A stretch of DNA of 64,000 nucleotides from NCBI RefSeq assembly GCF_019670125.1, contig NZ_AP023033.1, positions 3,683,501-3,747,500 on the forward strand, read 5' to 3'. Below are positions 1-64,000 of this stretch, one piece after another. Position 1 is the first letter of the stretch. Every line of letters starts with the position of its first letter. The notes beneath the pieces are model-generated. The model did no database searches. It saw nothing but the letters and a program-made list of their open reading frames with translations, and was not told the DNA's origin. Both the position numbers and the translations under genes were made by a program. The DNA comes from Agarivorans aestuarii. Lineage in GTDB: Bacteria; Pseudomonadota; Gammaproteobacteria; Enterobacterales; Celerinatantimonadaceae.

Positions 1-2440
1 AGCCATCTTCACTCACTGTTGCAACACTTGGATCCGATGAGCGATAGCTCACGCTAGCTTGTGCGTTTAACGGAACAAAGCTTGGCATTAAGCTATAGGT
101 TTCTGCCACGGCAAGCTTTTTCTCTTGTCGTTCCAAGGCAATCGCTGTTGGAGCAGGGTTAGCAGCATCTTTAGTTAAGTATTTTGCATTAGCATTTACA
201 TCACTAAAGTATACCTTTTCGCCGTTACGCCAGTGCACTGCAACTTGCTTGATCTCGGTTTCATTGGCTAAACCAAAGTGCAGCATGTTAATCGAGCCTT
301 GCGAGAAGACTTCGCCTGCTGATCCCACACGCTTACGATAAGTTTTACCACTTTCGGTTGTTACCACAACCTGTGCCGATAAGGGGTCAAGCTTATTTAG
401 CGGGCTGTAACCAACATCAACTAATACGTAATTACCTAAGTCTTGGGTATCATTTTTGTACATGTACCAACGGCCTTCTTCATTACTGCCGTTAAGTAAA
501 TCTACGCGACCGTTTTGGTCAAAATCAAAGCCTTGGCCCATATCTCCATGACCATGGTCTGTCATGCTATGCGCACCATGTAAAGTAGTAGGTATAAACT
601 GTCCTTTACCAGTGTTTACCAATAATAGGTCTGTCACACGCTCTTTTAAAAAGCCAAAACGGTGAATAAAGATGTCATTGAATCCATTATTATTGAAGTC
701 ACCGTGAGTAACCCCCCAGTGGTTACCACCTTTAGGCAAATTCCACTCACTCGAGGCATCAACAAACTTATCGCCTTGGTTAATCAACAAAATATCTTGT
801 TCGTTGCGGTTATTAGGCTGCCAATCTAGAGCGAGGTCATTTAATCCATCTAATGTGAAACTCACATTCCAATAAACATTTTGATCACGAACCCACTCGG
901 CTTTCCAGTTACCATCACCTAAGTAACCAATGTAAATGCCGTTAGCTTCACGTGCGCTAGGCCAACCATTAGCCGCCTCTGTGGTTATTTCCAAGGTACT
1001 TGGCGCCCCACTCATTTCTGGTGGAAGCTGGTCAGGCTGGAAGCCTGTGGCATGTACATCTTTACGCTCTTTGGTTTCACCAAGGTAGATAGGGTAACCA
1101 CCATCATACTGGCGATAAACCAAATCTAAGCCAGATAACGTAACGCTCTCGTCAGCAGTGAAGCTAATCTCCGTTGTGCCAGTTTCACCATTATCACGGA
1201 TATCGAGCTTTTTAGTTGATGGGTTAAAGTCATAAGATTTGTCAGACAGCTGATACTCTGGTTTGCCTCGAGCAATATACAAATCAAATAAACCGTTACC
1301 GTTTACATCAACGTCTGCTACTGCTTGCACTTGCCAAGCATTAGCTGCGCCTTCTGGTAGCCATTGAGCTGTAACATCGGTAAAGCCTAGGTTGCCATTG
1401 CCCTGCCAAAGCGTTATTGGCGAGAATAGCAATATGTCGTCAATACCGTCATTATTAAAGTCGAGAACCAAGGCGCGCTCGGCTTCGGCACTCTCGATAC
1501 CAGGAATGCGTACTTCTTCGAAAGTACCGTCACCCTTGTTGCGGTAAAAGAGTTGTTGCGGGCCATCGTAGTTTGGCGTTTTAGCATTGATTAAAGCTAA
1601 ATCTAAATGACCATCTAAATCCATATCTAACCAACGAGGTGCGCGACCACGCGCAGGTGTTGTTATGCCAGTATCGGTGGCTTGGGTGAAGGTTCCGCCT
1701 TCATTTTTGAGCAGTACATAAGACGATGGGCTAGTACCATTAGCTCCGCCTAGCGCCACCATAATATCTAATTCACCATTGCCAGTGTAATCACCAAGGG
1801 CCGAACCGTGAAAGTCCTGAACATTAGGAAACAGATCGCTTAAGGTCACGGTACCATCGCCATTGTTCATCGCTAGCTGGGTAGAAATATAGTTGTGGTT
1901 ATTAAGCACAAAGTCGTAGTGACCATCGTTGTTAATATCACCCACCGACGGACCACCATACTTGTAGGTATCTTCGGTCACTAAACCTATTTCGTCGGAA
2001 GCGTCGCGAAACTTAGGCATACTTAAGTCGCTAATATCTTGAAAGGTCATGTTGTTAATCAAGATATCGCCATTTCGTCCAACAAGGCGCAACTGCTTGT
2101 CACCTAAAGAGCCAAAATCAACAATTGCGTTTAGCTGATTAATACCTTGACTAGGAATATCAATGTTATCCAATAACAATTGATCATCGGCATACAAACT
2201 TAAGTTGGCATAGGGAACGCTTATAGAAAACTCAAAGTTTACTTGCTTGAGGCTAGAGCCGCTAACACTGTAAGGCATTTCTACCGGCTGCGTATTGGTT
2301 ACTGTAATAGGCGTAAACCCACCACCGCTTCCGCCATTTCCATCATCACTACTGCTATTACACCCGGTAATGGCGATAACCAATGCACTGATCAAGCTGC
2401 GCGTAAACACTCTTTGTTTAGAACTATTGCGAGATATCAT
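1..2440 (-). CDS. FG-GAP/VCBS-repeat lipoprotein with ASPIC/UnbV-like domain (partial)
   Basis: The frame is open from an ATG at 2438-2440 down to the window edge, so the C-terminus is missing; about 813 codons are visible. The N-terminus has a basic stretch, a short hydrophobic core and the lipobox-like ITGC followed by Asn-Ser-Ser, then a Ser/Gly/Asp-rich linker, which suggests an outer-membrane lipoprotein. The body contains repeated Asp-rich calcium-loop motifs of FG-GAP/VCBS beta-propellers (GDINNDGHYDF, MDLDGHLDLAL, DFNNDGIDDILL, GDFNNNGFNDIF). Next comes a segment like the ASPIC/UnbV domain of CRTAC1-type proteins, ending near VHWRNGEK. The last visible residues (DPSVATVSEDG) look like the start of a BIG2 Ig-like domain. 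Such proteins bind ligands or surfaces; no catalytic motif is visible. An operator-like inverted repeat 76 bp upstream matches those of the agarase genes, so a role in agar binding is inferred, not shown. Confidence 0.8.
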   Translation of the reverse strand, partial: MISRNSSKQRVFTRSLISALVIAITGCNSSSDDGNGGSGGGFTPITVTNTQPVEMPYSVSGSSLKQVNFEFSISVPYANLSLYADDQLLLDNIDIPSQGINQLNAIVDFGSLGDKQLRLVGRNGDILINNMTFQDISDLSMPKFRDASDEIGLVTEDTYKYGGPSVGDINNDGHYDFVLNNHNYISTQLAMNNGDGTVTLSDLFPNVQDFHGSALGDYTGNGELDIMVALGGANGTSPSSYVLLKNEGGTFTQATDTGITTPARGRAPRWLDMDLDGHLDLALINAKTPNYDGPQQLFYRNKGDGTFEEVRIPGIESAEAERALVLDFNNDGIDDILLFSPITLWQGNGNLGFTDVTAQWLPEGAANAWQVQAVADVDVNGNGLFDLYIARGKPEYQLSDKSYDFNPSTKKLDIRDNGETGTTEISFTADESVTLSGLDLVYRQYDGGYPIYLGETKERKDVHATGFQPDQLPPEMSGAPSTLEITTEAANGWPSAREANGIYIGYLGDGNWKAEWVRDQNVYWNVSFTLDGLNDLALDWQPNNRNEQDILLINQGDKFVDASSEWNLPKGGNHWGVTHGDFNNNGFNDIFIHRFGFLKERVTDLLLVNTGKGQFIPTTLHGAHSMTDHGHGDMGQGFDFDQNGRVDLLNGSNEEGRWYMYKNDTQDLGNYVLVDVGYSPLNKLDPLSAQVVVTTESGKTYRKRVGSAGEVFSQGSINMLHFGLANETEIKQVAVHWRNGEKVYFSDVNANAKYLTKDAANPAPTAIALERQEKKLAVAETYSLMPSFVPLNAQASVSYRSSDPSVATVSEDG

Positions 2441-2515
2441 CAAAAATCCTTTTGTTGATTGGCTTAAATGCCTTTGAGCTAAAAAGTACAACAATACATC
2501 GCCCAATCTAAACAA

Positions 2516-2546
2516 TTGATTAACCAATGAGCAATTGGTTAACCTT
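2516..2546. promoter_or_regulatory. Paired GntR-type operator-like sites upstream of the FG-GAP lipoprotein
   Basis: Two 12-mers, TTGATTAACCAA (2516-2527, one mismatch to TTGGTNNACCAA) and TTGGTTAACCTT (2535-2546, two mismatches), together form a larger inverted repeat. They lie 76-106 bp upstream of the lipoprotein start. Confidence 0.5.
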
Positions 2547-2755
2547 TAAGGCAGGATCTATATCATATTTAATTGTTAATTATGCGATAGCCGTCAAAGT
2601 CTTTTATAGCAAACAGTTAGAGGGAGATTAGACAACATCAACTTAAACCTCCCCAAAAAAGTAAGTAACTTAAATAACAGACATAAAGAAAAAATTGCCG
2701 AAAAAAGCAGAGGAGCTAGGAGACACCCAGCAAAAGTTAATAACCAATATAACAA

Positions 2756-2767
2756 TTGGACTACCAA
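2756..2767. promoter_or_regulatory. GntR-type operator-like site
   Basis: TTGGACTACCAA differs from TTGGTNNACCAA at one position. It is 316 bp upstream of the lipoprotein start, immediately before the structured region at 2780-2841. Confidence 0.35.
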
Positions 2768-2819
2768 TAAAAGGCGCCTTAGGCCAAAGTGTTTACACTT
2801 TGTGGGCCTATCAGGAAAA

Positions 2820-2841
2820 GCAAGCAGCGCTTGCCTTTTTT
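2820..2841. terminator. Hairpin with T-tracts on both strands
   Basis: The stem GCAAGC/GCTTGC with a three-base loop is followed by CTTTTTT on the plus strand and by TTTT on the minus strand. It could end the GH50 transcript arriving from 3158, or a short plus-strand transcript starting nearby. Confidence 0.5.
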
Positions 2842-3157
2842 GCTGTCTAAGAATGGCAAAAATGGAACGAATGCCTAACTAGGCGAGCCCTAATAGGTTG
2901 CTGTATTAAAATACTTTATTGCAGCAAATAGGTTTTTGCTTAACCGCACATTGCGCAGAGCAATGCCGCAAGAGAAGATAACAACTGAATCCTTATACAA
3001 TCCCTCAGAAAAATTTTCCAAAAGAAAGGGCGCTGCATGCTGGAATTAATCAGTAAAACAGCACCCTTATGCTTTGACTAAAAAGACCTAGACCCACGTT
3101 TTGTAAACGCCTTGGATCGAAGCCCGCTTTTTACTTATAGGTACCTATCAAAGCGCG

Positions 3158-5431
3158 CTACTTTTTCGCCTTATTAAAACGGCGCTGATACATGCCGCCA
3201 TTTACCCGCTTCGCAGCATCAACCATTGGCTGATATGGTACATCGGTGATACCCACAAAACCCACATTGTAGTTTTCACCGTCAAACGAACGCCCAGTAA
3301 TCGGCGAGTCAATGTATTGGAACCAATGCGCCCCAACAAAGTATGGATTATCAATTACCGAGTTTAAGTAATCTTCGAACATCTCGCCGCGCTCGGTTTG
3401 GTCGTTAGCCGTCACCAAACCTGCGTGAAAGAAACCTTCTTTAACGCCAATATGAAACTCACCAATAATGCTTGGCATATCTACTTCGGCCAAAAACTTC
3501 CAAGGTTCTGGGTGTAGCCCTTCTTTGTAGTAGTTGTAACTTACAACATCCACATGTTTTGCTGCGGCTCTTACCACCTCTGGATTACAGCCCCAATCAG
3601 CAAATCGAGCTCCCAAATACAAGTGATTAGGTAATTGAGCCTTAAGCGACTCGTTTACCACTTTGAAGTATTCGCTGGCGTACAACTCTAATAACATGGA
3701 GTAGTCACTAAGCTGTGCTTCGTTATGGGCTAAATCACTAACGCCACCAGCTACAGCTTGCCAAGATTCAATCTTAGTCCCCCAAGCTTGGTTAAGCTGT
3801 TCTACAGTGCCGTACTTGTCTTTTAAGGCTTGAGTGAATACTGCCTTAGTTGGGCTCTCCTCATCGCTGCGACCTAGAGTATGGATCGCAATACCATAAT
3901 GGCCATTAATGGTGCCCATTCGGCCCCAGCTTTTCTCATTATCAATGAAAATACCCACACACCATGGTGAACCTTGCATTTCGGCTTTAACTTGGCTTAC
4001 GGTTGCTTCGGCGCGCTCTCTAAATACCGGGTCGAAAGGATCTGGCAGTGGCGCCCAAAAGTCATCGCCACTAGTCACTGTTTTAAAGTCACCAATAATC
4101 CAGCCATTGGCGAAATAAGGAATTTTATCGTTACAGTAAAATTCTGGAGCAGTCCAATTACCTAAACAAGAAAAGCCCCAGTTAAGCATGCGGTCCATGG
4201 TAACTTCACGCCACTTGCCCATGTAATCGGCGTCATCTTGACCGTACTTGCGCTGTAGATTTGCCGAGTAAAAACTAAAGATCTCGCCGCGATCAACTGG
4301 CCCTTCAAACAGTTCACGCATATAGCTGTAATGCTCAGCTAACGGGTCGTCGTAGCTAGGCAACCAATCGAAAAAGTCTCGGCGAGTTTGGTTAGCAACA
4401 TGGGCTGAATCAAAGGCTTCTTGGCAAATTTCGAGCTTTTCTTTAGAGTCTTCAGGTGTTACATCGTCATCGCTACGCGCAGCCACTTTTGAGTGGTCGT
4501 AATCAATACCGGTAATGGTAAATGAGTTTGCTAGGCGAATAATATCGAGGCCGGTAGCAAAGTATGGGTAGCCATCTGGGTCAACTAACGACCATTTTCC
4601 GTCGATTTTTTCGGTACGGAAAAAGCCAGTTGCCTCTAGCTGCGGGCCACCAGTGTAACCACTAAAGCGCGAACGCTGGGGCATAGCGCCTTGCTCTAAG
4701 GCTTTAAGCTCTTTGGCTGTAACCGCCAATAACTCTTCTTCAGAATGTACTTTTTCCGCGGTTTCTACTAAAGCATTTTGACCAAACTTATCTAAACAAC
4801 CTTTAAGAAAATCGGGATTACATTCCGGGGTGAAAATCACTCTAAAGTTATCTAACACCAACTGATGATCAATCAAAGTACCGTGAATGCTTAATTCAAT
4901 TTTGGCAACGGCACTTAAATCGATGTTCATCTCGCCCCACATCCACGTTGCATAGTGAAATGGCGTATCCCAGGCTGCAGGGTTAGAGCGAAAACCCGAT
5001 TCATAGTTAAGCCCACCCTTTAAAAACTCACCCTTAAGCTCGTTTAAATAAGTTTTGCAAGAGCCACCCGCCACGTTAATGCTGCGGCTATGCATTTGCC
5101 CTTGTTTGTCGAAGATATTGATGAAAATCTGTGTTGAACGACGACCTAAGTTTGTGACGTCAAATGCAAAACTAAAGTTAGGAAGCGCACTCCAATCAAA
5201 AGGCTGCTCAGGCTCGATAAAAATTGAGGTGTAAAAGTTTTCTTTGCTATGTGTAGTAACTTTTAAGGCTTGCGAACCAGTAGTAATGCCGTTGCCTTCA
5301 CTTACCAATTCTGCGTCCACGTTGCTAAAACTAAAAGCCTTAGGAATTTGCTCAGCAAAATCATAAATCAAAATTGATTGCTCATGCTCAGATATAGTTT
5401 TAGCTGAGTCAGCCCTTAAGCGCGTTTCCAT
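3158..5431 (-). CDS. GH50 beta-agarase without signal peptide
   Basis: This 757-residue protein belongs to glycoside hydrolase family 50, which hydrolyses beta-1,4 bonds of agarose or neoagaro-oligosaccharides. It has one N-terminal CBM-like beta-sandwich (about residues 20-200) and a C-terminal TIM barrel. The family motifs are present: FIDNEKSWG with acid/base Glu499, LGARFADWG near 606, and IIGEFH with nucleophile Glu658. The N-terminus (METRLRADSAKT) is hydrophilic, with no signal sequence or lipobox, and the other three GH50 enzymes here carry two sandwich domains. An AGGATA ribosome-binding site precedes the ATG. It is probably a cytoplasmic exo-enzyme that trims imported oligosaccharides to neoagarobiose. 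Family assignment is firm; mode of action and location are inferred. Confidence 0.93.
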   Translation of the reverse strand: METRLRADSAKTISEHEQSILIYDFAEQIPKAFSFSNVDAELVSEGNGITTGSQALKVTTHSKENFYTSIFIEPEQPFDWSALPNFSFAFDVTNLGRRSTQIFINIFDKQGQMHSRSINVAGGSCKTYLNELKGEFLKGGLNYESGFRSNPAAWDTPFHYATWMWGEMNIDLSAVAKIELSIHGTLIDHQLVLDNFRVIFTPECNPDFLKGCLDKFGQNALVETAEKVHSEEELLAVTAKELKALEQGAMPQRSRFSGYTGGPQLEATGFFRTEKIDGKWSLVDPDGYPYFATGLDIIRLANSFTITGIDYDHSKVAARSDDDVTPEDSKEKLEICQEAFDSAHVANQTRRDFFDWLPSYDDPLAEHYSYMRELFEGPVDRGEIFSFYSANLQRKYGQDDADYMGKWREVTMDRMLNWGFSCLGNWTAPEFYCNDKIPYFANGWIIGDFKTVTSGDDFWAPLPDPFDPVFRERAEATVSQVKAEMQGSPWCVGIFIDNEKSWGRMGTINGHYGIAIHTLGRSDEESPTKAVFTQALKDKYGTVEQLNQAWGTKIESWQAVAGGVSDLAHNEAQLSDYSMLLELYASEYFKVVNESLKAQLPNHLYLGARFADWGCNPEVVRAAAKHVDVVSYNYYKEGLHPEPWKFLAEVDMPSIIGEFHIGVKEGFFHAGLVTANDQTERGEMFEDYLNSVIDNPYFVGAHWFQYIDSPITGRSFDGENYNVGFVGITDVPYQPMVDAAKRVNGGMYQRRFNKAKK

Positions 5432-5622
5432 TATGTATCCTCAAATGATTAGCGTCCTGATAGCCATGGCAGAGTCTAGGCAATATAACTAAGCCATAGA
5501 GAAAACTTAACTAACAAACCTTAAGTATTAAACTTTCTAGCTGCCAAGCGACGCGTTAAAACAGAAAAATATCTAAGGGTAATAATGACTTCAGCCAAAC
5601 AAATGTCAACCAATTCAAATTA

Positions 5623-5634
5623 TTGGAAAACCAA
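5623..5634. promoter_or_regulatory. GntR-type operator-like site upstream of cytoplasmic GH50
   Basis: TTGGAAAACCAA is symmetric and differs from TTGGTNNACCAA at position 5 only. A half-site (GTCAACCAA) lies about 10 bp to the left. It is 192 bp upstream of the GH50 start. Confidence 0.4.
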
Positions 5635-5877
5635 TTTTTGCAAACTTGTGAACCATGCCTCGTGTTAGCCAAGCTTAAGCGTAAACGAAGTGCTAAGCCT
5701 TAATGCTTTAACCCTAAGTCAATAAAGGTATCACTATAGGGTTCGACTAGCACAACAGTCTATATTGCTGGGATTTTTTATGGTGAAGTAAACAGTAGCG
5801 CGCAGGTTAACTGGCATTAATCAAGGAATATTAGTAGTGATGGGTGAAAGGCTAATAAGCGAGTAACAGCAAAAAAG

Positions 5878-5905
5878 AATCCACTTAGCCTTGGCTAAGT
5901 GGATT
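5878..5905 (-). terminator. Terminator after the YhcH-family gene
   Basis: A perfect 13-bp stem (AATCCACTTAGCC/GGCTAAGTGGATT) with a TT loop is followed on the minus strand by CTTTTTT. It closes the long minus-strand block ending at 5914. Confidence 0.8.
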
Positions 5906-5913
5906 TAGTGCAC

Positions 5914-6378
<465 letters not shown>

Positions 6379-6405
6379 TTACTTCCTACTATTTAAGTTT
6401 ATTTG

Positions 6406-7884
6406 TCATACTTTAAAACGTTTGATATTTACTACAAGCTCATTGTTGTGTTCTTCGAGTGAGATCACTTGTCCGTTCACATTTTTTGCATTATTTGCAA
6501 TAGAACTAGCCAGGGTATTTAAGGTGGTAACATTTTCAGCAATGGTCTGAGTAACGCTGTTTTGTTGTTTAGCAGCTACCGCAACGTGCGTGTTCATTTG
6601 GTTAATGTTCTCAATGTGCTCGCAGATATCTTGTAAGGCTTGTGAAATAGACCCCGCCGCATTGTCCACCTCTTTACTCGATTGCAAACTTGCCCCCATA
6701 GAGCTAGCCGCATTTGAGGCATTGTCTTGCAGCGCGGCAACAATAGATTCAATTTCTTGGGTAGACTCTTGAGTTTTCTGGGCCAATGCTCTTACTTCAT
6801 CGGCAACCACCGCAAACCCTCGCCCTTGCTCACCAGCTCGAGCTGCTTCAATTGCCGCGTTTAAGGCAAGTAGGTTGGTTTGTTCGGCGATGTTACGAAT
6901 AACTTCCACTACAGAGCCAATCGCTGAGCTTGAATCAATTAACTTATCGATACGTGAAGAGGTATCGGTAATGCTTTGCGATAAGCGGGTAATGAGTTGA
7001 CTGTTTTCGCGCACCAACTCTACACCAAGCAAGGTTTGCTCGCGGGCCGTTTGCGACTTCTCGGCGGTTTGCTCAGCGTTTACAAACACCTCTTCTGCAG
7101 AGGCACTCATTTCTTGCAGTGAAGTAGCCGCCTGCTCCATCTGATCTTGTTGCGATAAAGAGTCACGCTGAGATTCGCTAGAAGATGAACTTAACGAATG
7201 AGACACCGAGCTTACCTGCTCACTCACCGAACGAATGCTATTAAGCAGGTGCGATAGGTTGTCCATCAGTAAGTTGAAGTTGCTACTAAGTACACCAATC
7301 TCGTTATCGTTGTTCACTGGAATACGTCGGGTAAGGTCCCCGTCACCAGTGGCAATTTGGTGCAAAGAGTTTGCCACGTCGTTGATTGGAATTACCACCA
7401 GCTTACGCACGTAGAAAAACACGGCTGCAACCACAACCGCTAATACCAATATAATGTTGAGCATTACATTGGTTATTTCGCTGTTTAGCGTGGCAATCAC
7501 ACTGCTATCATCAAATTGCAGCTTTAAGGTACCAATAAAGTCCTCGCCACGTTGCAGCTCAATTAGATTGAAGTCTTGCTTTTGATTGGCAATGCTGGCC
7601 TGAGAAATAGCTTTACCACGCTGGTCCACTACTTCCACTGCATTTAGGATCGGGGATTGAACCAAAGCATCTACAATGGCTTGCGCTTGTTCAAAATCAT
7701 AAACAAACACCGCTTCTATTAATGATGCTTTGGCCATCTCGGTAATGGCTTGTTGCTCTACTAAGTAGCCTTCAGCCAATTTGCTTTTGGTATTTAAGTA
7801 GCTAACGCCACCGCCTAATAACAGGCCTAGCAAACCAAATAGCAGTAATATAATAATTAGGGATTTACTCAAACTTGCTTTCAC
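6406..7884 (-). CDS. Methyl-accepting chemotaxis protein
   Basis: This 492-residue transmembrane chemoreceptor has TM1 at about 8-29, a short periplasmic sensor of roughly 105 residues, TM2 at about 139-158, a HAMP domain (about 160-215) and a long cytoplasmic coiled coil. The conserved hairpin tip includes [20 protein letters not shown] at about 334-353, the site contacting CheA/CheW. The C-terminus (IKRFKV) has no CheR-docking pentapeptide. The start is GTG at 7882-7884. The upstream gene, 18 bp away, encodes a periplasmic solute-binding protein with no permease beside it, so the two may form a ligand-binding/receptor pair. Being embedded in the agarase block suggests chemotaxis to agar breakdown products. 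The family is certain; the ligand is unknown. Confidence 0.93.
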
Positions 7885-7902
7885 GTTTAGTCTCGCTTAT
7901 GT

Positions 7903-8754
7903 CTATCTTTCTTGAATGTCCAACCACAACTCTTCGCGGTGCAAAGGTGCGTCTGCGGGCAGTAAAGGATTATCTATTTTTATTATTCGGCGCTCGGTAA
8001 GGCGCGCTGTTTCAAAGGTTTTTGAGATAAGGGGAGATTGATAAAATAGCTGGTTATAGCTGCCATCAGCAATGGCGGTTTCTAAGCCATCGTTAATCGC
8101 ATCATATAAGGCGCGATTCTTAGGATTAACGTAGAGATACATCGCCATTGGGTAGACCAACAGAATGTCATCTTCTACGGCAAGGTTTACTTCCTTTTGG
8201 GTTTCTACCACTTCCCAGGCTTCGTGCACGGCTAAAGGTAGGTAGTCAAAACGCCCGCCATCTACCATGTAGAATAAGCTTTGCGCTTTAACCGGTTTAA
8301 CTACTTCTAGTCCGGCATTTTCTAGGATTTCAGTATCGCCCCAAAAACGGCCTAAGCCTGCTTTTAAGCGCTTTAACGAGGCTAAACTAGACACGCCTTC
8401 AAAGGCTGCTTGATTACTTTTTTCAATAACAAAAACGCGGTGGCCCAATAATCCTTTAAAAATAGGGATCTTGATGGCTTTAAGCTGTTGCTGCATTGAG
8501 TTTGACGCACCAGCCCAAATCACACTCACCTGATCTTGTTTTACTTCTTCAACTAATCGAGCCTCACTGTAATAGGTATCGATGGGTTGAATTTTTTGCG
8601 AATAGTTACTTTTTTCAAATGCTAATTTAATCAAATCAACGACTAAGCGGTCGCGTTCGCCCAAAACCATGGGCGTTGTTACCTGTGCTAGAACGCTATT
8701 AGATAAGGTTAAACCGCAAAACAAAAAGAAGCTGGCAATGGTTATTTTTTTCAT
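7903..8754 (-). CDS. Periplasmic solute-binding protein (SBP_bac_3-like)
   Basis: The 283-residue protein begins with a clear signal peptide (about 1-23, ending in SVLA) and resembles family 3 extracellular solute-binding proteins. It shows the two-lobe pattern with a VSVIWAGAS segment near residue 76 and a C-terminal lobe ending in a predicted helix (NDGLETAIADGSYNQLF). No ABC permease or ATPase gene is adjacent. It is 18 bp upstream of the chemoreceptor and 34 bp downstream of the P-loop kinase, so it is co-transcribed with them. It could deliver a ligand to the chemoreceptor rather than to a transporter. The substrate cannot be read from the sequence; amino acids are the commonest ligands of the family, but context favours an agar-derived compound. 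Confidence 0.75.
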   Translation of the reverse strand: MKKITIASFFLFCGLTLSNSVLAQVTTPMVLGERDRLVVDLIKLAFEKSNYSQKIQPIDTYYSEARLVEEVKQDQVSVIWAGASNSMQQQLKAIKIPIFKGLLGHRVFVIEKSNQAAFEGVSSLASLKRLKAGLGRFWGDTEILENAGLEVVKPVKAQSLFYMVDGGRFDYLPLAVHEAWEVVETQKEVNLAVEDDILLVYPMAMYLYVNPKNRALYDAINDGLETAIADGSYNQLFYQSPLISKTFETARLTERRIIKIDNPLLPADAPLHREELWLDIQER

Positions 8755-8788
8755 ACTTTTTCTCTTACCAAAACGCTATCAATTGCTG

Positions 8789-9190
8789 TTAAAAACCTTG
8801 GTGGAATACCACGCTATTTTTTAAGTTAATAATCTGTTTAAGCACCACATCTTCTGGCGCGTCACGTTTGTATTCTTCGCTATTTTGATTTTCCATCACC
8901 AAGGTGAATACTTTGTATTCATGCAGGTTGGCGGCTTCAAGGTAAAAATCTAAGTCACTAGATTTAGAGAAGGAGTTAGTCACGGCGATGCTGTTAACGC
9001 CTTTTTCCATTAACTCAGCAACAGAGGCACGACAATACTCATCGGCATGCGGCTTAAGTTCTTCATTCCACTTGTTTTGACCATACTGGGCATAATAATC
9101 CCAGCAGGACACCACGTCTTTAGTGATGGTTTTTGCAAACTCGGTTTTACCGCTGCCAAATGACCCGCGGACAATATATAGATACTTCAT
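8789..9190 (-). CDS. Small P-loop kinase, N4BP2/polynucleotide-kinase-like
   Basis: The protein has 133 residues from the ATG at 9190, which is preceded by AGGAAG; a longer reading from 9229 lacks such a site and runs into the terminator hairpin. A Walker A motif GSFGSGKT (residues 9-16) follows the first strand. The rest matches the N4BP2/T4 Pnk-like kinase layout: an aromatic DYY segment, NEELKPHADEYCRASV, then a strand corresponding to the usual VVDNTN (here IAVTNSFS) and Tyr-x-x-Ala (YLEAANLHEYKV). In the usual motif an Asp precedes Asn-Thr; here the residues are Val-Thr-Asn-Ser. Such proteins phosphorylate nucleic acids or small molecules; the substrate here is unknown. It lies within the agarase block between a GH50 gene and the solute-binding protein. 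Confidence 0.65.
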   Translation of the reverse strand: MKYLYIVRGSFGSGKTEFAKTITKDVVSCWDYYAQYGQNKWNEELKPHADEYCRASVAELMEKGVNSIAVTNSFSKSSDLDFYLEAANLHEYKVFTLVMENQNSEEYKRDAPEDVVLKQIINLKNSVVFHQGF

Positions 9191-9212
9191 ATTTCTTCCT
9201 GAAAATAAAAAG

Positions 9213-9247
9213 GCCGCCTCACAATACAACTTAATTTACGAGGCGGC
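9213..9247 (-). terminator. Terminator after the GlyGly-CTERM GH50 gene
   Basis: The stem GCCGCCTC/GAGGCGGC with a 19-base loop is followed on the minus strand by CTTTTTATTTTC. It sits between the GH50 stop and the ribosome-binding site of the P-loop kinase, so downstream genes probably receive reduced read-through. Confidence 0.65.
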
Positions 9248-9254
9248 ACAGTCC

Positions 9255-12242
9255 TTACACTTTACGACGTCTTAGTAAAAATACGCCGGCCAAACCTACT
9301 AGTGATAACCAACCTGCGCTACCGCCACCGCCAGTTACGCCACCCGTTGGTGGTGTTGGCGGATCAATTGGAGGATCTACTGGCTCACCTGGATCTGGCG
9401 CTTCTGGGCCAGAGTGGCTAACACCAATATTGGTACCGGTATACAACTCACCCGCTCTCGAAGCAGCTTCAGTAGCATTGCTTAAGCTAGAGCAGTCAGT
9501 GCCGTACATGCCACAGTTAAACTCACGCGCAGCATCTGTCATCAATGTATATGGCGTGTCAGTATTACTAACAAAACCAACGTTGTAGTTTTCGCCATCC
9601 CATGCACGACCCGTTAATGGTGAATCGATGTATTGGAACCAATGCGCACCTACAAAGTTTTTATGGGCATTTACTGATTCGTAGAAGCTAACCATTTTGT
9701 CTGCACGATCTTGTTGCGAGGTGGCATTTACTACACCTTCTGCAAACGAACCGCTATCAAGCGCACCGAAGTGGAACTCACCAATAATTACTGGCTTATC
9801 AATGGCTTCGATTTGACTTAAGGCATCGGCATCCCAATCGGCAGCAGCAATGCTGTCTTTGTAGATGTTGTAGCTCATTACATCAACAACAGCCGCAGCA
9901 GCACTTACTACTTCAGGAGTACGTCCCCAATCTGCAAAGCGAGAGCCCAAGTACAAGTGGTTTGGTAACTCAGCTTTTAATGCCGTGTTTACGGTGTTGA
10001 AGTATTGGAAAGCAAACTGCCAAGCAAGGAACTGCATATCAGCTTCCATGCCAGCCACATAAGCTAACTCTTGCGCTGGGCGCATCGCATCCCAAGACGC
10101 ATAATCGGTTCCCCAGGCTGCGTTTAGGTCAGCAATGCCACCGGTATAACGCTGGTTCTCTAGGAACCAAATAAAGCTATTTTTGGCAGGGCTAGTTGTT
10201 GCATCAGTGCCGTCGGTATTGAACACCGCTAGCGTTTGCGCATAACGAGAGCCTTCAACATCAGTGACATTGCCCCAGCTCATTTCGTTATCAACAAAAA
10301 TACCCACTAAGTACTCTTCGTTGCCTTCAACCTGAGCTTTGATCTCTGCAGCCATTGTGGCGGCATTAGTAGCAAAATTAGCATCCCACGGATCAGGAAG
10401 TGGTCCCCAGTAGCCGCTGCCAATTTGTTTAACTGGAAGACGATCGGCACCAGAGGTTGACCAACCATTTGCCACGTAAGGAACATCACCGTTTGCATAC
10501 AAGGCTGGATCGGTCCAGTTACCTAAGGTGTTAAAGCCCCAGTCTTTCATACGCTTAACAGTAATGTCTCGCCATACGTCTTCGCTAGCGTGGCGGGTAA
10601 TTAAGTTATTAGCGTAAAAACTTACAGCTTGGCCTTGAGAAACAGGTCCACTATGCACAGGACCATAGTTTTCATTTACATAATCACTTGGAATTTCTGT
10701 AAACATCGACTGACGAAGTGCAGACTCAGATTCGGCATCACTCGACACACCGGTCATGGTGTAAGTATCTTGCAGACGAATGTTATCAACACCGGTTGAG
10801 AAGAACGCATTACCAGCAGGGTCTACCAATTGCCAGTTACCATCAGCGTCTTTACAAGCGTTAAACGAGGCAGGCGTAGCTAGTACACAGTCTGTAGCTG
10901 GCGACGAATCTGGGTTACCACCGTACATATTGCGGTTGGTTAACTCACCCAAAGCAGCCATTTCCGGATCACTTAACTTAGCTAACTCTTCTTTGCTGGC
11001 AACTTTACCTGCATAAGTGACGAAGTTGTTTTGCCCCATAGCATCGGTCATTTCTGCATAGGCTGATTCGTGGTTAAGGTCTTTAATGACCCGCATGTTA
11101 TCAAACACAAGTGTTTGGCTAGTCTCACCACTGGCTAATTCGCCAATGAAGTAACGAATCGCGGTAATTTGAGATTTGTCTAAGGCAACAAAATCACCCC
11201 AGCCGTTTTGAGCGCTCATTGGGTCAGCTGGAATATCACGTAAACCTAAAGTTGACACACGCTCATTTTGAGTAAGCAATGAAGGATTGTCATTTAAGCT
11301 GGTGTAAATGGTTTTCGATTCGCCAGCTTTAACCAATACGCCGCGAGTCGCAGTTTCACCTTGGCTATTTACATCTTCTATACGTGAGTACAACCAGATA
11401 TTACTATCGCTAGTATTTGAAACGTCAACGGCGACTGCGGTTTGCTCACCTAGTTCAGCCCAATTCCAAGCACCTGCAAACACTAAAGCGTTCCAACCTG
11501 CAGTAAACTCGGCAGCCATTGCTGCAGCGCCTTTAGTCACAATCTCAGTAGTAGTTGAAACGTTTACCCCACCATCAGGTCGTAAGTAATCTGGAATTGT
11601 TTCAAAGTCTTCGATTTGCGCTAAGGTGGCTACAGGCGCGGTTTGTGTATTCACTGCACCATCACTTGGTGGCGGAGTGACTGCTTCGCCATCAACCATG
11701 ATGTTGTCAAAGTACAATACTTGAGGATCGTTTTCAGAGAGCATGAACTGCACACCGATAACTTTATCTTTACTAAAGTTTTCGCCATGAGTTTGGAACT
11801 CGTTCCCGCCATTTAAGTTAAAGCTAAAGGTCTGCGTGGTATTAGCTGAAACCCTAAAGTAGTCCAATGAGGTTTGAGACTCATCTACCCAATCAGGAAG
11901 AATATCACTATCAATTAGCTTGATGGCAAAGGTAACGTCAGTGTCGTTAGGGTTAACAACATCTACTGACATAACATCTTCAGCACCCCAGTTCCAACTT
12001 CCCCAGTTCCAAACAACCATTGGTTTGAAAGCCGCGTCAAAAGACGCTTTAATCGATTGATTACCATCAGTAGCTTGTTCAGTTGAAACTTCAGAAGTGG
12101 CATCTCCAGACACTTCCAAAAATTCAGCATTGTTTTCAGAGCTGCTGTAGTCGGCTTCCTCAAAAGAGGTGACTAAGGTAGCAGCACTTAATGGCAATGC
12201 TAAGCTTGCAGCGATTGCTGCAGATAAAAATTTAATCTTCAT
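9255..12242 (-). CDS. Secreted GH50 beta-agarase with GlyGly-CTERM anchor
   Basis: The ATG at 12240-12242, after AGGAAAT, begins a 995-residue precursor with a Sec signal peptide (MKIKFLSAAIAASLALPLSA); an in-frame ATG 36 bases upstream would bury that signal. Two CBM-like beta-sandwiches (about 25-185 and 205-390) precede the GH50 barrel. Catalytic motifs are FVDNEMSWG with Glu653 as acid/base and IIGEFHFG with Glu822 as nucleophile. After a Pro-rich linker the C-terminus has Gly-Gly-Gly-Gly-Ser-Ala-Gly-Trp, a hydrophobic helix and Arg-Arg-Arg-Lys-Val, the GlyGly-CTERM sorting signal recognised by rhombosortase. It should therefore be exported, cleaved and surface-attached or released by type II secretion. 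It also has extra cysteines (CVLATPASFNAC; CGMYGTDC) that its paralogues lack. Confidence 0.93.
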   Translation of the reverse strand: MKIKFLSAAIAASLALPLSAATLVTSFEEADYSSSENNAEFLEVSGDATSEVSTEQATDGNQSIKASFDAAFKPMVVWNWGSWNWGAEDVMSVDVVNPNDTDVTFAIKLIDSDILPDWVDESQTSLDYFRVSANTTQTFSFNLNGGNEFQTHGENFSKDKVIGVQFMLSENDPQVLYFDNIMVDGEAVTPPPSDGAVNTQTAPVATLAQIEDFETIPDYLRPDGGVNVSTTTEIVTKGAAAMAAEFTAGWNALVFAGAWNWAELGEQTAVAVDVSNTSDSNIWLYSRIEDVNSQGETATRGVLVKAGESKTIYTSLNDNPSLLTQNERVSTLGLRDIPADPMSAQNGWGDFVALDKSQITAIRYFIGELASGETSQTLVFDNMRVIKDLNHESAYAEMTDAMGQNNFVTYAGKVASKEELAKLSDPEMAALGELTNRNMYGGNPDSSPATDCVLATPASFNACKDADGNWQLVDPAGNAFFSTGVDNIRLQDTYTMTGVSSDAESESALRQSMFTEIPSDYVNENYGPVHSGPVSQGQAVSFYANNLITRHASEDVWRDITVKRMKDWGFNTLGNWTDPALYANGDVPYVANGWSTSGADRLPVKQIGSGYWGPLPDPWDANFATNAATMAAEIKAQVEGNEEYLVGIFVDNEMSWGNVTDVEGSRYAQTLAVFNTDGTDATTSPAKNSFIWFLENQRYTGGIADLNAAWGTDYASWDAMRPAQELAYVAGMEADMQFLAWQFAFQYFNTVNTALKAELPNHLYLGSRFADWGRTPEVVSAAAAVVDVMSYNIYKDSIAAADWDADALSQIEAIDKPVIIGEFHFGALDSGSFAEGVVNATSQQDRADKMVSFYESVNAHKNFVGAHWFQYIDSPLTGRAWDGENYNVGFVSNTDTPYTLMTDAAREFNCGMYGTDCSSLSNATEAASRAGELYTGTNIGVSHSGPEAPDPGEPVDPPIDPPTPPTGGVTGGGGSAGWLSLVGLAGVFLLRRRKV

Positions 12243-12274
12243 ATTTCCTGCCCATTCCTTGTACCTAGCAGATT

Positions 12275-12300
12275 GCACTCCCCACCTAACTGAGGAGTGC
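12275..12300 (-). other. Intergenic stem-loop between two GH50 genes
   Basis: GCACTCC/GGAGTGC form a 7-bp stem with a loop of about 12 bases, without a T-tract on either strand. It may protect or process the polycistronic mRNA rather than end it. Confidence 0.4.
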
Positions 12301-12316
12301 TAAATCGTTGTTGCGA

Positions 12317-15172
12317 TTATTTTTTGTAACGAAGCATGTAAACGTCTTGGTTGAATTTCTTAGCGGCTTCAACCAGTGGAACGTATGGTGTATCAGTGAT
12401 TGAAACAAAACCTACGTTGTAGTTTTCACCATCCCAAGCACGACCCGTTGTTGGAGAGTCAATGTATTGGAACCAGTGAGCACCTACGAAGTAAGGGTTG
12501 TCGGCAATACTGTTCATGTAGTTGGTGTATTTCTTAGCGCGATCTTGCTGGCTAGCTGCCGACACGATACCGCCGTGGAATAAGCCTGAGTCAGTTGAAC
12601 CGAAGTGGAACTCACCAATAATGCTTGGCTTATCTAGCTCAGCTAACTTGCTCCAATCACCCTTTGAGTTAAGGTCTTCGGCGTACAAGTTGTAGCTCAT
12701 CACGTCTACGTAAGGTGCAGCACCTTTGGCAATCTCAGGCGTAACACCCCAGTCTGCAAAGCGTGCGCCTAGATATAGGTGATTAGGCAGTACTTTCTTA
12801 AGCTCAGCACGAACCGTTGAGAAGTATTTAGCAGAAAGCATTTCTAGCATTTCGGCATAATCTTTCTTCATGTTTTTGCTTAAGCGAGAGCGGTGATCAA
12901 ATGACTTCTCAAACTCTGCCCACGACGCAACTTTCACGCCCCAGCTAGTGTTTAGATCTTCAATGGCCCAGTACTTCTCTTTTAAGTGCTCGGTAAAGGA
13001 TGCTTTAGCCGGGCTCTTCTTCATGTCGTAGCTAAGCGCATTAACCACCAAACCGTAGTGGTTTGCGTCGTTTTTGGTGTTACCCCAGCTAATCTCGTTG
13101 TCGACAAACACTCCCATCATCCATGGGTCATTTTTGTCTACTTCTGTCATTAGCTTTTTAGTCATCGCCTTAACACTATTTACAAACTCTGGGTCAAACG
13201 GATCGTGAATAGGACCCCAGTAGTCGTTACCAGTGCTAATGCGTGCGTGGTCGCCAAAAATCCAACCGTTTGCTACGTAAGCAACTTTTTTGTTGTCGTA
13301 GAACATTGGATCTGCCCAGTTACCTAGGGTTGTGAAGCCCCAATCAACCATGCGGTCTATGGTGATGTCTTTCCACACTTTTTCAGCTTCTGAGAAAGTA
13401 CCGCCATATTTACGTTGCAAGTTAGCGCCGTAGAAACTAAATACTTCGCCTTTCTTAAGTGCCCCTGAATGCACCCAGTTTGCGTAGTCATAGTTCTCGG
13501 CTAATACATCGTCATCTTCTGGTAACCAAGTAAACATTGAACGGCGAACTTCAGAAGCCACTTCTTTACCGCTACGTTTGTCTTTGTCTGCAAAGTCGTG
13601 GCCAGTAATGGTTACTGTGTCGTCCATACGAATATTGTCGACACCGGTTGCGAAGAACAAGTTACCTTGTGGGTCTACTAACGACCACTTACCGTCTACT
13701 TTCTCTGTACGGAAGAAACCTGTGCCTTTCAGCTTCGGACCATCGGCCCAGCCACCATAGATGCTTCGACCTGGCATTTGGCTGGTCGATTTAAGCGACA
13801 TTTTTGCCAGCTTACCCATGGTTTCTAGCTCTTCGTCTTCGCTAATTTTCTTCGGCCATTCAGAACCAGTAAACTGACCATATTGGTCAATCAAACCTTC
13901 ATAACGGGTTGCATCTGCATCAATATTTGGAATAAGTCGAACACTCTTAATATTGAATTCTGCATCTTTAGTTGGGTTTTGCAGGTATAGCTGGAAAGAT
14001 ACAATGTTTGACGTATCTAAGCTTTTTTCACCCCAGCCATAACTAATCGCTTGCGCGTTGTAGGACTTTTTAGGTGGCTCGGCACGCATACCAGAAACGA
14101 TTTGGTTGCCAGTTTGGCCTAGCGGCAAGTAGAAAGTACCATCATCACCAGGTGCTAGCGTTACGTAGCTAGACATACTGTCTACTACGCCGTTTGCAGT
14201 GCCGCCCCAATTTTCATTTTCTGCGTCATCAACGCGAACAAACAACTGCAAAGGTTCGTCTGTTTTACTTTCTAGATCAAACGCTAAGCTAAAATCACCG
14301 TACTCGCTCCAATCCCAAGGTTGTGGCGCTTTAAAAGTGATATTAGGGTAGGCGTTAGTCGCTGCTAATTTAACAGCTAACAAACCGCCCATGTCGGTTT
14401 TTAATTCGGTTACCGTTGCCGCTGCACTGCGGTCAAAAGCAACAAAGGTAGGTTGGCCTTCGTCAAAGCTAGTAATTGAAGCAACCGTTGGAATTGGACC
14501 ACTTACCTTAACTTCTTGGCCAGAGGCTTCAATAAAGTCGCCGGTAGCATCCACTAAGTTAAAGTTATCGATAATGACTGTTTGTGCATCCATTGGACCT
14601 TGCACAAAGATTTGGAATTCTACAATGTTACGTAAGTTAATTTTCTCGCCACCCCAGTAGCCATCTAACTTACGTTTGGTGCCGTTAAATAACATCTCAA
14701 CTGGCACTGTTTCACCAGCGGGTACATTAACCGCGTAGTTTAATTGGTTGTCGCCTGAGCCCATTACGCCCACGTTGTCAGCCAATTTTAGAATGATGTT
14801 TGCTGGGCTATCAGTTGGGTTGGTAATGTCTAGGCTTAAGCTGCCTTTCGCATTCCAGTTCCAAAAGCCAGAATCTGGGTGTACTTTAACATTTGGCCAG
14901 TACTTAAATTTGTTAGCCTCGGATACCGAATCAAAGTTTACTTTTAGCGCACTACTTCCGCTAGTAACACCTTGGTCGCTAACCACTTCGGCTTTAGCAT
15001 GGTCTTTTTTAACTTTTTTGAAAAAAGCGGCAGATTCAAAATCTGGAATCGTTCCGCCTACATCTTCAACAGCGCCTTCGGCGTCGCTCGAGCTAGGAGT
15101 TGAGCCACATCCGTACACACCCAACAAAGTGAGCGATAACAGCGCAGCAATTTTATTTTTTGTAAATTTCAT
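12317..15172 (-). CDS. Lipoprotein GH50 beta-agarase
   Basis: From the ATG at 15172 this is a 951-residue precursor; an in-frame ATG 12 bases upstream is equally possible, as neither has a strong ribosome-binding site. A short hydrophobic signal ends at LLGVYGC with Gly-Ser after the Cys, a lipobox-like sequence pointing to outer-membrane anchoring. Two tandem CBM-like sandwiches (about 45-210 and 230-420) come before the GH50 barrel. The catalytic motifs are FVDNEISWG with Glu693 and IIGEFHFG with Glu854. It is a close paralogue of the GH50 at 23178-26111, sharing domain order and long matching stretches such as the RYEGL-GQFT segment. It sits between the porin and the GlyGly-CTERM GH50, suggesting co-expression with import. 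Endo or exo action cannot be told from sequence. Confidence 0.93.
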   Translation of the reverse strand: MKFTKNKIAALLSLTLLGVYGCGSTPSSSDAEGAVEDVGGTIPDFESAAFFKKVKKDHAKAEVVSDQGVTSGSSALKVNFDSVSEANKFKYWPNVKVHPDSGFWNWNAKGSLSLDITNPTDSPANIILKLADNVGVMGSGDNQLNYAVNVPAGETVPVEMLFNGTKRKLDGYWGGEKINLRNIVEFQIFVQGPMDAQTVIIDNFNLVDATGDFIEASGQEVKVSGPIPTVASITSFDEGQPTFVAFDRSAAATVTELKTDMGGLLAVKLAATNAYPNITFKAPQPWDWSEYGDFSLAFDLESKTDEPLQLFVRVDDAENENWGGTANGVVDSMSSYVTLAPGDDGTFYLPLGQTGNQIVSGMRAEPPKKSYNAQAISYGWGEKSLDTSNIVSFQLYLQNPTKDAEFNIKSVRLIPNIDADATRYEGLIDQYGQFTGSEWPKKISEDEELETMGKLAKMSLKSTSQMPGRSIYGGWADGPKLKGTGFFRTEKVDGKWSLVDPQGNLFFATGVDNIRMDDTVTITGHDFADKDKRSGKEVASEVRRSMFTWLPEDDDVLAENYDYANWVHSGALKKGEVFSFYGANLQRKYGGTFSEAEKVWKDITIDRMVDWGFTTLGNWADPMFYDNKKVAYVANGWIFGDHARISTGNDYWGPIHDPFDPEFVNSVKAMTKKLMTEVDKNDPWMMGVFVDNEISWGNTKNDANHYGLVVNALSYDMKKSPAKASFTEHLKEKYWAIEDLNTSWGVKVASWAEFEKSFDHRSRLSKNMKKDYAEMLEMLSAKYFSTVRAELKKVLPNHLYLGARFADWGVTPEIAKGAAPYVDVMSYNLYAEDLNSKGDWSKLAELDKPSIIGEFHFGSTDSGLFHGGIVSAASQQDRAKKYTNYMNSIADNPYFVGAHWFQYIDSPTTGRAWDGENYNVGFVSITDTPYVPLVEAAKKFNQDVYMLRYKK

Positions 15173-15196
15173 AACTTCTACCATTACGAGTGGGAG

Positions 15197-15220
15197 GCCC
15201 GTAAGCCTTGGCTTACGGGC
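15197..15220 (-). other. Perfect intergenic stem-loop after the porin gene
   Basis: An 11-bp perfect stem (GCCCGTAAGCC/GGCTTACGGGC) with a TT loop lies in the 80-base porin-GH50 gap. The minus strand continues with CTCCCACTC, not a T-tract, so it is more likely an mRNA-stabilising or partial-attenuation element than a full terminator. Confidence 0.5.
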
Positions 15221-15252
15221 TCTAGTGCTAAGTGGGTATAACTATGGGCGGC

Positions 15253-16662
15253 CTACCACCACGTTTCGAATTGTGCGCCAACTGTAGTAGCAGAGTTTTT
15301 ACCCTTCTCTGTTACGTAAGGGTTGTGACGCCATTCCCAACTTGGGTTATCTACACCTTCACCATGGCGGTTGTTGTAAACCGTGGTTTGAGTATCAGAT
15401 TGACCGTAAGTCACGAAGAAACGTAGTACTGGACGATCCCAGAAGGTGCCACCAATATGTACGTTTTGCGACAGAGTAACTTTGTAAGATGAGTTAGTAC
15501 CGCTCTCGCCGTAACCTTCACGAGCATTTAGCTTGATTTGGTCGTAGCTCAATTCTAAATCAGTTGAGAAGCGATCATCCCAGATGTAAGTAGGACGAAT
15601 GGTAATGTTGCCCCAATCAGACTTATCAATAGATACTAAGTTGCGTTTTAGCGCTTCGTCATCAAATTTCTGTCCTTCATATACCAATGCGTATTGAAGT
15701 CGGAATGAGTCACCTAGCTCTTGCATACCTTGGAAGAACGCACCAATCTGAGTTGATGGAGTATCTAACCAATCTTGAGTCATCGACTTACCAATGTCGC
15801 TGCTGTAACGAACGACAAATTCATTAAAGTCAGCCCATTGGCCTTGCTTAATTTGGAAACCAGCCTGGTAGCTATTTGGGTTCATATCTTTGGCAGTCAT
15901 GCTGCCATTTTCGCTCAAGGTAGTATCAGAGCCTGCGTAGAAGCCATAATTAAAGAACAAGCCCGCAGCAATGTTGTCGGTAATTTTCATGCCATGTAAG
16001 CGTGTATTTACCGAGTGGTATCCACCGCGGTAACCCGAACGACCGCTGCTGTCACAAGCATAAGTTGGATCGTTGATTGAACAGAAGTCTTGACCGTAGC
16101 TATCGCCATTCTCTTGCTTGGTAATACCTAGGTTAAATTTAGCAAAACCAAAGTCCCAATCATCGATACCAGCACCTACGCCATCATTTTGCAGCATGTG
16201 ATAATCAAGAATCTCAGCTTTGTAACGTTGGTAATAACGCTTACCCACCCAAATCACTGCACCAGGGTTTGATTTAAATACGCCTTGCCCAGCTACCCAC
16301 CATTCGTCCAGATTGAATTTTTTCATATCTGTTGCAATGTTGGTTTTAATTACCCAATTCATGTCGTTTAGCACTAAGCCGTAATCGATATGGAATTCAG
16401 CAAAGTTACCTTCGTTACCTAAACGACCGGTTTGAGCATGTGGGTTACCAGCAGTTTCGATAATGTTAAAGCCGTTGTTGGCTAAATCTGAGCGTAAGCC
16501 CATTACTTTGTCAGTAGAAGTACCTGTACCACCGCGGCCGTAGCCCCAGAAGCGAGCACCTTCAACCACTTGTGCTCCTAAGTAATCTAAAGCTGCTTCT
16601 TGCGCATTAGCCATGCTGCAAGAGAGCGCTAAAGCGGATAGTGCAAAAATACGTGTTTTCAT
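15253..16662 (-). CDS. LamB-type carbohydrate porin
   Basis: The ATG at 16662, after AGGT, gives a 469-residue precursor with a signal peptide ending near SMANA (about 21). The sequence resembles maltoporins: GYGRGGTGTS near the start, the hallmark GAVIWVGKRYYQR near 135, DYHMLQNDGVGAGIDDWD after it, and a beta-barrel ending in aromatic TWW. It should form a trimeric outer-membrane channel for oligosaccharides. It follows the LacY-type permease by 43 bases and precedes two GH50 genes, so neoagaro-oligosaccharides are the natural substrate. This inference rests on context; greasy-slide residues were not aligned. Being early in the block, with a strong stem-loop after it, fits high expression. 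Confidence 0.9.
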   Translation of the reverse strand: MKTRIFALSALALSCSMANAQEAALDYLGAQVVEGARFWGYGRGGTGTSTDKVMGLRSDLANNGFNIIETAGNPHAQTGRLGNEGNFAEFHIDYGLVLNDMNWVIKTNIATDMKKFNLDEWWVAGQGVFKSNPGAVIWVGKRYYQRYKAEILDYHMLQNDGVGAGIDDWDFGFAKFNLGITKQENGDSYGQDFCSINDPTYACDSSGRSGYRGGYHSVNTRLHGMKITDNIAAGLFFNYGFYAGSDTTLSENGSMTAKDMNPNSYQAGFQIKQGQWADFNEFVVRYSSDIGKSMTQDWLDTPSTQIGAFFQGMQELGDSFRLQYALVYEGQKFDDEALKRNLVSIDKSDWGNITIRPTYIWDDRFSTDLELSYDQIKLNAREGYGESGTNSSYKVTLSQNVHIGGTFWDRPVLRFFVTYGQSDTQTTVYNNRHGEGVDNPSWEWRHNPYVTEKGKNSATTVGAQFETWW

Positions 16663-16705
16663 ACGTTTACCTAACATCCTTATTTAAAAATAGTGTTTCG
16701 ATTAT

Positions 16706-17974
16706 TTATGCTGCTACGGTTTCTTGTTGATCTGTTGTAGTCAGCTTTTTCTTGGAACTTAGCGTGAACATTGCCATTACCGTGGCAACAGCAGCGAACA
16801 CACCAAAATAGATATAGCTATGTGGGAATCCGTGTTGGTCGTACATCACACCCATTACTGGCGCAGCAATGGCGGTCATTAAGTTATTAATCACCTGGAA
16901 TCCAAACATGTAAGTGAAGGAATTTACTTTCTTATCAAACTGCTCTGCCGTGTAAGCGAATACCGACACAATCAACAGCGGATTAACAATACCGAACAGC
17001 AATTTAGCAACAATGGCTAAGTAGAGGTTCTTCTCACCCAAGCCAGCAAAACCAATCATTAACAAGAATGAGGTAATACCTACAGCGGTAAGAATAAGGC
17101 TGCCCTTGGCACCAATTTTACGAATAATGAATGGCACACCAGCACTCACAAAGAACAGGAAGATAGCGGTAAGCCCGTCCATGTTTGAGCTAAAAGAAAT
17201 GCCCTCTTCTTGGGTTGGGAAGAAACTAATAAAGTAACGAGTGAACTGACTCATTGAGGTCCAAAACACCACCGAGATAGTGCCCGCGTAAGTCATGAAG
17301 GCCCACATTTTAGGGTTCTTCAATAGGCGAATAACATCTTCTTTTTGAATTTTATCCTGCGAGATAACTTCGTTATCAACGTCTTCTAAGTGGCTTACTT
17401 TAAGCGTCCAAGCGCATAACAACATCAGTAAAGCCGCAATACTACAGGCATAGAAAATGAAATCTGGGTTAATGTTATATAGGTAACCTGCTAATACTGC
17501 AGATACACCCCAAGCAGCGATACCAAAACCGTTAACCAATCCGAAATCGTTATCATGGCAACGCGCAAAACGGTCACTATAAGAGGCGATAACACCACTG
17601 CCCGCTTGGAACAGCATGCCCAGGTAAACAGAGCCAGCAACAATACCCAATACAAATGTTGAATCGTTACCCAGTAGTGGGCCGTATACATAGATGTAGA
17701 AAGGACCAATTAACAAGCTTAAGAAAGAGATGAAGTATATAAGGTGTTTTTTAAGACCAAGCTTATCGAGGATATAGCCAAAAGCAGGTTTAAACAAAAC
17801 CGCAATACCGGTTTGCAAGCCAAACAATACGCCGATTTGAGAACCATCGATGCCAACTTTGTCATTCAGCCATACTGCAAATAAAGAACCTGAGCTTAAC
17901 GACCAGAAGAAGTTGTAAAAAAAGTACATAAGGCAAACTTTGCCCATGGCGACTCGATTAGAATCGGTTTTCAT
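16706..17974 (-). CDS. LacY-family oligosaccharide:H+ symporter
   Basis: The ATG at 17974 has a good GGAG site 6 bases upstream; a reading from 18007 would add 11 residues with no such signal. The 422-residue product has about 12 hydrophobic segments and resembles the LacY/oligosaccharide:H+ symporter family of the MFS: an aromatic TM1 (MYFFYNFFW), a GIDGSQIGVLFGL stretch, and DKLGLKKHLIY in the 2-3 loop. It is the first gene of the long minus-strand block and divergent from GH117, with an operator-like site 45 bp upstream. It probably carries neoagarobiose or longer oligosaccharides across the inner membrane for the cytoplasmic GH50, GH117 and GH2 enzymes. Confidence 0.9.
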   Translation of the reverse strand: MKTDSNRVAMGKVCLMYFFYNFFWSLSSGSLFAVWLNDKVGIDGSQIGVLFGLQTGIAVLFKPAFGYILDKLGLKKHLIYFISFLSLLIGPFYIYVYGPLLGNDSTFVLGIVAGSVYLGMLFQAGSGVIASYSDRFARCHDNDFGLVNGFGIAAWGVSAVLAGYLYNINPDFIFYACSIAALLMLLCAWTLKVSHLEDVDNEVISQDKIQKEDVIRLLKNPKMWAFMTYAGTISVVFWTSMSQFTRYFISFFPTQEEGISFSSNMDGLTAIFLFFVSAGVPFIIRKIGAKGSLILTAVGITSFLLMIGFAGLGEKNLYLAIVAKLLFGIVNPLLIVSVFAYTAEQFDKKVNSFTYMFGFQVINNLMTAIAAPVMGVMYDQHGFPHSYIYFGVFAAVATVMAMFTLSSKKKLTTTDQQETVAA

Positions 17975-18018
17975 GATTACTCCATTAATTTTGCGATAGC
18001 TACTCAATGCCTAACACA

Positions 18019-18030
18019 CTGGTAAACCAA
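18019..18030. promoter_or_regulatory. GntR-type operator-like site before the LacY-type permease
   Basis: CTGGTAAACCAA has one mismatch to TTGGTNNACCAA and lies 45 bp upstream of the permease ATG. Confidence 0.55.
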
Positions 18031-18280
18031 TATCTAAATAACTGGCTTTATCCTACATAATGATTAACCAATTTAAAGTGACATCGCTAACATTTCAGCA
18101 TAAATACGGCTATTGGTTAGCAAAACACTAGATGGCCCAGCCAATTGGTTGATAAGTTAATAAGCATTAACATTAGCGAAGCCTTTATTCATGGGGGGTT
18201 AAAGCCGCAGAGCTTGTCATACAAAAGAATTACCAGATCAAATAAGTGAATTACGAAAGCTTAAAATTAAGTTACAAAAG

Positions 18281-18296
18281 TGTGTCATTGGTCACT
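18281..18296. promoter_or_regulatory. CRP-like site
   Basis: TGTGTCATTGGTCACT matches eight of the ten specified bases of TGTGA-N6-TCACA. It lies between the divergent starts and 119 bp upstream of GH117. Confidence 0.4.
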
Positions 18297-18350
18297 TTTC
18301 TTTCATCTGAATAACTGCTCACGAGCAAGTTAATGTACCATTAAGCGAAA

Positions 18351-18362
18351 TTGGTTTACCTT
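18351..18362. promoter_or_regulatory. GntR-type operator-like site before GH117
   Basis: TTGGTTTACCTT keeps the full left half and the ACC of the right half of TTGGTNNACCAA. It is 53 bp upstream of the GH117 ATG. Confidence 0.45.
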
Positions 18363-18414
18363 TGTGACCAGTAGTTATTGAACAATTTAGTTTTTTCGAC
18401 AAATAGAGGTAGAT

Positions 18415-19497
18415 ATGTCAGGGACAGGTAACAAGCTAAGCTTGGCCAGTAAGCGCGCCATTGAACGTGGTTACGATACAAAAGGCCCAGAGTGGATGGT
18501 TGAGTTTGCAGAGCAAACCCTACTAGGTGACTTTGCTTTTGAAGAAGGGGTGATTCGTCGAGACCCAACAGCAGTAATAGAAGTAGCGGGTGTTTACCAC
18601 TGCTGGTATACCAAAGGTGAAGGCGAAACTCTCGGCTTTACAGGCAATCCTAAAGACAAGGTATTTCCTTGGGATCTCACCGAAGTTTGGCATGCCAGTT
18701 CTGAAGATGGCATTACCTGGAAAGAAAACGGCTGTGCGATTGCTCCTGGTGAGGCCGGAGCCTACGATGATCGTGCAGTATTTACACCAGAAGTATTAGC
18801 CCACGAAGGCAAGTACTACTTGGTATACCAAACCGTGCAAGCGCCGTATACCAACCGTCAGTTTGAAGAAATCGCCATTGCTTGGGCCGATAGCCCATTT
18901 GGGCCATGGACTAAATCACCTGCTCCTATTTTAAGCCCAGCTAAAGATGGCGAGTGGCGCACTGAAGAAGACAACCGTTTCTTGGTTAATGCTAAAGGCA
19001 GCTTTGACAGCCACAAAGTGCACGATCCCTGCCTAATGTTCTTTAAAGGTGAGTTCTACCTTTACTATAAAGGTGAAACCATGGGCGAAGAAATGAACAT
19101 GGGTGGTCGCGAAATTAAACACGGCGTGGCAATTGCTAAAGATATTCTTGGTCCGTATGTGAAATCGGAATACAACCCCATTTCAAATAGTGGTCACGAA
19201 GTCGCCGTTTGGCATAAAGATGGCGGCATTGCTTCGCTAATTACCACCGACGGCCCAGAAAAGAACACTGTGCAATGGGCTGCCGACGGCATCAACTTCG
19301 AAATTATGTCACACATTAAAGGAGCGCCTGAAGCGCTAGGTATTTTCCGCCCAAACCAAGAAACCAATATTGAGTCTCCCGGTTTAGAGTGGGGCCTGTG
19401 TCACAAATACGATGACTCTTGGAATTGGAACTTCATTTGTCGCTACCGGGTGAAGAAACAAGTACTAGATGCCTCAACGTATCAAAACTCAAACTAA
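18415..19497 (+). CDS. GH117 alpha-1,3-neoagarobiose hydrolase
   Basis: The 360-residue protein is a family 117 five-bladed propeller enzyme. It removes 3,6-anhydro-L-galactose from the non-reducing end of neoagarobiose and neoagaro-oligosaccharides, leaving D-galactose or an agaro-oligosaccharide. The three acidic residues fall at Asp50 (RRDP), Asp204 (HDP) and Glu262 (GHE); their spacing (154 and 58) closely matches Asp97, Asp252 and Glu310 of Zobellia AhgA. The N-terminal helix that usually mediates dimerisation ([13 protein letters not shown]) is present. No signal peptide is seen, so it acts in the cytoplasm. An AGAGGT site precedes the ATG. It is divergent from the permease block and followed by GH2, which would take the next step. 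Confidence 0.95.
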
Positions 19498-19502
19498 ACG
19501 CT

Positions 19503-19524
19503 TAGCCCACCACTCGGTGGGCTA
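19503..19524 (+). terminator. Stem-loop between GH117 and GH2
   Basis: TAGCCCACC/GGTGGGCTA with a four-base loop is followed by ATTATTTA rather than an unbroken T-tract. It probably stabilises or partly terminates the GH117 message, with the remainder reading into GH2. Confidence 0.5.
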
Positions 19525-19580
19525 ATTATTTACCCACTAGCCTAGCGCTATTTCTTCTCGTTATATTATTTTGAGTATCC

Positions 19581-22052
19581 ATGTCCACTTCTAGCAAAAT
19601 CCCAAAGCCCTCTCGCCAAACTATCGACTTTAATGCAAATTGGCAGTTTCAGTTACAGACCCCAAGGCACAAATCAGCAGGTAACGAGTGGCGAACTATA
19701 TCGCTGCCCCATGATTGGAGCATTGAGCAGCCTTTTTCATCGCAATACGAAGGCGCTACAGCTTACTTACCCGGTGGCATAGGTTGGTATCTCAAAACCT
19801 TTGATTTAGCAGACCTAAGCGAAAACCAGCGGGCTTTTTTGCTGTTTGACGGTATCTACAACAATGCGACACTTTGGCTTAACAACAAAAAGCTGGGCGA
19901 ACAGCACTATGGCTACTCGCCATTTTACTTCGAGATTACTGAGCAGTTAAAAGCTCACGACAATCAATTACTGATTAAAGTTGATCGCAGTCGTATTGCA
20001 GACAGTAGGTGGTATCCCGGCTCGGGCATTTACCGAGATGTAAAACTTATCACAGTGAACTCGCTGCATACTCCGATTTGGAGTAGCGTGGTAGACACTA
20101 TCGAAATAAACCAAGGCTTTGCCCAAATACTGCATAAATTTAGCATTGTTAGCCCACAAGCTAGCGACAACATTCAGGTAGATAGTCATGTGATAGAGTT
20201 TGATACCGGTAGCCCTGTAGCAAGTTATCAGCACCAGCTCGAGCTTAAACAAGGCTTGCAAAAATGTGAATTTAGCTGCGACGTTCTACAACCTAAATTG
20301 TGGTCGCCAGAGTCTCCACAGCTCTACCAAATCACCACCACACTCAGCCAAGGCAGCAAAGAGCTAGACCGCTTTAGCACTACTTTTGGCCTTAGAGATT
20401 TTCATTTTAACAGCCAACAGGGCTTCTTTTTGAATGGGCAAGCCACCAAAATTAAAGGTGTTTGTTTACATCACGATGGTGGCTTAGTGGGCGCAGCTGT
20501 GCCAGAAGCGGTATGGGAACGTCGACTCACTAGGCTAAAAGAAGCTGGCGTAAATGCGATTAGAATGGCGCATAACCCTTCATCTGAAGTGCTTCTATCA
20601 CTTTGTGACCGTTTAGGCTTTTTGGTTCAAGACGAGTTTTTTGATGAATGGGACTTCCCCAAAGACAAACGCCTAAACATGAATGAGCAGCATAATGATG
20701 CAGCCTCGCGAGGTTATGCGGAGCATTTTCAAACTCACGCTAAACAAGACCTTAAAAATGCCTTAAGAGCTCACATCAACCACCCATGCATTTTCATGTG
20801 GAGCATCGGCAACGAGATAGAATGGACCTACCCAAGAAATGTAGAAGCAACCGGTTTTTTCGATGCCAACTGGAATGGCAATTACTTCTGGAACTTACCG
20901 CCAAACTCTCCCCAACAAATCAGCAATAAACTCAAGACCCTGCCTCATCATAACTACGACATAGGCAAAACAGCCCATCAATTAGCGCAATGGGTGCGCG
21001 AAGAAGATGTATCAAGGCCCGTTACCGCCAACTGTATATTGCCCTCGGTAAGCTATTTAAATGGCTATGCAAAATCCTTAGATGTAATCGGCTTTAGTTA
21101 CCGACAAGTACTTTATGACTACGGCCACCAGCATCATCCCCAACTTCCTATTATAAGTAACGAGGCATTGCCCCAATGGCACGAGTGGAAGGCGGTAAGT
21201 GAGCGCTCACATGTTGCGGGTTTATTCCTATGGACCGGCATTGATTATTTAGGTGAAGTGCATCAGCAGTGGCCAACTAAGGCGCTAGCCGCAGGCTTGC
21301 TCGATACTGCTGGCTTTAAAAAAGCCCCCTACTACCTGTTTCAATCACTGTGGACCACCACGCCCATGGTGCAAATTCATAATCAGGTATTTGACGAAGA
21401 ACGCTTTGTATACAAAACCGATAGTTTGAGCCTTGAAGAGCGCGACCCGCAGGCTTGGAAGAAAAAACTGTGGATTTGGCCAGAGCAACAGCAACATTGG
21501 AATTTTAGCAGCAACCAATTAATCGCCATTGAAGTCATCAGCAATTGCCAAGAGGTAGAGCTGCAACTCAACGGGCGAACAATTGGCAGTAAGCAACTTG
21601 CTGACCAAGCCGATAGAATGTTTCGTTGGGCCTTGCCGTTTCAACCTGGGGAGCTTGTTGCTCTAGCTAAAAACAATGGCAAAGTGTTAGCAACCCACCG
21701 CCTTAGCACCACCCAAGCCGCTAGTGACTTAGTGGTGACTGTTGAAGGCGCTCCTTTACAGAAGAGCCAACCGGGTTACCAACACTTGGTGGTACAACTT
21801 GCAGATAGTGAAGGAAAATGGGTTAGCCATCAAAACACCCAACTAAGTTTTGAGCTAACCGGTCCAGCCGAGTTAGTAGGGCTAGATAATGGCCACCCTG
21901 CCAGTGTGCAAGCCTTTAACGCAAGCCAGATAGGCACCCACCAAGGTCGGGCCCTAGCGTTAATAAAATACACTGGAGAAGAAGAAAATATTCTAGTGAG
22001 AATTACCACGCCCGAGGGCTTCTTTAAAGTACAACGCTTTATACTTGAGTAA
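19581..22052 (+). CDS. GH2 beta-galactosidase (agaro-oligosaccharide type)
   Basis: The 823-residue protein has the GH2 layout: N-terminal jelly roll (about 15-160), immunoglobulin-like domain (to about 275), TIM barrel (about 280-590) and C-terminal beta domains. The acid/base is Glu412 in MWSIGNEIEW, and Glu528 in IISNEALPQW is the likely nucleophile. There is no signal peptide, so it is cytoplasmic. It starts 83 bp after GH117 and shares its strand. In Vibrio sp. EJY3 an agarolytic GH2 beta-galactosidase removes the non-reducing galactose from agaro-oligosaccharides left after GH117-type action; position and length here fit that role. Activity on lactose-like substrates cannot be excluded. 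Confidence 0.88.
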   Translation: MSTSSKIPKPSRQTIDFNANWQFQLQTPRHKSAGNEWRTISLPHDWSIEQPFSSQYEGATAYLPGGIGWYLKTFDLADLSENQRAFLLFDGIYNNATLWLNNKKLGEQHYGYSPFYFEITEQLKAHDNQLLIKVDRSRIADSRWYPGSGIYRDVKLITVNSLHTPIWSSVVDTIEINQGFAQILHKFSIVSPQASDNIQVDSHVIEFDTGSPVASYQHQLELKQGLQKCEFSCDVLQPKLWSPESPQLYQITTTLSQGSKELDRFSTTFGLRDFHFNSQQGFFLNGQATKIKGVCLHHDGGLVGAAVPEAVWERRLTRLKEAGVNAIRMAHNPSSEVLLSLCDRLGFLVQDEFFDEWDFPKDKRLNMNEQHNDAASRGYAEHFQTHAKQDLKNALRAHINHPCIFMWSIGNEIEWTYPRNVEATGFFDANWNGNYFWNLPPNSPQQISNKLKTLPHHNYDIGKTAHQLAQWVREEDVSRPVTANCILPSVSYLNGYAKSLDVIGFSYRQVLYDYGHQHHPQLPIISNEALPQWHEWKAVSERSHVAGLFLWTGIDYLGEVHQQWPTKALAAGLLDTAGFKKAPYYLFQSLWTTTPMVQIHNQVFDEERFVYKTDSLSLEERDPQAWKKKLWIWPEQQQHWNFSSNQLIAIEVISNCQEVELQLNGRTIGSKQLADQADRMFRWALPFQPGELVALAKNNGKVLATHRLSTTQAASDLVVTVEGAPLQKSQPGYQHLVVQLADSEGKWVSHQNTQLSFELTGPAELVGLDNGHPASVQAFNASQIGTHQGRALALIKYTGEEENILVRITTPEGFFKVQRFILE

Positions 22053-22070
22053 ACCTAGGCGATAAAGAAC

Positions 22071-22095
22071 AGCAAGCTAGCCTAACTAGCTTGCT
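22071..22095 (+). terminator. Terminator after GH2
   Basis: A 10-bp stem (AGCAAGCTAG/CTAGCTTGCT) with a five-base loop is followed by GTTTT. It lies between the convergent GH2 and LacI genes and may serve both. Confidence 0.7.
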
Positions 22096-22104
22096 GTTTT
22101 AGCA

Positions 22105-23082
22105 TTAAGCGGTTGCTCCTAAATCGCTTAAATAACCCAATTCTTGGTCTAAGTAACGTTCTTGAAGATCTGCCATAAACACTTTGGGAATAGCTTGCTG
22201 TTCGCTACTTAAGAAGCTTAAGGCTTGCTGCGCCATTGCCTGCACCGGGTAATAGAGAGTGCTATAGCTGGCTTTGCTGTCTGCTGCATTATTAGATGAG
22301 CCAATAAATTCAAACGGGTTAGTGCAGCCCAGCTGCTCTTTTAGCTGTTGCCATACCGGCCAGCTCAAACGAGCAGACAAACAAATAAAAGCTGAAGCCG
22401 GCGATGATAAGGCATCACTACTCAAGCAGTCGTTGGGATCATGGGATAAGCGACTAAGGGCAATGTTAGCTTGCTTAAATGGGCTATCGATATGGCTTAA
22501 GCCTTGCTCAATAGCATGAAACTGCTGCGCCTCGCACATTACACTTAGTTGCTTATGGCCACGCTCTACCAGTAGTTTTACTGCCAGCCAAAGGCTTGCC
22601 ACGAGATCTAAATGCAAACACTGCTTGGGATAAGCTGGCAAATAGCGTTTCGCCACCAATAAACTAGGATGCAAACGAACAAACTCGGCCAAACGCTCTT
22701 CTTTCATATACTCACTTTCAAAATATAAAGATTGCACCCCCAAGCTTAGGTAGTTCTCTAACATCTCTATTTCTTGTTTTTCGGAATGCGCTCCCGACAC
22801 CAAGTGTAACGGCATCGAATTAGCCGAGGTATGTGCCGACAGTTCTTTGAGCAAGGTTGCGGTAAGCGGATCTTGTATCGACTGCACAATCATCGCAGGG
22901 CCAATTTTGGGGTTATTGGTGAGATTTTGCGCATGATAATTTGGAATAAAGTTCAGTGCTTTTATCGCCTGATTTACTTTTTCCACCTTGGCTTCGCTAA
23001 CAAAGGTGGTTTGATTAATGATTCGCGATACTGTGGCAACAGACACGCCAGCTTTTTTTGCTACGTCTATGATAGTGGGCAT
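22105..23082 (-). CDS. LacI-family transcriptional regulator
   Basis: The ATG at 23082, with AAGGAAAC just upstream, gives 325 residues beginning MPTIIDVAKKAGVSVATVSR, the canonical LacI helix-turn-helix; longer in-frame readings add an unrelated leader. The hinge is near residues 45-60, followed by a periplasmic-binding-like effector domain. The effector domain is divergent: sequence after about residue 150 is weakly conserved and the usual C-terminal tail is replaced by LQERYLDQELGYLSDL. It is convergent with GH2 and 95 bp upstream of the GH50 terminator side, so it may control the adjacent GH50 or the GH117-GH2 pair. Its operator was not identified. Confidence 0.9.
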   Translation of the reverse strand: MPTIIDVAKKAGVSVATVSRIINQTTFVSEAKVEKVNQAIKALNFIPNYHAQNLTNNPKIGPAMIVQSIQDPLTATLLKELSAHTSANSMPLHLVSGAHSEKQEIEMLENYLSLGVQSLYFESEYMKEERLAEFVRLHPSLLVAKRYLPAYPKQCLHLDLVASLWLAVKLLVERGHKQLSVMCEAQQFHAIEQGLSHIDSPFKQANIALSRLSHDPNDCLSSDALSSPASAFICLSARLSWPVWQQLKEQLGCTNPFEFIGSSNNAADSKASYSTLYYPVQAMAQQALSFLSSEQQAIPKVFMADLQERYLDQELGYLSDLGATA

Positions 23083-23149
23083 ATGTTTCCTTACTACGCG
23101 TTTAGTGTAATGATTTTTATAGTGATTTAGATAAAACAAAAGACGAGCT

Positions 23150-23170
23150 AGGCTCGTCTTTTGGCTACAA
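23150..23170 (-). terminator. Terminator after the fourth GH50 gene
   Basis: AAGACGAGC/GCTCGTCTT with a three-base loop is followed on the minus strand by TTGTTTTAT. It separates the GH50 gene from the lacI-type gene. Confidence 0.75.
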
Positions 23171-23177
23171 ACAGAGC

Positions 23178-26111
23178 CTACTTCACCAGCTCTGGGTAAC
23201 GCTGTGGATACAGCTTACGGTTAACTTCTGCAGCTCCTGCTACCAGTTTTTCATAGGGCGAGTCAGCTACCGTGACAAAACCATTGTTGTAGTTTTCTCC
23301 GTCCCAAGCTCGACCGGTAGTTGGCGAATCTAGGTACTGGAACCAATGCGCTCCAACAAAGTAAGGATTAGCAATAACACTATCCATATAGTGGGCATAC
23401 TTCTCGGCACGCCCTTGTTGGGTATCTGCAGCCACTAGACCTGGATGGAACATACCGCTATCGGTAGCACCAAAGTGGAACTCACCAATAATGCTTGGCA
23501 TATCCAACTCGGCAAGGTGGCTCCAATCGCCCTTCGACATGTCGTTGCCGTAGAGGTTGTAGCTCATTACATCTACATATTGGGCAGCACTATTTGCAGC
23601 TTCAGGGGTGATCCCCCACTCGGTAAAACGCGCACCTAGGTAAAGGTGGTTAGGTAATACCTGCTTCATCTGTTGCTGTACAATCGCAAAGTAACGATCA
23701 GAGTGGTCAGCCAAGAACATGCTGTAATCGGCTTTAAGAGCGTCGTTCAAATCACCTTGATGCACATAGCCTTTAGCCAGTTCATCCCATGATTTAAGTT
23801 CGCTTCCCCATGCCTTGTTCAGCGCCTGGATATCTTGGGCATATTTCGCTTCTAACAAGCCAACAAATGCAGCTTTAGCAAAGCTATCTTTAGCATCAGC
23901 ACGCAAAGCAGCAATCGCTAAGGCATAGTGGTTAGCGTCAAACTCGGTGTTACCCCAGCTCATTTCGTTATCCACAAAGGTGCCAATACACCAAGGGTCT
24001 TGCTCTACTTCAGCGGCAACTTGCTTAGCCATTGTTTTCACCGACTCAACAAACTCTGGGTCGTAAGGATCGTGCATTGGCCCCCAGTAATCGTTACCGG
24101 TATTAATGCGTTGGTGATCGCCTACAATCCAACCGTTTGCTACGTACGCAACTTTTTGATTACCGTAAAAACTTGGATCGGCCCAGTTACCTAACGAAGT
24201 AAAGCCCCAATCCAACATACGAGCCAGCGTTACGTCGCGCCAAACCGCAATCGCTTCATCGCGAGAACCGGGCGCATATTTACGCTGCAAGTTAGCACTG
24301 TAAAAGCTATAAACTTCGCCATGCTCAAGCGGGCCGGTGTGAATCATGGTGGAATACTGATAGTTTTGCGCCAAGGCATCTTGGTAGCTAGGTAACCAAG
24401 TAAACATGCTGTTACGTAACTGCGAAGCCACTGAACGAGCATCTAGATTATCTACATAGCTGTCTTGAGAAATCTGGCTAGGACGCAAGCTAAGATCTTC
24501 CGACAACACCAAATCGGTAAAGCCAACACCGGTGGTGGTGTAGGTATCATCCATGCGAATGTTGTCTAAACCTGTGGCAAAATACAGGTAACCGCTTGGG
24601 TCAACTAAAGACCATTTTCCATCTACTTTTTCAGTTCTAAAGTAACCCGTCGCTTCTAGTTTAGGTCCACTCTTCCAACCACCATATGGCGTACGGTCGT
24701 CCATAGGTTTGGCCGAATCAATCAACTTAACATCGGCTTTTGCATGAGCCTGTAGCTCTTCAGCTGAGTGAATTTTTTCTGCCCAGTCTTCATTGGTAAA
24801 CTGACCAAATTCATCCAGCAAACCTTCATAGCGGCTGGTATCGGCGCTTAAGTTAGGCACTAAACGAATGTTGTCGATAACTAAACTCAGGTCTTTTTGC
24901 AGATCTTGCATATAGAGTTGAAAGCTAACAATATTGCTTAGATCTAACTTCTGCTCACCCCAACCAAAGTTGATTGCCTGAGCCTGATAAGACTTCTTCG
25001 GTGGCTCGCCTCGCATTCCAGAATCAAGCGTTTTCGCTAGCTCTTCTAAAGTAAAATAGTAAGTACCCGCTTCGCCTGCTGGCAACTGAACATAACCAGT
25101 ACGACTATGGATAACACCATTTGCGCTACCCCCTTGCTTCTCATTTACGTCATCGTCTACGCGAATAAATAGTTGTGCGCCGGCATCACCAATATTTTCA
25201 ATATCAAGGGCTAAGGTAAAGTCACCATGTTCTGACCAGTTCCAAGGTTTATCGGCACTAAAAGTTACGCTAGGGTAAGACGCGTCTGCGGAGTAATCAA
25301 TTTTAAGGCCTTTACCCTCATCACGCTTTACTGAGGTGATGGTTGTGCCATGAGTTTTGCTAACAATGCCTTTTGAGCCATCATCAAAATCAGACAACGC
25401 TAAAAGAGTTGGAATGGGTGCAGCAATAACTTCCGCTTCACGCGCTTCCGACTTTACAAAATCACCGGTTCGTTCAATAAAGTTAATGTCACGAATTACC
25501 ACTTCTTGCGCAGCGATAGGGCCCACTGAATAGAATTGAATTTCGGCAATGCTTTTTAGGTTTAACTTAGCACCACCACGGTAGCCGTCGATATTCATTT
25601 GCGTACCGTTAAACAAAAAGTCTACGGTGGTAGTTTTGCCCGCTGGCAAAATAATTGGTAAATCAACTTGGTTGTCGGTCGAGCCCATAATGCCAATGTT
25701 ATCGCTCACTTTCATTTCGATGCGAACGTCTTCACTGCCTGGATTTTCTAGGGCTACTTTTAAGCCGCCTTTGGTATTCCAATCCCAAGGGCCTGCCTTA
25801 GAGTGGATTTTTACATTTGGCCATTTAGATTGCGCCTCGGCTTCAGAGATCGCATCAAAATTCATCTTTAAGCCATCTTTACTTTGCTCTGCGGTTTTCT
25901 TAAGCACCGAGAACTGACTATGACTATTGGTAATTTTTTCTAATACTGCTGGCTCGGTGAAATCAAGCGGCGTTGCCGCGCTGGTCATATCACCCGAAGT
26001 GGCTGCATTTTCACTAGACTGCTTAGTGTCATCTGCAATGACGTTTGATGTAGATACCCCAGCTAATACAACTGATACTAGGATTGCTAAGTTGCTCTTT
26101 TTAAACAACAC
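23178..26111 (-). CDS. Secreted GH50 beta-agarase (GTG start)
   Basis: The start is taken as GTG at 26109-26111, because GGGAGG lies 7 bases upstream and the product then begins with a normal signal peptide (about 26 residues, ending NVIA before Asp-Asp). An in-frame ATG 57 bases further upstream would overlap the operators. The 977-residue precursor has two CBM-like sandwiches (about 50-215 and 230-420) and a GH50 barrel with Glu716 in FVDNEMSWG and Glu877 in IIGEFHFG. It is a paralogue of the lipoprotein GH50 at 12317-15172, but it has no lipobox and carries an extra loop of about 25 residues near 530-555. Two operator-like sites lie 39-71 bp upstream. It is probably periplasmic or secreted. 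Confidence 0.92.
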   Translation of the reverse strand: MLFKKSNLAILVSVVLAGVSTSNVIADDTKQSSENAATSGDMTSAATPLDFTEPAVLEKITNSHSQFSVLKKTAEQSKDGLKMNFDAISEAEAQSKWPNVKIHSKAGPWDWNTKGGLKVALENPGSEDVRIEMKVSDNIGIMGSTDNQVDLPIILPAGKTTTVDFLFNGTQMNIDGYRGGAKLNLKSIAEIQFYSVGPIAAQEVVIRDINFIERTGDFVKSEAREAEVIAAPIPTLLALSDFDDGSKGIVSKTHGTTITSVKRDEGKGLKIDYSADASYPSVTFSADKPWNWSEHGDFTLALDIENIGDAGAQLFIRVDDDVNEKQGGSANGVIHSRTGYVQLPAGEAGTYYFTLEELAKTLDSGMRGEPPKKSYQAQAINFGWGEQKLDLSNIVSFQLYMQDLQKDLSLVIDNIRLVPNLSADTSRYEGLLDEFGQFTNEDWAEKIHSAEELQAHAKADVKLIDSAKPMDDRTPYGGWKSGPKLEATGYFRTEKVDGKWSLVDPSGYLYFATGLDNIRMDDTYTTTGVGFTDLVLSEDLSLRPSQISQDSYVDNLDARSVASQLRNSMFTWLPSYQDALAQNYQYSTMIHTGPLEHGEVYSFYSANLQRKYAPGSRDEAIAVWRDVTLARMLDWGFTSLGNWADPSFYGNQKVAYVANGWIVGDHQRINTGNDYWGPMHDPYDPEFVESVKTMAKQVAAEVEQDPWCIGTFVDNEMSWGNTEFDANHYALAIAALRADAKDSFAKAAFVGLLEAKYAQDIQALNKAWGSELKSWDELAKGYVHQGDLNDALKADYSMFLADHSDRYFAIVQQQMKQVLPNHLYLGARFTEWGITPEAANSAAQYVDVMSYNLYGNDMSKGDWSHLAELDMPSIIGEFHFGATDSGMFHPGLVAADTQQGRAEKYAHYMDSVIANPYFVGAHWFQYLDSPTTGRAWDGENYNNGFVTVADSPYEKLVAGAAEVNRKLYPQRYPELVK

Positions 26112-26149
26112 AATATTTCCTCCCTTAAAAGGATAACCAAAACCAATAT

Positions 26150-26182
26150 TTGGACAACCACTAAGCAATATTGGATAACCAG
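26150..26182. promoter_or_regulatory. Tandem GntR-type operator-like sites before the fourth GH50 gene
   Basis: TTGGACAACCAC (26150-26161) and TTGGATAACCAG (26171-26182) each differ from TTGGTNNACCAA at positions 5 and 12, and are spaced 21 bp apart on the same face. They lie 39-71 bp upstream of the GTG start. A weaker copy, TTGGAAAACCCA, is at 26234-26245. Confidence 0.45.
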
Positions 26183-26336
26183 ATTACAAAATTAGCACAC
26201 CAATTCAAGTTCTAATGTGAGCCAAAGCGATATTTGGAAAACCCAATACCAATAAAAAAGTCATTAAAAACAATAAGTAATACCAATAAGAAAGGCGCCG
26301 TAACTAAGGGCTAGTCACAGATAAATAGAGGAGAAA

Positions 26337-26375
26337 CCTAGGTGCCCGCGGAACCATTGCAGGAGAGCACCTAGG
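26337..26375 (-). terminator. Hairpin after the Ldh2-type gene
   Basis: CCTAGGTGC/GCACCTAGG form a perfect 9-bp stem with a 21-base loop, 48 bases past the stop at 26423. No T-tract follows, so it may be a stabilising 3' structure. Confidence 0.4.
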
Positions 26376-26422
26376 CTAGTAGCAACACAGAGCGACACCA
26401 TATTGCTACCTTTTTAAAACAC

Positions 26423-27430
26423 TTAGCTCACTAGGTAGTCGTAAACACCTTGCGCAACCGGAATGCCATTAAGGTCGCACTCGGCACGATAAGCCACTTG
26501 AAGGTCATTTGGCGCAAGCACTTTATCAACACCCGGGACCGGTGGAACTTCGTGTAGTTCTTTCACCATTGCAGCCATCATTACTGCAAACATAGGGTTA
26601 CCGAGTTTCTTAGGATCAATCACTATCACTAAGCTCGCCAACTTACGCATTTTTTCGTAGTCACCATACATTTTCACAATGTGATTACCGAAATTAGCGC
26701 CCATCAAAATGCCCGTTAGCGCGTCAATCGCCAGCGCAATGCCTGAACCTTTATGTCCACCAAAGGGGAGTAAATTAGCCACTTTATGCGGATCGGTGGT
26801 TTCGTTACCTTCTGCATCGATAGCTAAACCTTTGCCAATAGATTTACCGGTTTCTTTGGCATGCAGTAATTTACCGTATGCGGTTGCACTTGTAGCCATG
26901 TCAATAATCATCGGCGTTGAGCCTTCAACCGGAAAACCAAAGGCAATTGGGTTGGTTCCCAAAAACTTCGCTGCGCCACCATGAGGTGCTACACAGGTAT
27001 CGGTTTGAGTCATACCAATGGCAATCATACCCGCATTTGTGGCTTGCTCCATGAAGTATGAAAGCGCCCCACAATGCGAGGTATTCTTGACACTTACAAA
27101 ACCTAAGCCGGTATCAGAAGCTAGGTTTATGCCGTGTTTGGTGGCAGCAATAAGCGCCGAGTGGCCCATGCCGTCATCAGAGTCTAATACCGCTACCGAA
27201 GGCGATACTTGCTCTACCGAAAATGTTGCTTTAGCGTTTAAGCCACCCTTGGCTAAACGCTCACAGTAATGTTCTACGCGCATAACTCCGTGTGAATGAA
27301 CACCGGTAGCATCCGCGTGTATTAATACTTCGGTTACTTCCTTGGCCGTGTTTTCATCAAGGCCAGCGGCAATAAGTTTGTTAAGCGCAAGTCCTTTTAA
27401 CTCGGCTTCCTTTACGTGTACTGTTGTCAT
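26423..27430 (-). CDS. Ldh2/MDH2-family NAD(P)-dependent oxidoreductase
   Basis: The 335-residue protein belongs to the Ldh_2 (malate/L-lactate dehydrogenase) family, which includes ureidoglycolate dehydrogenase and 2,3-diketo-L-gulonate reductase YiaK. These enzymes interconvert 2-keto and 2-hydroxy acids with NAD(P)H. Supporting features are DATGVHSHGVMRV near 39-51 with the conserved catalytic His, VKNTSHCGALSYF, and LPFGGHKGSGIALAID near 220. It is the last gene of a three-gene minus-strand operon with a Zn-dependent dehydrogenase 14 bp upstream. The substrate is unknown; in this setting it may reduce a keto acid from anhydrogalactose breakdown. The family call is firm. Confidence 0.88.
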   Translation of the reverse strand: MTTVHVKEAELKGLALNKLIAAGLDENTAKEVTEVLIHADATGVHSHGVMRVEHYCERLAKGGLNAKATFSVEQVSPSVAVLDSDDGMGHSALIAATKHGINLASDTGLGFVSVKNTSHCGALSYFMEQATNAGMIAIGMTQTDTCVAPHGGAAKFLGTNPIAFGFPVEGSTPMIIDMATSATAYGKLLHAKETGKSIGKGLAIDAEGNETTDPHKVANLLPFGGHKGSGIALAIDALTGILMGANFGNHIVKMYGDYEKMRKLASLVIVIDPKKLGNPMFAVMMAAMVKELHEVPPVPGVDKVLAPNDLQVAYRAECDLNGIPVAQGVYDYLVS

Positions 27431-27444
27431 ATTTACCTGCGCGA

Positions 27445-28461
27445 CTAAAAATTAATAACGCCCTTAATAAGCGTTGCGTTGTTCACTACATCTTGTTGGT
27501 AAGAAAGACCAACTGTGTCAAAGTCATAATCACGGTTTTTCATGATGTTCTCGTCGATTTCGCCTTTGCTCATTAACTCAATCACGCGCTCAAAATCTTC
27601 ACGAGTGGCGTTGCGACTGCTTAATAATGTGGTTTCTTTTTTGTGGAATGTTGGGTCGTCTAGCACCAAGTCACCGATGTATAAACCGATGAATACAATC
27701 TTGCCGCCATGGCGAATTAGCTCAACACTGCGGCTCATAGAGCCTTTGTTCCCAGTAGCGTCTAATAAGGTGCATGCCAAGTTGCCGCCAAAGGCTGCTT
27801 TTAGGTCATCAACATAATTTTCCGCAAGAGGGTTTAAGGTTTTAATGCCTAAGGCTTTTTCTACATGTGCGCGGCGCTCATCACTTACGTCTGCTACTAC
27901 CACTTCTGCGCCATTAGCTTTAGCAATAGCAGCTGCCGCTAAACCGATTGGTCCAGCGCCTACTTGCAGCACTCGTTGGCCAGCTTTAACTTCGGCGCGA
28001 CGCACCGCATGAGCACTAATAGCGAAACATTCGATTAATGCACCTTGGCTATCGCTAACGGTTTCTGGCAATTTAACCAGGTTGCTTTCAAGTACGCTTA
28101 GGTACTCTGTAAAGCCGCCATCTTGGTGCACGCCATATAAAGAAACATTCTCACAGCAGTTGGTTTTACCTTCTGCACAAGCAGAACATTCGCCACAAGG
28201 AATACACGGAATAACCGAGAAACGCTCGCCTACTTTAGCGGTGCTACAAGCACTGCCGGTGGCTTCAACTACACCACTAATTTCGTGGCCAAGTACCCGC
28301 GGGTAGCTAAAAAATGGCTGACGGCCAGCAAAGGCATGAATGTCGGTGCCACAAATACCTACTGCTTTAACTTTCAGTAGTACTTCGTTTTCGGCAAAAG
28401 ACGGTTTCTCTCGCTCTACATACTCAATTGAGAATGGTTCGTTACAAACTAATGTTTTCAT
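27445..28461 (-). CDS. Zn-dependent dehydrogenase, L-galactonate 5-dehydrogenase (LgoD)-like
   Basis: The 338-residue medium-chain dehydrogenase has catalytic zinc ligands Cys37 and His59-Glu60 (GICGTDIHAF and LGHE), structural zinc cysteines in CIPCGECSACAEGKTNCC, and the Rossmann motif VGAGPIGLAAA. Overall it closely resembles E. coli LgoD (YjjN) as remembered, for example GRQPFFSYPRVLGHEI, GVHQDGGFTEYLSV and FHKKETT. LgoD oxidises C5 of L-galactonate to give D-tagaturonate. The anhydrogalactose pathway needs oxidation at C5 of 2-keto-3-deoxy-L-galactonate (EC 1.1.1.389), the same configuration, so this gene is the best local candidate. It is 10 bp after the UxuB-like gene and 14 bp before the Ldh2-type gene. 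The specific substrate is inferred. Confidence 0.85.
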   Translation of the reverse strand: MKTLVCNEPFSIEYVEREKPSFAENEVLLKVKAVGICGTDIHAFAGRQPFFSYPRVLGHEISGVVEATGSACSTAKVGERFSVIPCIPCGECSACAEGKTNCCENVSLYGVHQDGGFTEYLSVLESNLVKLPETVSDSQGALIECFAISAHAVRRAEVKAGQRVLQVGAGPIGLAAAAIAKANGAEVVVADVSDERRAHVEKALGIKTLNPLAENYVDDLKAAFGGNLACTLLDATGNKGSMSRSVELIRHGGKIVFIGLYIGDLVLDDPTFHKKETTLLSSRNATREDFERVIELMSKGEIDENIMKNRDYDFDTVGLSYQQDVVNNATLIKGVINF

Positions 28462-28470
28462 TGATATTTC

Positions 28471-29943
28471 CTAATTCGCTGCAATGGAGTCTACAACTGA
28501 CTCAATGCCGTATTCTTCGATAGAGGCAAATGCTGATACCACCTGTTGGCTAAACTTGGCGTTATCTTTAGCAAGCGTTCCAAATATTTTGTTAATTGCT
28601 AACAAGGCTTTCGCTTGGTCTAGCGCTTCGCCATTGCTTTCTACAATCTGTTTAAACTCGTCGGCTAATGGGTCAACAATTTGCTCACCCGCTTTTACAG
28701 CGCGAATAACTGAATGCATCCAACCTGCGATAAGAATTGGCAAACAAGTTACTTTTAAGCCGGCGTTTTGTAGGTGTAATAAGGGATCAACCGCGCGTTG
28801 TGGAAGCTTTTGAGAGCCGTCCATCGCGATTTGTGCAGTTTTGTGTTTTACGTTGGCGTTACTAAAACGCGCTATCAATAGATCGGCGTATTCCGGCAAA
28901 TCAACGTTAAGGCTTGGGCTTAATGACTTAGCTTGCTCTTGAGTCATCAGTTTTAGTGTTGCCGCTTTAAACGCAGGATCTTGCATGCATTGGTATATGT
29001 ACTCGTAACCTGCAAGCGCGCCGTTATATGCTAAGAACGAGTGACTACCATTTAACATACGCAGTTTCATTTCTTCGTAAGGCAATACATCAGCAACAAA
29101 CATTGCACCGGCTAAATCCCAATCTGGGCGACCAGCTACAAAATTGTCTTCTACTACCCATTGACGGAAATCTTCACATACCACGCCACAAGGGTCGGCA
29201 TAACCAACTTCAGCTTCAATAGCGGCAAAGGCTTCAGCTGTCATAGCTGGACAAATACGGTCAACCATAGTGCTAGGGAAGCTAACATTCTGCTCAATCC
29301 AGCTGGCCAGCTCTTTATCTAACTTACGAGCGTAAGACAACAAAGCATTCTTGGTTAGGTGACCATTCTCAGGAATGTTGTCACAAGACAATACGCTAAT
29401 TGGCGCTAAGCCATTGTCACGACGAATTCGCAGCGCTTCGGTAATTAAACCTAAGGCCGATTGCGGCTGCTGCGGATTTGCTAAGTCGTGTTTAATTAGT
29501 GCGTTTGCTTCATCAAGCTCACCCGATTGTGGGTCAACGCAGTAACCTTTTTCGGTAATGGTTAGCGAAACTATCGCTACTTGTGGTTCGGCTATTTTAG
29601 CAATGGCCGTTGCAATACCACTTACAGGTGTATGAATAGCTTCGGTAACGGTACGAACTAAGCGAGAAGTCGTGGTGTCTTTAGATTTTTCAACAACACT
29701 AAACAAACAGTCTTGAGCAACTAAGTTGGCAACTAAGTCTTCGCTACCAAACATGTTAATTTCACAAATGCCCCATAACTCGCCAGATGCTTGGTTAGTT
29801 AAGTCGTTGTATACCGCTTGGTGGCCGCGATGAAACGCGCCAAAACCTATGTGAACAATCTTAGTGCTTAACTGTTCCCTGTCGTATGTTGTTGCTTCAT
29901 TAAACCGATCTTTACACTGGCTTATTTGATTACTTGCTGCCAT
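28471..29943 (-). CDS. Mannitol dehydrogenase family oxidoreductase, UxuB-like
   Basis: The 490-residue protein is a long-chain dehydrogenase of the mannitol dehydrogenase/fructuronate reductase family. The N-terminal Rossmann motif is IVHIGFGAFHRGHQ (about 30-43), and the conserved LRMLNGSHSF near residue 298 contains catalytic Asn and His with Lys just before it. UxuB reduces the C5 ketone of D-fructuronate to D-mannonate. Here the likely job is reduction of 2,5-diketo-3-deoxygalactonate to 2-keto-3-deoxy-D-gluconate, which KDG kinase then uses. It is first in its operon and divergent from kdgK, with an operator-like site only 13 bp before the ATG. The family is firm; the substrate is inferred. 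Confidence 0.85.
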   Translation of the reverse strand: MAASNQISQCKDRFNEATTYDREQLSTKIVHIGFGAFHRGHQAVYNDLTNQASGELWGICEINMFGSEDLVANLVAQDCLFSVVEKSKDTTTSRLVRTVTEAIHTPVSGIATAIAKIAEPQVAIVSLTITEKGYCVDPQSGELDEANALIKHDLANPQQPQSALGLITEALRIRRDNGLAPISVLSCDNIPENGHLTKNALLSYARKLDKELASWIEQNVSFPSTMVDRICPAMTAEAFAAIEAEVGYADPCGVVCEDFRQWVVEDNFVAGRPDWDLAGAMFVADVLPYEEMKLRMLNGSHSFLAYNGALAGYEYIYQCMQDPAFKAATLKLMTQEQAKSLSPSLNVDLPEYADLLIARFSNANVKHKTAQIAMDGSQKLPQRAVDPLLHLQNAGLKVTCLPILIAGWMHSVIRAVKAGEQIVDPLADEFKQIVESNGEALDQAKALLAINKIFGTLAKDNAKFSQQVVSAFASIEEYGIESVVDSIAAN

Positions 29944-29955
29944 TCACTCACCCAA

Positions 29956-29967
29956 TTGTTCAACCAA
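29956..29967. promoter_or_regulatory. GntR-type operator-like site at the uxuB-like gene start
   Basis: TTGTTCAACCAA has one mismatch to TTGGTNNACCAA and ends 13 bp from the start codon, overlapping the likely ribosome-binding region. Confidence 0.5.
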
Positions 29968-30001
29968 TACGGCATTTATACCGACAAAGCGGTTAGATAG
30001 C

Positions 30002-30017
30002 CGTGACTATAATCACA
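30002..30017. promoter_or_regulatory. CRP-like site in the divergent catabolic promoter
   Basis: CGTGACTATAATCACA matches nine of ten specified bases of TGTGA-N6-TCACA and is flanked by A-rich sequence. It directly adjoins the operator at 30020. Confidence 0.6.
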
Positions 30018-30019
30018 AA

Positions 30020-30031
30020 ATGGTAAACCAA
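30020..30031. promoter_or_regulatory. GntR-type operator-like site beside CRP site
   Basis: ATGGTAAACCAA has one mismatch (first base) to TTGGTNNACCAA. Confidence 0.55.
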
Positions 30032-30197
30032 TACAGCGAGAATGGCTAACAATAATACAGTAAATAGCAGTCCAATATTGTTTGAGATCAATAAAAACAA
30101 TCAACAAAAAGACATAAAATACAATTAAAACAATAACTTAAAGAACTCTCGTTAAGATTGGATTTAATTTATCCATGTTGAGGCTCTAAAAACCATT

Positions 30198-30209
30198 TTG
30201 GTTGACCAA
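30198..30209. promoter_or_regulatory. Perfect GntR-type operator before kdgK
   Basis: TTGGTTGACCAA fits TTGGTNNACCAA exactly, and the symmetry extends to TTTTGGTTGACCAAAA. It is 76 bp upstream of the kinase ATG. Confidence 0.7.
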
Positions 30210-30284
30210 AATAAATTCATCCCATACCATCAACATCATTAAGGGATTAACCCTTCTTATTAATTCAATCAAATAGGACAGGTC

Positions 30285-31214
30285 ATGTTTAGCGAGATAT
30301 TAAGTTTTGGCGAACCCATGTATGAATTCAGCCAAATAAAGCAGTCTAAAGCCATGGAGCCAGATTTTTTAAGCGGCTTTGGTGGCGATGTTTCTAACTT
30401 CGCCATTGCAGCAGCACGTCAAGGCGCCAACGTAGGCATGATCACCCACTTAGGGGACGACGAATTTGGTGAGCAATTTAGAGCGCTGTGGAAACGTGAA
30501 TCTGTAGCAAGTGATTTAGTAGTAAGTAACGCGAGTGCACACACGGGCGTCTATTTTATTACTCATAATGAAGAAGGGCATCACTTTTCATTCCTAAGAA
30601 AAGGCTCTGCAGCCAGCCTTATTAGTAAGCAGCAACTTCCTGTGGAAGCGATAGCAAATGCTAAGCTGCTACATACTACTGCAATTACCCAAGCCATTAG
30701 TGACACCAGCTGTGACGCAGTTTTTGCCGCCATTGAGCTGGCGCGTAAAACCGATACCTTGGTCTCTTACGATACTAACCTACGCTTAAAACTGTGGTCG
30801 CTTAATCGTGCCAAAGCCATCATCAATGAAACCATTAGCCAAGTAGACATTTGCTTCCCTAGCATTGATGAAGCACAACTACTTACCGGCCTTACACATG
30901 CCGATGAAATTATCGATCATTACTTACAATTAGGCGCCAAAATTGTTGTGCTAAAACAGGGCTCAGAAGGCGCAACAGTGGCTAACCAACACGAGCGATT
31001 TAGCATTAAACCCCACAAGGTAAGCACTGTAGACGCAACAGCCGCGGGTGACTCATTTGCCGGTTCATTCTGTACCCATTATGTACGCGGCGCAGAACTA
31101 CAAGAATGCCTTAAATACGCTAATGCTACCGCTTCTATCACCATCACTGGCTATGGCGCTGTAGCGCCGCTACCTACTCTTGCTCAAGTAGAGCAACGTA
31201 TCGGCCTTAGTTAA
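30285..31214 (+). CDS. kdgK: 2-keto-3-deoxygluconate kinase
   Basis: The 309-residue protein is a PfkB-family sugar kinase of the KDG kinase type, converting 2-keto-3-deoxy-D-gluconate to KDPG with ATP. Signatures are FGGDVSNFAIAAARQG near residue 34 and the anion-hole motif DATAAGDSF at 250-258, with Asp256 as catalytic base; KDG kinases usually have DTTAAGDSF. It is cytoplasmic. It opens a plus-strand operon with the KDPG aldolase (28 bp gap) and cycloisomerase genes, so it serves the lower part of the anhydrogalactose route. AGGAC before the ATG is the ribosome-binding site. Specificity for 2-keto-3-deoxygalactonate instead of the gluco epimer cannot be excluded. Confidence 0.9.
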   Translation: MFSEILSFGEPMYEFSQIKQSKAMEPDFLSGFGGDVSNFAIAAARQGANVGMITHLGDDEFGEQFRALWKRESVASDLVVSNASAHTGVYFITHNEEGHHFSFLRKGSAASLISKQQLPVEAIANAKLLHTTAITQAISDTSCDAVFAAIELARKTDTLVSYDTNLRLKLWSLNRAKAIINETISQVDICFPSIDEAQLLTGLTHADEIIDHYLQLGAKIVVLKQGSEGATVANQHERFSIKPHKVSTVDATAAGDSFAGSFCTHYVRGAELQECLKYANATASITITGYGAVAPLPTLAQVEQRIGLS

Positions 31215-31242
31215 TTTTACTTTTAATATTACGGACAAAAAC

Positions 31243-31872
31243 ATGGAAAATTTAAACTCTCTGCTGAAGCAATTTAAAGTAATTCCAGTAATTGCTATCG
31301 ATAAAGCCAGCGACATCGTGCCACTAGGCGAACAGTTAAGTAAAAATGGTTTGCCAGTTGCCGAAATCACTTTCCGCTCAGACGCCGCAGCAGAGGCAAT
31401 TCGCCTACTTCGCGAAGCACAGCCAGATATGCTAATTGGAGCAGGAACCATCTTAAACGAAGAACAAGTAATAGCTGCTAAAGAGGCCGGAGCTAGCTTT
31501 ATTGTTTCTCCAGGTTTAAACCCAAATACCGTTAAAGCCTGTCAGAAGCACAACATTGCTATTATTCCTGGCGTTAATAATCCGTCAACGGTAGAGCAAG
31601 CATTAGAGCTAGGTTTAGATACAGTGAAGTTCTTCCCAGCAGAAGCCTCTGGCGGCATTGCCATGCTTAAGTCATTACTTGGTCCATATACCAACATTCA
31701 AGTAATGCCTACTGGTGGCATCAATCAAAACAACATTGAAAAATACTTGGCATTACCCGGCGTTTTAGCCTGTGGTGGCACTTGGATGGTAGATAAATCA
31801 CTTATTAATAAGGGCGAATGGGATACTATCGGTCAATTAGTGAAAGACATTGTGGCGCAACTTGCCGAGTAA
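31243..31872 (+). CDS. eda: KDPG/KHG aldolase
   Basis: The 209-residue class I aldolase cleaves 2-keto-3-deoxy-6-phosphogluconate to pyruvate and glyceraldehyde-3-phosphate. The Schiff-base lysine is Lys129 in DTVKFFPAE, and Glu41 and Arg45 in EITFRS complete the site; all three sit four residues before their E. coli Eda counterparts. [11 protein letters not shown] and the phosphate-binding [10 protein letters not shown] are also present. Length is normal. It is directly after kdgK and 10 bp before the cycloisomerase start. Another eda copy for central metabolism may exist elsewhere in the genome, so this may be the pathway-specific one. Confidence 0.93.
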
Positions 31873-31882
31873 GAGAACAAAC

Positions 31883-32974
31883 ATGAATACAGCAATTAAA
31901 TCAGTTACAGCGCGTTTGTTTAAAATTCCTTTAGCGGAGATTTTATCGGACGCCAAACACGGCGATCACGACCACTTTGAGCTAGTAACCACCACCATTA
32001 CTTTAGAAGACGGCAGTGAAGGTACCGGTTATACCTATACCGGCGGCAAAGGTGGCTATGCCATTAAAGCAATGGTTGAGCACGATTTAGCACCGGCTCT
32101 TATCGGTAAAGATGCCAGCCAAATCGACGAAATTTACGACTTTATGGAGTGGCATATTCACTATGTAGGCCGTGGTGGTATCGCTTCTTTTGCCATATCT
32201 TCGGTAGATATTGCCCTTTGGGATCTAAAAGGTAAGCGTTTAAATCAACCTTTATGGAAAATGGCTGGTGCTAAAAACTCTAGCTGTAAAGCGTATTGCG
32301 GCGGTATCGATTTACAATTTACCACCGAAAAGCTATTGGCCAATATTCAAGGTTACTTAGATAAGGGCTACAACGCGGTTAAAATCAAAATTGGTCGCGC
32401 CGATGCCAATGAAGATATTGCTCGTATTAAAGCGGTGCGTGAGCTAATTGGTAAAGACGTTACCTTTATGATCGATGCCAACTACTCATTAAGTGTTGAG
32501 CAAGCCATTGCTTTATCTAAAGCCGTAGAGCAATACGATATTACCTGGTTTGAAGAGCCAACCATTCCAGATGACTACCTAGGTTACGGCAAGATTGCCG
32601 ATGCCACTTCAATTCCTTTGGCTATGGGTGAAAACCTACATACCATTCACGAATTTGAATATGCCTTTGAGCGCGCCAAGCTTTCTTTTGTGCAACCCGA
32701 TGCTTCAAACTGTGGCGGTATTACTGGCTGGCTTAAAGCCGCCCGCTTAGCCGACCAACATGGCATTCCGGCATGTTCTCATGGCATGCAAGAATTACAT
32801 GTGAGCTTAGTGTCTTCTCAACCCAACTCTGGCTGGTTAGAAGTACATAGCTTCCCAATTGATGAATACACCAAGCGCCCATTGGTGGTTAAAGATCATC
32901 GTGCTGTAGCACCAGATACCCCAGGCGTGGGTGTCGAGTTTGACTGGGATAAGATTAAACCTTTCGAAGTGTAA
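31883..32974 (+). CDS. 3,6-anhydro-L-galactonate cycloisomerase
   Basis: The ATG at 31883 is used because a reading from 31850 would begin inside the aldolase gene; the product has 363 residues. It is an enolase-superfamily enzyme of the mandelate racemase/muconate lactonising type. Visible active-site residues are Lys167-x-Lys169 (VKIKIG), metal ligands Asp198 (MIDANY), Glu224 (WFEEP) and Glu250 (MGEN), and the His300/Asp273 dyad (CSHGMQE; QPDASN). In agarolytic bacteria the member linked to KDG kinase and KDPG aldolase opens the anhydro ring of 3,6-anhydro-L-galactonate to 2-keto-3-deoxy-L-galactonate (EC 5.5.1.25). The context makes this assignment likely; a galactonate or gluconate dehydratase is the main alternative. 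Confidence 0.88.
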
Positions 32975-32990
32975 ATCGCCCCTTCTTTAA

Positions 32991-33017
32991 ACACCGCCCT
33001 AGCGCGGTGTTTTTTTA
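32991..33017 (+). terminator. Terminator after the cycloisomerase gene
   Basis: ACACCGC/GCGGTGT with a six-base loop is followed by TTTTTTT, 17 bases past the stop. Confidence 0.85.
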
Positions 33018-33155
33018 TGCTTGTTTTATAGCTCCCCCCGCTTCAGCTTAGACTCTCTTCTGATCTGTTCTGCTCTGTTCTGTTCCCCTACTAACAACAA
33101 AAAAATCAATAAAACACCACAATTGATAACCAATACACACAAAAGATCAACCAAT

Positions 33156-33171
33156 GTCGATCTAGATCGAC
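33156..33171. promoter_or_regulatory. 16-bp perfect palindrome in the symporter promoter
   Basis: GTCGATCTAGATCGAC is perfectly self-complementary. It is framed by AACCAAT on the left and AATTGG on the right, giving a nested inverted repeat 62 bp upstream of the symporter gene. It may be a site for a different regulator. Confidence 0.4.
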
Positions 33172-33174
33172 AAA

Positions 33175-33186
33175 TTGGCTAACCAA
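33175..33186. promoter_or_regulatory. GntR-type operator-like site before the sugar symporter
   Basis: TTGGCTAACCAA has one mismatch to TTGGTNNACCAA and lies 47 bp upstream of the ATG. Confidence 0.5.
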
Positions 33187-33232
33187 ACATGCTTAAATAA
33201 CTTCCGAAAATAACCTTCTAAGAGGAACAAAG

Positions 33233-34852
33233 ATGGACATAAAAACATGGAATGCTTACAAGTATGCGTTAATTGTGGCTATTGGCGGCTTTGTATTTGG
33301 CTTAGATGCCGCCATTATTTCCGGCACAGTGCGCTTTATCGCGTCGGAGTTTTCCCTCACTGATTTGCAAATTGGCACTGTAGTAGGCGCGCCAAGTTTA
33401 GGTGCAATTTTGGCCTTGCTAGTCGCCGGCAAAACTGCCGACGCCCTGGGCCGTAAAAAAACCCTCATAATTATTGCTGGTCTTTACGTTGTCTCAGCCT
33501 TGCTGTCAGCTTTAGCAACTAGCTTTATGATGTTAACCATGGCGCGCTTTATTGGCGGATTAGCCTTTAGCTCGCTTTCTTTAGCCTCTATGTACATTGG
33601 TGAAATAGCCCCCGCTAAACAGCGTGGCAAACTCGTCTCGGCGAATCAATTTAACATTGTGATTGGTTTATTAGCGGCTTACTTCATTAACTACTATTTA
33701 GTGCTGCATGTAAGCGAGAACTCCTTATTGTTTGCCCCCGATACCGTATGGCGAACCATGTTAGCTTCGGAGCTTATTCCCGCGGTGCTTTGGGTAATCT
33801 TACTTTGCCGCGTGCCAGAATCTCCTCGCTGGTTAATGATGAAAAACAAACAGGAACAAGCTAAAGAAGTACTGCTAAAACTGTTGCCAGAGCAACGCGC
33901 CGAAGAAGTACAGGCTGAGATTGAACAGAACCTAAAAGAACATCAGGACACCAGTAGCATTAACGAACAACTTAAGCTGTTGTTCTCGTCGCCAATGAAA
34001 ACCATTTTTGCGATTGGCTTTATCATGGCGGTTGTACAAGGCATAACCGGTATGAACGCGATTCTGTTTTATGCCCCCACAGTGTTCGAACAAATTGGTT
34101 TTGGCTTAAATGCCTCGTTCCAACAAGCTATCTACATTGGCATAACGAGTGTGGTATTCACGGTATTAGCGGTTTTCTTCATTGATAAAGTTGGCCGAAA
34201 ACCACTGCTTATCTTTGGGCTATTAGCGGTAGTACTAAGCCACGCAACTTGTTGGTACGGCTTTAGCAACGCCAGCTACAGCATTAATCAACAAACCATC
34301 GATAAACTAGAAGAGGTAATCGATACTACTCCACTTAAAGCCCAGCTAAATAGCCAATATGCTGATGATGTTAGCTTTAAGGAAATGCTAGCAACTAACT
34401 ATGATGCCGATACGCTGCGACTAAGCGAAGGGCATATTATTGAAGCCGCCATTTCGGTCAACCCAATTGTTATTTTAGTGGGCATTTTGGCCTTTATCGC
34501 GGCCTTTCACATTTCTATTGGGCCTATTATGTGGGTACTGTTTTCGGAGATTTTCCCTAACTCGGTGCGAAGCGTTGCGATCCCATTGTTTGCATTGGTC
34601 ACCAGTGTTGCCAGTTACTTAATCCAGCAGTTTTTCCCTTGGCAGCTAGCCAACCTAGGTGCAGCAAATACCTTCTTAATGTACTCAGTGTTTGGCTTAA
34701 TAGGCCTATTACTGCTGTGGCCACTGTTGCCAGAGACTAAGAATAAAACCATTGAGGAAATTGAAGATACGTTGGTAAACAAGCGCAACCAGCCAACCAC
34801 CAGCGCAGAAGTATCAGATAACCCGGTAGGCAGTAACGCACCTAGTGCATAA
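33233..34852 (+). CDS. MFS sugar:H+ symporter (sugar porter family)
   Basis: The 539-residue protein is a 12-TM sugar porter related to GalP/XylE. Family signatures are DALGRKKTL (about 70-78), RVPESPRWLM (about 193-202), DKVGRKPLL (318-326) and PETKNKTIEEIE near the C-terminus. Between TM9 and TM10 there is an extracytoplasmic loop of about 64 residues (345-408), longer than in E. coli GalP. AGAGGAAC precedes the ATG. The gene stands alone between two terminators, beside the GntR regulator and the anhydrogalactose dehydrogenase gene. It probably imports D-galactose or 3,6-anhydro-L-galactose released outside the cell; the substrate is not readable from sequence. Confidence 0.9.
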   Translation: MDIKTWNAYKYALIVAIGGFVFGLDAAIISGTVRFIASEFSLTDLQIGTVVGAPSLGAILALLVAGKTADALGRKKTLIIIAGLYVVSALLSALATSFMMLTMARFIGGLAFSSLSLASMYIGEIAPAKQRGKLVSANQFNIVIGLLAAYFINYYLVLHVSENSLLFAPDTVWRTMLASELIPAVLWVILLCRVPESPRWLMMKNKQEQAKEVLLKLLPEQRAEEVQAEIEQNLKEHQDTSSINEQLKLLFSSPMKTIFAIGFIMAVVQGITGMNAILFYAPTVFEQIGFGLNASFQQAIYIGITSVVFTVLAVFFIDKVGRKPLLIFGLLAVVLSHATCWYGFSNASYSINQQTIDKLEEVIDTTPLKAQLNSQYADDVSFKEMLATNYDADTLRLSEGHIIEAAISVNPIVILVGILAFIAAFHISIGPIMWVLFSEIFPNSVRSVAIPLFALVTSVASYLIQQFFPWQLANLGAANTFLMYSVFGLIGLLLLWPLLPETKNKTIEEIEDTLVNKRNQPTTSAEVSDNPVGSNAPSA

Positions 34853-34874
34853 CGTTTAGCTGTTAAAGCCAAAT

Positions 34875-34909
34875 AAAAAAGCCGCTAAATGTTCATTTAG
34901 CGGCTTTTT
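34875..34909. terminator. Bidirectional terminator between symporter and GntR genes
   Basis: GCCGCTAAAT/ATTTAGCGGC with a GTTC loop is flanked by A6 on the left and T5 on the right, so it can end both convergent transcripts. Confidence 0.85.
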
Positions 34910-34925
34910 CTTATAACAATTGTAA

Positions 34926-35705
34926 TTAATGGCTTTCGGTAAAGTTGCTATCAAATTCCATTGCGAAGAAGTAATCGTCTAAATCAGTATCGCTATTGTC
35001 AGAGCTAGCTATCTTAAGTAACTCTTGCTTACTGTTCTCGATATGTTGCCACACTGCTTGCTTAGCATCTTCTGGAGAGCGTTTTTGCAAGGCTAACAAA
35101 ATTCGCTTGTGGTCATTAATCCACATCGACTGCAAACGTTCTTCGTGTAAAAACTGATGGTTAAGCTCATTCCACAGCGGGTTGGTGGTACGTACCGTGC
35201 TCCACATGTCAACCGCTTGGTTAATCAGCACTCGGTTTTGAGTCGACTCAGCAATTAAGCTATGAAATTGCTGATCTAGTGCTTCAAACTTCTCGCTGTC
35301 GCCATTTATCTCACTCTCTTGCAGTTGCAGTACCTTTTTAAGTTCACGTAGCTCGTTAAACTTAATTTGAGTGGCGGCAAATCCGGCAATGCTGCTTTCG
35401 ATAATCTGGCGCGCCTGGAGCAACTCAAAAGGTCCTACATCACTTTTTGGCAATATAGTACGCTTGTTAACTTTTTCAGGAGAATCAATGAAGTAAATAC
35501 CAGCACCTTGGCGAACCACAACCAAGCCTTTCAACTCCAGCATAATTACAGCTTCTCGGATAGTTGCGCGGCTGGTTTCAAATCGTTCGCTTAGCTCTCG
35601 CTCTGATGGCAGTCGTTCACCCGCTTTAAACACGCCTGAAAACAACAATTCCTCGATTTGCACGCCAATATCATAATAGCGACGCTTGGTATCCATCTTA
35701 GCCAT
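34926..35705 (-). CDS. GntR-family (FadR/FCD subfamily) regulator
   Basis: The 259-residue protein has an N-terminal winged helix with the GntR signature AGERLPSERELSERF and SRATIREAV (about 25-55), then an all-helical FCD effector domain (about 85-230). An alternative start three codons in is possible. FadR-type GntR proteins bind palindromes of the form TNGTNNNACNA; UxuR and ExuR bind TTGGTNNACCAA-like sites after hexuronate breakdown signals. The same motif occurs across this locus, including one copy 44 bp upstream of this gene, so autoregulation and control of the cluster are inferred. The likely inducer is a sugar acid of the anhydrogalactose or KDG route. Confidence 0.92.
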   Translation of the reverse strand: MAKMDTKRRYYDIGVQIEELLFSGVFKAGERLPSERELSERFETSRATIREAVIMLELKGLVVVRQGAGIYFIDSPEKVNKRTILPKSDVGPFELLQARQIIESSIAGFAATQIKFNELRELKKVLQLQESEINGDSEKFEALDQQFHSLIAESTQNRVLINQAVDMWSTVRTTNPLWNELNHQFLHEERLQSMWINDHKRILLALQKRSPEDAKQAVWQHIENSKQELLKIASSDNSDTDLDDYFFAMEFDSNFTESH

Positions 35706-35748
35706 AATGTCATTTAACCTTTGGGGAAATATAGAAACTATCTAACTT

Positions 35749-35760
35749 TTGGTAAATCAA
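35749..35760. promoter_or_regulatory. GntR-type operator-like site before the GntR gene
   Basis: TTGGTAAATCAA has one mismatch to TTGGTNNACCAA, 44 bp upstream of the regulator start, suggesting autoregulation. Confidence 0.55.
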
Positions 35761-35947
35761 TTCAAGTAAGTTCTAGACCGAAGCCTGAATAGTAACGCCT
35801 TTTAGCGCGTATCGGTAGTCAACCACAACTACCGATGTCTCATTTTGATCTAAATTGTACGACTAATAATAAATCACGCCTTAAATACATGAAATTTAGA
35901 AAATATTCATTTACCAAATGAAATTCTACAAAATTGACAGAATAACT

Positions 35948-35963
35948 TGTGAACCTCATCACT
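35948..35963. promoter_or_regulatory. CRP-like site before the anhydrogalactose dehydrogenase gene
   Basis: TGTGAACCTCATCACT matches nine of ten specified bases of TGTGA-N6-TCACA and is 86 bp upstream of the gene. Confidence 0.6.
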
Positions 35964-35964
35964 T

Positions 35965-35980
35965 TAAAGGTTAACCTTTA
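35965..35980. promoter_or_regulatory. 16-bp palindrome next to the CRP-like site
   Basis: TAAAGGTTAACCTTTA is perfectly self-complementary and shares the GGTTAACC core of some operator-like sites. It could be a second, variant site of the same regulator. Confidence 0.4.
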
Positions 35981-35998
35981 TGGCGTAGAATGCACAAA

Positions 35999-36010
35999 TT
36001 GGTTTACCAA
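35999..36010. promoter_or_regulatory. Perfect GntR-type operator before the anhydrogalactose dehydrogenase gene
   Basis: TTGGTTTACCAA fits TTGGTNNACCAA exactly; the symmetry extends to AAATTGGTTTACCAAATT. It is 39 bp upstream of the ATG, a position suited to repression. Confidence 0.7.
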
Positions 36011-36048
36011 ATTTGTTTTATCTCCACTGGGAATCTAAAGGAAGTTAG

Positions 36049-37497
36049 ATGAGCACAGTTACTCACAAAATGTTTATCAATGGTGAATGGTTAGAATCAG
36101 CTACCGGCAACACCATTGAAGTTGTAAATCCAAGTAACGAACAGTTGGTTGGCTATGCTCCGCAAGCGAGCCGTGAAGAAGCAGCTAATGCTTTACGCTC
36201 ATCAGAAGCGGCTCAAAAAGACTGGGCTAAATTACCGGCACAAAAACGTGCAGAACTAGTAGCAGCACTAGCAGACGAATTAGAAGCAGACGCTGAGCGT
36301 TACGCCGAAATGATTACCCAAGAACAAGGCAAACTGCTAAGTGATGCACGTGGCGAAGTAGCCGGTTCTGTTGGATTTTTGCGTTACGCTGCTGAATCAG
36401 CTCGCCGCATTGAAGGCGAGATAGTCACCAGCGAAAATCAAGACGAACAGATTTGGATCCAACGTGTGCCTTTTGGCGTAACCGTGGGCCTGCTAGCTTG
36501 GAACTACCCGCTAGCGCTTGCGGCACGCAAACTAGGTAACGCCTTAGTCACCGGCAATACCATGGTAGTAATGCCACCAGCAGACACTCCGCTCACGGTA
36601 TTAGAGTTCTCAAAACTAATCGCTAAAGTAGGTTTCCCTAAAGGCGTCGTAAACATTGTTTCAGGCCTAGGTGGTGAGGTAGGCGACGAGCTAGTGCGCA
36701 ACCCTATTACTAAGCTTGTGACTCTAACCGGCAGCTCGGAAGTAGGCTCTATTTTATACCGCTCTGCTTCAGAGAACATTACAGCACTAAACCTAGAGCT
36801 TGGCGGCAAAGCGCCGTTTATTGTACTAAACGACGCCAACATCGACGAAGTTGTTGAAATCGCGGTTAACTCTGGCTTTGGCAACTGTGGCCAAATTTGT
36901 ACGTCTAACGAGCGCATGTATATCCATAAAGCGATTTACGCAGAGTTTATGGATAAGTTCATCGCTAAAGTGAAGCAACTTAAGATAGGCGACCCAATGT
37001 TAGCTAGCACTGACGTTGGCCCTAAAGTTAATGCTCGCGAAGTGGAAAAACTGGTTGAGATGATCAGCAAAGCCAAGGCCGAAGGCGCAACCATCGCTTG
37101 TGGTGGCGGAAAACCAAGTGGCGAAGAGTTTGCCAATGGTTACTGGTTTGAACCTACCGTGGTTACCGATGTAAACAACCAAATGGACATCATGAAACAA
37201 GAAGTGTTTGGCCCAGTTGTAGCTGCAATGCCAATTGATAACCTAGAGCAAGCATTACAGTATGCCAACGACATCGACTTAGGTTTGTCTGGCTACGTAT
37301 ATACCAACGACATGCGCAAAATCATGCAAGTTGTTAACGAATTAGAGGTCGGCGAAATCTATGTTAATCGCCCGAATGGTGAGCTATTAAATGGCTTCCA
37401 TACAGGCTTTAAACGCAGTGGTATCGGCGGCGAAGATGGGAAATACGGCTTGGAGGGATACTTGCAGAAGAAAACCATTTACCTGAACTACCAGTAA
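36049..37497 (+). CDS. Aldehyde dehydrogenase, probable 3,6-anhydro-L-galactose dehydrogenase
   Basis: The 482-residue protein is an NAD(P)-dependent aldehyde dehydrogenase resembling AldA. Active-site residues are Asn152 (AWNYP), Glu250 (LELGGK) and Cys284 (GQICTSNER). It has normal family length and no signal peptide. In the agarolytic setting it should oxidise 3,6-anhydro-L-galactose to 3,6-anhydro-L-galactonate (EC 1.2.1.92), feeding the cycloisomerase. An odd feature is VVMPPADTP at about 173-181, where most aldehyde dehydrogenases have KPSE/KPAE; the conserved Lys, which helps bind the cofactor ribose or phosphate, is Met here. GGAAG precedes the ATG. Divergent from the GntR gene and bearing a perfect operator, it is clearly part of the pathway. 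Exact substrate is inferred. Confidence 0.88.
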   Translation: MSTVTHKMFINGEWLESATGNTIEVVNPSNEQLVGYAPQASREEAANALRSSEAAQKDWAKLPAQKRAELVAALADELEADAERYAEMITQEQGKLLSDARGEVAGSVGFLRYAAESARRIEGEIVTSENQDEQIWIQRVPFGVTVGLLAWNYPLALAARKLGNALVTGNTMVVMPPADTPLTVLEFSKLIAKVGFPKGVVNIVSGLGGEVGDELVRNPITKLVTLTGSSEVGSILYRSASENITALNLELGGKAPFIVLNDANIDEVVEIAVNSGFGNCGQICTSNERMYIHKAIYAEFMDKFIAKVKQLKIGDPMLASTDVGPKVNAREVEKLVEMISKAKAEGATIACGGGKPSGEEFANGYWFEPTVVTDVNNQMDIMKQEVFGPVVAAMPIDNLEQALQYANDIDLGLSGYVYTNDMRKIMQVVNELEVGEIYVNRPNGELLNGFHTGFKRSGIGGEDGKYGLEGYLQKKTIYLNYQ

Positions 37498-37532
37498 TCT
37501 TTTTTATTCCTTTTGACAATTGTTAGCACTTT

Positions 37533-37562
37533 GCCTTGGTAGTCATACCAAGGCCTTTTTTT
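37533..37562 (+). terminator. Terminator after the aldehyde dehydrogenase gene
   Basis: GCCTTGGTA/TACCAAGGC with a four-base loop is followed by C and TTTTTTT. Confidence 0.85.
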
Positions 37563-37662
37563 ATCTTCCCTTCCGAGAGCTTGCTCACCAACACTCCCCT
37601 TCTGCAAAACAAAAACAATAACTTGATCACACACCTTACAACAGGTTAACAATGAACATAAA

Positions 37663-37674
37663 TTGATCGACCAG
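37663..37674. promoter_or_regulatory. GntR-type operator-like site before GH16 agarase
   Basis: TTGATCGACCAG has two mismatches to TTGGTNNACCAA and lies 62 bp upstream of the ATG. A half-site, AGGTTAAC, is 14 bp to the left. Confidence 0.35.
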
Positions 37675-37735
37675 ATCGCATAAATAGGTTAATAACTGTG
37701 CGATATTTGTTATCACACTAAACAGGGAGATAACA

Positions 37736-39097
37736 ATGAAAGGATTCACTAAGCACCCACTACTATTAGCCTGCGGTTTAGGTTTATCACTCAGTATTTA
37801 TGCGGCAGACTGGGATAATATCCCAATTCCAGCAGAGCTAGACCCAGGACAAAGCTGGGAGTTACAAGAAAGCTATTCAGATTCTTTTAACTATTCGGGT
37901 AAGCCAAGCTCCTTTACCAGCAAATGGAAAGACGCTTACTTTCATAACTGGACAGGCCCTGGCCTCACCTACTGGTCAAGCGATGAATCGTGGGTTGGTG
38001 ATGGTAACTTAATTATTAGTGCATCTCGCCGCCAAGGCACTAACCAAGTTAATGCTGGGGTTGTCACCTCTAAAACCAAAGTGAAATACCCAATTTTCTT
38101 AGAAGCCAACATTAAGGTAAGCAACTTAGAGCTCTCTTCTAACTTTTGGTTACTAAGTGAAAACGACCAGCGCGAGATTGATGTTCTGGAAGTGTATGGC
38201 GGTGCGCGCCAAGACTGGTTTGCCAAAAACATGTCAACCAACTTCCACGTATTCTTCCGTAACAACGATAACTCAATTAGCAGTGACTTTAACGACCAAA
38301 CACACAATACCCCTACTTGGGGCAATTACTGGCGTGAAGGCTTCCACCGTTTTGGCGTTTACTGGAAAAGCCCCACTGAGGTGACCTTCTACATTAATGG
38401 CCAAAAAACCACTAAAGGCGCTTGGAGCCAAGTGGTAATGAAAGATAAAGATTATACCGGTGCCATACTAGATAAAAGCCGTTACAACATGGATCAAGAA
38501 ATGTTCATTATTCTTGATACCGAGGACCATTCTTGGCGCTCTGAAGCAGGCCATATTGCCACCGATGCAGACCTAGCAGATGGCGATAAAAACAAAATGT
38601 ACGTAGATTGGATTAGGGTTTACAAACCTACTGGTGGCAGCACTACTCCGCCAACAGGCGGCATTACTCCACCTAGCGGTTATACCAACCTTCAAGTGGC
38701 TCACTCTAACTTATGCCTAGATGTGAAAAGCGGCGCATTATGGAACGGTAGCACCTATCAACAGTGGTCATGCAACACCGGTAACAATAACCAGCGTTTC
38801 CAATTTACTGCTTTAGCTAATAACGAATACAGCATTAGCGCAAAAGTAAGCCAACTATGTATGGAGCTAGCATCTGGCAGCTCTGCAGACGGCGCTAAAG
38901 TTCAACAATGGGTTTGTAACCACGCCAATACAAGCCAAGTATGGAGTCTTGTAGATAAAGGCAGCAATACCTTTGAAATCCGCAATAAACAAAGCGGCAA
39001 ATGTTTAGAAATAGCCAACAATTCGGGCGCTAATGGCGCAGATCTTAGACAATGGTCATGTGATGGAGGTACCAACCAACGTTTTAAATTCCAGTAG
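37736..39097 (+). CDS. Secreted GH16 beta-agarase with C-terminal CBM13
   Basis: The 453-residue precursor starts with a signal peptide of about 23 residues (ending IYA). The GH16 domain (about 25-298) has the catalytic motif EIDVLEVYGG, with Glu147 nucleophile, Asp149 and Glu152 acid/base. A Thr/Pro/Gly linker (about 301-316) leads to a ricin-type CBM13 lectin (about 317-453) with three QxW repeats (QQWSC, QQWVC, RQWSC) and paired cysteines. This layout is typical of endo-acting agarases that cut agarose to neoagarotetraose and neoagarohexaose. GGGAG lies before the ATG. It is the last intact gene of the agar cluster and is followed by a terminator. It supplies oligosaccharides to the GH50 enzymes and the porin. 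Confidence 0.95.
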   Translation: MKGFTKHPLLLACGLGLSLSIYAADWDNIPIPAELDPGQSWELQESYSDSFNYSGKPSSFTSKWKDAYFHNWTGPGLTYWSSDESWVGDGNLIISASRRQGTNQVNAGVVTSKTKVKYPIFLEANIKVSNLELSSNFWLLSENDQREIDVLEVYGGARQDWFAKNMSTNFHVFFRNNDNSISSDFNDQTHNTPTWGNYWREGFHRFGVYWKSPTEVTFYINGQKTTKGAWSQVVMKDKDYTGAILDKSRYNMDQEMFIILDTEDHSWRSEAGHIATDADLADGDKNKMYVDWIRVYKPTGGSTTPPTGGITPPSGYTNLQVAHSNLCLDVKSGALWNGSTYQQWSCNTGNNNQRFQFTALANNEYSISAKVSQLCMELASGSSADGAKVQQWVCNHANTSQVWSLVDKGSNTFEIRNKQSGKCLEIANNSGANGADLRQWSCDGGTNQRFKFQ

Positions 39098-39122
39098 TAT
39101 TTTTTAGCAATTCCTTCCTTTG

Positions 39123-39152
39123 GCCAGTGGTGATAATACCACTGGCTTTTTT
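39123..39152 (+). terminator. Terminator after GH16
   Basis: GCCAGTGGT/ACCACTGGC with a six-base loop is followed by TTTTTT. Confidence 0.85.
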
Positions 39153-39184
39153 AAATCCAAATAGCTATGGCTTAATACTTCAGC

Positions 39185-39310
39185 TTACTTACTGGGTGCA
39201 CAGCAACTAGAGCGAACCAATAACTGAGTGGGCACAATGGTGTCTTGGCTGGCTTTACTGCCCTGTAATATCTTCATTAGCGTATTGGCGGCGGCTTTGC
39301 CGATGTGTTC
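39185..39310 (-). pseudogene. C-terminal remnant of a LacI-family regulator
   Basis: The last 42 codons of a small open frame read IGKAAANTLMKIL, then TIVPTQLLVRSSC, the typical end of LacI-family proteins (IG-x-x-A...LP-x-x-LV-x-R-x-S). Nothing of the DNA-binding or central domain precedes it; instead the frame continues into integrase sequence. It does not match the C-terminus of the LacI regulator at 22105-23082, so it is a scrap of a different gene. It appears to have been joined by deletion or recombination at about 39310. Confidence 0.75.
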
Positions 39311-40138
39311 GTTTAAACCACCCTTCATTCTATTTGCTGAAATTAGCCATTGTTGCCTTTCAAGATCAATCTCTTCCCATCGCGCACCTGCAGCTTCTGC
39401 TGGGCGAACACACGTCATAAGTTGCCGCATAAACGCTGATTTAATGATAAAAGGTAGACGAGGACTGCATTACATTACGAATTAAACTAGGAAGCTCTTG
39501 TATATCAATAGAAGGATTATGAGTGCCATGATTCGCCTTAAAGGCTTCCGCTAAACCTGATAGCGGGTTGGAGTGAATAACACCAGTATTGACAGCATAG
39601 GTGGCTATTTGATTAAGTTTAGTTCTTGTTTTTTTGCAAGGTTTCTAAGTGATTGCTCTTTTCGAGTGGACTTAAAGCATCTATAACGATTGGCGCTGAA
39701 ATATCTGGCATAGGCAACAAAGCTTAGGAAACTCGTGCAACTCTAATAAGCGCCAAGCCTTACTTGCGGTAAGCTCATCAATACGCTTTCGCTGCTTCCA
39801 ACGTTTAAACCAGCGTTTGGCTACTACTTGAAGAGTTTGGCTGTATTCCAGTTCTGCCTCTTTTCTCATTTGCTGGCTATGAACTTTAGGGTCTATCCCT
39901 GCCGCCACTAATGCCCTTGCTTCCGATCTTTTCCGGCGGCATCTGCAAGTGAAACTTCGGGATACTGACCAAAACTGATTTTGAAGTGCTTCTTGCTGAT
40001 TGGTACAACATAATCAAAAAACCACGACTTACTGCCATTAGGGCGGACTCGCAGTGATAAACCATCTCCGTCAGCCAAGGAGTATTCTGACAGCTTGGCT
40101 TTAGCTTGCTTTATCTGAGTGTTAGTTAGCGGTACCGC
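39311..40138 (-). pseudogene. Frameshifted P4-type tyrosine integrase remnant
   Basis: Reading from 40138 downwards, conserved segments of the DUF4102/P4 integrase family appear in order but in different frames. They are LTNTQIKQAK with LADGDGLSLRVRPNGSKSW, then ISFGQYPEVSLADA, RSEARALVAAGIDP, MPDISAPIVIDAL, ATYAVNTGVIHSNPLSGL, and LMTCVRPAEAAGARWEEIDL. At least three frameshifts interrupt it, the first near 39945. The expected start codon is GTA. The region with the catalytic Arg-His-Arg-Tyr after the first Arg (TCVRPAEA) is missing and replaced by the LacI scrap. It lies about 190 bp from the 3' end of tRNA-Leu, the usual place for an island integrase. It cannot make an active enzyme. Confidence 0.85.
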
Positions 40139-40172
40139 TGTTCAGGCCATTCGTTCAAGCCCTCATTGGCAT

Positions 40173-40212
40173 GGGGTTACTTGGAATTATCTGGGGTTAC
40201 ATTCAGGGTTAC
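40173..40212. repeat. Short direct repeats upstream of the integrase remnant
   Basis: GGGGTTAC occurs at 40173-40180 and 40193-40200, and GGGTTAC at 40206-40212. The first two are spaced exactly 20 bp. Such repeats between the tRNA and an integrase gene may be arm-type integrase binding sites. Confidence 0.4.
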
Positions 40213-40296
40213 ATAAAGAATCTGGATTTAACAAGACGACAAAAAACGTCTCTGGACTGAAAATGGAGGTAAACGTTGATTTCAAAACGTAAAAAA

Positions 40297-40316
40297 GCCG
40301 TCACTAGGACGGCTTT
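40297..40316 (-). terminator. Terminator after tRNA-Leu
   Basis: AGCCGTC/GACGGCT with a five-base loop is bordered by A6 on the left, giving TTTTTT on the minus strand just past the tRNA. T5 on the right makes it potentially bidirectional. Confidence 0.75.
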
Positions 40317-40325
40317 TTCTTAATT

Positions 40326-40412
40326 TGGTACCAGAGGCCGGACTTGAACCGGCACGCTATCACTAGCGGGGGATTTTGAATCCCCTATGTCTACCAATTT
40401 CATCACTCTGGC
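40326..40412 (-). tRNA. leuX: tRNA-Leu (anticodon CAA)
   Basis: The 87-nt minus-strand sequence folds as a class II tRNA. The acceptor stem is GCCAGAG/CTCTGGT-like with encoded CCA, the anticodon stem is GGGGA/TCCCC around TTCAAAA giving anticodon CAA, and there is a long variable arm (CGCTAGTGATAGCG) and a T-loop GTTCAAGTC. It reads UUG. An integrase remnant follows its 3' end. In E. coli the CAA leucine tRNA is leuX, also next to a P4-type integrase gene (intB) and near lptG. Confidence 0.95.
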
Positions 40413-40446
40413 ATTTATTTTTTACTCGCCTTAGCGAGTGATTGGC

Positions 40447-40474
40447 ATTATAAGCTGCGTTTTTAGATTGGCAA
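40447..40474 (-). promoter_or_regulatory. Sigma-70 promoter of tRNA-Leu
   Basis: On the minus strand TTGCCA (40474-40469) and TATAAT (40452-40447) are separated by 16 bp, a near-consensus promoter. The leader then contains a small hairpin (ACTCGC/GCGAGT) before the tRNA. Confidence 0.75.
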
Positions 40475-40623
40475 GCGCTTTTTGTTTTTAAGCCCACTAA
40501 GTGTTTAAGAATTGTGCTAGCAAGCGCCTAGTTGCAGAAAGTGGCAGATTTTACTGCTTAGATTAACTCTCAGCCAGCCGAGATTTGCTACCATACAGGA
40601 AACTAATTAGAGGCAATAAAACA

Positions 40624-41094
40624 ATGGCTGACGCTAGCGCTACCACTTCACTGCCAACCGCAGGTTTCTTTCGCCGTTTAGGGGCTTATATCTACGATGC
40701 CTTAATGGCTGTTGCTATTGGTATGGTCGCCACCATGCTTGGCTTAGCAATGGTGGCTATTGGTACCAGCATAGGTGCAATTACCTTACCCGAGGGCATG
40801 GAGCACTCTACTTACTTGGTTAGCCAAATTTGGTTTCAAGGCTTAATTTGGGGCAGCATCATAACGTTCTATATTTGGTTTTGGCATAACCATGGCCAAA
40901 CTATAGGTATGCGCGCGTGGCGCTTGCGAGTGCAGAATAAAGATGGCTCCAACATCTCTTATACCCAAGCGCTTATTCGTTTATTCACATCGGCATTGGG
41001 AGCGGGAAATTTGATGGTAATAGTCACCAAAGACAATACTGCCTTCCAAGATATTTGGGGCAGATGCCAAGTGGTGACCTTACCTAAAAAGTAG
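40624..41094 (+). CDS. RDD-family membrane protein
   Basis: From the ATG at 40624, with GAGG about 10 bases upstream, the product has 156 residues. It contains the RDD signature region (GFFRRLGAYIYDALMAV), two or three hydrophobic segments (about 20-50, 70-90) and the family end motif with DIWGRCQVV. RDD proteins are small inner-membrane proteins, a few implicated in Na+/H+ exchange; no function is known for this one. It is convergent with lptG, with a gap of only 2 bases between stop codons. A reading from 40585 would add 13 residues with no ribosome-binding site. Confidence 0.85.
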   Translation: MADASATTSLPTAGFFRRLGAYIYDALMAVAIGMVATMLGLAMVAIGTSIGAITLPEGMEHSTYLVSQIWFQGLIWGSIITFYIWFWHNHGQTIGMRAWRLRVQNKDGSNISYTQALIRLFTSALGAGNLMVIVTKDNTAFQDIWGRCQVVTLPKK

Positions 41095-41096
41095 CG

Positions 41097-42164
41097 CTAG
41101 GTTCTGCGATTAATTAAGAAGAAGGCAATACCTAGTACCAATATGCTAGGTATTGCGGCACTTAAATAAGGCGGCACGCCATACACCAAGCTCATTGAAC
41201 CAAGCACTTGATCTAAGATGTAATAGCTAAACCCGGCAACCACACCCAGCATAATTTTAGCGCCCATACTTGAGCTTCTCAGTGGCCCAAATACAAAGGA
41301 TAAAGCCAACAGCATCATTATGCCGGTAAGAATAGGCATCATTAGCTTACGTGCTAAGGCAAGTTCGTAACGCGCGGGATCTTGGCGATTCTGTTTTAAA
41401 TAACCGATGTAAGAATACATTCCAGAAATAGACAGATCGTGCGGTTTAATGGTTACTACACTGAGTTTATCGGGTGTTAAAGTACTGCTCCAAGGGTAGT
41501 TTTCATAACGGGTTTCAACCACACCGTCATCGCTAAAATCAATCACCTTGGCTTCACGAATCACCCAACGATTAGTATCGTAAAATGCTTGATTACCTTC
41601 TACTTGTTGATACAGCTCGGCGTCGTCATTAAAGCGATAAATGGTGATGTTAAATAGCTCTTTGCTCTCTTGAACTTCACCAATATTAACAAAGCTCTCG
41701 CCATCTTTAGCCCATACACCGCGCTGCACCGCTACCATAGCACCGCCCGACATTTTGCTCGAACGCAGTTCCTTAGCGGCCATATCGGCACGTGGAGCCA
41801 CATACTCGCCCAATAACATCATCGCTATCATCATCGGTACCGCTGTTTTAAGTACCGCAACAGCAATATTAAAACGCGACAGGCCAGAGCTTTGCATTAC
41901 CACTAGCTCACTGGTGCTAGCAAGCGAGCCCAAGCCAATCAATGAGCCTAGTAAAGCAGCCATTGGAAAGAATATTTCTAGCTCGCGAGGCACACTAAGT
42001 AATACATACCAAAGCGCATCAACAATTTGGTAATCACCTTGGCCTACGCTGCCAAGCTGCTCAACAAATTTCACGATCATGCTCAAGCTTTGCAAAGTAA
42101 CCAGTACCAGCAAGCTCGACATGATGATGGTGCGGCCTATATACCAATCAATTATCCGAAACAC
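41097..42164 (-). CDS. lptG: LPS export permease LptG
   Basis: The 355-residue protein is one of the two permease subunits of the LptB2FG ABC transporter, which extracts lipopolysaccharide from the inner membrane. It has three N-terminal TM segments, a periplasmic jellyroll domain (about 130-265) and three C-terminal TM segments ending in INRRT. The opening MFRIIDWYIGRT is typical of LptG. Its start overlaps the lptF stop by 17 bases, indicating translational coupling. LptB and LptC are not in this window. Confidence 0.95.
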   Translation of the reverse strand: MFRIIDWYIGRTIIMSSLLVLVTLQSLSMIVKFVEQLGSVGQGDYQIVDALWYVLLSVPRELEIFFPMAALLGSLIGLGSLASTSELVVMQSSGLSRFNIAVAVLKTAVPMMIAMMLLGEYVAPRADMAAKELRSSKMSGGAMVAVQRGVWAKDGESFVNIGEVQESKELFNITIYRFNDDAELYQQVEGNQAFYDTNRWVIREAKVIDFSDDGVVETRYENYPWSSTLTPDKLSVVTIKPHDLSISGMYSYIGYLKQNRQDPARYELALARKLMMPILTGIMMLLALSFVFGPLRSSSMGAKIMLGVVAGFSYYILDQVLGSMSLVYGVPPYLSAAIPSILVLGIAFFLINRRT

Positions 42165-43263
42165 AGGCCTTTCCTTTAACTTTTCCGCGAACTTTTAAAT
42201 AGTACTCACTACGTAAGAATAGATAACTGAGCGCTATAAACAGCATAAGAACATGCACCGACCACAAACCTACTTCGGGCGATATCTTGCCTTCTTCTAA
42301 GGCACTTCTGGCTGCACTAAGCATCAAGTAATAGCTTAAATACAGCAAAATAGCAGGCAACAGTTTAGCGTAACGACCTTGACGTGGATTAACTGCAGCT
42401 AAGGGCACCACCATTAGGGTTAAGATAGGGATAGTAAGCGGCAGAGAAATACGCCATTGTAACTCGGCTATTTGCGTTAGATCGTCAGAGCCAATCAATT
42501 GCTTGGTGGGCAAAGACCACAAACGGCGTTGCGATTGGTTGCCTTCTTGCTCTCGCAAATACACCCGATAACGCTCGAAGTGCAGAATACTGTAGTCCAG
42601 CTCTTCTGGTGCTTGCTCATAACGTTTGCCATTAGTAAGCACCATCCATTGAGAGCCGTCGGTGCGCCTTTCAATGCCACCTTCTTCCGCCATTACCACC
42701 GACGGGCGAGTATCACTGCCCTCTGCTGGGGTATGCGCTACAAATACTTTTTCAAGATGTTGGCCTTTGTTTTCGATTTGCTCCACAAAGGTCACCACCC
42801 CGCCACCCAAGGACTCAAAACGCCCTTGCACCAATATCGATATTCCGGCTTCTGCGTCCATTTGGTCAAATAGCTGTTGCTCTAACTCGTTGGTATATGG
42901 GCTTAAATATAAAGTATTAAAGCCTGCTGCTAAGGTAGACAACAAACCCAATACCATGGTGTCACGCAGTAATTGGGCGGTACTGTAACCACAGGCTTGT
43001 AGCACCACCATTTCACTATCGGCGTATAAGCGACCATGAGCCACCAAAACACCAATAAACATGCTAATTGGCAGGATAAGAATCAAAAAGGCAGGCATGT
43101 TCAATAACATGACCTTGGCGATAATTTCACCTGCAACATTGCCTTCAGCTGCTTGAGATAAGACTCGAACAAACTTTTGCGAGGTAAAAATCAATAATAA
43201 AACAGCCAACACCGCCAGTTGGGTTTTTGCTGTTTCTTTAAATAAGTAACGGAATATTAGCAC
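42148..43263 (-). CDS. lptF: LPS export permease LptF
   Basis: The 371-residue partner permease of LptG begins MLIFRYLFKETAKTQ, typical of LptF. It has TM segments at about 12-32, 50-75 and 95-120, a periplasmic jellyroll (about 130-260) and three C-terminal TM segments. It is divergent from pepA, the same arrangement as in E. coli and many Gammaproteobacteria. The 190-base gap to pepA must hold both promoters. Confidence 0.95.
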   Translation of the reverse strand: MLIFRYLFKETAKTQLAVLAVLLLIFTSQKFVRVLSQAAEGNVAGEIIAKVMLLNMPAFLILILPISMFIGVLVAHGRLYADSEMVVLQACGYSTAQLLRDTMVLGLLSTLAAGFNTLYLSPYTNELEQQLFDQMDAEAGISILVQGRFESLGGGVVTFVEQIENKGQHLEKVFVAHTPAEGSDTRPSVVMAEEGGIERRTDGSQWMVLTNGKRYEQAPEELDYSILHFERYRVYLREQEGNQSQRRLWSLPTKQLIGSDDLTQIAELQWRISLPLTIPILTLMVVPLAAVNPRQGRYAKLLPAILLYLSYYLMLSAARSALEEGKISPEVGLWSVHVLMLFIALSYLFLRSEYYLKVRGKVKGKACVSDN

Positions 43264-43455
43264 TCAGTCATTCACTTCAAACATAGAACTTTGCTGGTAA
43301 TAGCAAAAAATTCAGATAAACTTTCTATTTTTTACAGTTTCACATAGCAATATGTGCCTGTATAGCTCATATTTATTTAAACAGTAGATAGAATCGGCCG
43401 CCCGTTCTAGCAGGTAAGCTATCTTAACCCAGTTTTGGAGATTGTAGGAGTATTC

Positions 43456-44964
43456 ATGGAGTTTAGCGTAAAAAGCGGTAGCCCGGAGAAGCAACGTAGT
43501 GCGTGTATAGTTGTAGGTGTGTACGAACCACGTCGTTTATCGCCCGTTGCAGAACAACTCGACAAAATTAGCGATGGCTATATTAGCGCCTTATTACGTC
43601 GCGGAGATTTAGAAGGCAAAGCTGGCCAAGTACTGTTGTTGCATCATGTACCTAACGTATTAAGTGAGCGCGTATTATTGGTTGGCTGTGGTAAAGAGCG
43701 TGAATTAAACGAGCGCCAATACCGCCAAATCATTACCAAAACCATTAATACCTTAAACGAAACCGGCTCTATGGAAGCGGTGTGTTTCTTACCTGAGCTG
43801 CATGTTAAATCGCGCAATACTTACTGGAAGGTTCGCCAAGCGGTAGAAACCACCCAAGAAACGCTCTACAGCTTTGATATGCTTAAAAGCAACCGTGAAG
43901 AAACTCGTCGTCCGCTACGTAAAATTGTATTTAACGTGCCTACCCGCCGCGAGCTCACCATTGGTGAAAGCGCCGTACAACATGGATTAGCGGTAGCCCA
44001 AGGGGTTAAACACGCTAAAGACCTAGCCAACTTGCCACCTAACATTTGTAATCCTGCGTACTTGGCTGATCAAGCCAAAGAGCTACAAAGCAATTACGAC
44101 AACGTAAAAGTAACCACCCTAGGTGAAGCCCAAATGGCGGCTCTTAAAATGGATTCTTACTTAGCCGTTGGGCGTGGCTCAGACAACGAATCAATCATGA
44201 GTGTGATTGAGTATTGTGCGCCAGGCTGCGAAGACCAAAAACCGATTGTATTGGTAGGTAAAGGGCTTACTTTTGACTCTGGTGGTATTTCTTTAAAACC
44301 AGGCGCAGGCATGGATGAAATGAAATACGACATGGGCGGTGCTGCAGGAGTTTACGGCACCATGAAAGCTTTGGCCGAGTTACAACTGCCGCTTAAAGTG
44401 ACCGGTATTCTAGCAGGTTGTGAAAATATGCCTGGTGGTAATGCTTATCGACCAGGTGACGTGATCACTACGATGTCGGGCATTACTGTAGAAGTGCTAA
44501 ATACCGACGCCGAAGGCCGCATGGTATTGTGTGACGTACTTACCTATGTAGAGCGTTACGAGCCAGAATTAGTGATTGATGTGGCTACTCTAACGGGCGC
44601 TTGTGTGGTTGCACTAGGCCACCATACCTCCGGCTTAATGACGCCGCATAATCCACTTGCACACGACTTACTCAACTGTGCCGAGCAAAGTGGCGACAAA
44701 ACTTGGCGCTTACCATTAGGTGAAGAATACCAAGAGCAACTAAACAGTAACTTTGCCGACATGGCCAATATTGGCGGAAAAACTGCGGGCTCTATTACCG
44801 CAGCTTGTTTCTTGTCGCGCTTTACCAAAAAGTACAACTGGGCTCACCTCGATATTGCAGGTACAGCTTGGAAAAGCGGTGGCGAGAAAGGCGCAACTGG
44901 TCGCCCTGTGCCATTGCTTACTCAATTCTTAATTAGCAAAACTGATCAAGAAATAGAAGAATAA
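43456..44964 (+). CDS. pepA: Leucyl aminopeptidase (cytosol aminopeptidase)
   Basis: The ATG at 43456 has TAGGAG 5 bases upstream; an earlier in-frame TTG lacks this. The 502-residue M17 metallopeptidase removes N-terminal residues from peptides and in E. coli also binds DNA as XerC/D accessory factor. Signature [10 protein letters not shown] (near 353) and the metal-site stretch [16 protein letters not shown] (near 275) are intact. It is divergent from lptF and followed by holC and valS, conserved synteny. A terminator-like hairpin lies 23 bases past the stop. Confidence 0.97.
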
Positions 44965-44987
44965 GCCAATCCGCTTGTTCACTAGAA

Positions 44988-45012
44988 GGGAGCATTTGCT
45001 CCCTCTTTTCTT
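44988..45012 (+). terminator. Terminator after pepA
   Basis: GGGAGCA/TGCTCCC with a TT loop is followed by TCTTTTCTTTT. Confidence 0.75.
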
Positions 45013-45089
45013 TTCAGGGCAAAATTTCTTGCTCAAAGGCCTAAAACTAAGCATTGCCGTGCATATTTCAAACAAGTAGTCTCTAGCGT

Positions 45090-45536
45090 ATGAAAGCGAA
45101 ATTTTATATCATGCCCGATTCTGTCACCACTGACAGCGAAGCCTTCGATAAAATAGTGTGCAATGTGCTTGCGCAATACTATCGAAACGGCGAGCGCATA
45201 CAAGTTTATACCTCGTCTAAGCAGCATGCAGAGCGCCTAGATGAAGTGCTTTGGCAATTTGAGCCAGAGCAATTTGTACCGCATAACCTCAGTGGTGAAG
45301 GCCCCCAAGGAGGGGCGCCTGTCGAGATATCATGGCAGGCACCTAGGCAACGTCGCCAGTGTTTAGTGAATCTCACTGAAACGGCACCAGATTTTGCCAG
45401 AAATTTTCAACATATTATCGATTTTGTGCCAGCAGATGAAACCGGCAAGGCTGCGGCTAGAGAACGTTATCGTGTGTATCGCCAACAGGGTCTACAATTA
45501 GACACCGCAGCATACACAAACCCAGAAATTACATAG
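45090..45536 (+). CDS. holC: DNA polymerase III chi subunit
   Basis: The 148-residue protein fits HolC, the clamp-loader accessory subunit linking psi to single-stranded DNA-binding protein. It begins MKAKFYIM and contains the family stretches [16 protein letters not shown] and [17 protein letters not shown]. The segment between FVPHNL and VEISW (GEGPQGGAP) is typical of the variable loop. It lies between pepA and valS, 14 bases before valS, as in E. coli. Length is normal. Confidence 0.93.
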
Positions 45537-45550
45537 AGTCAGTACATCCA

Positions 45551-48412
45551 ATGGAAAAGACCTACAACCCAAGCGCAATTGAACAAGCGCTATATCAAGG
45601 ATGGGAACAACAAGGCCACTTTAAGCCGCATGGCGATACTTCAAAAGAAGCCTATAGCATTATGATCCCACCGCCAAACGTCACTGGCAGCTTGCATATG
45701 GGACATGCGTTTCAAGACACCATTATGGATACCTTGATCCGCTACCAACGCATGCAAGGTAAAAACACCTTGTGGCAAGTAGGTACTGACCACGCCGGTA
45801 TTGCTACCCAAATGGTAGTTGAGCGCAAAATTGCAGCCGAAGAAGATAAAACTAAACACGACTACGGCCGTGAAGCCTTTATCGATAAAATTTGGGATTG
45901 GAAAGCCGAGTCGGGTGGCACAATTACCAAACAGCTGCGTCGCTTAGGTGCATCTGTAGACTGGGAGCGAGAGCGCTTCACCATGGATGACGGCATGTCT
46001 AAAGCCGTAGAAGAAGCCTTTGTACGCCTTTACGAAGACGACCTTATCTACCGCGGTAAGCGCCTAGTTAACTGGGATCCAAAACTACACACTGCTATTT
46101 CTGATCTTGAAGTTGAAAACAAAGAAAAGAAAGGCCACATGTGGCACCTGCGCTACCCGCTAGCCGATGGTGAAACCACCAGCGAAGGTAAAGATTATTT
46201 GGTGGTTGCCACTACCCGTCCAGAAACCATGTTAGGTGATACCGGTGTTGCGGTTAACCCAGAAGATCCTCGCTACAACGCCCTTATTGGCAAGTTCATC
46301 GAGCTACCATTAGTCGGTCGCCGTATTCCTATCGTAGGTGACGAACACGCCGATATGGAAAAAGGTACTGGTTGTGTAAAAATCACTCCCGCTCACGACT
46401 TTAATGACTGTGAAGTTGGCAAGCGCCACAAACTTCCGATGATCAACATTCTTACCTTGAATGCAGACATTCGCGACGCAGCCGAAGTATTCACTAGCAA
46501 TGGTGAGCCATCAGAAGTTTATTCAACGGATATTCCGGCAGAGTTCCAAGGTTTAGAGCGCTTTGCAGCACGTAAAGCCATTGTGGCCAAGTTTGACGAG
46601 TTAGGCCTGTTACAAGAAGTAGCCGACCACAACAACACTATACCTTATGGTGACCGAGGCGGCGTAGTAATTGAGCCAATGCTGACCGACCAATGGTATG
46701 TACGTGCCGCGCCGCTTGCTAAAACCGCTACCGAAGCAGTAGAAAATGGCGACATCAAATTTGTACCACAACAATACGAGAACATGTACTTCTCATGGAT
46801 GCGCGACATTCAAGATTGGTGTATTTCACGCCAACTTTGGTGGGGCCACCGCATTCCCGCTTGGTACGACGAGTCAGGCAAAGTATACGTAGGCCGTAAC
46901 GAGGCCGAAGTACGCAGCAAACACAGCTTGGACGACGACGTTATGCTTCGCCAAGACGACGATGTATTAGATACCTGGTTCTCGTCAGGCTTATGGACCT
47001 TTGCGACGCAAGGCTGGCCTGAAAAAACGCCGAATCTAGCCACCTTCCACCCAAGTGATGTATTGGTAACCGGTTTTGACATTATTTTCTTCTGGGTAGC
47101 CAGAATGATCATGATGACCATGTATTTCATCAAAGACGAAAACAACAAGCCTCAAGTACCTTTTAAAACGGTATACGTAACAGGGCTTATTCGTGATGAA
47201 AATGGCGACAAAATGTCGAAGTCTAAGGGCAACGTACTTGACCCTCTAGACATGATCGATGGTATCGATTTAGAAAGCCTAGTGACTAAGCGCTGTGGCA
47301 ACATGATGCAGCCACAACTTGCTAAAAAGATTGAAAAAGATACCCGTAAAACTTTCGAAAACGGCATTGAAGCCCACGGTACCGACGCCTTACGTTTCAC
47401 CCTAGCCGCTATGGCGACCACCGGTCGTGATATTAACTGGGACATGAACCGCCTTGAAGGTTACCGAAACTTCTGTAACAAGTTATGGAATGCCAGCCGC
47501 TACGTATTAATGAATACCGAAGAGCAAGACTGCGGTAAAGACGGCGGCGAAATGGAGTTTTCGCTGGCTGATCGTTGGATTGAAGGCCAATACCAGCAAA
47601 CCGTTAAAGCTTACCGTGAAGCACTGGATACTTACCGCTTCGACATTGCTGCTCAGCTTATTTATGAGTTCACCTGGAACCAGTTCTGTGGTTGGTATTT
47701 AGAGCTTACTAAACCTGTATTGTTTAAAGGCACTGAAGCTCAGCAACGTGGTACTCGCTATACCTTGCTAAACATTTTAGAAAGCTTACTGCGTTTAATG
47801 CACCCAATCACGCCGTACATTACCGAAACTATTTGGCGCCAAGTCGCTCCATTGGCCGGTAAAGCTGAAGCAACTGATAGCATTATGCTGCAAGGTATTC
47901 CTGAGTTTGATGCTTCACGCATCGACGAAGCAGCAGTGGCAGATTTAGAGTGGCTTAAGCAGTTCATTCTAGCAATTCGCAACATTCGTGGTGAAATGGA
48001 CATTAGCCCTAATAAACCACTAAATGTATTGCTGAAAAATGCTTCAAGCGAAGATTTACGCCGCTTAAACGATAACGCCCCATTCTTAGCCTCTTTGGCT
48101 AAGTTAGAAAGCACTACAGCATTAGCCGAAGGTGAAGCTGCTCCAGCCTCTGCCACCGCTATTCTTGGTGACATGGAAATCTTGATTCCTATGGCTGGTC
48201 TTATCGATAAAGATGCAGAGCTAGCGCGTATCGGCAAGCAACTTGAAAAACTAGATAAAGAGCTGTCTAAAGTATCAGGTAAACTGTCTAACCAAAAATT
48301 TGTAGCGAACGCGCCAGAGCAAGTTATTGCAAAAGAACGCGGCAAGCTAGAAGAGATGGAAAATGCCAAAGCTAAGCTAGTGGCTCAGCAAGAGACTATT
48401 GCAGCGCTTTAG
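45551..48412 (+). CDS. valS: Valine-tRNA ligase
   Basis: The 953-residue class I synthetase charges tRNA-Val. The HIGH-type motif is HMGH in SLHMGHAFQ (near 50) and the KMSKS loop is intact ([10 protein letters not shown], near 557). The editing domain (about 210-350) contains [15 protein letters not shown]. The C-terminal coiled coil (about 885-950) binds the tRNA. The gene ends in a strong terminator. It is essential and shows no oddities. Confidence 0.98.
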
Positions 48413-48426
48413 TATTCTATGATTTA

Positions 48427-48453
48427 AAAGTCCTCCTGCGGGAGGACTTTTTT
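48427..48453 (+). terminator. Terminator after valS
   Basis: AAAGTCCTCC/GGAGGACTTT with a four-base loop is followed by TTT. It overlaps the leader of the DUF445 gene. Confidence 0.8.
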
Positions 48454-48472
48454 GTTTGTGAAAGGACAAAAA

Positions 48473-49174
48473 ATGAATAAAAGCTTAATCACCAACTTAA
48501 TCACGTTAGCGTTGGTAGCGTTTGGCTACTTTGCTAATCATAGCTTGGTGTTCTCTATCGGGTTGTTTGCGCTATCGGGCGCGGCGACTAATTGGATTGC
48601 CATTCATATGTTGTTTGAAAAAGTGCCGGGCTTGTATGGCTCTGGAATTATTCCGGCACGTTTTGATGATTTTAAAGCGGGCATTAAACAGCTAATGCTT
48701 AATCAATTTTTCACTCCCGAAAACATCGACCGATTTTTGTCTGATGCCAGCGGCAAAGCGGTGCAGCTTAACCTACGCCCAGTTATCGACAAAACAGACT
48801 TCAGCCCAGCCTACCACGCCTTAGTTGAAACTATTGAGAGCTCGTCGTTTGGTGGCATGTTAGCCATGGTGGGCGGTAAAGAAGCACTTACTCCGCTAGA
48901 GCAACCATTCATCGATAAACTTAAAAATGCAGTGATTGAAATTAGCGAAGATGAGCAATTTAGTGAAGCATTGCGCGAAGAGCTTGAACAACCTGAACAT
49001 TTAGACGACGTGCAGCAAAAAATCACGGTGATTATTGAGCAACGTTTGGCTGAGCTCACCCCACAACTGGTTAAGCAAATTATTCAAGAAATGATCCGCA
49101 AACACCTTGGATGGTTAGTGGTATGGGGCGGTGTATTTGGCGGGCTCTTTGGCTTAATTCATGGCCTAGTGTAA
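48473..49174 (+). CDS. DUF445-family membrane protein
   Basis: The ATG at 48473, after AAAGGA, gives 233 residues. The family signature ATNWIAIHMLFEKVPGLYG followed by GIIPARFDDF lies near residues 38-66. There are hydrophobic segments at about 5-40 and at the extreme C-terminus (about 210-230), with a long charged helical region between. It is shorter than E. coli YjiN. Function is unknown for the family. It is convergent with the solute-binding protein gene (8-base gap). Confidence 0.85.
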   Translation: MNKSLITNLITLALVAFGYFANHSLVFSIGLFALSGAATNWIAIHMLFEKVPGLYGSGIIPARFDDFKAGIKQLMLNQFFTPENIDRFLSDASGKAVQLNLRPVIDKTDFSPAYHALVETIESSSFGGMLAMVGGKEALTPLEQPFIDKLKNAVIEISEDEQFSEALREELEQPEHLDDVQQKITVIIEQRLAELTPQLVKQIIQEMIRKHLGWLVVWGGVFGGLFGLIHGLV

Positions 49175-49182
49175 GTTTTAAG

Positions 49183-49929
49183 CTAGTTGCTTGCGGCTAG
49201 CTGTTTTCCTGCTATCAAGGCTTCTATCTCTCCGTTACTTAACATCCCTTTTAAAAGGTTTGAAATCTCTTGCTGACGCTCCAGTAGCGGTGATAACTTG
49301 GAGATCGCTAAATAAACTGGACGCCGTGTTTGCTGGCGATAATCAGCATGTTTAAACCAGGATGCAATACCCTGCTCTTTTAGGAAGTAATCCCCTTCCA
49401 CACAAGACATCACTACGGCATCGACTCGCTTACCTTTAAGTAAGCGAAACGCAGCCATATCGTCGATAACTTCATGTTTGCTCAGCGCTTGGTCTTGGTC
49501 AAAACGCTCAAAGTACGCCACCTTGCTTTGCACCGAGATAGTTAACTTGCCCAAGTCTTGATAGCTATTTACTTGATACTGGCTATCGTTTTTCAAGTAA
49601 AAACAAATACTTTGAAAACTGCGATAAGCAGGCTCCACAAACGCCATGTACTGTTCGCGCTCAGCATTTCGGTAGAGACCTGTCATTACATCACTTTCAC
49701 CCACCATCATGTGCTTTAAGCAACGTTTCCAGCCACATCCCTTGGTTTCCAATTGTAAATCCAAGCGCTCACTTATAACCTTAAGTAACTCTATTTCTAT
49801 TCCACTTAAGCTACCGTCAGCTTCAATGGTTCGCCATGGCGGCCAATGCGCATTTGCGGTCATAAGGGTTTGTTGCGCCCAAACAGGTGTGCTTAGTAGC
49901 AAACAAAGCAATATCCGTAGTCGTGTCAC
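49183..49929 (-). CDS. Periplasmic solute-binding protein (SBP_bac_3)
   Basis: The 248-residue protein starts at GTG (49927-49929) with AAGGA 6 bases upstream and has a signal peptide of about 18 residues ending VWA. It matches family 3 solute-binding proteins: SGIEIELLKVISERLDLQLE (near 43) and ESDVMTGLYRNAEREQYM (near 77). No transporter genes adjoin it. Such orphan proteins in marine Gammaproteobacteria often lack a known partner. It differs clearly from the solute-binding protein in the agarase block. Ligand unknown. Confidence 0.85.
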   Translation of the reverse strand: MTRLRILLCLLLSTPVWAQQTLMTANAHWPPWRTIEADGSLSGIEIELLKVISERLDLQLETKGCGWKRCLKHMMVGESDVMTGLYRNAEREQYMAFVEPAYRSFQSICFYLKNDSQYQVNSYQDLGKLTISVQSKVAYFERFDQDQALSKHEVIDDMAAFRLLKGKRVDAVVMSCVEGDYFLKEQGIASWFKHADYRQQTRRPVYLAISKLSPLLERQQEISNLLKGMLSNGEIEALIAGKQLAASN

Positions 49930-49973
49930 AGCTAGTCCTTTAGGCTTATCTTGTTATAGTGTAGTCAAAAAAA

Positions 49974-49992
49974 AAGGCGCTAAATGCGCCTT
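49974..49992 (-). terminator. Terminator after rraB
   Basis: AAGGCGC/GCGCCTT with a five-base loop is followed on the minus strand by a run of T residues. Confidence 0.8.
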
Positions 49993-50013
49993 CTAATCAT
50001 GTATAGCTGAAAC

Positions 50014-50388
50014 TTATTGCTCGTCGTCTTCTTCGCCAGACTCGAAATAAGTGCCCCAGCCATCGTAAATTACTTTATGTTTCTCTGCGATTTTGGCTAA
50101 AGTTTCAATGTCTTCTTTGATGCCTTCCGCTTCTAGAGATGCCTCAATTATCACATCAAAACACCATACCTTGCCGCCATCTTCTAGCTCAGCTTCTTCG
50201 GCATCGCTTACTTCAAAACCTGCTTTAAAAACGTCTACAGCGGCTTTCTCAAGCACTTTAAAGTCTTTGCTGGCGATGTGATGCTCAATAGTGTACTCAG
50301 CGTCAGGATCGCTGCCATCGGCCAACAACTCTTGAATAATCAGATCGGTTTCTTCTTGCCAGTCATTAATTACTTGTTGCAGGCTCAT
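50014..50388 (-). CDS. rraB: Regulator of RNase E activity RraB
   Basis: The 124-residue acidic protein matches RraB, which binds RNase E and inhibits or redirects its cleavage of selected mRNAs. Family features are ETDLIIQELLADGSDPDAEYTIEHH, VWCFDVIIEASL, and the end motif YDGWGTYFE followed by an acidic tail. Its start overlaps the plsC stop by four bases (ATGA), so translation is coupled. Normal length. Confidence 0.93.
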   Translation of the reverse strand: MSLQQVINDWQEETDLIIQELLADGSDPDAEYTIEHHIASKDFKVLEKAAVDVFKAGFEVSDAEEAELEDGGKVWCFDVIIEASLEAEGIKEDIETLAKIAEKHKVIYDGWGTYFESGEEDDEQ

Positions 50389-51167
50389 GCTTGTTCTCCC
50401 ACCGCAGCTTGATTTAATTCGACTTGTTTTTTATGAACTTCTTGGTAATCGGCGGCTTCGCCACGCGCTTCCATGGTTAGCTCATAGATACGTTGTTCCA
50501 TAGTATCGTGCAACTGGGTAATTTCGGCACGTAGATTTTCTTTCCATTGGCTCACATCAATCGGCTTGCCCACTTCTACAATCACTTTACCGTTATTCCA
50601 GCGGTTAAGCTTTACTTGGCCGTGGGTAGACGAGCAGCAAATTGGCAACATTGGCACCTTAGCCTGCATGGCTAAATGAAAAGCCCCGGTTTTAAAGGCT
50701 TGTAAACCACGGCCGTAGCTACGAGTTCCTTCGGGGAACATCCATACCGAGAGATGGCGTTTATCGATGGCTTCTGCGGCTTGTTTAATCGTATCAGCGG
50801 CTTTACTACGGCGATCACGGTCAATAAGAATGTTACCGGTGATCCAGTAAATTTGGCCAAAAAATGGAATTTTAGCTAGGCTTTTTTTGCCTATCGACAC
50901 CACTCCTTTGCGCAAAGCAAAAGGTAAGGTGAACATATCGTAGCTGTTTTGATGGTTGGCGATCCACACTGCTTTGTCTGGCAGTTCTTCAGTAACAAAA
51001 CGCACTTCAACGTCAATCCCGACAAAACGTCCACACTTGGCAATTAATACACCAATTTGATGCACCAAATCAGGGTGACGAGGTCGCGTTAAACAATACA
51101 AAATCACAAACGGAAATGCCGTCAGCATTACCAAGGCAATAAACAAAATTCGAATTACGGCTAACAT
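50385..51167 (-). CDS. plsC: 1-acylglycerol-3-phosphate O-acyltransferase
   Basis: The 260-residue inner-membrane acyltransferase makes phosphatidic acid from lysophosphatidic acid. The catalytic NHQNSYD (HX4D, near 71) and substrate-binding FPEGTRSYGRG (near 144) are present, after an N-terminal TM segment (about 5-27). It is 74 bases downstream of parC on the same strand and overlaps rraB. The parC-plsC linkage is common in Gammaproteobacteria. Confidence 0.95.
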   Translation of the reverse strand: MLAVIRILFIALVMLTAFPFVILYCLTRPRHPDLVHQIGVLIAKCGRFVGIDVEVRFVTEELPDKAVWIANHQNSYDMFTLPFALRKGVVSIGKKSLAKIPFFGQIYWITGNILIDRDRRSKAADTIKQAAEAIDKRHLSVWMFPEGTRSYGRGLQAFKTGAFHLAMQAKVPMLPICCSSTHGQVKLNRWNNGKVIVEVGKPIDVSQWKENLRAEITQLHDTMEQRIYELTMEARGEAADYQEVHKKQVELNQAAVGEQA

Positions 51168-51241
51168 GGCACCCCCATTAAAACAGCCCGCAGTATACGC
51201 GCTGTCATTTAGGTGAACAAGTGTAAGCTGAAAAACTTAAT

Positions 51242-53533
51242 CTAAGCGTCATCTGTTGTTGGCTCGTCATTTTCTAAGGCAGTGGCCTCTATTTCAATGC
51301 CATCAACACGTTGCAATCCACGCGGCAGTTTATTACCACGACGACCTCGCTCGCCACGGTAGTGATCTAAATCGCTGGGCTTAAGGGTAAGTTTGCGCTT
51401 ACCTGCAAACAAAGTGACCGACGCATCGGCAGGCACCACTTGCAGCAAGGTGACATATTCTTCGCGATTCTTAACCCGCGCCGTTGGAATGCTTATCAGT
51501 TTATTACCTTTACCTTTTGCCAGTGCTGGCAGGCTGGTAAGCGGGAAGACTAACATTCGCCCTTCGTTGGAAATAGCTAGGCAGCTATCGGTGTCATAAC
51601 TGCTCACTTCAATAGGCGCCAGTACCTTGCTGCCTGCTGGCAGATTGAGGTAGGCCTTACCATTTTTATTCTTGCTAAGCATGTCGGCGTATTTGCCAAT
51701 AAAACCATAACCAGCATCAGAAGCGATTAAATAGCGTTGCTCATCATCGGCCATCACCACATGGCTAAACATTTCACCAGGTGCCGGGTTAAAGCGCCCA
51801 GTTAAAGGTTCACCTTGACTACGCGCCGAAGGCAAAGTGTGCGAATCAAGTGAATAACTGCGCCCTGCGGTATCAAAGAACACTGCCTGTTGGTTGCTTC
51901 GACCACTGGCGCTGCCTAAGAAGCTGTCTCCGGCTTTATAGCTTAACCCATGAGCATCTACTTCGTGGCCTTTAGCGGCTCTTGCCCAACCTTTATCCGA
52001 CAAAACCACGGTAATGGCTTCGTTTGGCATGAGTTCTTTTTCACTTAAAGCTTTGGCTTCAGAGCGTTCCACCAGTGGTGAACGACGCTCATCACCATAG
52101 GTTTCAGCATCGGCAATTAGCTCTTTTTTAAGCAATGTGCTCATACGGCGTTCGCTGCCTAACAGCTTTTCGAGCTTATCGCGCTCTTCGGCAAGTTCAG
52201 CTTGTTCGCCGCGAATTTTGATTTCTTCTAACTTAGCCAGTTGACGAAGTTTAATCTCTAAAATAGATTCAGCTTGCTTATTGGAGAGACCAAAACGTTC
52301 CATAAGGGCTGCTTTAGGTTCATCTTCCGTTCGAATAATCTCGATAACTTCATCAATGTTTAAGAAGGCAATTAACAAGCCTTCTAAAATATGTAAGCGT
52401 GCCAGTACTTTGTCTAAGCGGTACTGTAATCGGCGACGCACTACGTCTCGGCGGTAACGTAGCCACTCATTAAGTATTTGTAATAAACCTTTCACTTGTG
52501 GGCGGTTATCTAAGCCCAGCATGTTGAGGTTAACTCGGTAATTACGCTCCAGATCTGTAGAAGCAAACAGGTGATTCATCAGCTGATCAACATCTACTCG
52601 GTTTGAGCGAGGAACAACGACGATGCGGGTGGGGTTTTCATGGTCTGACTCATCACGTAAGTCCACCACCATTGGCAGCTTTTTAGCCTGCATTTGTGCA
52701 GCTACTTGCTCTAAGACTTTAGCGCCAGACACTTGGTGTGGCAATGCCGTAATAACTACTTCACCATCTTCGGTATGAAATACTGCACGCATCTTCACCG
52801 AACCACGGCCAGTTTCGTAGATTTTACGAATGTCTTTGGCTGGCGTGATAATCTCAGCTTCGGTGGGGTAATCAGGTGCTTGAACGTGCTCTAGTAAGTC
52901 TTCAAGTTGCGCTTTTGGGTTATCCAACAAATGCACACAAGCATTAGCGACTTCTTTCACATTATGTGGCGGAATATCGGTAGCCATGCCCACCGCAATG
53001 CCGGTAACACCATTTAGCAAAATGTGTGGCAAACGCGCTGGCAGCGTCTTAGGCTCATTCATTGTGCCATCAAAGTTAGGGATCCAATCACAAGTTCCCT
53101 GACCTAACTCGCTAAGCAATACCTCTGAGAACTTAGACAGCTTGGCTTCGGTATAACGCATTGCAGCAAAGGATTTCGGGTCATCGGGAGCACCCCAGTT
53201 ACCTTGCCCATCCACCAGAGGGTGGCGATAGGAGAATGGCTGAGCCATTAATACCATGGCTTCGTAACAGGCCGAGTCACCATGTGGGTGATACTTACCC
53301 AGTACATCACCTACAGTACGTGCCGATTTTTTATATTTCGCATTGGCCGATAAACCGAGCTCCGACATGGCGTAAATAATGCGTCGTTGCACCGGTTTTA
53401 AGCCATCCCCAATATGCGGTAAGGCGCGATCCATGATGACGTACATGGAATAGTTTAAATACGCCTGCTCAGTGAAGTTACTCATTGATAGGCGTTCTAC
53501 GCCCTCTAAACTGAGTTCATTGGCATCACTCAT
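51242..53533 (-). CDS. parC: DNA topoisomerase IV subunit A
   Basis: The 763-residue protein is the breakage-reunion subunit of topoisomerase IV, which decatenates daughter chromosomes. The active-site tyrosine lies in [16 protein letters not shown]. The quinolone-determining region reads [12 protein letters not shown], wild-type Ser and Glu at the positions equivalent to Ser80 and Glu84 of E. coli. The GyrA-type C-terminal beta-pinwheel is present in reduced form. It is separated from parE by the GGDEF/EAL gene, all on the minus strand with 14-base gaps. Confidence 0.97.
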
Positions 53534-53547
53534 GCTCTAATAACCTT

Positions 53548-55950
53548 TTATGTTCCTTGCAAAGCTAGCACTGCTGAGGCTTTGTCAAATTGCCAGAAAT
53601 AGCGTGCGCTAGCTGGTTTACCGATGTAATAGCCTTGCGAGTAATCCACTCCCAAGTTGATAAGTTCGTTATTTAATGCTTCCGACTCTACAAACTCGGC
53701 CACGGTTTTATGGCCAAGTTGATTGGCAATATCAACCAGGGCTTGAATAAATACTTTGTCTTCATTCTGATTAAGAATTTCTCGAACAAAAGAGCCGTCG
53801 ATTTTTAAGTAATCAAAGGGCAAATGTTTCAACGAATGGAACGACGAATAACCTACACCAAAGTCGTCCAGCGCAATGGCGCAGCCTAAAGCTTTAAGAC
53901 GACGAATATGCTCTTCTGCTTGCTTCATGTTTGGCAGCGCGGCGGTTTCGGTAATTTCGAAGATAATCATATCACCAGCGATATTGCGACTAACAAACTC
54001 GCGAGCAATGCGCGCAATCACTTTTTCGCTACAGAAAGAGCGTGCCGACAAGTTAATTGCAAGTTTATCGGTAAAGCCGTTACGCAGGTTTGTTTCCATT
54101 TGTTGCAGGGCTTGCTGTACTACCCACAAATCAATTTTGTCAATTTGGCCGTTTTTCTCTGCTGCCAAAATAAGCTGATAAGGCGAATGCAATTGCTCTT
54201 TTTCATCGCGCACTCGCAATAGCACCTCATAGTGTTCAACCTTATTGAGCTTGTTATTCATGATTGGCTGATAGTGCAGCTCTAGGCGATCACGCTCAAT
54301 GGCGTTTTGTGCTAAGTCTAACCAGTAATGTTTTTTGGCTAGTTCAGTATCACTGTTTTCTGCTTGGAAGGTAACCACACAGTTTTTACCTAGCTCTTTT
54401 GCTTGGTTGTTACAAATGTCAGCCTTGGCCATTAAATCTTCAAAGCCGTTACCATGTTCAGGGAAGGCAACAATGCCCACACAGGCCGACGCTGTATGAA
54501 TAATGTTATGCCCTGGTACACTCACCTGCGCCAACATGCTGATGATTCGCTGAGCCACCACTTCGGAATAGGCAAGGCTGGTGCCTTGTAAATAGATAGC
54601 AAACTCGTCACCGCTAATACGCGCCAATAAAGTATCGTTTGGCAGTAAGCGCTCTAAGCTTGAAGAGACTTGGCGCAGCATTTCATCACCCGCGCCGTGA
54701 CCACTGATGTCGTTTACATATTTGAAGTTATCAAGATCCACCATTAGCAAACAGCCATAGCGCTTCTCTTTAACCATCTGGGTAATGACTCGCTCAAACT
54801 TACGGCGGTTAGGTAAATCGGTTAAATTATCGTAATTGGCCACCCACTCTAGTTCTTCGGCGCGGCTTTTAAGCTGCTGCTCCAAAGCTTCTAGCTGGTA
54901 GGAAAGGCGAATTAAGGTGTGATTAAGCTCGTCAGATTCATCTTGTAATAGACGTTTGCCATTACTCTCTAGGTTACGACGAAACAGGTTATGTGACGAG
55001 CGGGCTAATAGCGGTAAGTTGTCGATGGTACGGCGGATCCGCCTAAGTGATGGACTCAGTGCAAATACAACAATCGCGCCGGCAAAAAACAACGCGCCAA
55101 TACCAAACAGTAAGTTGTTGTAATCCGCACGCTTAAGCTGATTTAGCTGAGTATTAATGTCGTTCACAATGGCGTAGTAAACAGGTTTTTGCTGACTGGT
55201 ATTGTTTACCTTGAAAGCATGCAACTCGGTAAGGCCCATCTCAGTATTAAACTGCTCCACCCCGTGTATTATATTTTCAGCGTTTAAACCTACTAATAAG
55301 TCTTGAACCATTTCACGAAAAGCCGACTCCGCATACAGTAACTCAAGGCTGTTATCGTCGTTAAGCTCAACCAAAAAGTGATGGCTGCCTTGGCTTGCTG
55401 GGAAAAGCTCCAGCAAACGTAAGGAGTCGATACTGTAGAAAATTCGATAACTGCCCTGCTCTTCCATTTTATCTAGGTCAGTTGCGATGATAATGCGACA
55501 GCTTAGGGGACAATCGAGTATCCATTTTGCTTGCACGTCGTCGGGATCTTTAAGCATCCACTCTAGCGCTTTCTCGCTATGTGCGATATAACCAAACTCG
55601 TATTTTAAACCCTCTAGAGGGTCTACCACTGCAATGCTACGCACTGGTAGTTCGGTATTAGCCCGTAGGTCTTGCCAGAAAGAATCGAATATCGCAGGGA
55701 GGTTTTCTTGTTGGTAAGAATCAAAACGATAAGACTGGCTAGAGGTTACGCCTTGTAAGCGCGCAAACACATCGCGATAGTATTTTTGCAGCTGGTATTG
55801 TTGGTTGTCGATAACTTGCGCACGGCCAAGCTGGAAAAAGCTTTTTAAGTTGTCATGGTTGAAGCTGATTAAGCCCACCAAGGTCACTAACAAAACACCG
55901 CATAACAGCAGCAATGCTTTACTGGCTAAACCTAATCGCAAATCGCGCAT
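53548..55950 (-). CDS. Membrane GGDEF-EAL cyclic-di-GMP protein
   Basis: From the ATG at 55950, with AGGGAAC about 10 bases upstream, the product has 800 residues; an earlier in-frame codon lies within parE. TM1 (about 10-30), a large periplasmic sensor (about 31-275) and TM2 (about 277-297) precede a HAMP-like linker, GGDEF and EAL domains. The GGDEF motif reads SGDEF (ARISGDEFAIY), without an obvious RxxD inhibitory site. The EAL motif reads EVLLR, yet the residues for metal and catalysis are kept: INLSARS, FEITET, LDDFGVGYSS, LKIDG, AEFVES and SQGYY. It is thus probably an active phosphodiesterase with uncertain cyclase activity. It lies between parE and parC. Confidence 0.92.
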   Translation of the reverse strand: MRDLRLGLASKALLLLCGVLLVTLVGLISFNHDNLKSFFQLGRAQVIDNQQYQLQKYYRDVFARLQGVTSSQSYRFDSYQQENLPAIFDSFWQDLRANTELPVRSIAVVDPLEGLKYEFGYIAHSEKALEWMLKDPDDVQAKWILDCPLSCRIIIATDLDKMEEQGSYRIFYSIDSLRLLELFPASQGSHHFLVELNDDNSLELLYAESAFREMVQDLLVGLNAENIIHGVEQFNTEMGLTELHAFKVNNTSQQKPVYYAIVNDINTQLNQLKRADYNNLLFGIGALFFAGAIVVFALSPSLRRIRRTIDNLPLLARSSHNLFRRNLESNGKRLLQDESDELNHTLIRLSYQLEALEQQLKSRAEELEWVANYDNLTDLPNRRKFERVITQMVKEKRYGCLLMVDLDNFKYVNDISGHGAGDEMLRQVSSSLERLLPNDTLLARISGDEFAIYLQGTSLAYSEVVAQRIISMLAQVSVPGHNIIHTASACVGIVAFPEHGNGFEDLMAKADICNNQAKELGKNCVVTFQAENSDTELAKKHYWLDLAQNAIERDRLELHYQPIMNNKLNKVEHYEVLLRVRDEKEQLHSPYQLILAAEKNGQIDKIDLWVVQQALQQMETNLRNGFTDKLAINLSARSFCSEKVIARIAREFVSRNIAGDMIIFEITETAALPNMKQAEEHIRRLKALGCAIALDDFGVGYSSFHSLKHLPFDYLKIDGSFVREILNQNEDKVFIQALVDIANQLGHKTVAEFVESEALNNELINLGVDYSQGYYIGKPASARYFWQFDKASAVLALQGT

Positions 55951-55964
55951 GCTCAATTTGTTCC

Positions 55965-58453
<2,489 letters not shown>

Positions 58454-59278
58454 TCAATAACCTTTCGATTTAGGATCAGGAAGAAAACTGCGCTCGGATA
58501 AACGCCGCAAGCGAGTAGCAATGCGTCCTTCAGCTGTTAATTGCAAGTAACGCCAACCTGGTTGTTGATGATCTAAAGCAAAATTGGCCGATAAGGGTAA
58601 AAACTGAATACAGGTGCTGGGCGTCGCGATAAAAGCAATGCCATCAAACTGGAACTCATAGTTTTGATGAACATGGCCAAAGATCACCCCACGAACATTT
58701 GGATAGTCAGCAATAACCGCAAAAAACTTATCAGCATTTTTAAGGTTATGTTGATCTAACCATTTACTGCCCACGGGAATGGCTTGATGGTGCATGGCAA
58801 TCAACACATGTTTATCGGGATACTCAGCCAAAGCTTCAGCTAAGTTATCTAGCTGACGCTGACTAATTACCCCGTGAGGTTCACCTTCTAGCTGGGTATC
58901 CAGCATAATGATTTGCCAATGCTCGCTCACCAATTGCTTAGCAGCTAATACTCCATGCTGCTCAAGGGTAAGCATATTTTCTTGCATGTCATGGTTACCG
59001 GGCAACCAAACACAAGAGCGGTCTAACTCGGCAATTCGTTCGGCAAAGCGCTGGTAAGATCGTTTGGTGTGATCTTGAGATAGGTCACCAGTAGCAAGAA
59101 CATATTCGAAGGGGATGTTGTCACTTTTGATATTTTCTATAACGGCACTGAAACTGTCGTTGGTATTAACCCCCAACAAGCCTGTTTGCTCATCGGCAAA
59201 CAAGTGAGTATCGGTGACCTGTAATAAGCGCACACTTCCGTCAGGTGCTGTGTTTATGTTTAATTTAGTAAATGCCAC
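58454..59278 (-). CDS. cpdA: 3',5'-cyclic-AMP phosphodiesterase
   Basis: The 274-residue class III cAMP phosphodiesterase belongs to the calcineurin-like metallophosphatases. Metal-site motifs are in order: DTHLF (near 23), GDLSQD (near 64), GNHD (near 94), the His in AMHHQAIP and GHVHQ (near 202). The start is GTG. It hydrolyses cAMP and so lowers CRP activity, which may matter for the CRP-like sites in the agar locus. Position between yqiB and yqiA is conserved. Confidence 0.95.
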   Translation of the reverse strand: MAFTKLNINTAPDGSVRLLQVTDTHLFADEQTGLLGVNTNDSFSAVIENIKSDNIPFEYVLATGDLSQDHTKRSYQRFAERIAELDRSCVWLPGNHDMQENMLTLEQHGVLAAKQLVSEHWQIIMLDTQLEGEPHGVISQRQLDNLAEALAEYPDKHVLIAMHHQAIPVGSKWLDQHNLKNADKFFAVIADYPNVRGVIFGHVHQNYEFQFDGIAFIATPSTCIQFLPLSANFALDHQQPGWRYLQLTAEGRIATRLRRLSERSFLPDPKSKGY

Positions 59279-59298
59279 AATGTTTTCTTGTAGTTTGC

Positions 59299-59754
59299 TT
59301 AAGCAAACTCAACTTTAATCCGCTGTTTTAAACAAAATACTAACCAGTCATTAAGAAACTGATTTGTTTGATGCTTTTCATCTTGGTGATGCATCTTTTT
59401 ATTCGGGTAATCATACCTTGGTTTAAGCTTATAAATCTGCTGACTAGCACACACTTCCGCCAACCGTGCATCGTGATACAAGCGCACCAGCAGCTGCGGC
59501 TGCAGGTAATTATAGGCTTGGGCACTGGCTTGCCTTATCTCGTAAAGCGCCGTGTAGCGAGTAAGTTCTTTGCTTTCGAGCAAATAATCTTCACCCAAAT
59601 TTGGAACCAAACGTAATATTTGCCCCACTTCTAGCGGCCCTGGAAATAAACGCGTCATCAAGCTGTAATTGGCAGCATAAAGCTGCATCAACTCGTCGAG
59701 GTTGACTCGATAACGAGTAGGGCCAGTATTACTGGGCATCACCATCGCCATCAT
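59299..59754 (-). CDS. yqiB: DUF1249 family protein YqiB
   Basis: The 151-residue protein matches the YqiB/DUF1249 family: YRVNLDELMQLYAANYSLMTRLFP near the start, ARLAEVCASQQIYKLKPRYDYPN and WLVFCLKQRIK near the end. The start overlaps the nudF stop by 26 bases; later in-frame ATG codons (for example at 59739) are possible starts. Function is unknown. The place between nudF and cpdA is conserved in Gammaproteobacteria. Confidence 0.88.
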   Translation of the reverse strand: MMAMVMPSNTGPTRYRVNLDELMQLYAANYSLMTRLFPGPLEVGQILRLVPNLGEDYLLESKELTRYTALYEIRQASAQAYNYLQPQLLVRLYHDARLAEVCASQQIYKLKPRYDYPNKKMHHQDEKHQTNQFLNDWLVFCLKQRIKVEFA

Positions 59755-60379
59755 TTTGCCACTGCTGGCGTACCTTCTGCAAATTCAACTGCAGCCATTG
59801 AATAGCAATAACCGCTGCTGCATTGTCGATAATACCTTGCTGCACCCACTCAAAGGCCTGCTCGCGACTGATCACTTTAACTAATATGTCTTCGTTTTCT
59901 TTATCTAGGCCGTGAACACCGCCCGCTTGGCTGGAATCTACTTCACCTATATACAAATGGATGCGTTCACTTAAGCCACCAGCGCCCGGCAAAAAACTGT
60001 TGCAAGAAAATACCCGATTTACGCTTAAGCCCGCCTCTTCTTCGGCTTCGCGCACTGCTACCTCTAAAGGTGGCTGGCCGCTGTCTAGCATGCCGGCAAC
60101 AATTTCCAGTAACCAAGGGCTAGCGCCAGTTTCAATAGCGCCAATTCTAAACTGCTCCACCAACACAACTTGGTCTAACTTGGGGTCAAATAACAAAATA
60201 CCGGCAGCGTGACCACGATCCATCATTTCACGCTGAATCCAGTTACTCCAACCGCCTTGATACAAACGATGGCGCAGAGTATAACGCTGCATTTTGAAGA
60301 AGCCTTGATATACATCTTCTACATCTTTGATTTCCACATCTTGATGAGAAAATTGACTACTATTTTGCAACTTTGTCAT
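59729..60379 (-). CDS. nudF: ADP-ribose pyrophosphatase NudF
   Basis: The ATG at 60379 with GGAG upstream gives 216 residues; an alternative start three codons earlier is possible. The Nudix box is GMLDSGQPPLEVAVREAEEEAGL with the expected GX5EX7REXXEEXG spacing, and a Pro about 15 residues after it (FLPGAGGLSE) is typical of ADP-ribose pyrophosphatases. The enzyme cleaves ADP-ribose to AMP and ribose-5-phosphate. It is the first gene of the operon leading to parE, divergent from tolC. Confidence 0.93.
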   Translation of the reverse strand: MTKLQNSSQFSHQDVEIKDVEDVYQGFFKMQRYTLRHRLYQGGWSNWIQREMMDRGHAAGILLFDPKLDQVVLVEQFRIGAIETGASPWLLEIVAGMLDSGQPPLEVAVREAEEEAGLSVNRVFSCNSFLPGAGGLSERIHLYIGEVDSSQAGGVHGLDKENEDILVKVISREQAFEWVQQGIIDNAAAVIAIQWLQLNLQKVRQQWQNDGDGDAQ

Positions 60380-60624
60380 ATTGACCAAGACTCCTTTTTG
60401 TAACGATTGGTATAAAAATTGTCAGAACTTATTGATCAAACACAAGATTGACCGTAAATTTATGCTTTTTCTTTGTTATCTAGGTCTTACTCTACAAATA
60501 AAGCTGGTATAGACTAGCATTAATTAAACTGTGGTAGTTTTAAACTATTAAGATTTAGTCTACACAAAGTAAATATCTATTCCCGAAATAACCTCGCTAA
60601 CACAGCGACCAAAGGAAAGGCGTA

Positions 60625-61950
60625 ATGAAGCTGAAAATCAAATCGTTAATATTAGCTTGTGGAATGAGCTCTTTAGCATTCCAAGCCCAAGCTGATGATT
60701 TATTGCAAATTTATCAACTCGCTCAAGAAAAAGATCCTGTAATTTTGCAAAGTAAAGCTCAGCGTGACATCGCCTTTGAGCAAATTACTGAATCTCGTGC
60801 ATCTCTGCTTCCACAAATTGGTTTTGGTGCCGGTGCTAAATACACTGCTACCAGTAACGACACCATTGACAGCATTACCAACACTAATGCATCGGTTGGC
60901 CTTAGCCAGTCGCTTTACTCTAAAACCAACTGGACCAGCTTAAGCATCTCTGAGAAGAATGCGACACGTTCTGAAGCCGTATATGGTAATGACGTTCAGA
61001 GTCTGATTATTCGTGTAAGTAACGCTTACTTCAATGTATTGCGCGCCATGGACAACGTAAGTTTTGTTGAAGCCAACAAAACGGCCGTTGGTCGTCAGTT
61101 AGAGCAAACTAAACAACGCTTTAACGTTGGTCTTACTGCGATTACCGATGTACACGAAGCCCAAGCTGAATATGACCGTACCCTTGCCCAAGAAATTCAA
61201 GCGCGTAACGACCTGTCTAACAGCTACGAAGACTTACGAGAGCTAACCGGTTTAGAGCACCGCGAGCTTAACATTCTTAATACCCAGCGTTTTGAGCCAA
61301 ACCCACTTGAGCAAGGCTCAGACTTTTGGTTAGCTACTGCGACCGACCGCAACCTAGAGCTAAACGCTCAGCGCATTAGTAAAGAGATTGCTCAAGAGCA
61401 AATCGAATTAGCACAAAGTGGTCACTTACCAACCCTAGACCTAACTGCAGGTATTGGTTATGACAATAACCAATACGGTAACGACGCCTATGATTCACTT
61501 CAAGGCGGTAGTTCAAATGCTGGTAATATTGGTCTTGAGTTCAACTGGCCAATCTACTTAGGTGGCAGCATTGATTCACAAGTACGACAAGCGCAGTTTA
61601 GCTATATCGCTTCTTCAGAAGCGCTAGAGCAAACCTTCCGCACAGTGCAAAGCACGGTTAACTCGGTAGTGAATAACGTAAGTGCCAGCATTGGTTCGGT
61701 TAAAGCCTTTGAGCAGACAGTAGTGTCTTCACAAAGTGCACTAGAAGCCACCGAAGCAGGCTTTGAAGTAGGTACTCGTACCATTGTTGATGTACAAGAC
61801 GCCACACGTAACTTGTATTCTGCAAAAAGCGATTTAGCTAACGCCCGTTATGATTATATTCTTAACATGCTAGCGCTTAAACAAGCAGCCGGTACCTTAA
61901 CTGAAGAAGACGTAGCACTGGTTAACTCTGGCTTAATGCCTCCCCAGTAA
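60625..61950 (+). CDS. tolC: Outer-membrane efflux protein TolC
   Basis: The 441-residue precursor has a signal peptide ending QAQA (about 23) and the TolC fold with two repeats of the outer membrane efflux protein family. Features are DLLQIYQLAQEKDPVILQ at the mature start, RVSNAYFNVLRA near 130, LTAITDVHEAQAEYD near 175 and VGTRTIVDVQDATRNLYSA near 385. It forms the trimeric exit duct for tripartite pumps and type I secretion. AAAGGAAAG precedes the ATG. Divergence from nudF is as in E. coli. Confidence 0.96.
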   Translation: MKLKIKSLILACGMSSLAFQAQADDLLQIYQLAQEKDPVILQSKAQRDIAFEQITESRASLLPQIGFGAGAKYTATSNDTIDSITNTNASVGLSQSLYSKTNWTSLSISEKNATRSEAVYGNDVQSLIIRVSNAYFNVLRAMDNVSFVEANKTAVGRQLEQTKQRFNVGLTAITDVHEAQAEYDRTLAQEIQARNDLSNSYEDLRELTGLEHRELNILNTQRFEPNPLEQGSDFWLATATDRNLELNAQRISKEIAQEQIELAQSGHLPTLDLTAGIGYDNNQYGNDAYDSLQGGSSNAGNIGLEFNWPIYLGGSIDSQVRQAQFSYIASSEALEQTFRTVQSTVNSVVNNVSASIGSVKAFEQTVVSSQSALEATEAGFEVGTRTIVDVQDATRNLYSAKSDLANARYDYILNMLALKQAAGTLTEEDVALVNSGLMPPQ

Positions 61951-61975
61951 TATCGTTGGTAAAGATTCGAAATAA

Positions 61976-62001
61976 AAAAGGGCGCCAATTGGCGCCTTTT
62001 T
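61976..62001. terminator. Bidirectional terminator between tolC and hldE
   Basis: GGCGCC/GGCGCC around AATT is flanked by A5-G on the left and T5 on the right, suiting both convergent genes. Confidence 0.85.
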
Positions 62002-62016
62002 GAATCAACAACAAAA

Positions 62017-63450
62017 CTAGTCGATTTGATTTTGACGAATAGACTTAATGATTTCCGAAGTTGAACAACCATCTTCGAAATTAAGCACTCGCACTTCACC
62101 GCCATTGGCAATCACTTCTTGCCCACCAGCAATCTCTTCTGGCTTGTAATCGCCGCCTTTCACCAATAAGTCTGGCAATAAGTTAGCAATTAACCGCTGT
62201 GGCGTATCTTCACTAAAATCAACCACCCAATCAACCGCACCTAAACCAGCAAGCACCGCCATACGGCGATCGACACTATTTACTGGGCGCCCTTCACCTT
62301 TTAGGCGCTTTACAGAATCATCATTGTTTACTGCAACAATTAAACGGTCACCCAAAGTACGTGCGTGATTAAGGTAAGACACATGACCGGCATGCAAAAT
62401 ATCGAAACAACCGTTGGTCATCACCACCGTTTCGCCGCGACGCTTAGCAGCCTCCAAAGCAAACTTAAGCTGTTGTTCACTTAGCACGCCAAAGCCAGTT
62501 TCCTGCGAACCATATACTGCGTTGGCAAGCTCAATGGTAGACACCGTAGACGTACCTAGTTTTCCAACCACAATGCCTGCAGCGGCATTGGCTAAGGCAC
62601 AAGCATCGTCTAAGCTCGAGCCAGCCGCTAGAGAGCTAGCTAAAGTAGAAATCACCGTATCACCAGCACCGGTTACATCGTAAACCTCTTGTGCTAGCGC
62701 GGCTAAATGCAACTCTGGTTGGCCCTTACGGATAAGCGTCATACCGTGTTCACTGCGTGTCACTAGTAAAGCTTCTAGGTCTAACTGCTCGATTAGAGCT
62801 TCACCTTTGCTAATAATTTCGTCTTCATCTTTACAGTGACCAACCACCGCTTCAAACTCAGAAAAGTTAGGCGTGAGCAAAGTTGCACCGCGATACTTAT
62901 CAAAGGCACTGCCTTTTGGGTCAACCAATACAGGAACACCGGCATCGCGTGCCAGAGCAATTAAATCGCCAACTTGGTTTAATGCGCCTTTGTTGTAGTC
63001 AGATAAAATAACCACTTGATGTTGCTTCACCTGCTCAGCAAAGCTAGCGCTCAAGTCTTTACTATCTACTTCATGAAAATTTTCTTCAAAATCTAAACGA
63101 ATTAATTGCTGGTGACGGCTTAGTACCCGTAGCTTGGTAATTGTTGGGTAATCAGCAAACTTAGTAAATTGGCACTCTACACCAACCGCTGCCAACTTGT
63201 TTTCTAAGGCTATGCCTGCTTCGTCTTCGCCGCTCATACCTAATAACGTAGAGCCTGCGCCTAAGGCCACGGCGTTTAAGGCTACGTTAGCCGCGCCGCC
63301 AGGGCGTTCTTCAATTTGTTCAACTTTAACCACTGGAACCGGGGCTTCAGGCGAGATGCGTCCGGTAGGTCCATGCCAATAGCGGTCTAACATTACATCG
63401 CCAACTACTAACACCTTAGCTTGGGCAAACTCAGGGAGGGTTATTCTCAT
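62017..63450 (-). CDS. hldE: Bifunctional heptose kinase/adenylyltransferase HldE
   Basis: The 477-residue fusion makes ADP-heptose precursor for the LPS inner core. The N-terminal PfkB-type kinase (about 1-318) has GGAANVALN and the [11 protein letters not shown] anion-hole motif; the C-terminal nucleotidyltransferase (about 345-477) has [16 protein letters not shown]. Both halves look intact. It is divergent from the lpxL-type gene, a linkage shared with other marine Gammaproteobacteria. Confidence 0.97.
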
Positions 63451-63568
63451 TGTTCACTCTCATCGAAAAATAATTATTAACAGTTTATCATAGTTAAACT
63501 TATGGTCTGCGGCATAATCTCTTGATATCCAGTAGACTTTACACATTATTACAGTGACAAAGTAAAAT

Positions 63569-64000
63569 ATGGCGAAAATTTCATCACCCAAGCTTAACGC
63601 ACAATCTTTTCACCCAAAGAACTGGGGGGCCTGGGTATTAATTGGCTTTATGTTCAGTATTAGTTTGCTGCCTTATCGCGTTCAGCATTACTTGGGTTTA
63701 GGCATTGGCCGCTTAGGCCGAGCATTGATGAAGTCACGTGTACATATTACCCGCCGCAATTTGGAAATTTGTTTTCCAGACAAAAGTGAAGCAGAGCGAG
63801 AGCAACTGGTTGAAGGCTGTTTTCGGCATTTAGGGCATTCGGTAGTGGATACCGCCAATGCTTGGTTTTGGCCACAATGGCGCTTTGAAAAACACTTTAA
63901 AGTAGAAGGCCTTGAACACCTTAAAAAAGCGCGTGAGCAACAAGGGGGGATTTTATTAGTAAGTGCCCACTTCTGGACCTTAGAAAGCCATGCTCGCGCT
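63569..64000 (+). CDS. lpxL: Lipid A late acyltransferase (LpxL/HtrB type), partial
   Basis: The ATG at 63569 opens a frame that runs off the window end after 144 codons. The visible part matches Kdo-dependent lipid A acyltransferases: an N-terminal hydrophobic segment (WGAWVLIGFMFSISLLP), RRNLEICFPDKSEAER, TANAWFWPQWR, and the catalytic HX4E motif HFWTLE near the end. It adds a secondary acyl chain to lipid A. LpxL and LpxP cannot be told apart from this portion. Confidence 0.88.
   Translation, partial: MAKISSPKLNAQSFHPKNWGAWVLIGFMFSISLLPYRVQHYLGLGIGRLGRALMKSRVHITRRNLEICFPDKSEAEREQLVEGCFRHLGHSVVDTANAWFWPQWRFEKHFKVEGLEHLKKAREQQGGILLVSAHFWTLESHARA

Follow-up and report, generated by a model that had tools for sequence, protein, structure and literature searches.

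What controls the agar-digesting genes of a seaweed-eating marine bacterium? We addressed this question in Agarivorans aestuarii, in a window of 64,000 nucleotides (the whole stretch of DNA that was analysed), where a preliminary description had listed 19 copies of one palindrome across the agar locus and assigned them to the only FadR-class regulator found there. We found no account of an agar-breakdown regulator in this bacterial group among the matches listed from the open-licence literature. The sites, their enrichment, targets and cross-genus recurrence, the clade of the regulator and the phasing of sites are all results of computation.

Organization of the agar locus

The features of the locus are collected in Table 1. 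GH50, GH86 and GH117 are labels that we take to correspond to the Pfam domains found in these genes. The match of the solute-binding protein is below its cut-off. The start of GH50d is probably the GTG at 26111, judging from a signal peptide and a ribosome site. The locus has the same dehydrogenase, cycloisomerase, 5-dehydrogenase and KDG kinase steps as the L-AHG pathway of Pseudoalteromonas atlantica T6c and Paraglaciecola hydrolytica (PMC5943477). By analogy with that pathway, the aldehyde dehydrogenase (ALDH) is a probable 3,6-anhydrogalactose dehydrogenase, and we infer an anhydrogalactonate cycloisomerase role for the enolase-superfamily protein. The passages of PMC5943477 on the pathway contain no agar-gene regulator or operator, and GntR has no mention in its main text.

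Table 1. Genes and candidate operators of the agar locus, in window positions; mismatch counts are given for the 19 sites of the preliminary description.
Feature	Position	Strand	Remarks
Candidate operators 2516, 2535, 2756, upstream of FG-GAP/Big2 lipoprotein-like gene	2516..2767		2516 and 2756, 1 mismatch; 2535, 2 mismatches
Agarase (GH50 type)	3158..5431	-	
Candidate operators 5602 (weak) and 5623, 21 bp apart	5602..5634		5623: 1 mismatch, 191 bp upstream of GH50a start
LacY, LamB, two agarase-type, hypothetical, solute-binding protein, MCP, YhcH	5914..18007	-	Same direction
Candidate operators 18019, 18060, 18113, 18145, 18351, LacY/GH117-type divergent promoter	18019..18362		18019, 1 mismatch; 18060, 18113 and 18351, 2 mismatches
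GH43/32-type protein (probably GH117) and GH2	18415..22052	+	
LacI-family regulator, behind GH50d gene	22105..23139	-	
Agarase GH50d (GH50 type)	23178..26111	-	Agarase_CBM and Glyco_hydro_42
Candidate operator array 26129, 26150, 26171, 26192, 26234, directly upstream of GH50d start	26129..26245		Scores 7.7 to 14.1; 26150, 26171 and 26234, 2 mismatches
Ldh2, Zn-ADH, UxuB-like dehydrogenases	26423..29943	-	
Candidate operators 29956 and 30020, 64 bp apart, upstream of dehydrogenase operon	29956..30031		1 mismatch each
Perfect candidate operator upstream of kinase-aldolase-cycloisomerase	30198..30209		Overlaps promoter-like -35 box
KDG-type kinase, KDPG-type aldolase, enolase-superfamily protein (anhydrogalactonate cycloisomerase-like)	30285..32974	+	
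Candidate operators 33122, 33143, 33175 (21 and 32 bp steps) upstream of MFS gene	33122..33186		Scores 8.7, 7.6, 16.6; 33175, 1 mismatch
Sugar porter, MFS	33233..34852	+	
UxuR-type GntR/FCD regulator, 259 aa	34926..35705	-	Pfam GntR and FCD
Candidate operator in regulator's own promoter	35749..35760		1 mismatch, score 15.2; overlaps promoter-like -35 box (- strand)
Weaker candidate operator, regulator/ALDH divergent promoter	35906..35917		2 mismatches, score 8.8
Perfect candidate operator, 38 bp upstream of ALDH start	35999..36010		Score 19.6
Aldehyde dehydrogenase (ALDH)	36049..37497	+	Pfam Aldedh
Weak candidate operator upstream of ricin-lectin-domain gene	37663..37674		2 mismatches, score 11.5; also in G034

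Operator word and its enrichment

All 19 sites were present, with the mismatch counts that had been given for them. The list was selective, with two of the three perfect, 8 of the 17 one-mismatch and 9 of the 62 two-mismatch matches of the window; the omitted perfect match and the nine omitted one-mismatch matches all lie in coding DNA. Matches with up to two mismatches numbered 82 in the window and 36.6 ± 6.5 in shuffled sequence. In the 5105 non-coding positions of the agar locus, 11 matches had no more than one mismatch, compared with one in 51383 non-coding positions of control DNA (20 stretches of 20 kb from the same genome), an enrichment of about 100-fold (Fisher p 4e-11); matches with at most two mismatches numbered 23 and 37, respectively. 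Thus, the comparison with other promoters proposed in the preliminary description came out strongly in favour of a concentration of sites here. The locus was delimited at -3100 and 37735, the left limit having been chosen after a site at -2335 was seen, and gene calls and non-coding masks followed a simple longest-ORF rule rather than annotation. Nine permuted half-site palindromes gave zero or one non-coding match each in the locus, compared to 11 for the real word. A matrix built from 41 sites of other genomes gave, at scores above 12, 15 non-coding hits in the locus and none in the rest of the window or in the control; in coding DNA the respective counts were 3, 2 and 18. The enrichment and this foreign-genome matrix support one operator type throughout the locus. 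A site had been said to precede nearly every transcription unit, and we found one at all 12 units, as delimited by ORF direction (the weakest case is 37663).

An A at position 5 had been proposed to mark most sites before GH50 genes, perhaps as a class of weaker affinity. The four listed sites at GH50 promoters do have it, but so does 2756, which does not precede a GH50 gene. This A is kept at the same promoters (two agarase promoters) in other Agarivorans loci where the site was found; in Aliagarivorans and in G163, which is more distant, the base is the canonical one, and we propose no affinity class on this pattern.

The two operator halves are separated by 2 nt in UxuR sites and by 3 nt in ExuR sites (PMC4494728). 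The window set comprised 15 sites with the TTGGT-N2-ACCAA palindrome, none with a 3-nt spacer, and 0-3 with any other spacer from 0 to 7; the operator is of the UxuR type, not of the ExuR type. A matrix learnt only on agar loci identified sites at the uxuA and uxuR promoter regions of E. coli; it gave no match above 4 in the uxaC-exuT intergenic region and one weak match (8.8) at the exuR promoter. The suggestion that UxuR and ExuR share this palindrome therefore holds for UxuR, but not for ExuR.

The regulator and its relatives

The regulator exceeds the Pfam cut-offs for both GntR (67.0 bits) and FCD (76.6 bits), which places it in the FadR subfamily of the GntR family. Its best NCBIfam model is UxuR, with 210.5 bits against a cut-off of 442, so that it falls outside the UxuR equivalog. 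In the tree it belongs to a separate clade beside UxuR (support 100/100), and not to the UxuA-linked clade; at 13 of the 16 loci of that other clade, UxuA lies inside the 3.7 kb stretch examined. Its BLAST identity to UxuA-linked relatives is 45% or less, and its nearest other match in its own genome is 30% identical. It shares the recognition-helix arginines of UxuR. The predicted model of the regulator (pLDDT 76) matched NanR, VanR and DhdR with probability 1.00, but with query TM-scores of only 0.38-0.49 among the 50 matches listed. The tree, in which the agar label denotes identity above 60%, omits 11 near-duplicate regulator sequences and L022 (no usable ORF). These results bear out the preliminary picture of one FadR/FCD regulator, related to UxuR, with a site in its own promoter. 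Its recruitment from hexuronate control, also proposed there, is compatible with the tree, but the direction is only inferred, since the tree is rooted at its midpoint alone.

Compared to UxuR of E. coli, which is induced by fructuronate or glucuronate (PMC12842492), the agar system has in common the GntR HTH and FCD domains, the palindrome with a 2-nt spacer, the site in the regulator's own promoter and a UxuB-type dehydrogenase among the neighbours. It differs in the separate clade and the score below the equivalog cut-off, and in having agar genes instead of uxuA, with many sites in phased groups. ExuR of E. coli has the same FadR/FCD subfamily and a similar length; its 3-nt spacer (PMC4494728) has no counterpart in the window set.

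Helical phasing of neighbouring sites

Neighbouring sites are typically about 21, 32, 42, 53 or 63 bp apart, and of the 70 close pairs, 56 keep helical phase and 14 do not. The array upstream of GH50d, for instance, has steps of 21, 21, 21 and 42 bp. Between 12 and 70 bp, 18 of 22 pairs were in phase in the window set (p 4e-7) and 38 of 48 in relatives (p 5e-10), and adjacent-only pairs gave p 9e-6 (window set, N=16) and 5e-8 (relatives, N=41), all p-values for phasing taking pairs as independent. Jittered site sets equalled the observed phasing in 0 of 5000 and 0 of 2000 cases (two runs). The control DNA had 26 sites and one close pair. The main scanning and phasing matrix was trained partly on the loci scanned; the enrichment was redone with the foreign-genome matrix described above, and the phasing with cross-trained matrices (21 of 26 and 37 of 45 pairs in phase). 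The matrix and phasing sets omit the near-identical Agarivorans loci G034 and L010, as well as V. qd031 and Aliagarivorans L014-L018, except through G137. The G083 stretch contains the whole of L016 (Vibrio sp. CK2-1); there are 164 sites without this duplicate and 166 with it, and pair counts are unchanged.

Beyond 130 bp, phasing gave p 0.41 in the window (N=14), 0.06 in relatives (N=66) and 0.04 when pooled (N=80), with R only 0.20. Distances of 157, 178, 221 and 250 bp resemble whole turns by eye; since the phasing test fails at this range, long-range looping is not claimed here. The helical phasing is new beyond the preliminary description, which had left it out together with the unlinked GH86-type and GH16 targets.

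Two precedents in the family differ from these arrays. NanR of E. coli is a GntR/FCD repressor of which several dimers bind cooperatively to a single (GGTATA)3 operator (PMC8012715); on these direct repeats, successive NanR dimers are offset by roughly half a turn, whereas the palindromes here are at least two whole turns apart, with none of the spacings listed above falling near half a turn. Suvorova et al. 2015 (PMC4494728) described extra boxes near GntR-family palindromes as possible sites for extra subunits. The agar arrays similarly have additional boxes close to palindromic sites, but the half-boxes of that study lie 7-12 nt from the site centre, with -20/-21 serving as control positions, whereas agar palindromes peak at 20-22 bp.

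Targets outside the locus and recurrence in other genomes

The genome contains 27 perfect matches, every one of which was inspected: 23 are coding and four non-coding. All four non-coding matches are at agar-linked promoters; they include 30198 and 35999, and one lies 1.5 Mb away, upstream of a porphyranase/agarase gene (GH86 type). Among six GH16 genes, the sole non-coding site with at most one mismatch belongs to the one agarase, 20 bp upstream of its start; the other five genes match laminarinases or beta-glucanases. The operator word is thus found at unlinked genes of the same pathway, as in a regulon.

In other genera, the corresponding genes have the word in their promoters near orthologs of the regulator; some of the loci searched lack it. 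The order UxuB-like/ADH/Ldh2 is kept in G163, G082, G064, G151, G075, G137, G034 and L017. In 197 genomes, the regulator (above 60% identity) was present in 14, the agarase domain PF17992 in 16, and both in 12; four genomes have PF17992 without the regulator. G009, from the same genus, gave no match to the regulator, PF17992, the cycloisomerase (E <= 1e-20) or the UxuB-like dehydrogenase (E <= 1e-40). In G151, the regulator (77%) has the dehydrogenase triple and KduI as neighbours, but a close cycloisomerase and PF17992 are both missing; we count this arrangement as support on the effector. Nine of the 20 agarase loci of regulator-bearing genomes had no non-coding match above 6.5 in the stretch examined, and six unlinked agarase loci in G082, G064 and G098 had none above 7.5. 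Given these loci and the PF17992 genomes without it, the regulator is not a universal or sole control of agarases. The Vibrio loci CK2-1, ulleungensis and qd031 lacked non-coding sites with at most one mismatch within the 20 kb examined; two occur when CK2-1 is extended to 40 kb (G083), and ulleungensis has weaker matches.

A model of agar control and its alternatives

The reading we strongly favour is that of a dedicated agar repressor of the UxuR clade, held in a phased array on one DNA face and released by a sugar-acid intermediate. The regulator at 34926-35705 would have kept the DNA word of UxuR, WTTGGTNNACCAAW, and moved to a new pathway. From the sequence evidence, it is very probably the protein that binds these operators; its dimers would occupy one or more copies before every transcription unit of the locus and before the two unlinked agarase-type genes (GH86 type and GH16). 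Neighbours up to about 70 bp apart in the same promoter usually have whole helical turns between them, so dimers on them would share one face, could touch, and likely bind cooperatively. Cooperativity may let weak sites act jointly and sharpen the switch. On balance, release of the array would be triggered by a sugar acid formed as an intermediate when anhydrogalactose is broken down. Among the candidates we tentatively rank 2,5-diketo-3-deoxy-L-galactonate first, on which the UxuB-like enzyme probably acts, followed by KDG or 2-keto-3-deoxygalactonate. A more doubtful extension is that a one-sided phased dimer array on weak sites reads a 2,5-diketo-3-deoxy-hexonate, the regulator and the UxuB-like dehydrogenase having been carried together, as a sensor-enzyme module, from hexuronate to red-algal sugars. 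We did not meet a one-sided phased dimer array on weak sites for this family in the literature examined.

The same regulator and sites could instead serve independent dimers, with the phasing arising from a face shared with polymerase, phased DNA bending or old local duplications. A constraint by the polymerase face could yield the same pattern, phasing fades beyond 70-130 bp, and the other, mostly UxuA-linked clade also has a weaker phasing tendency (p 0.03 for 15 pairs, among which orthologous 34-bp spacings recur). However, a search of the GH50d and MFS promoter arrays revealed no tandem repeat with the spacing of the sites. Spacings below 19 bp are nearly absent (no palindromic pairs below 14 bp), and steps of 20-22 bp are the most frequent in several genera, a pattern that dimers packed next to each other would produce. 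We consider independent dimers unlikely.

Repression is in our judgement highly likely, whereas activation, or action both ways, is improbable. Most sites had been placed 13-80 bp upstream of a start codon; by our start assignments, 12 of the 19 are indeed 12 to 76 bp upstream of one, which speaks for repression, but seven lie farther away, at 85 to 315 bp, which speaks for activation or action both ways. In E. coli, both UxuR and ExuR carry repressor annotations. The -35 overlaps at 30198 and 35749 also point to repression, although they carry no statistical weight, since promoter-like matches were fewer than expected (13, against 32 in shuffles).

Another protein might read the palindrome, such as the LacI-family regulator at 22105-23139, which sits in the same locus behind an agarase gene; we regard this as very improbable, as G163, G082, G064, G151, G075 and the Vibrio stretches gave no match to the LacI protein while operator matches persist, and as the same word occurs in the uxuA and uxuR promoter regions of E. 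coli and the UxuR recognition-helix arginines are those of the FadR-class regulator. Chance or base composition, for which the loose pattern across the whole, mostly coding, genome is hardly above its reversed control (141 against 128), is refuted by the non-coding enrichment, the permuted palindromes and the foreign-genome matrix.

It appears, then, that in this seaweed-eating bacterium one relative of a known sugar-acid repressor controls the agar-digesting genes, and the mostly whole-turn spacing suggests that neighbouring repressors sit next to each other on a single DNA face. With one regulator, a defined operator, targets reaching unlinked agarases and a guess at the inducer, the system is directly testable, and its phased arrays offer a clean genetic test of cooperativity. 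It would also illustrate how a regulator can switch pathways and retain its DNA word, as its new targets acquire numerous weak, phased sites.

Operator sites in the agar locus

The genome is a single contig of 4.69 Mb, in which the window spans positions 3683501-3747500. All 19 UxuR-type palindromes (TTGGT-N2-ACCAA) of the preliminary description were present with the mismatch counts reported; absent from that list were one perfect and nine one-mismatch sites of the window, every one in coding sequence. Non-coding sites with at most one mismatch numbered 11 in 5105 positions of the agar locus (-3100 to 37735) against 1 in 51383 control positions (non-coding DNA of 20 stretches of 20 kb from the same genome), and nine permuted palindromes gave 0-1 matches each in the same non-coding locus DNA. 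A matrix trained on 41 sites, all from other genomes, gave 15 non-coding matches scoring >12 in the locus and none in the rest of the window or the control; its coding matches were 3, 2 and 18, respectively. The original site observation was right, and the case is stronger than first put.

Features of the agar locus (window coordinates; negative positions lie left of the window; L001 is a fetched locus)
Feature	Position	Operator or context
Small PQ-loop/SemiSWEET-like gene	-2308 to -2030 (L001:17192-17470)	perfect operator ~15 bp before start
Chemotaxis receptor and solute-binding-like protein	6406-8754	same gene run as agarases, porin and permease
Palindromes within GH117-type coding sequence	18603 and 18820	one-mismatch and perfect, respectively; 217 bp apart
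Clearest operator array	26129, 26150, 26171, 26192, 26234	immediately before start of the agarase gene GH50d
Regulator, GntR and FCD domains	34926-35705 (-)	
453-aa protein; ricin-type lectin domain C-terminal, N-terminal part without Pfam match	37736-39097	weak operator upstream

The two palindromes in the GH117-type gene could be downstream operators or chance occurrences. Since the receptor shares its gene run with agar genes, chemotaxis may be under agar control.

Operator type and regulator family

The palindrome had been attributed to both UxuR and ExuR of E. coli. Applied to E. coli, a matrix trained on agar loci scored two sites upstream of uxuA at 17.6 and 17.0, and two strong sites upstream of uxuR at 12.5 and 16.9; the uxaC-exuT interval had no match >4, and exuR a single weak upstream match (8.8). 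The regulator shares with UxuR its recognition-helix arginines, which we take, from FadR, to be DNA contacts. A 2-nt spacer fitted 15 sites of the window set and 51 in the relatives (operator loci of other genomes); other spacer lengths fitted 0-3 and 2-10 sites, respectively. UxuR likewise has a 2-nt spacer, whereas that of ExuR is 3 nt, according to PMC4494728. Judged by sequence, the operator is that of UxuR: the core of the earlier interpretation, one UxuR-related regulator and one operator type across the locus, holds, and its ExuR part fails on the spacer and the uxaC-exuT interval.

The regulator itself scores nearest UxuR, with ExuR second, under the cut-off for both. Its nearest other homologue in the genome is 30% identical, and the nearest named relative found, Agarivorans sp. 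Toyoura001, has a 98% identical regulator. A tree of 33 sequences placed 15 agar-type proteins (so labelled by identity >60%) in a single clade (support 100/100), separate from 16 others, 13 of which had UxuA within the 3.7 kb examined.

Among 197 genomes of the order, the agar-type regulator occurred in 14, the agarase domain PF17992 in 16 and both in 12 (Fisher p 3e-14, genomes treated as unrelated, kinship uncorrected). A genome of the same genus (G009) had neither and, with the thresholds applied, lacked the cycloisomerase and the UxuB-like enzyme as well. In the four genomes that have PF17992 but lack the regulator, the eight agarase loci fetched contained no site >8.1; among 20 agarase loci from regulator-bearing genomes, 11 had a non-coding match >6.5 (eight of them >16) and nine had none.

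Two agar-clade regulators apiece were seen in Vibrio ulleungensis (loci L011/L020, ~24 kb apart), Vibrio sp. qd031 (L012/L021) and two Aliagarivorans species (L014/L018, L015/L017), one copy being 77-81% and the other 68-72% identical to the window's regulator; a split of duties is possible. The enterobacterium Leclercia adecarboxylata (LR590464.1, 1-16922; L022) has an anhydrogalactose-pathway-like cluster with a cycloisomerase (77%), pieces of UxuB-like, Zn-ADH and Ldh2 genes, a 49% regulator match and three operator matches >7; several genes appear broken in the record.

Candidate effector

In P. atlantica/P. hydrolytica, L-AHG is converted through anhydrogalactonate, 2-keto-3-deoxy-L-galactonate and 2,5-diketo-3-deoxy-L-galactonate to KDG (PMC5943477). 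The agar locus encodes enzymes of families matching this pathway. Its UxuB-like enzyme belongs to the fructuronate reductase type (536.9, below the model cut-off of 603), so its substrate is likely 2,5-diketo-3-deoxy-L-galactonate. In another genome (G151, loci L110-L111), an agar-clade regulator (77%) lies divergent from the dehydrogenase triple known from the agar locus. It is flanked on the opposite side by KduI (403.7 bits, cut-off 250) and by genes of a TRAP transporter, preceded by operator matches. This genome had no PF17992 match, and its nearest cycloisomerase relative stood at 31%; its system is perhaps a scavenger of sugar acids. KduI produces a 2,5-diketo-3-deoxy-gluconate. The two settings would thus share one type of metabolite, a 2,5-diketo-3-deoxy-hexonate, which may be what is sensed, the second setting being the slim basis of one genome.

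Predicted targets across the genome

The genome contains 27 perfect sites, all checked by ORF context: 23 coding and four non-coding (30198, 35999, one ~2.3 kb outside the left end of the window and one at genome position 2136005). The site left of the window precedes the SemiSWEET-like gene, which may add a sugar transporter to the regulon. Site 2136005 is one of seven non-coding sites with at most two mismatches within 300 bp, which precede the gene for a protein of 1339 aa that combines CBM6, porphyranase and BPA_C domains and is the genome's sole match to that porphyranase domain. The six GH16 genes served us to test how specific the proposed regulon is. One of them resembles solved beta-agarases (best E 8e-79), and a non-coding site with one mismatch lies 20 bp upstream of its start, whereas the five resembling laminarinases or beta-glucanases have no non-coding site with at most one mismatch in the 3.5 kb examined; two of these (L098, L099) have such a site in coding DNA.

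Helical phasing of neighbouring sites

Spacings between non-coding neighbours peaked at 20-22, 31-33, 41-42, 53 and 62-64 bp, with almost none <19 bp. Counting pairs 12-70 bp apart as in phase when they deviated from a whole turn by no more than 1.5 bp, we found 18 of 22 in phase in the window and two unlinked promoters (R 0.82, p 4e-7) and 38 of 48 in the relatives (R 0.67, p 5e-10), pooled 56 of 70 against 31% expected. The phasing persisted with exchanged matrices (21/26 for the window set with a relatives-only matrix, 37/45 for the relatives with a window-set-only matrix), and none of 5000 sets with sites moved up to 8 bp matched the observed value. Such pairs numbered at most two in 40 dinucleotide shuffles and one in control DNA. 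A tandem repeat search at the array before GH50d found none. Pairs >130 bp apart showed no convincing phasing (pooled p 0.04, R 0.20), and other-clade loci a weaker tendency.

The nearest parallel found, NanR, differs in that its dimers lie half a turn apart (PMC8012715). In PMC4494728, positions -20/-21 serve as a control for extra boxes, a hint that the family does not generally use 21-bp arrays. The agar regulator is a variant of a known regulator kind, and its phased operator architecture is worth a bench test.
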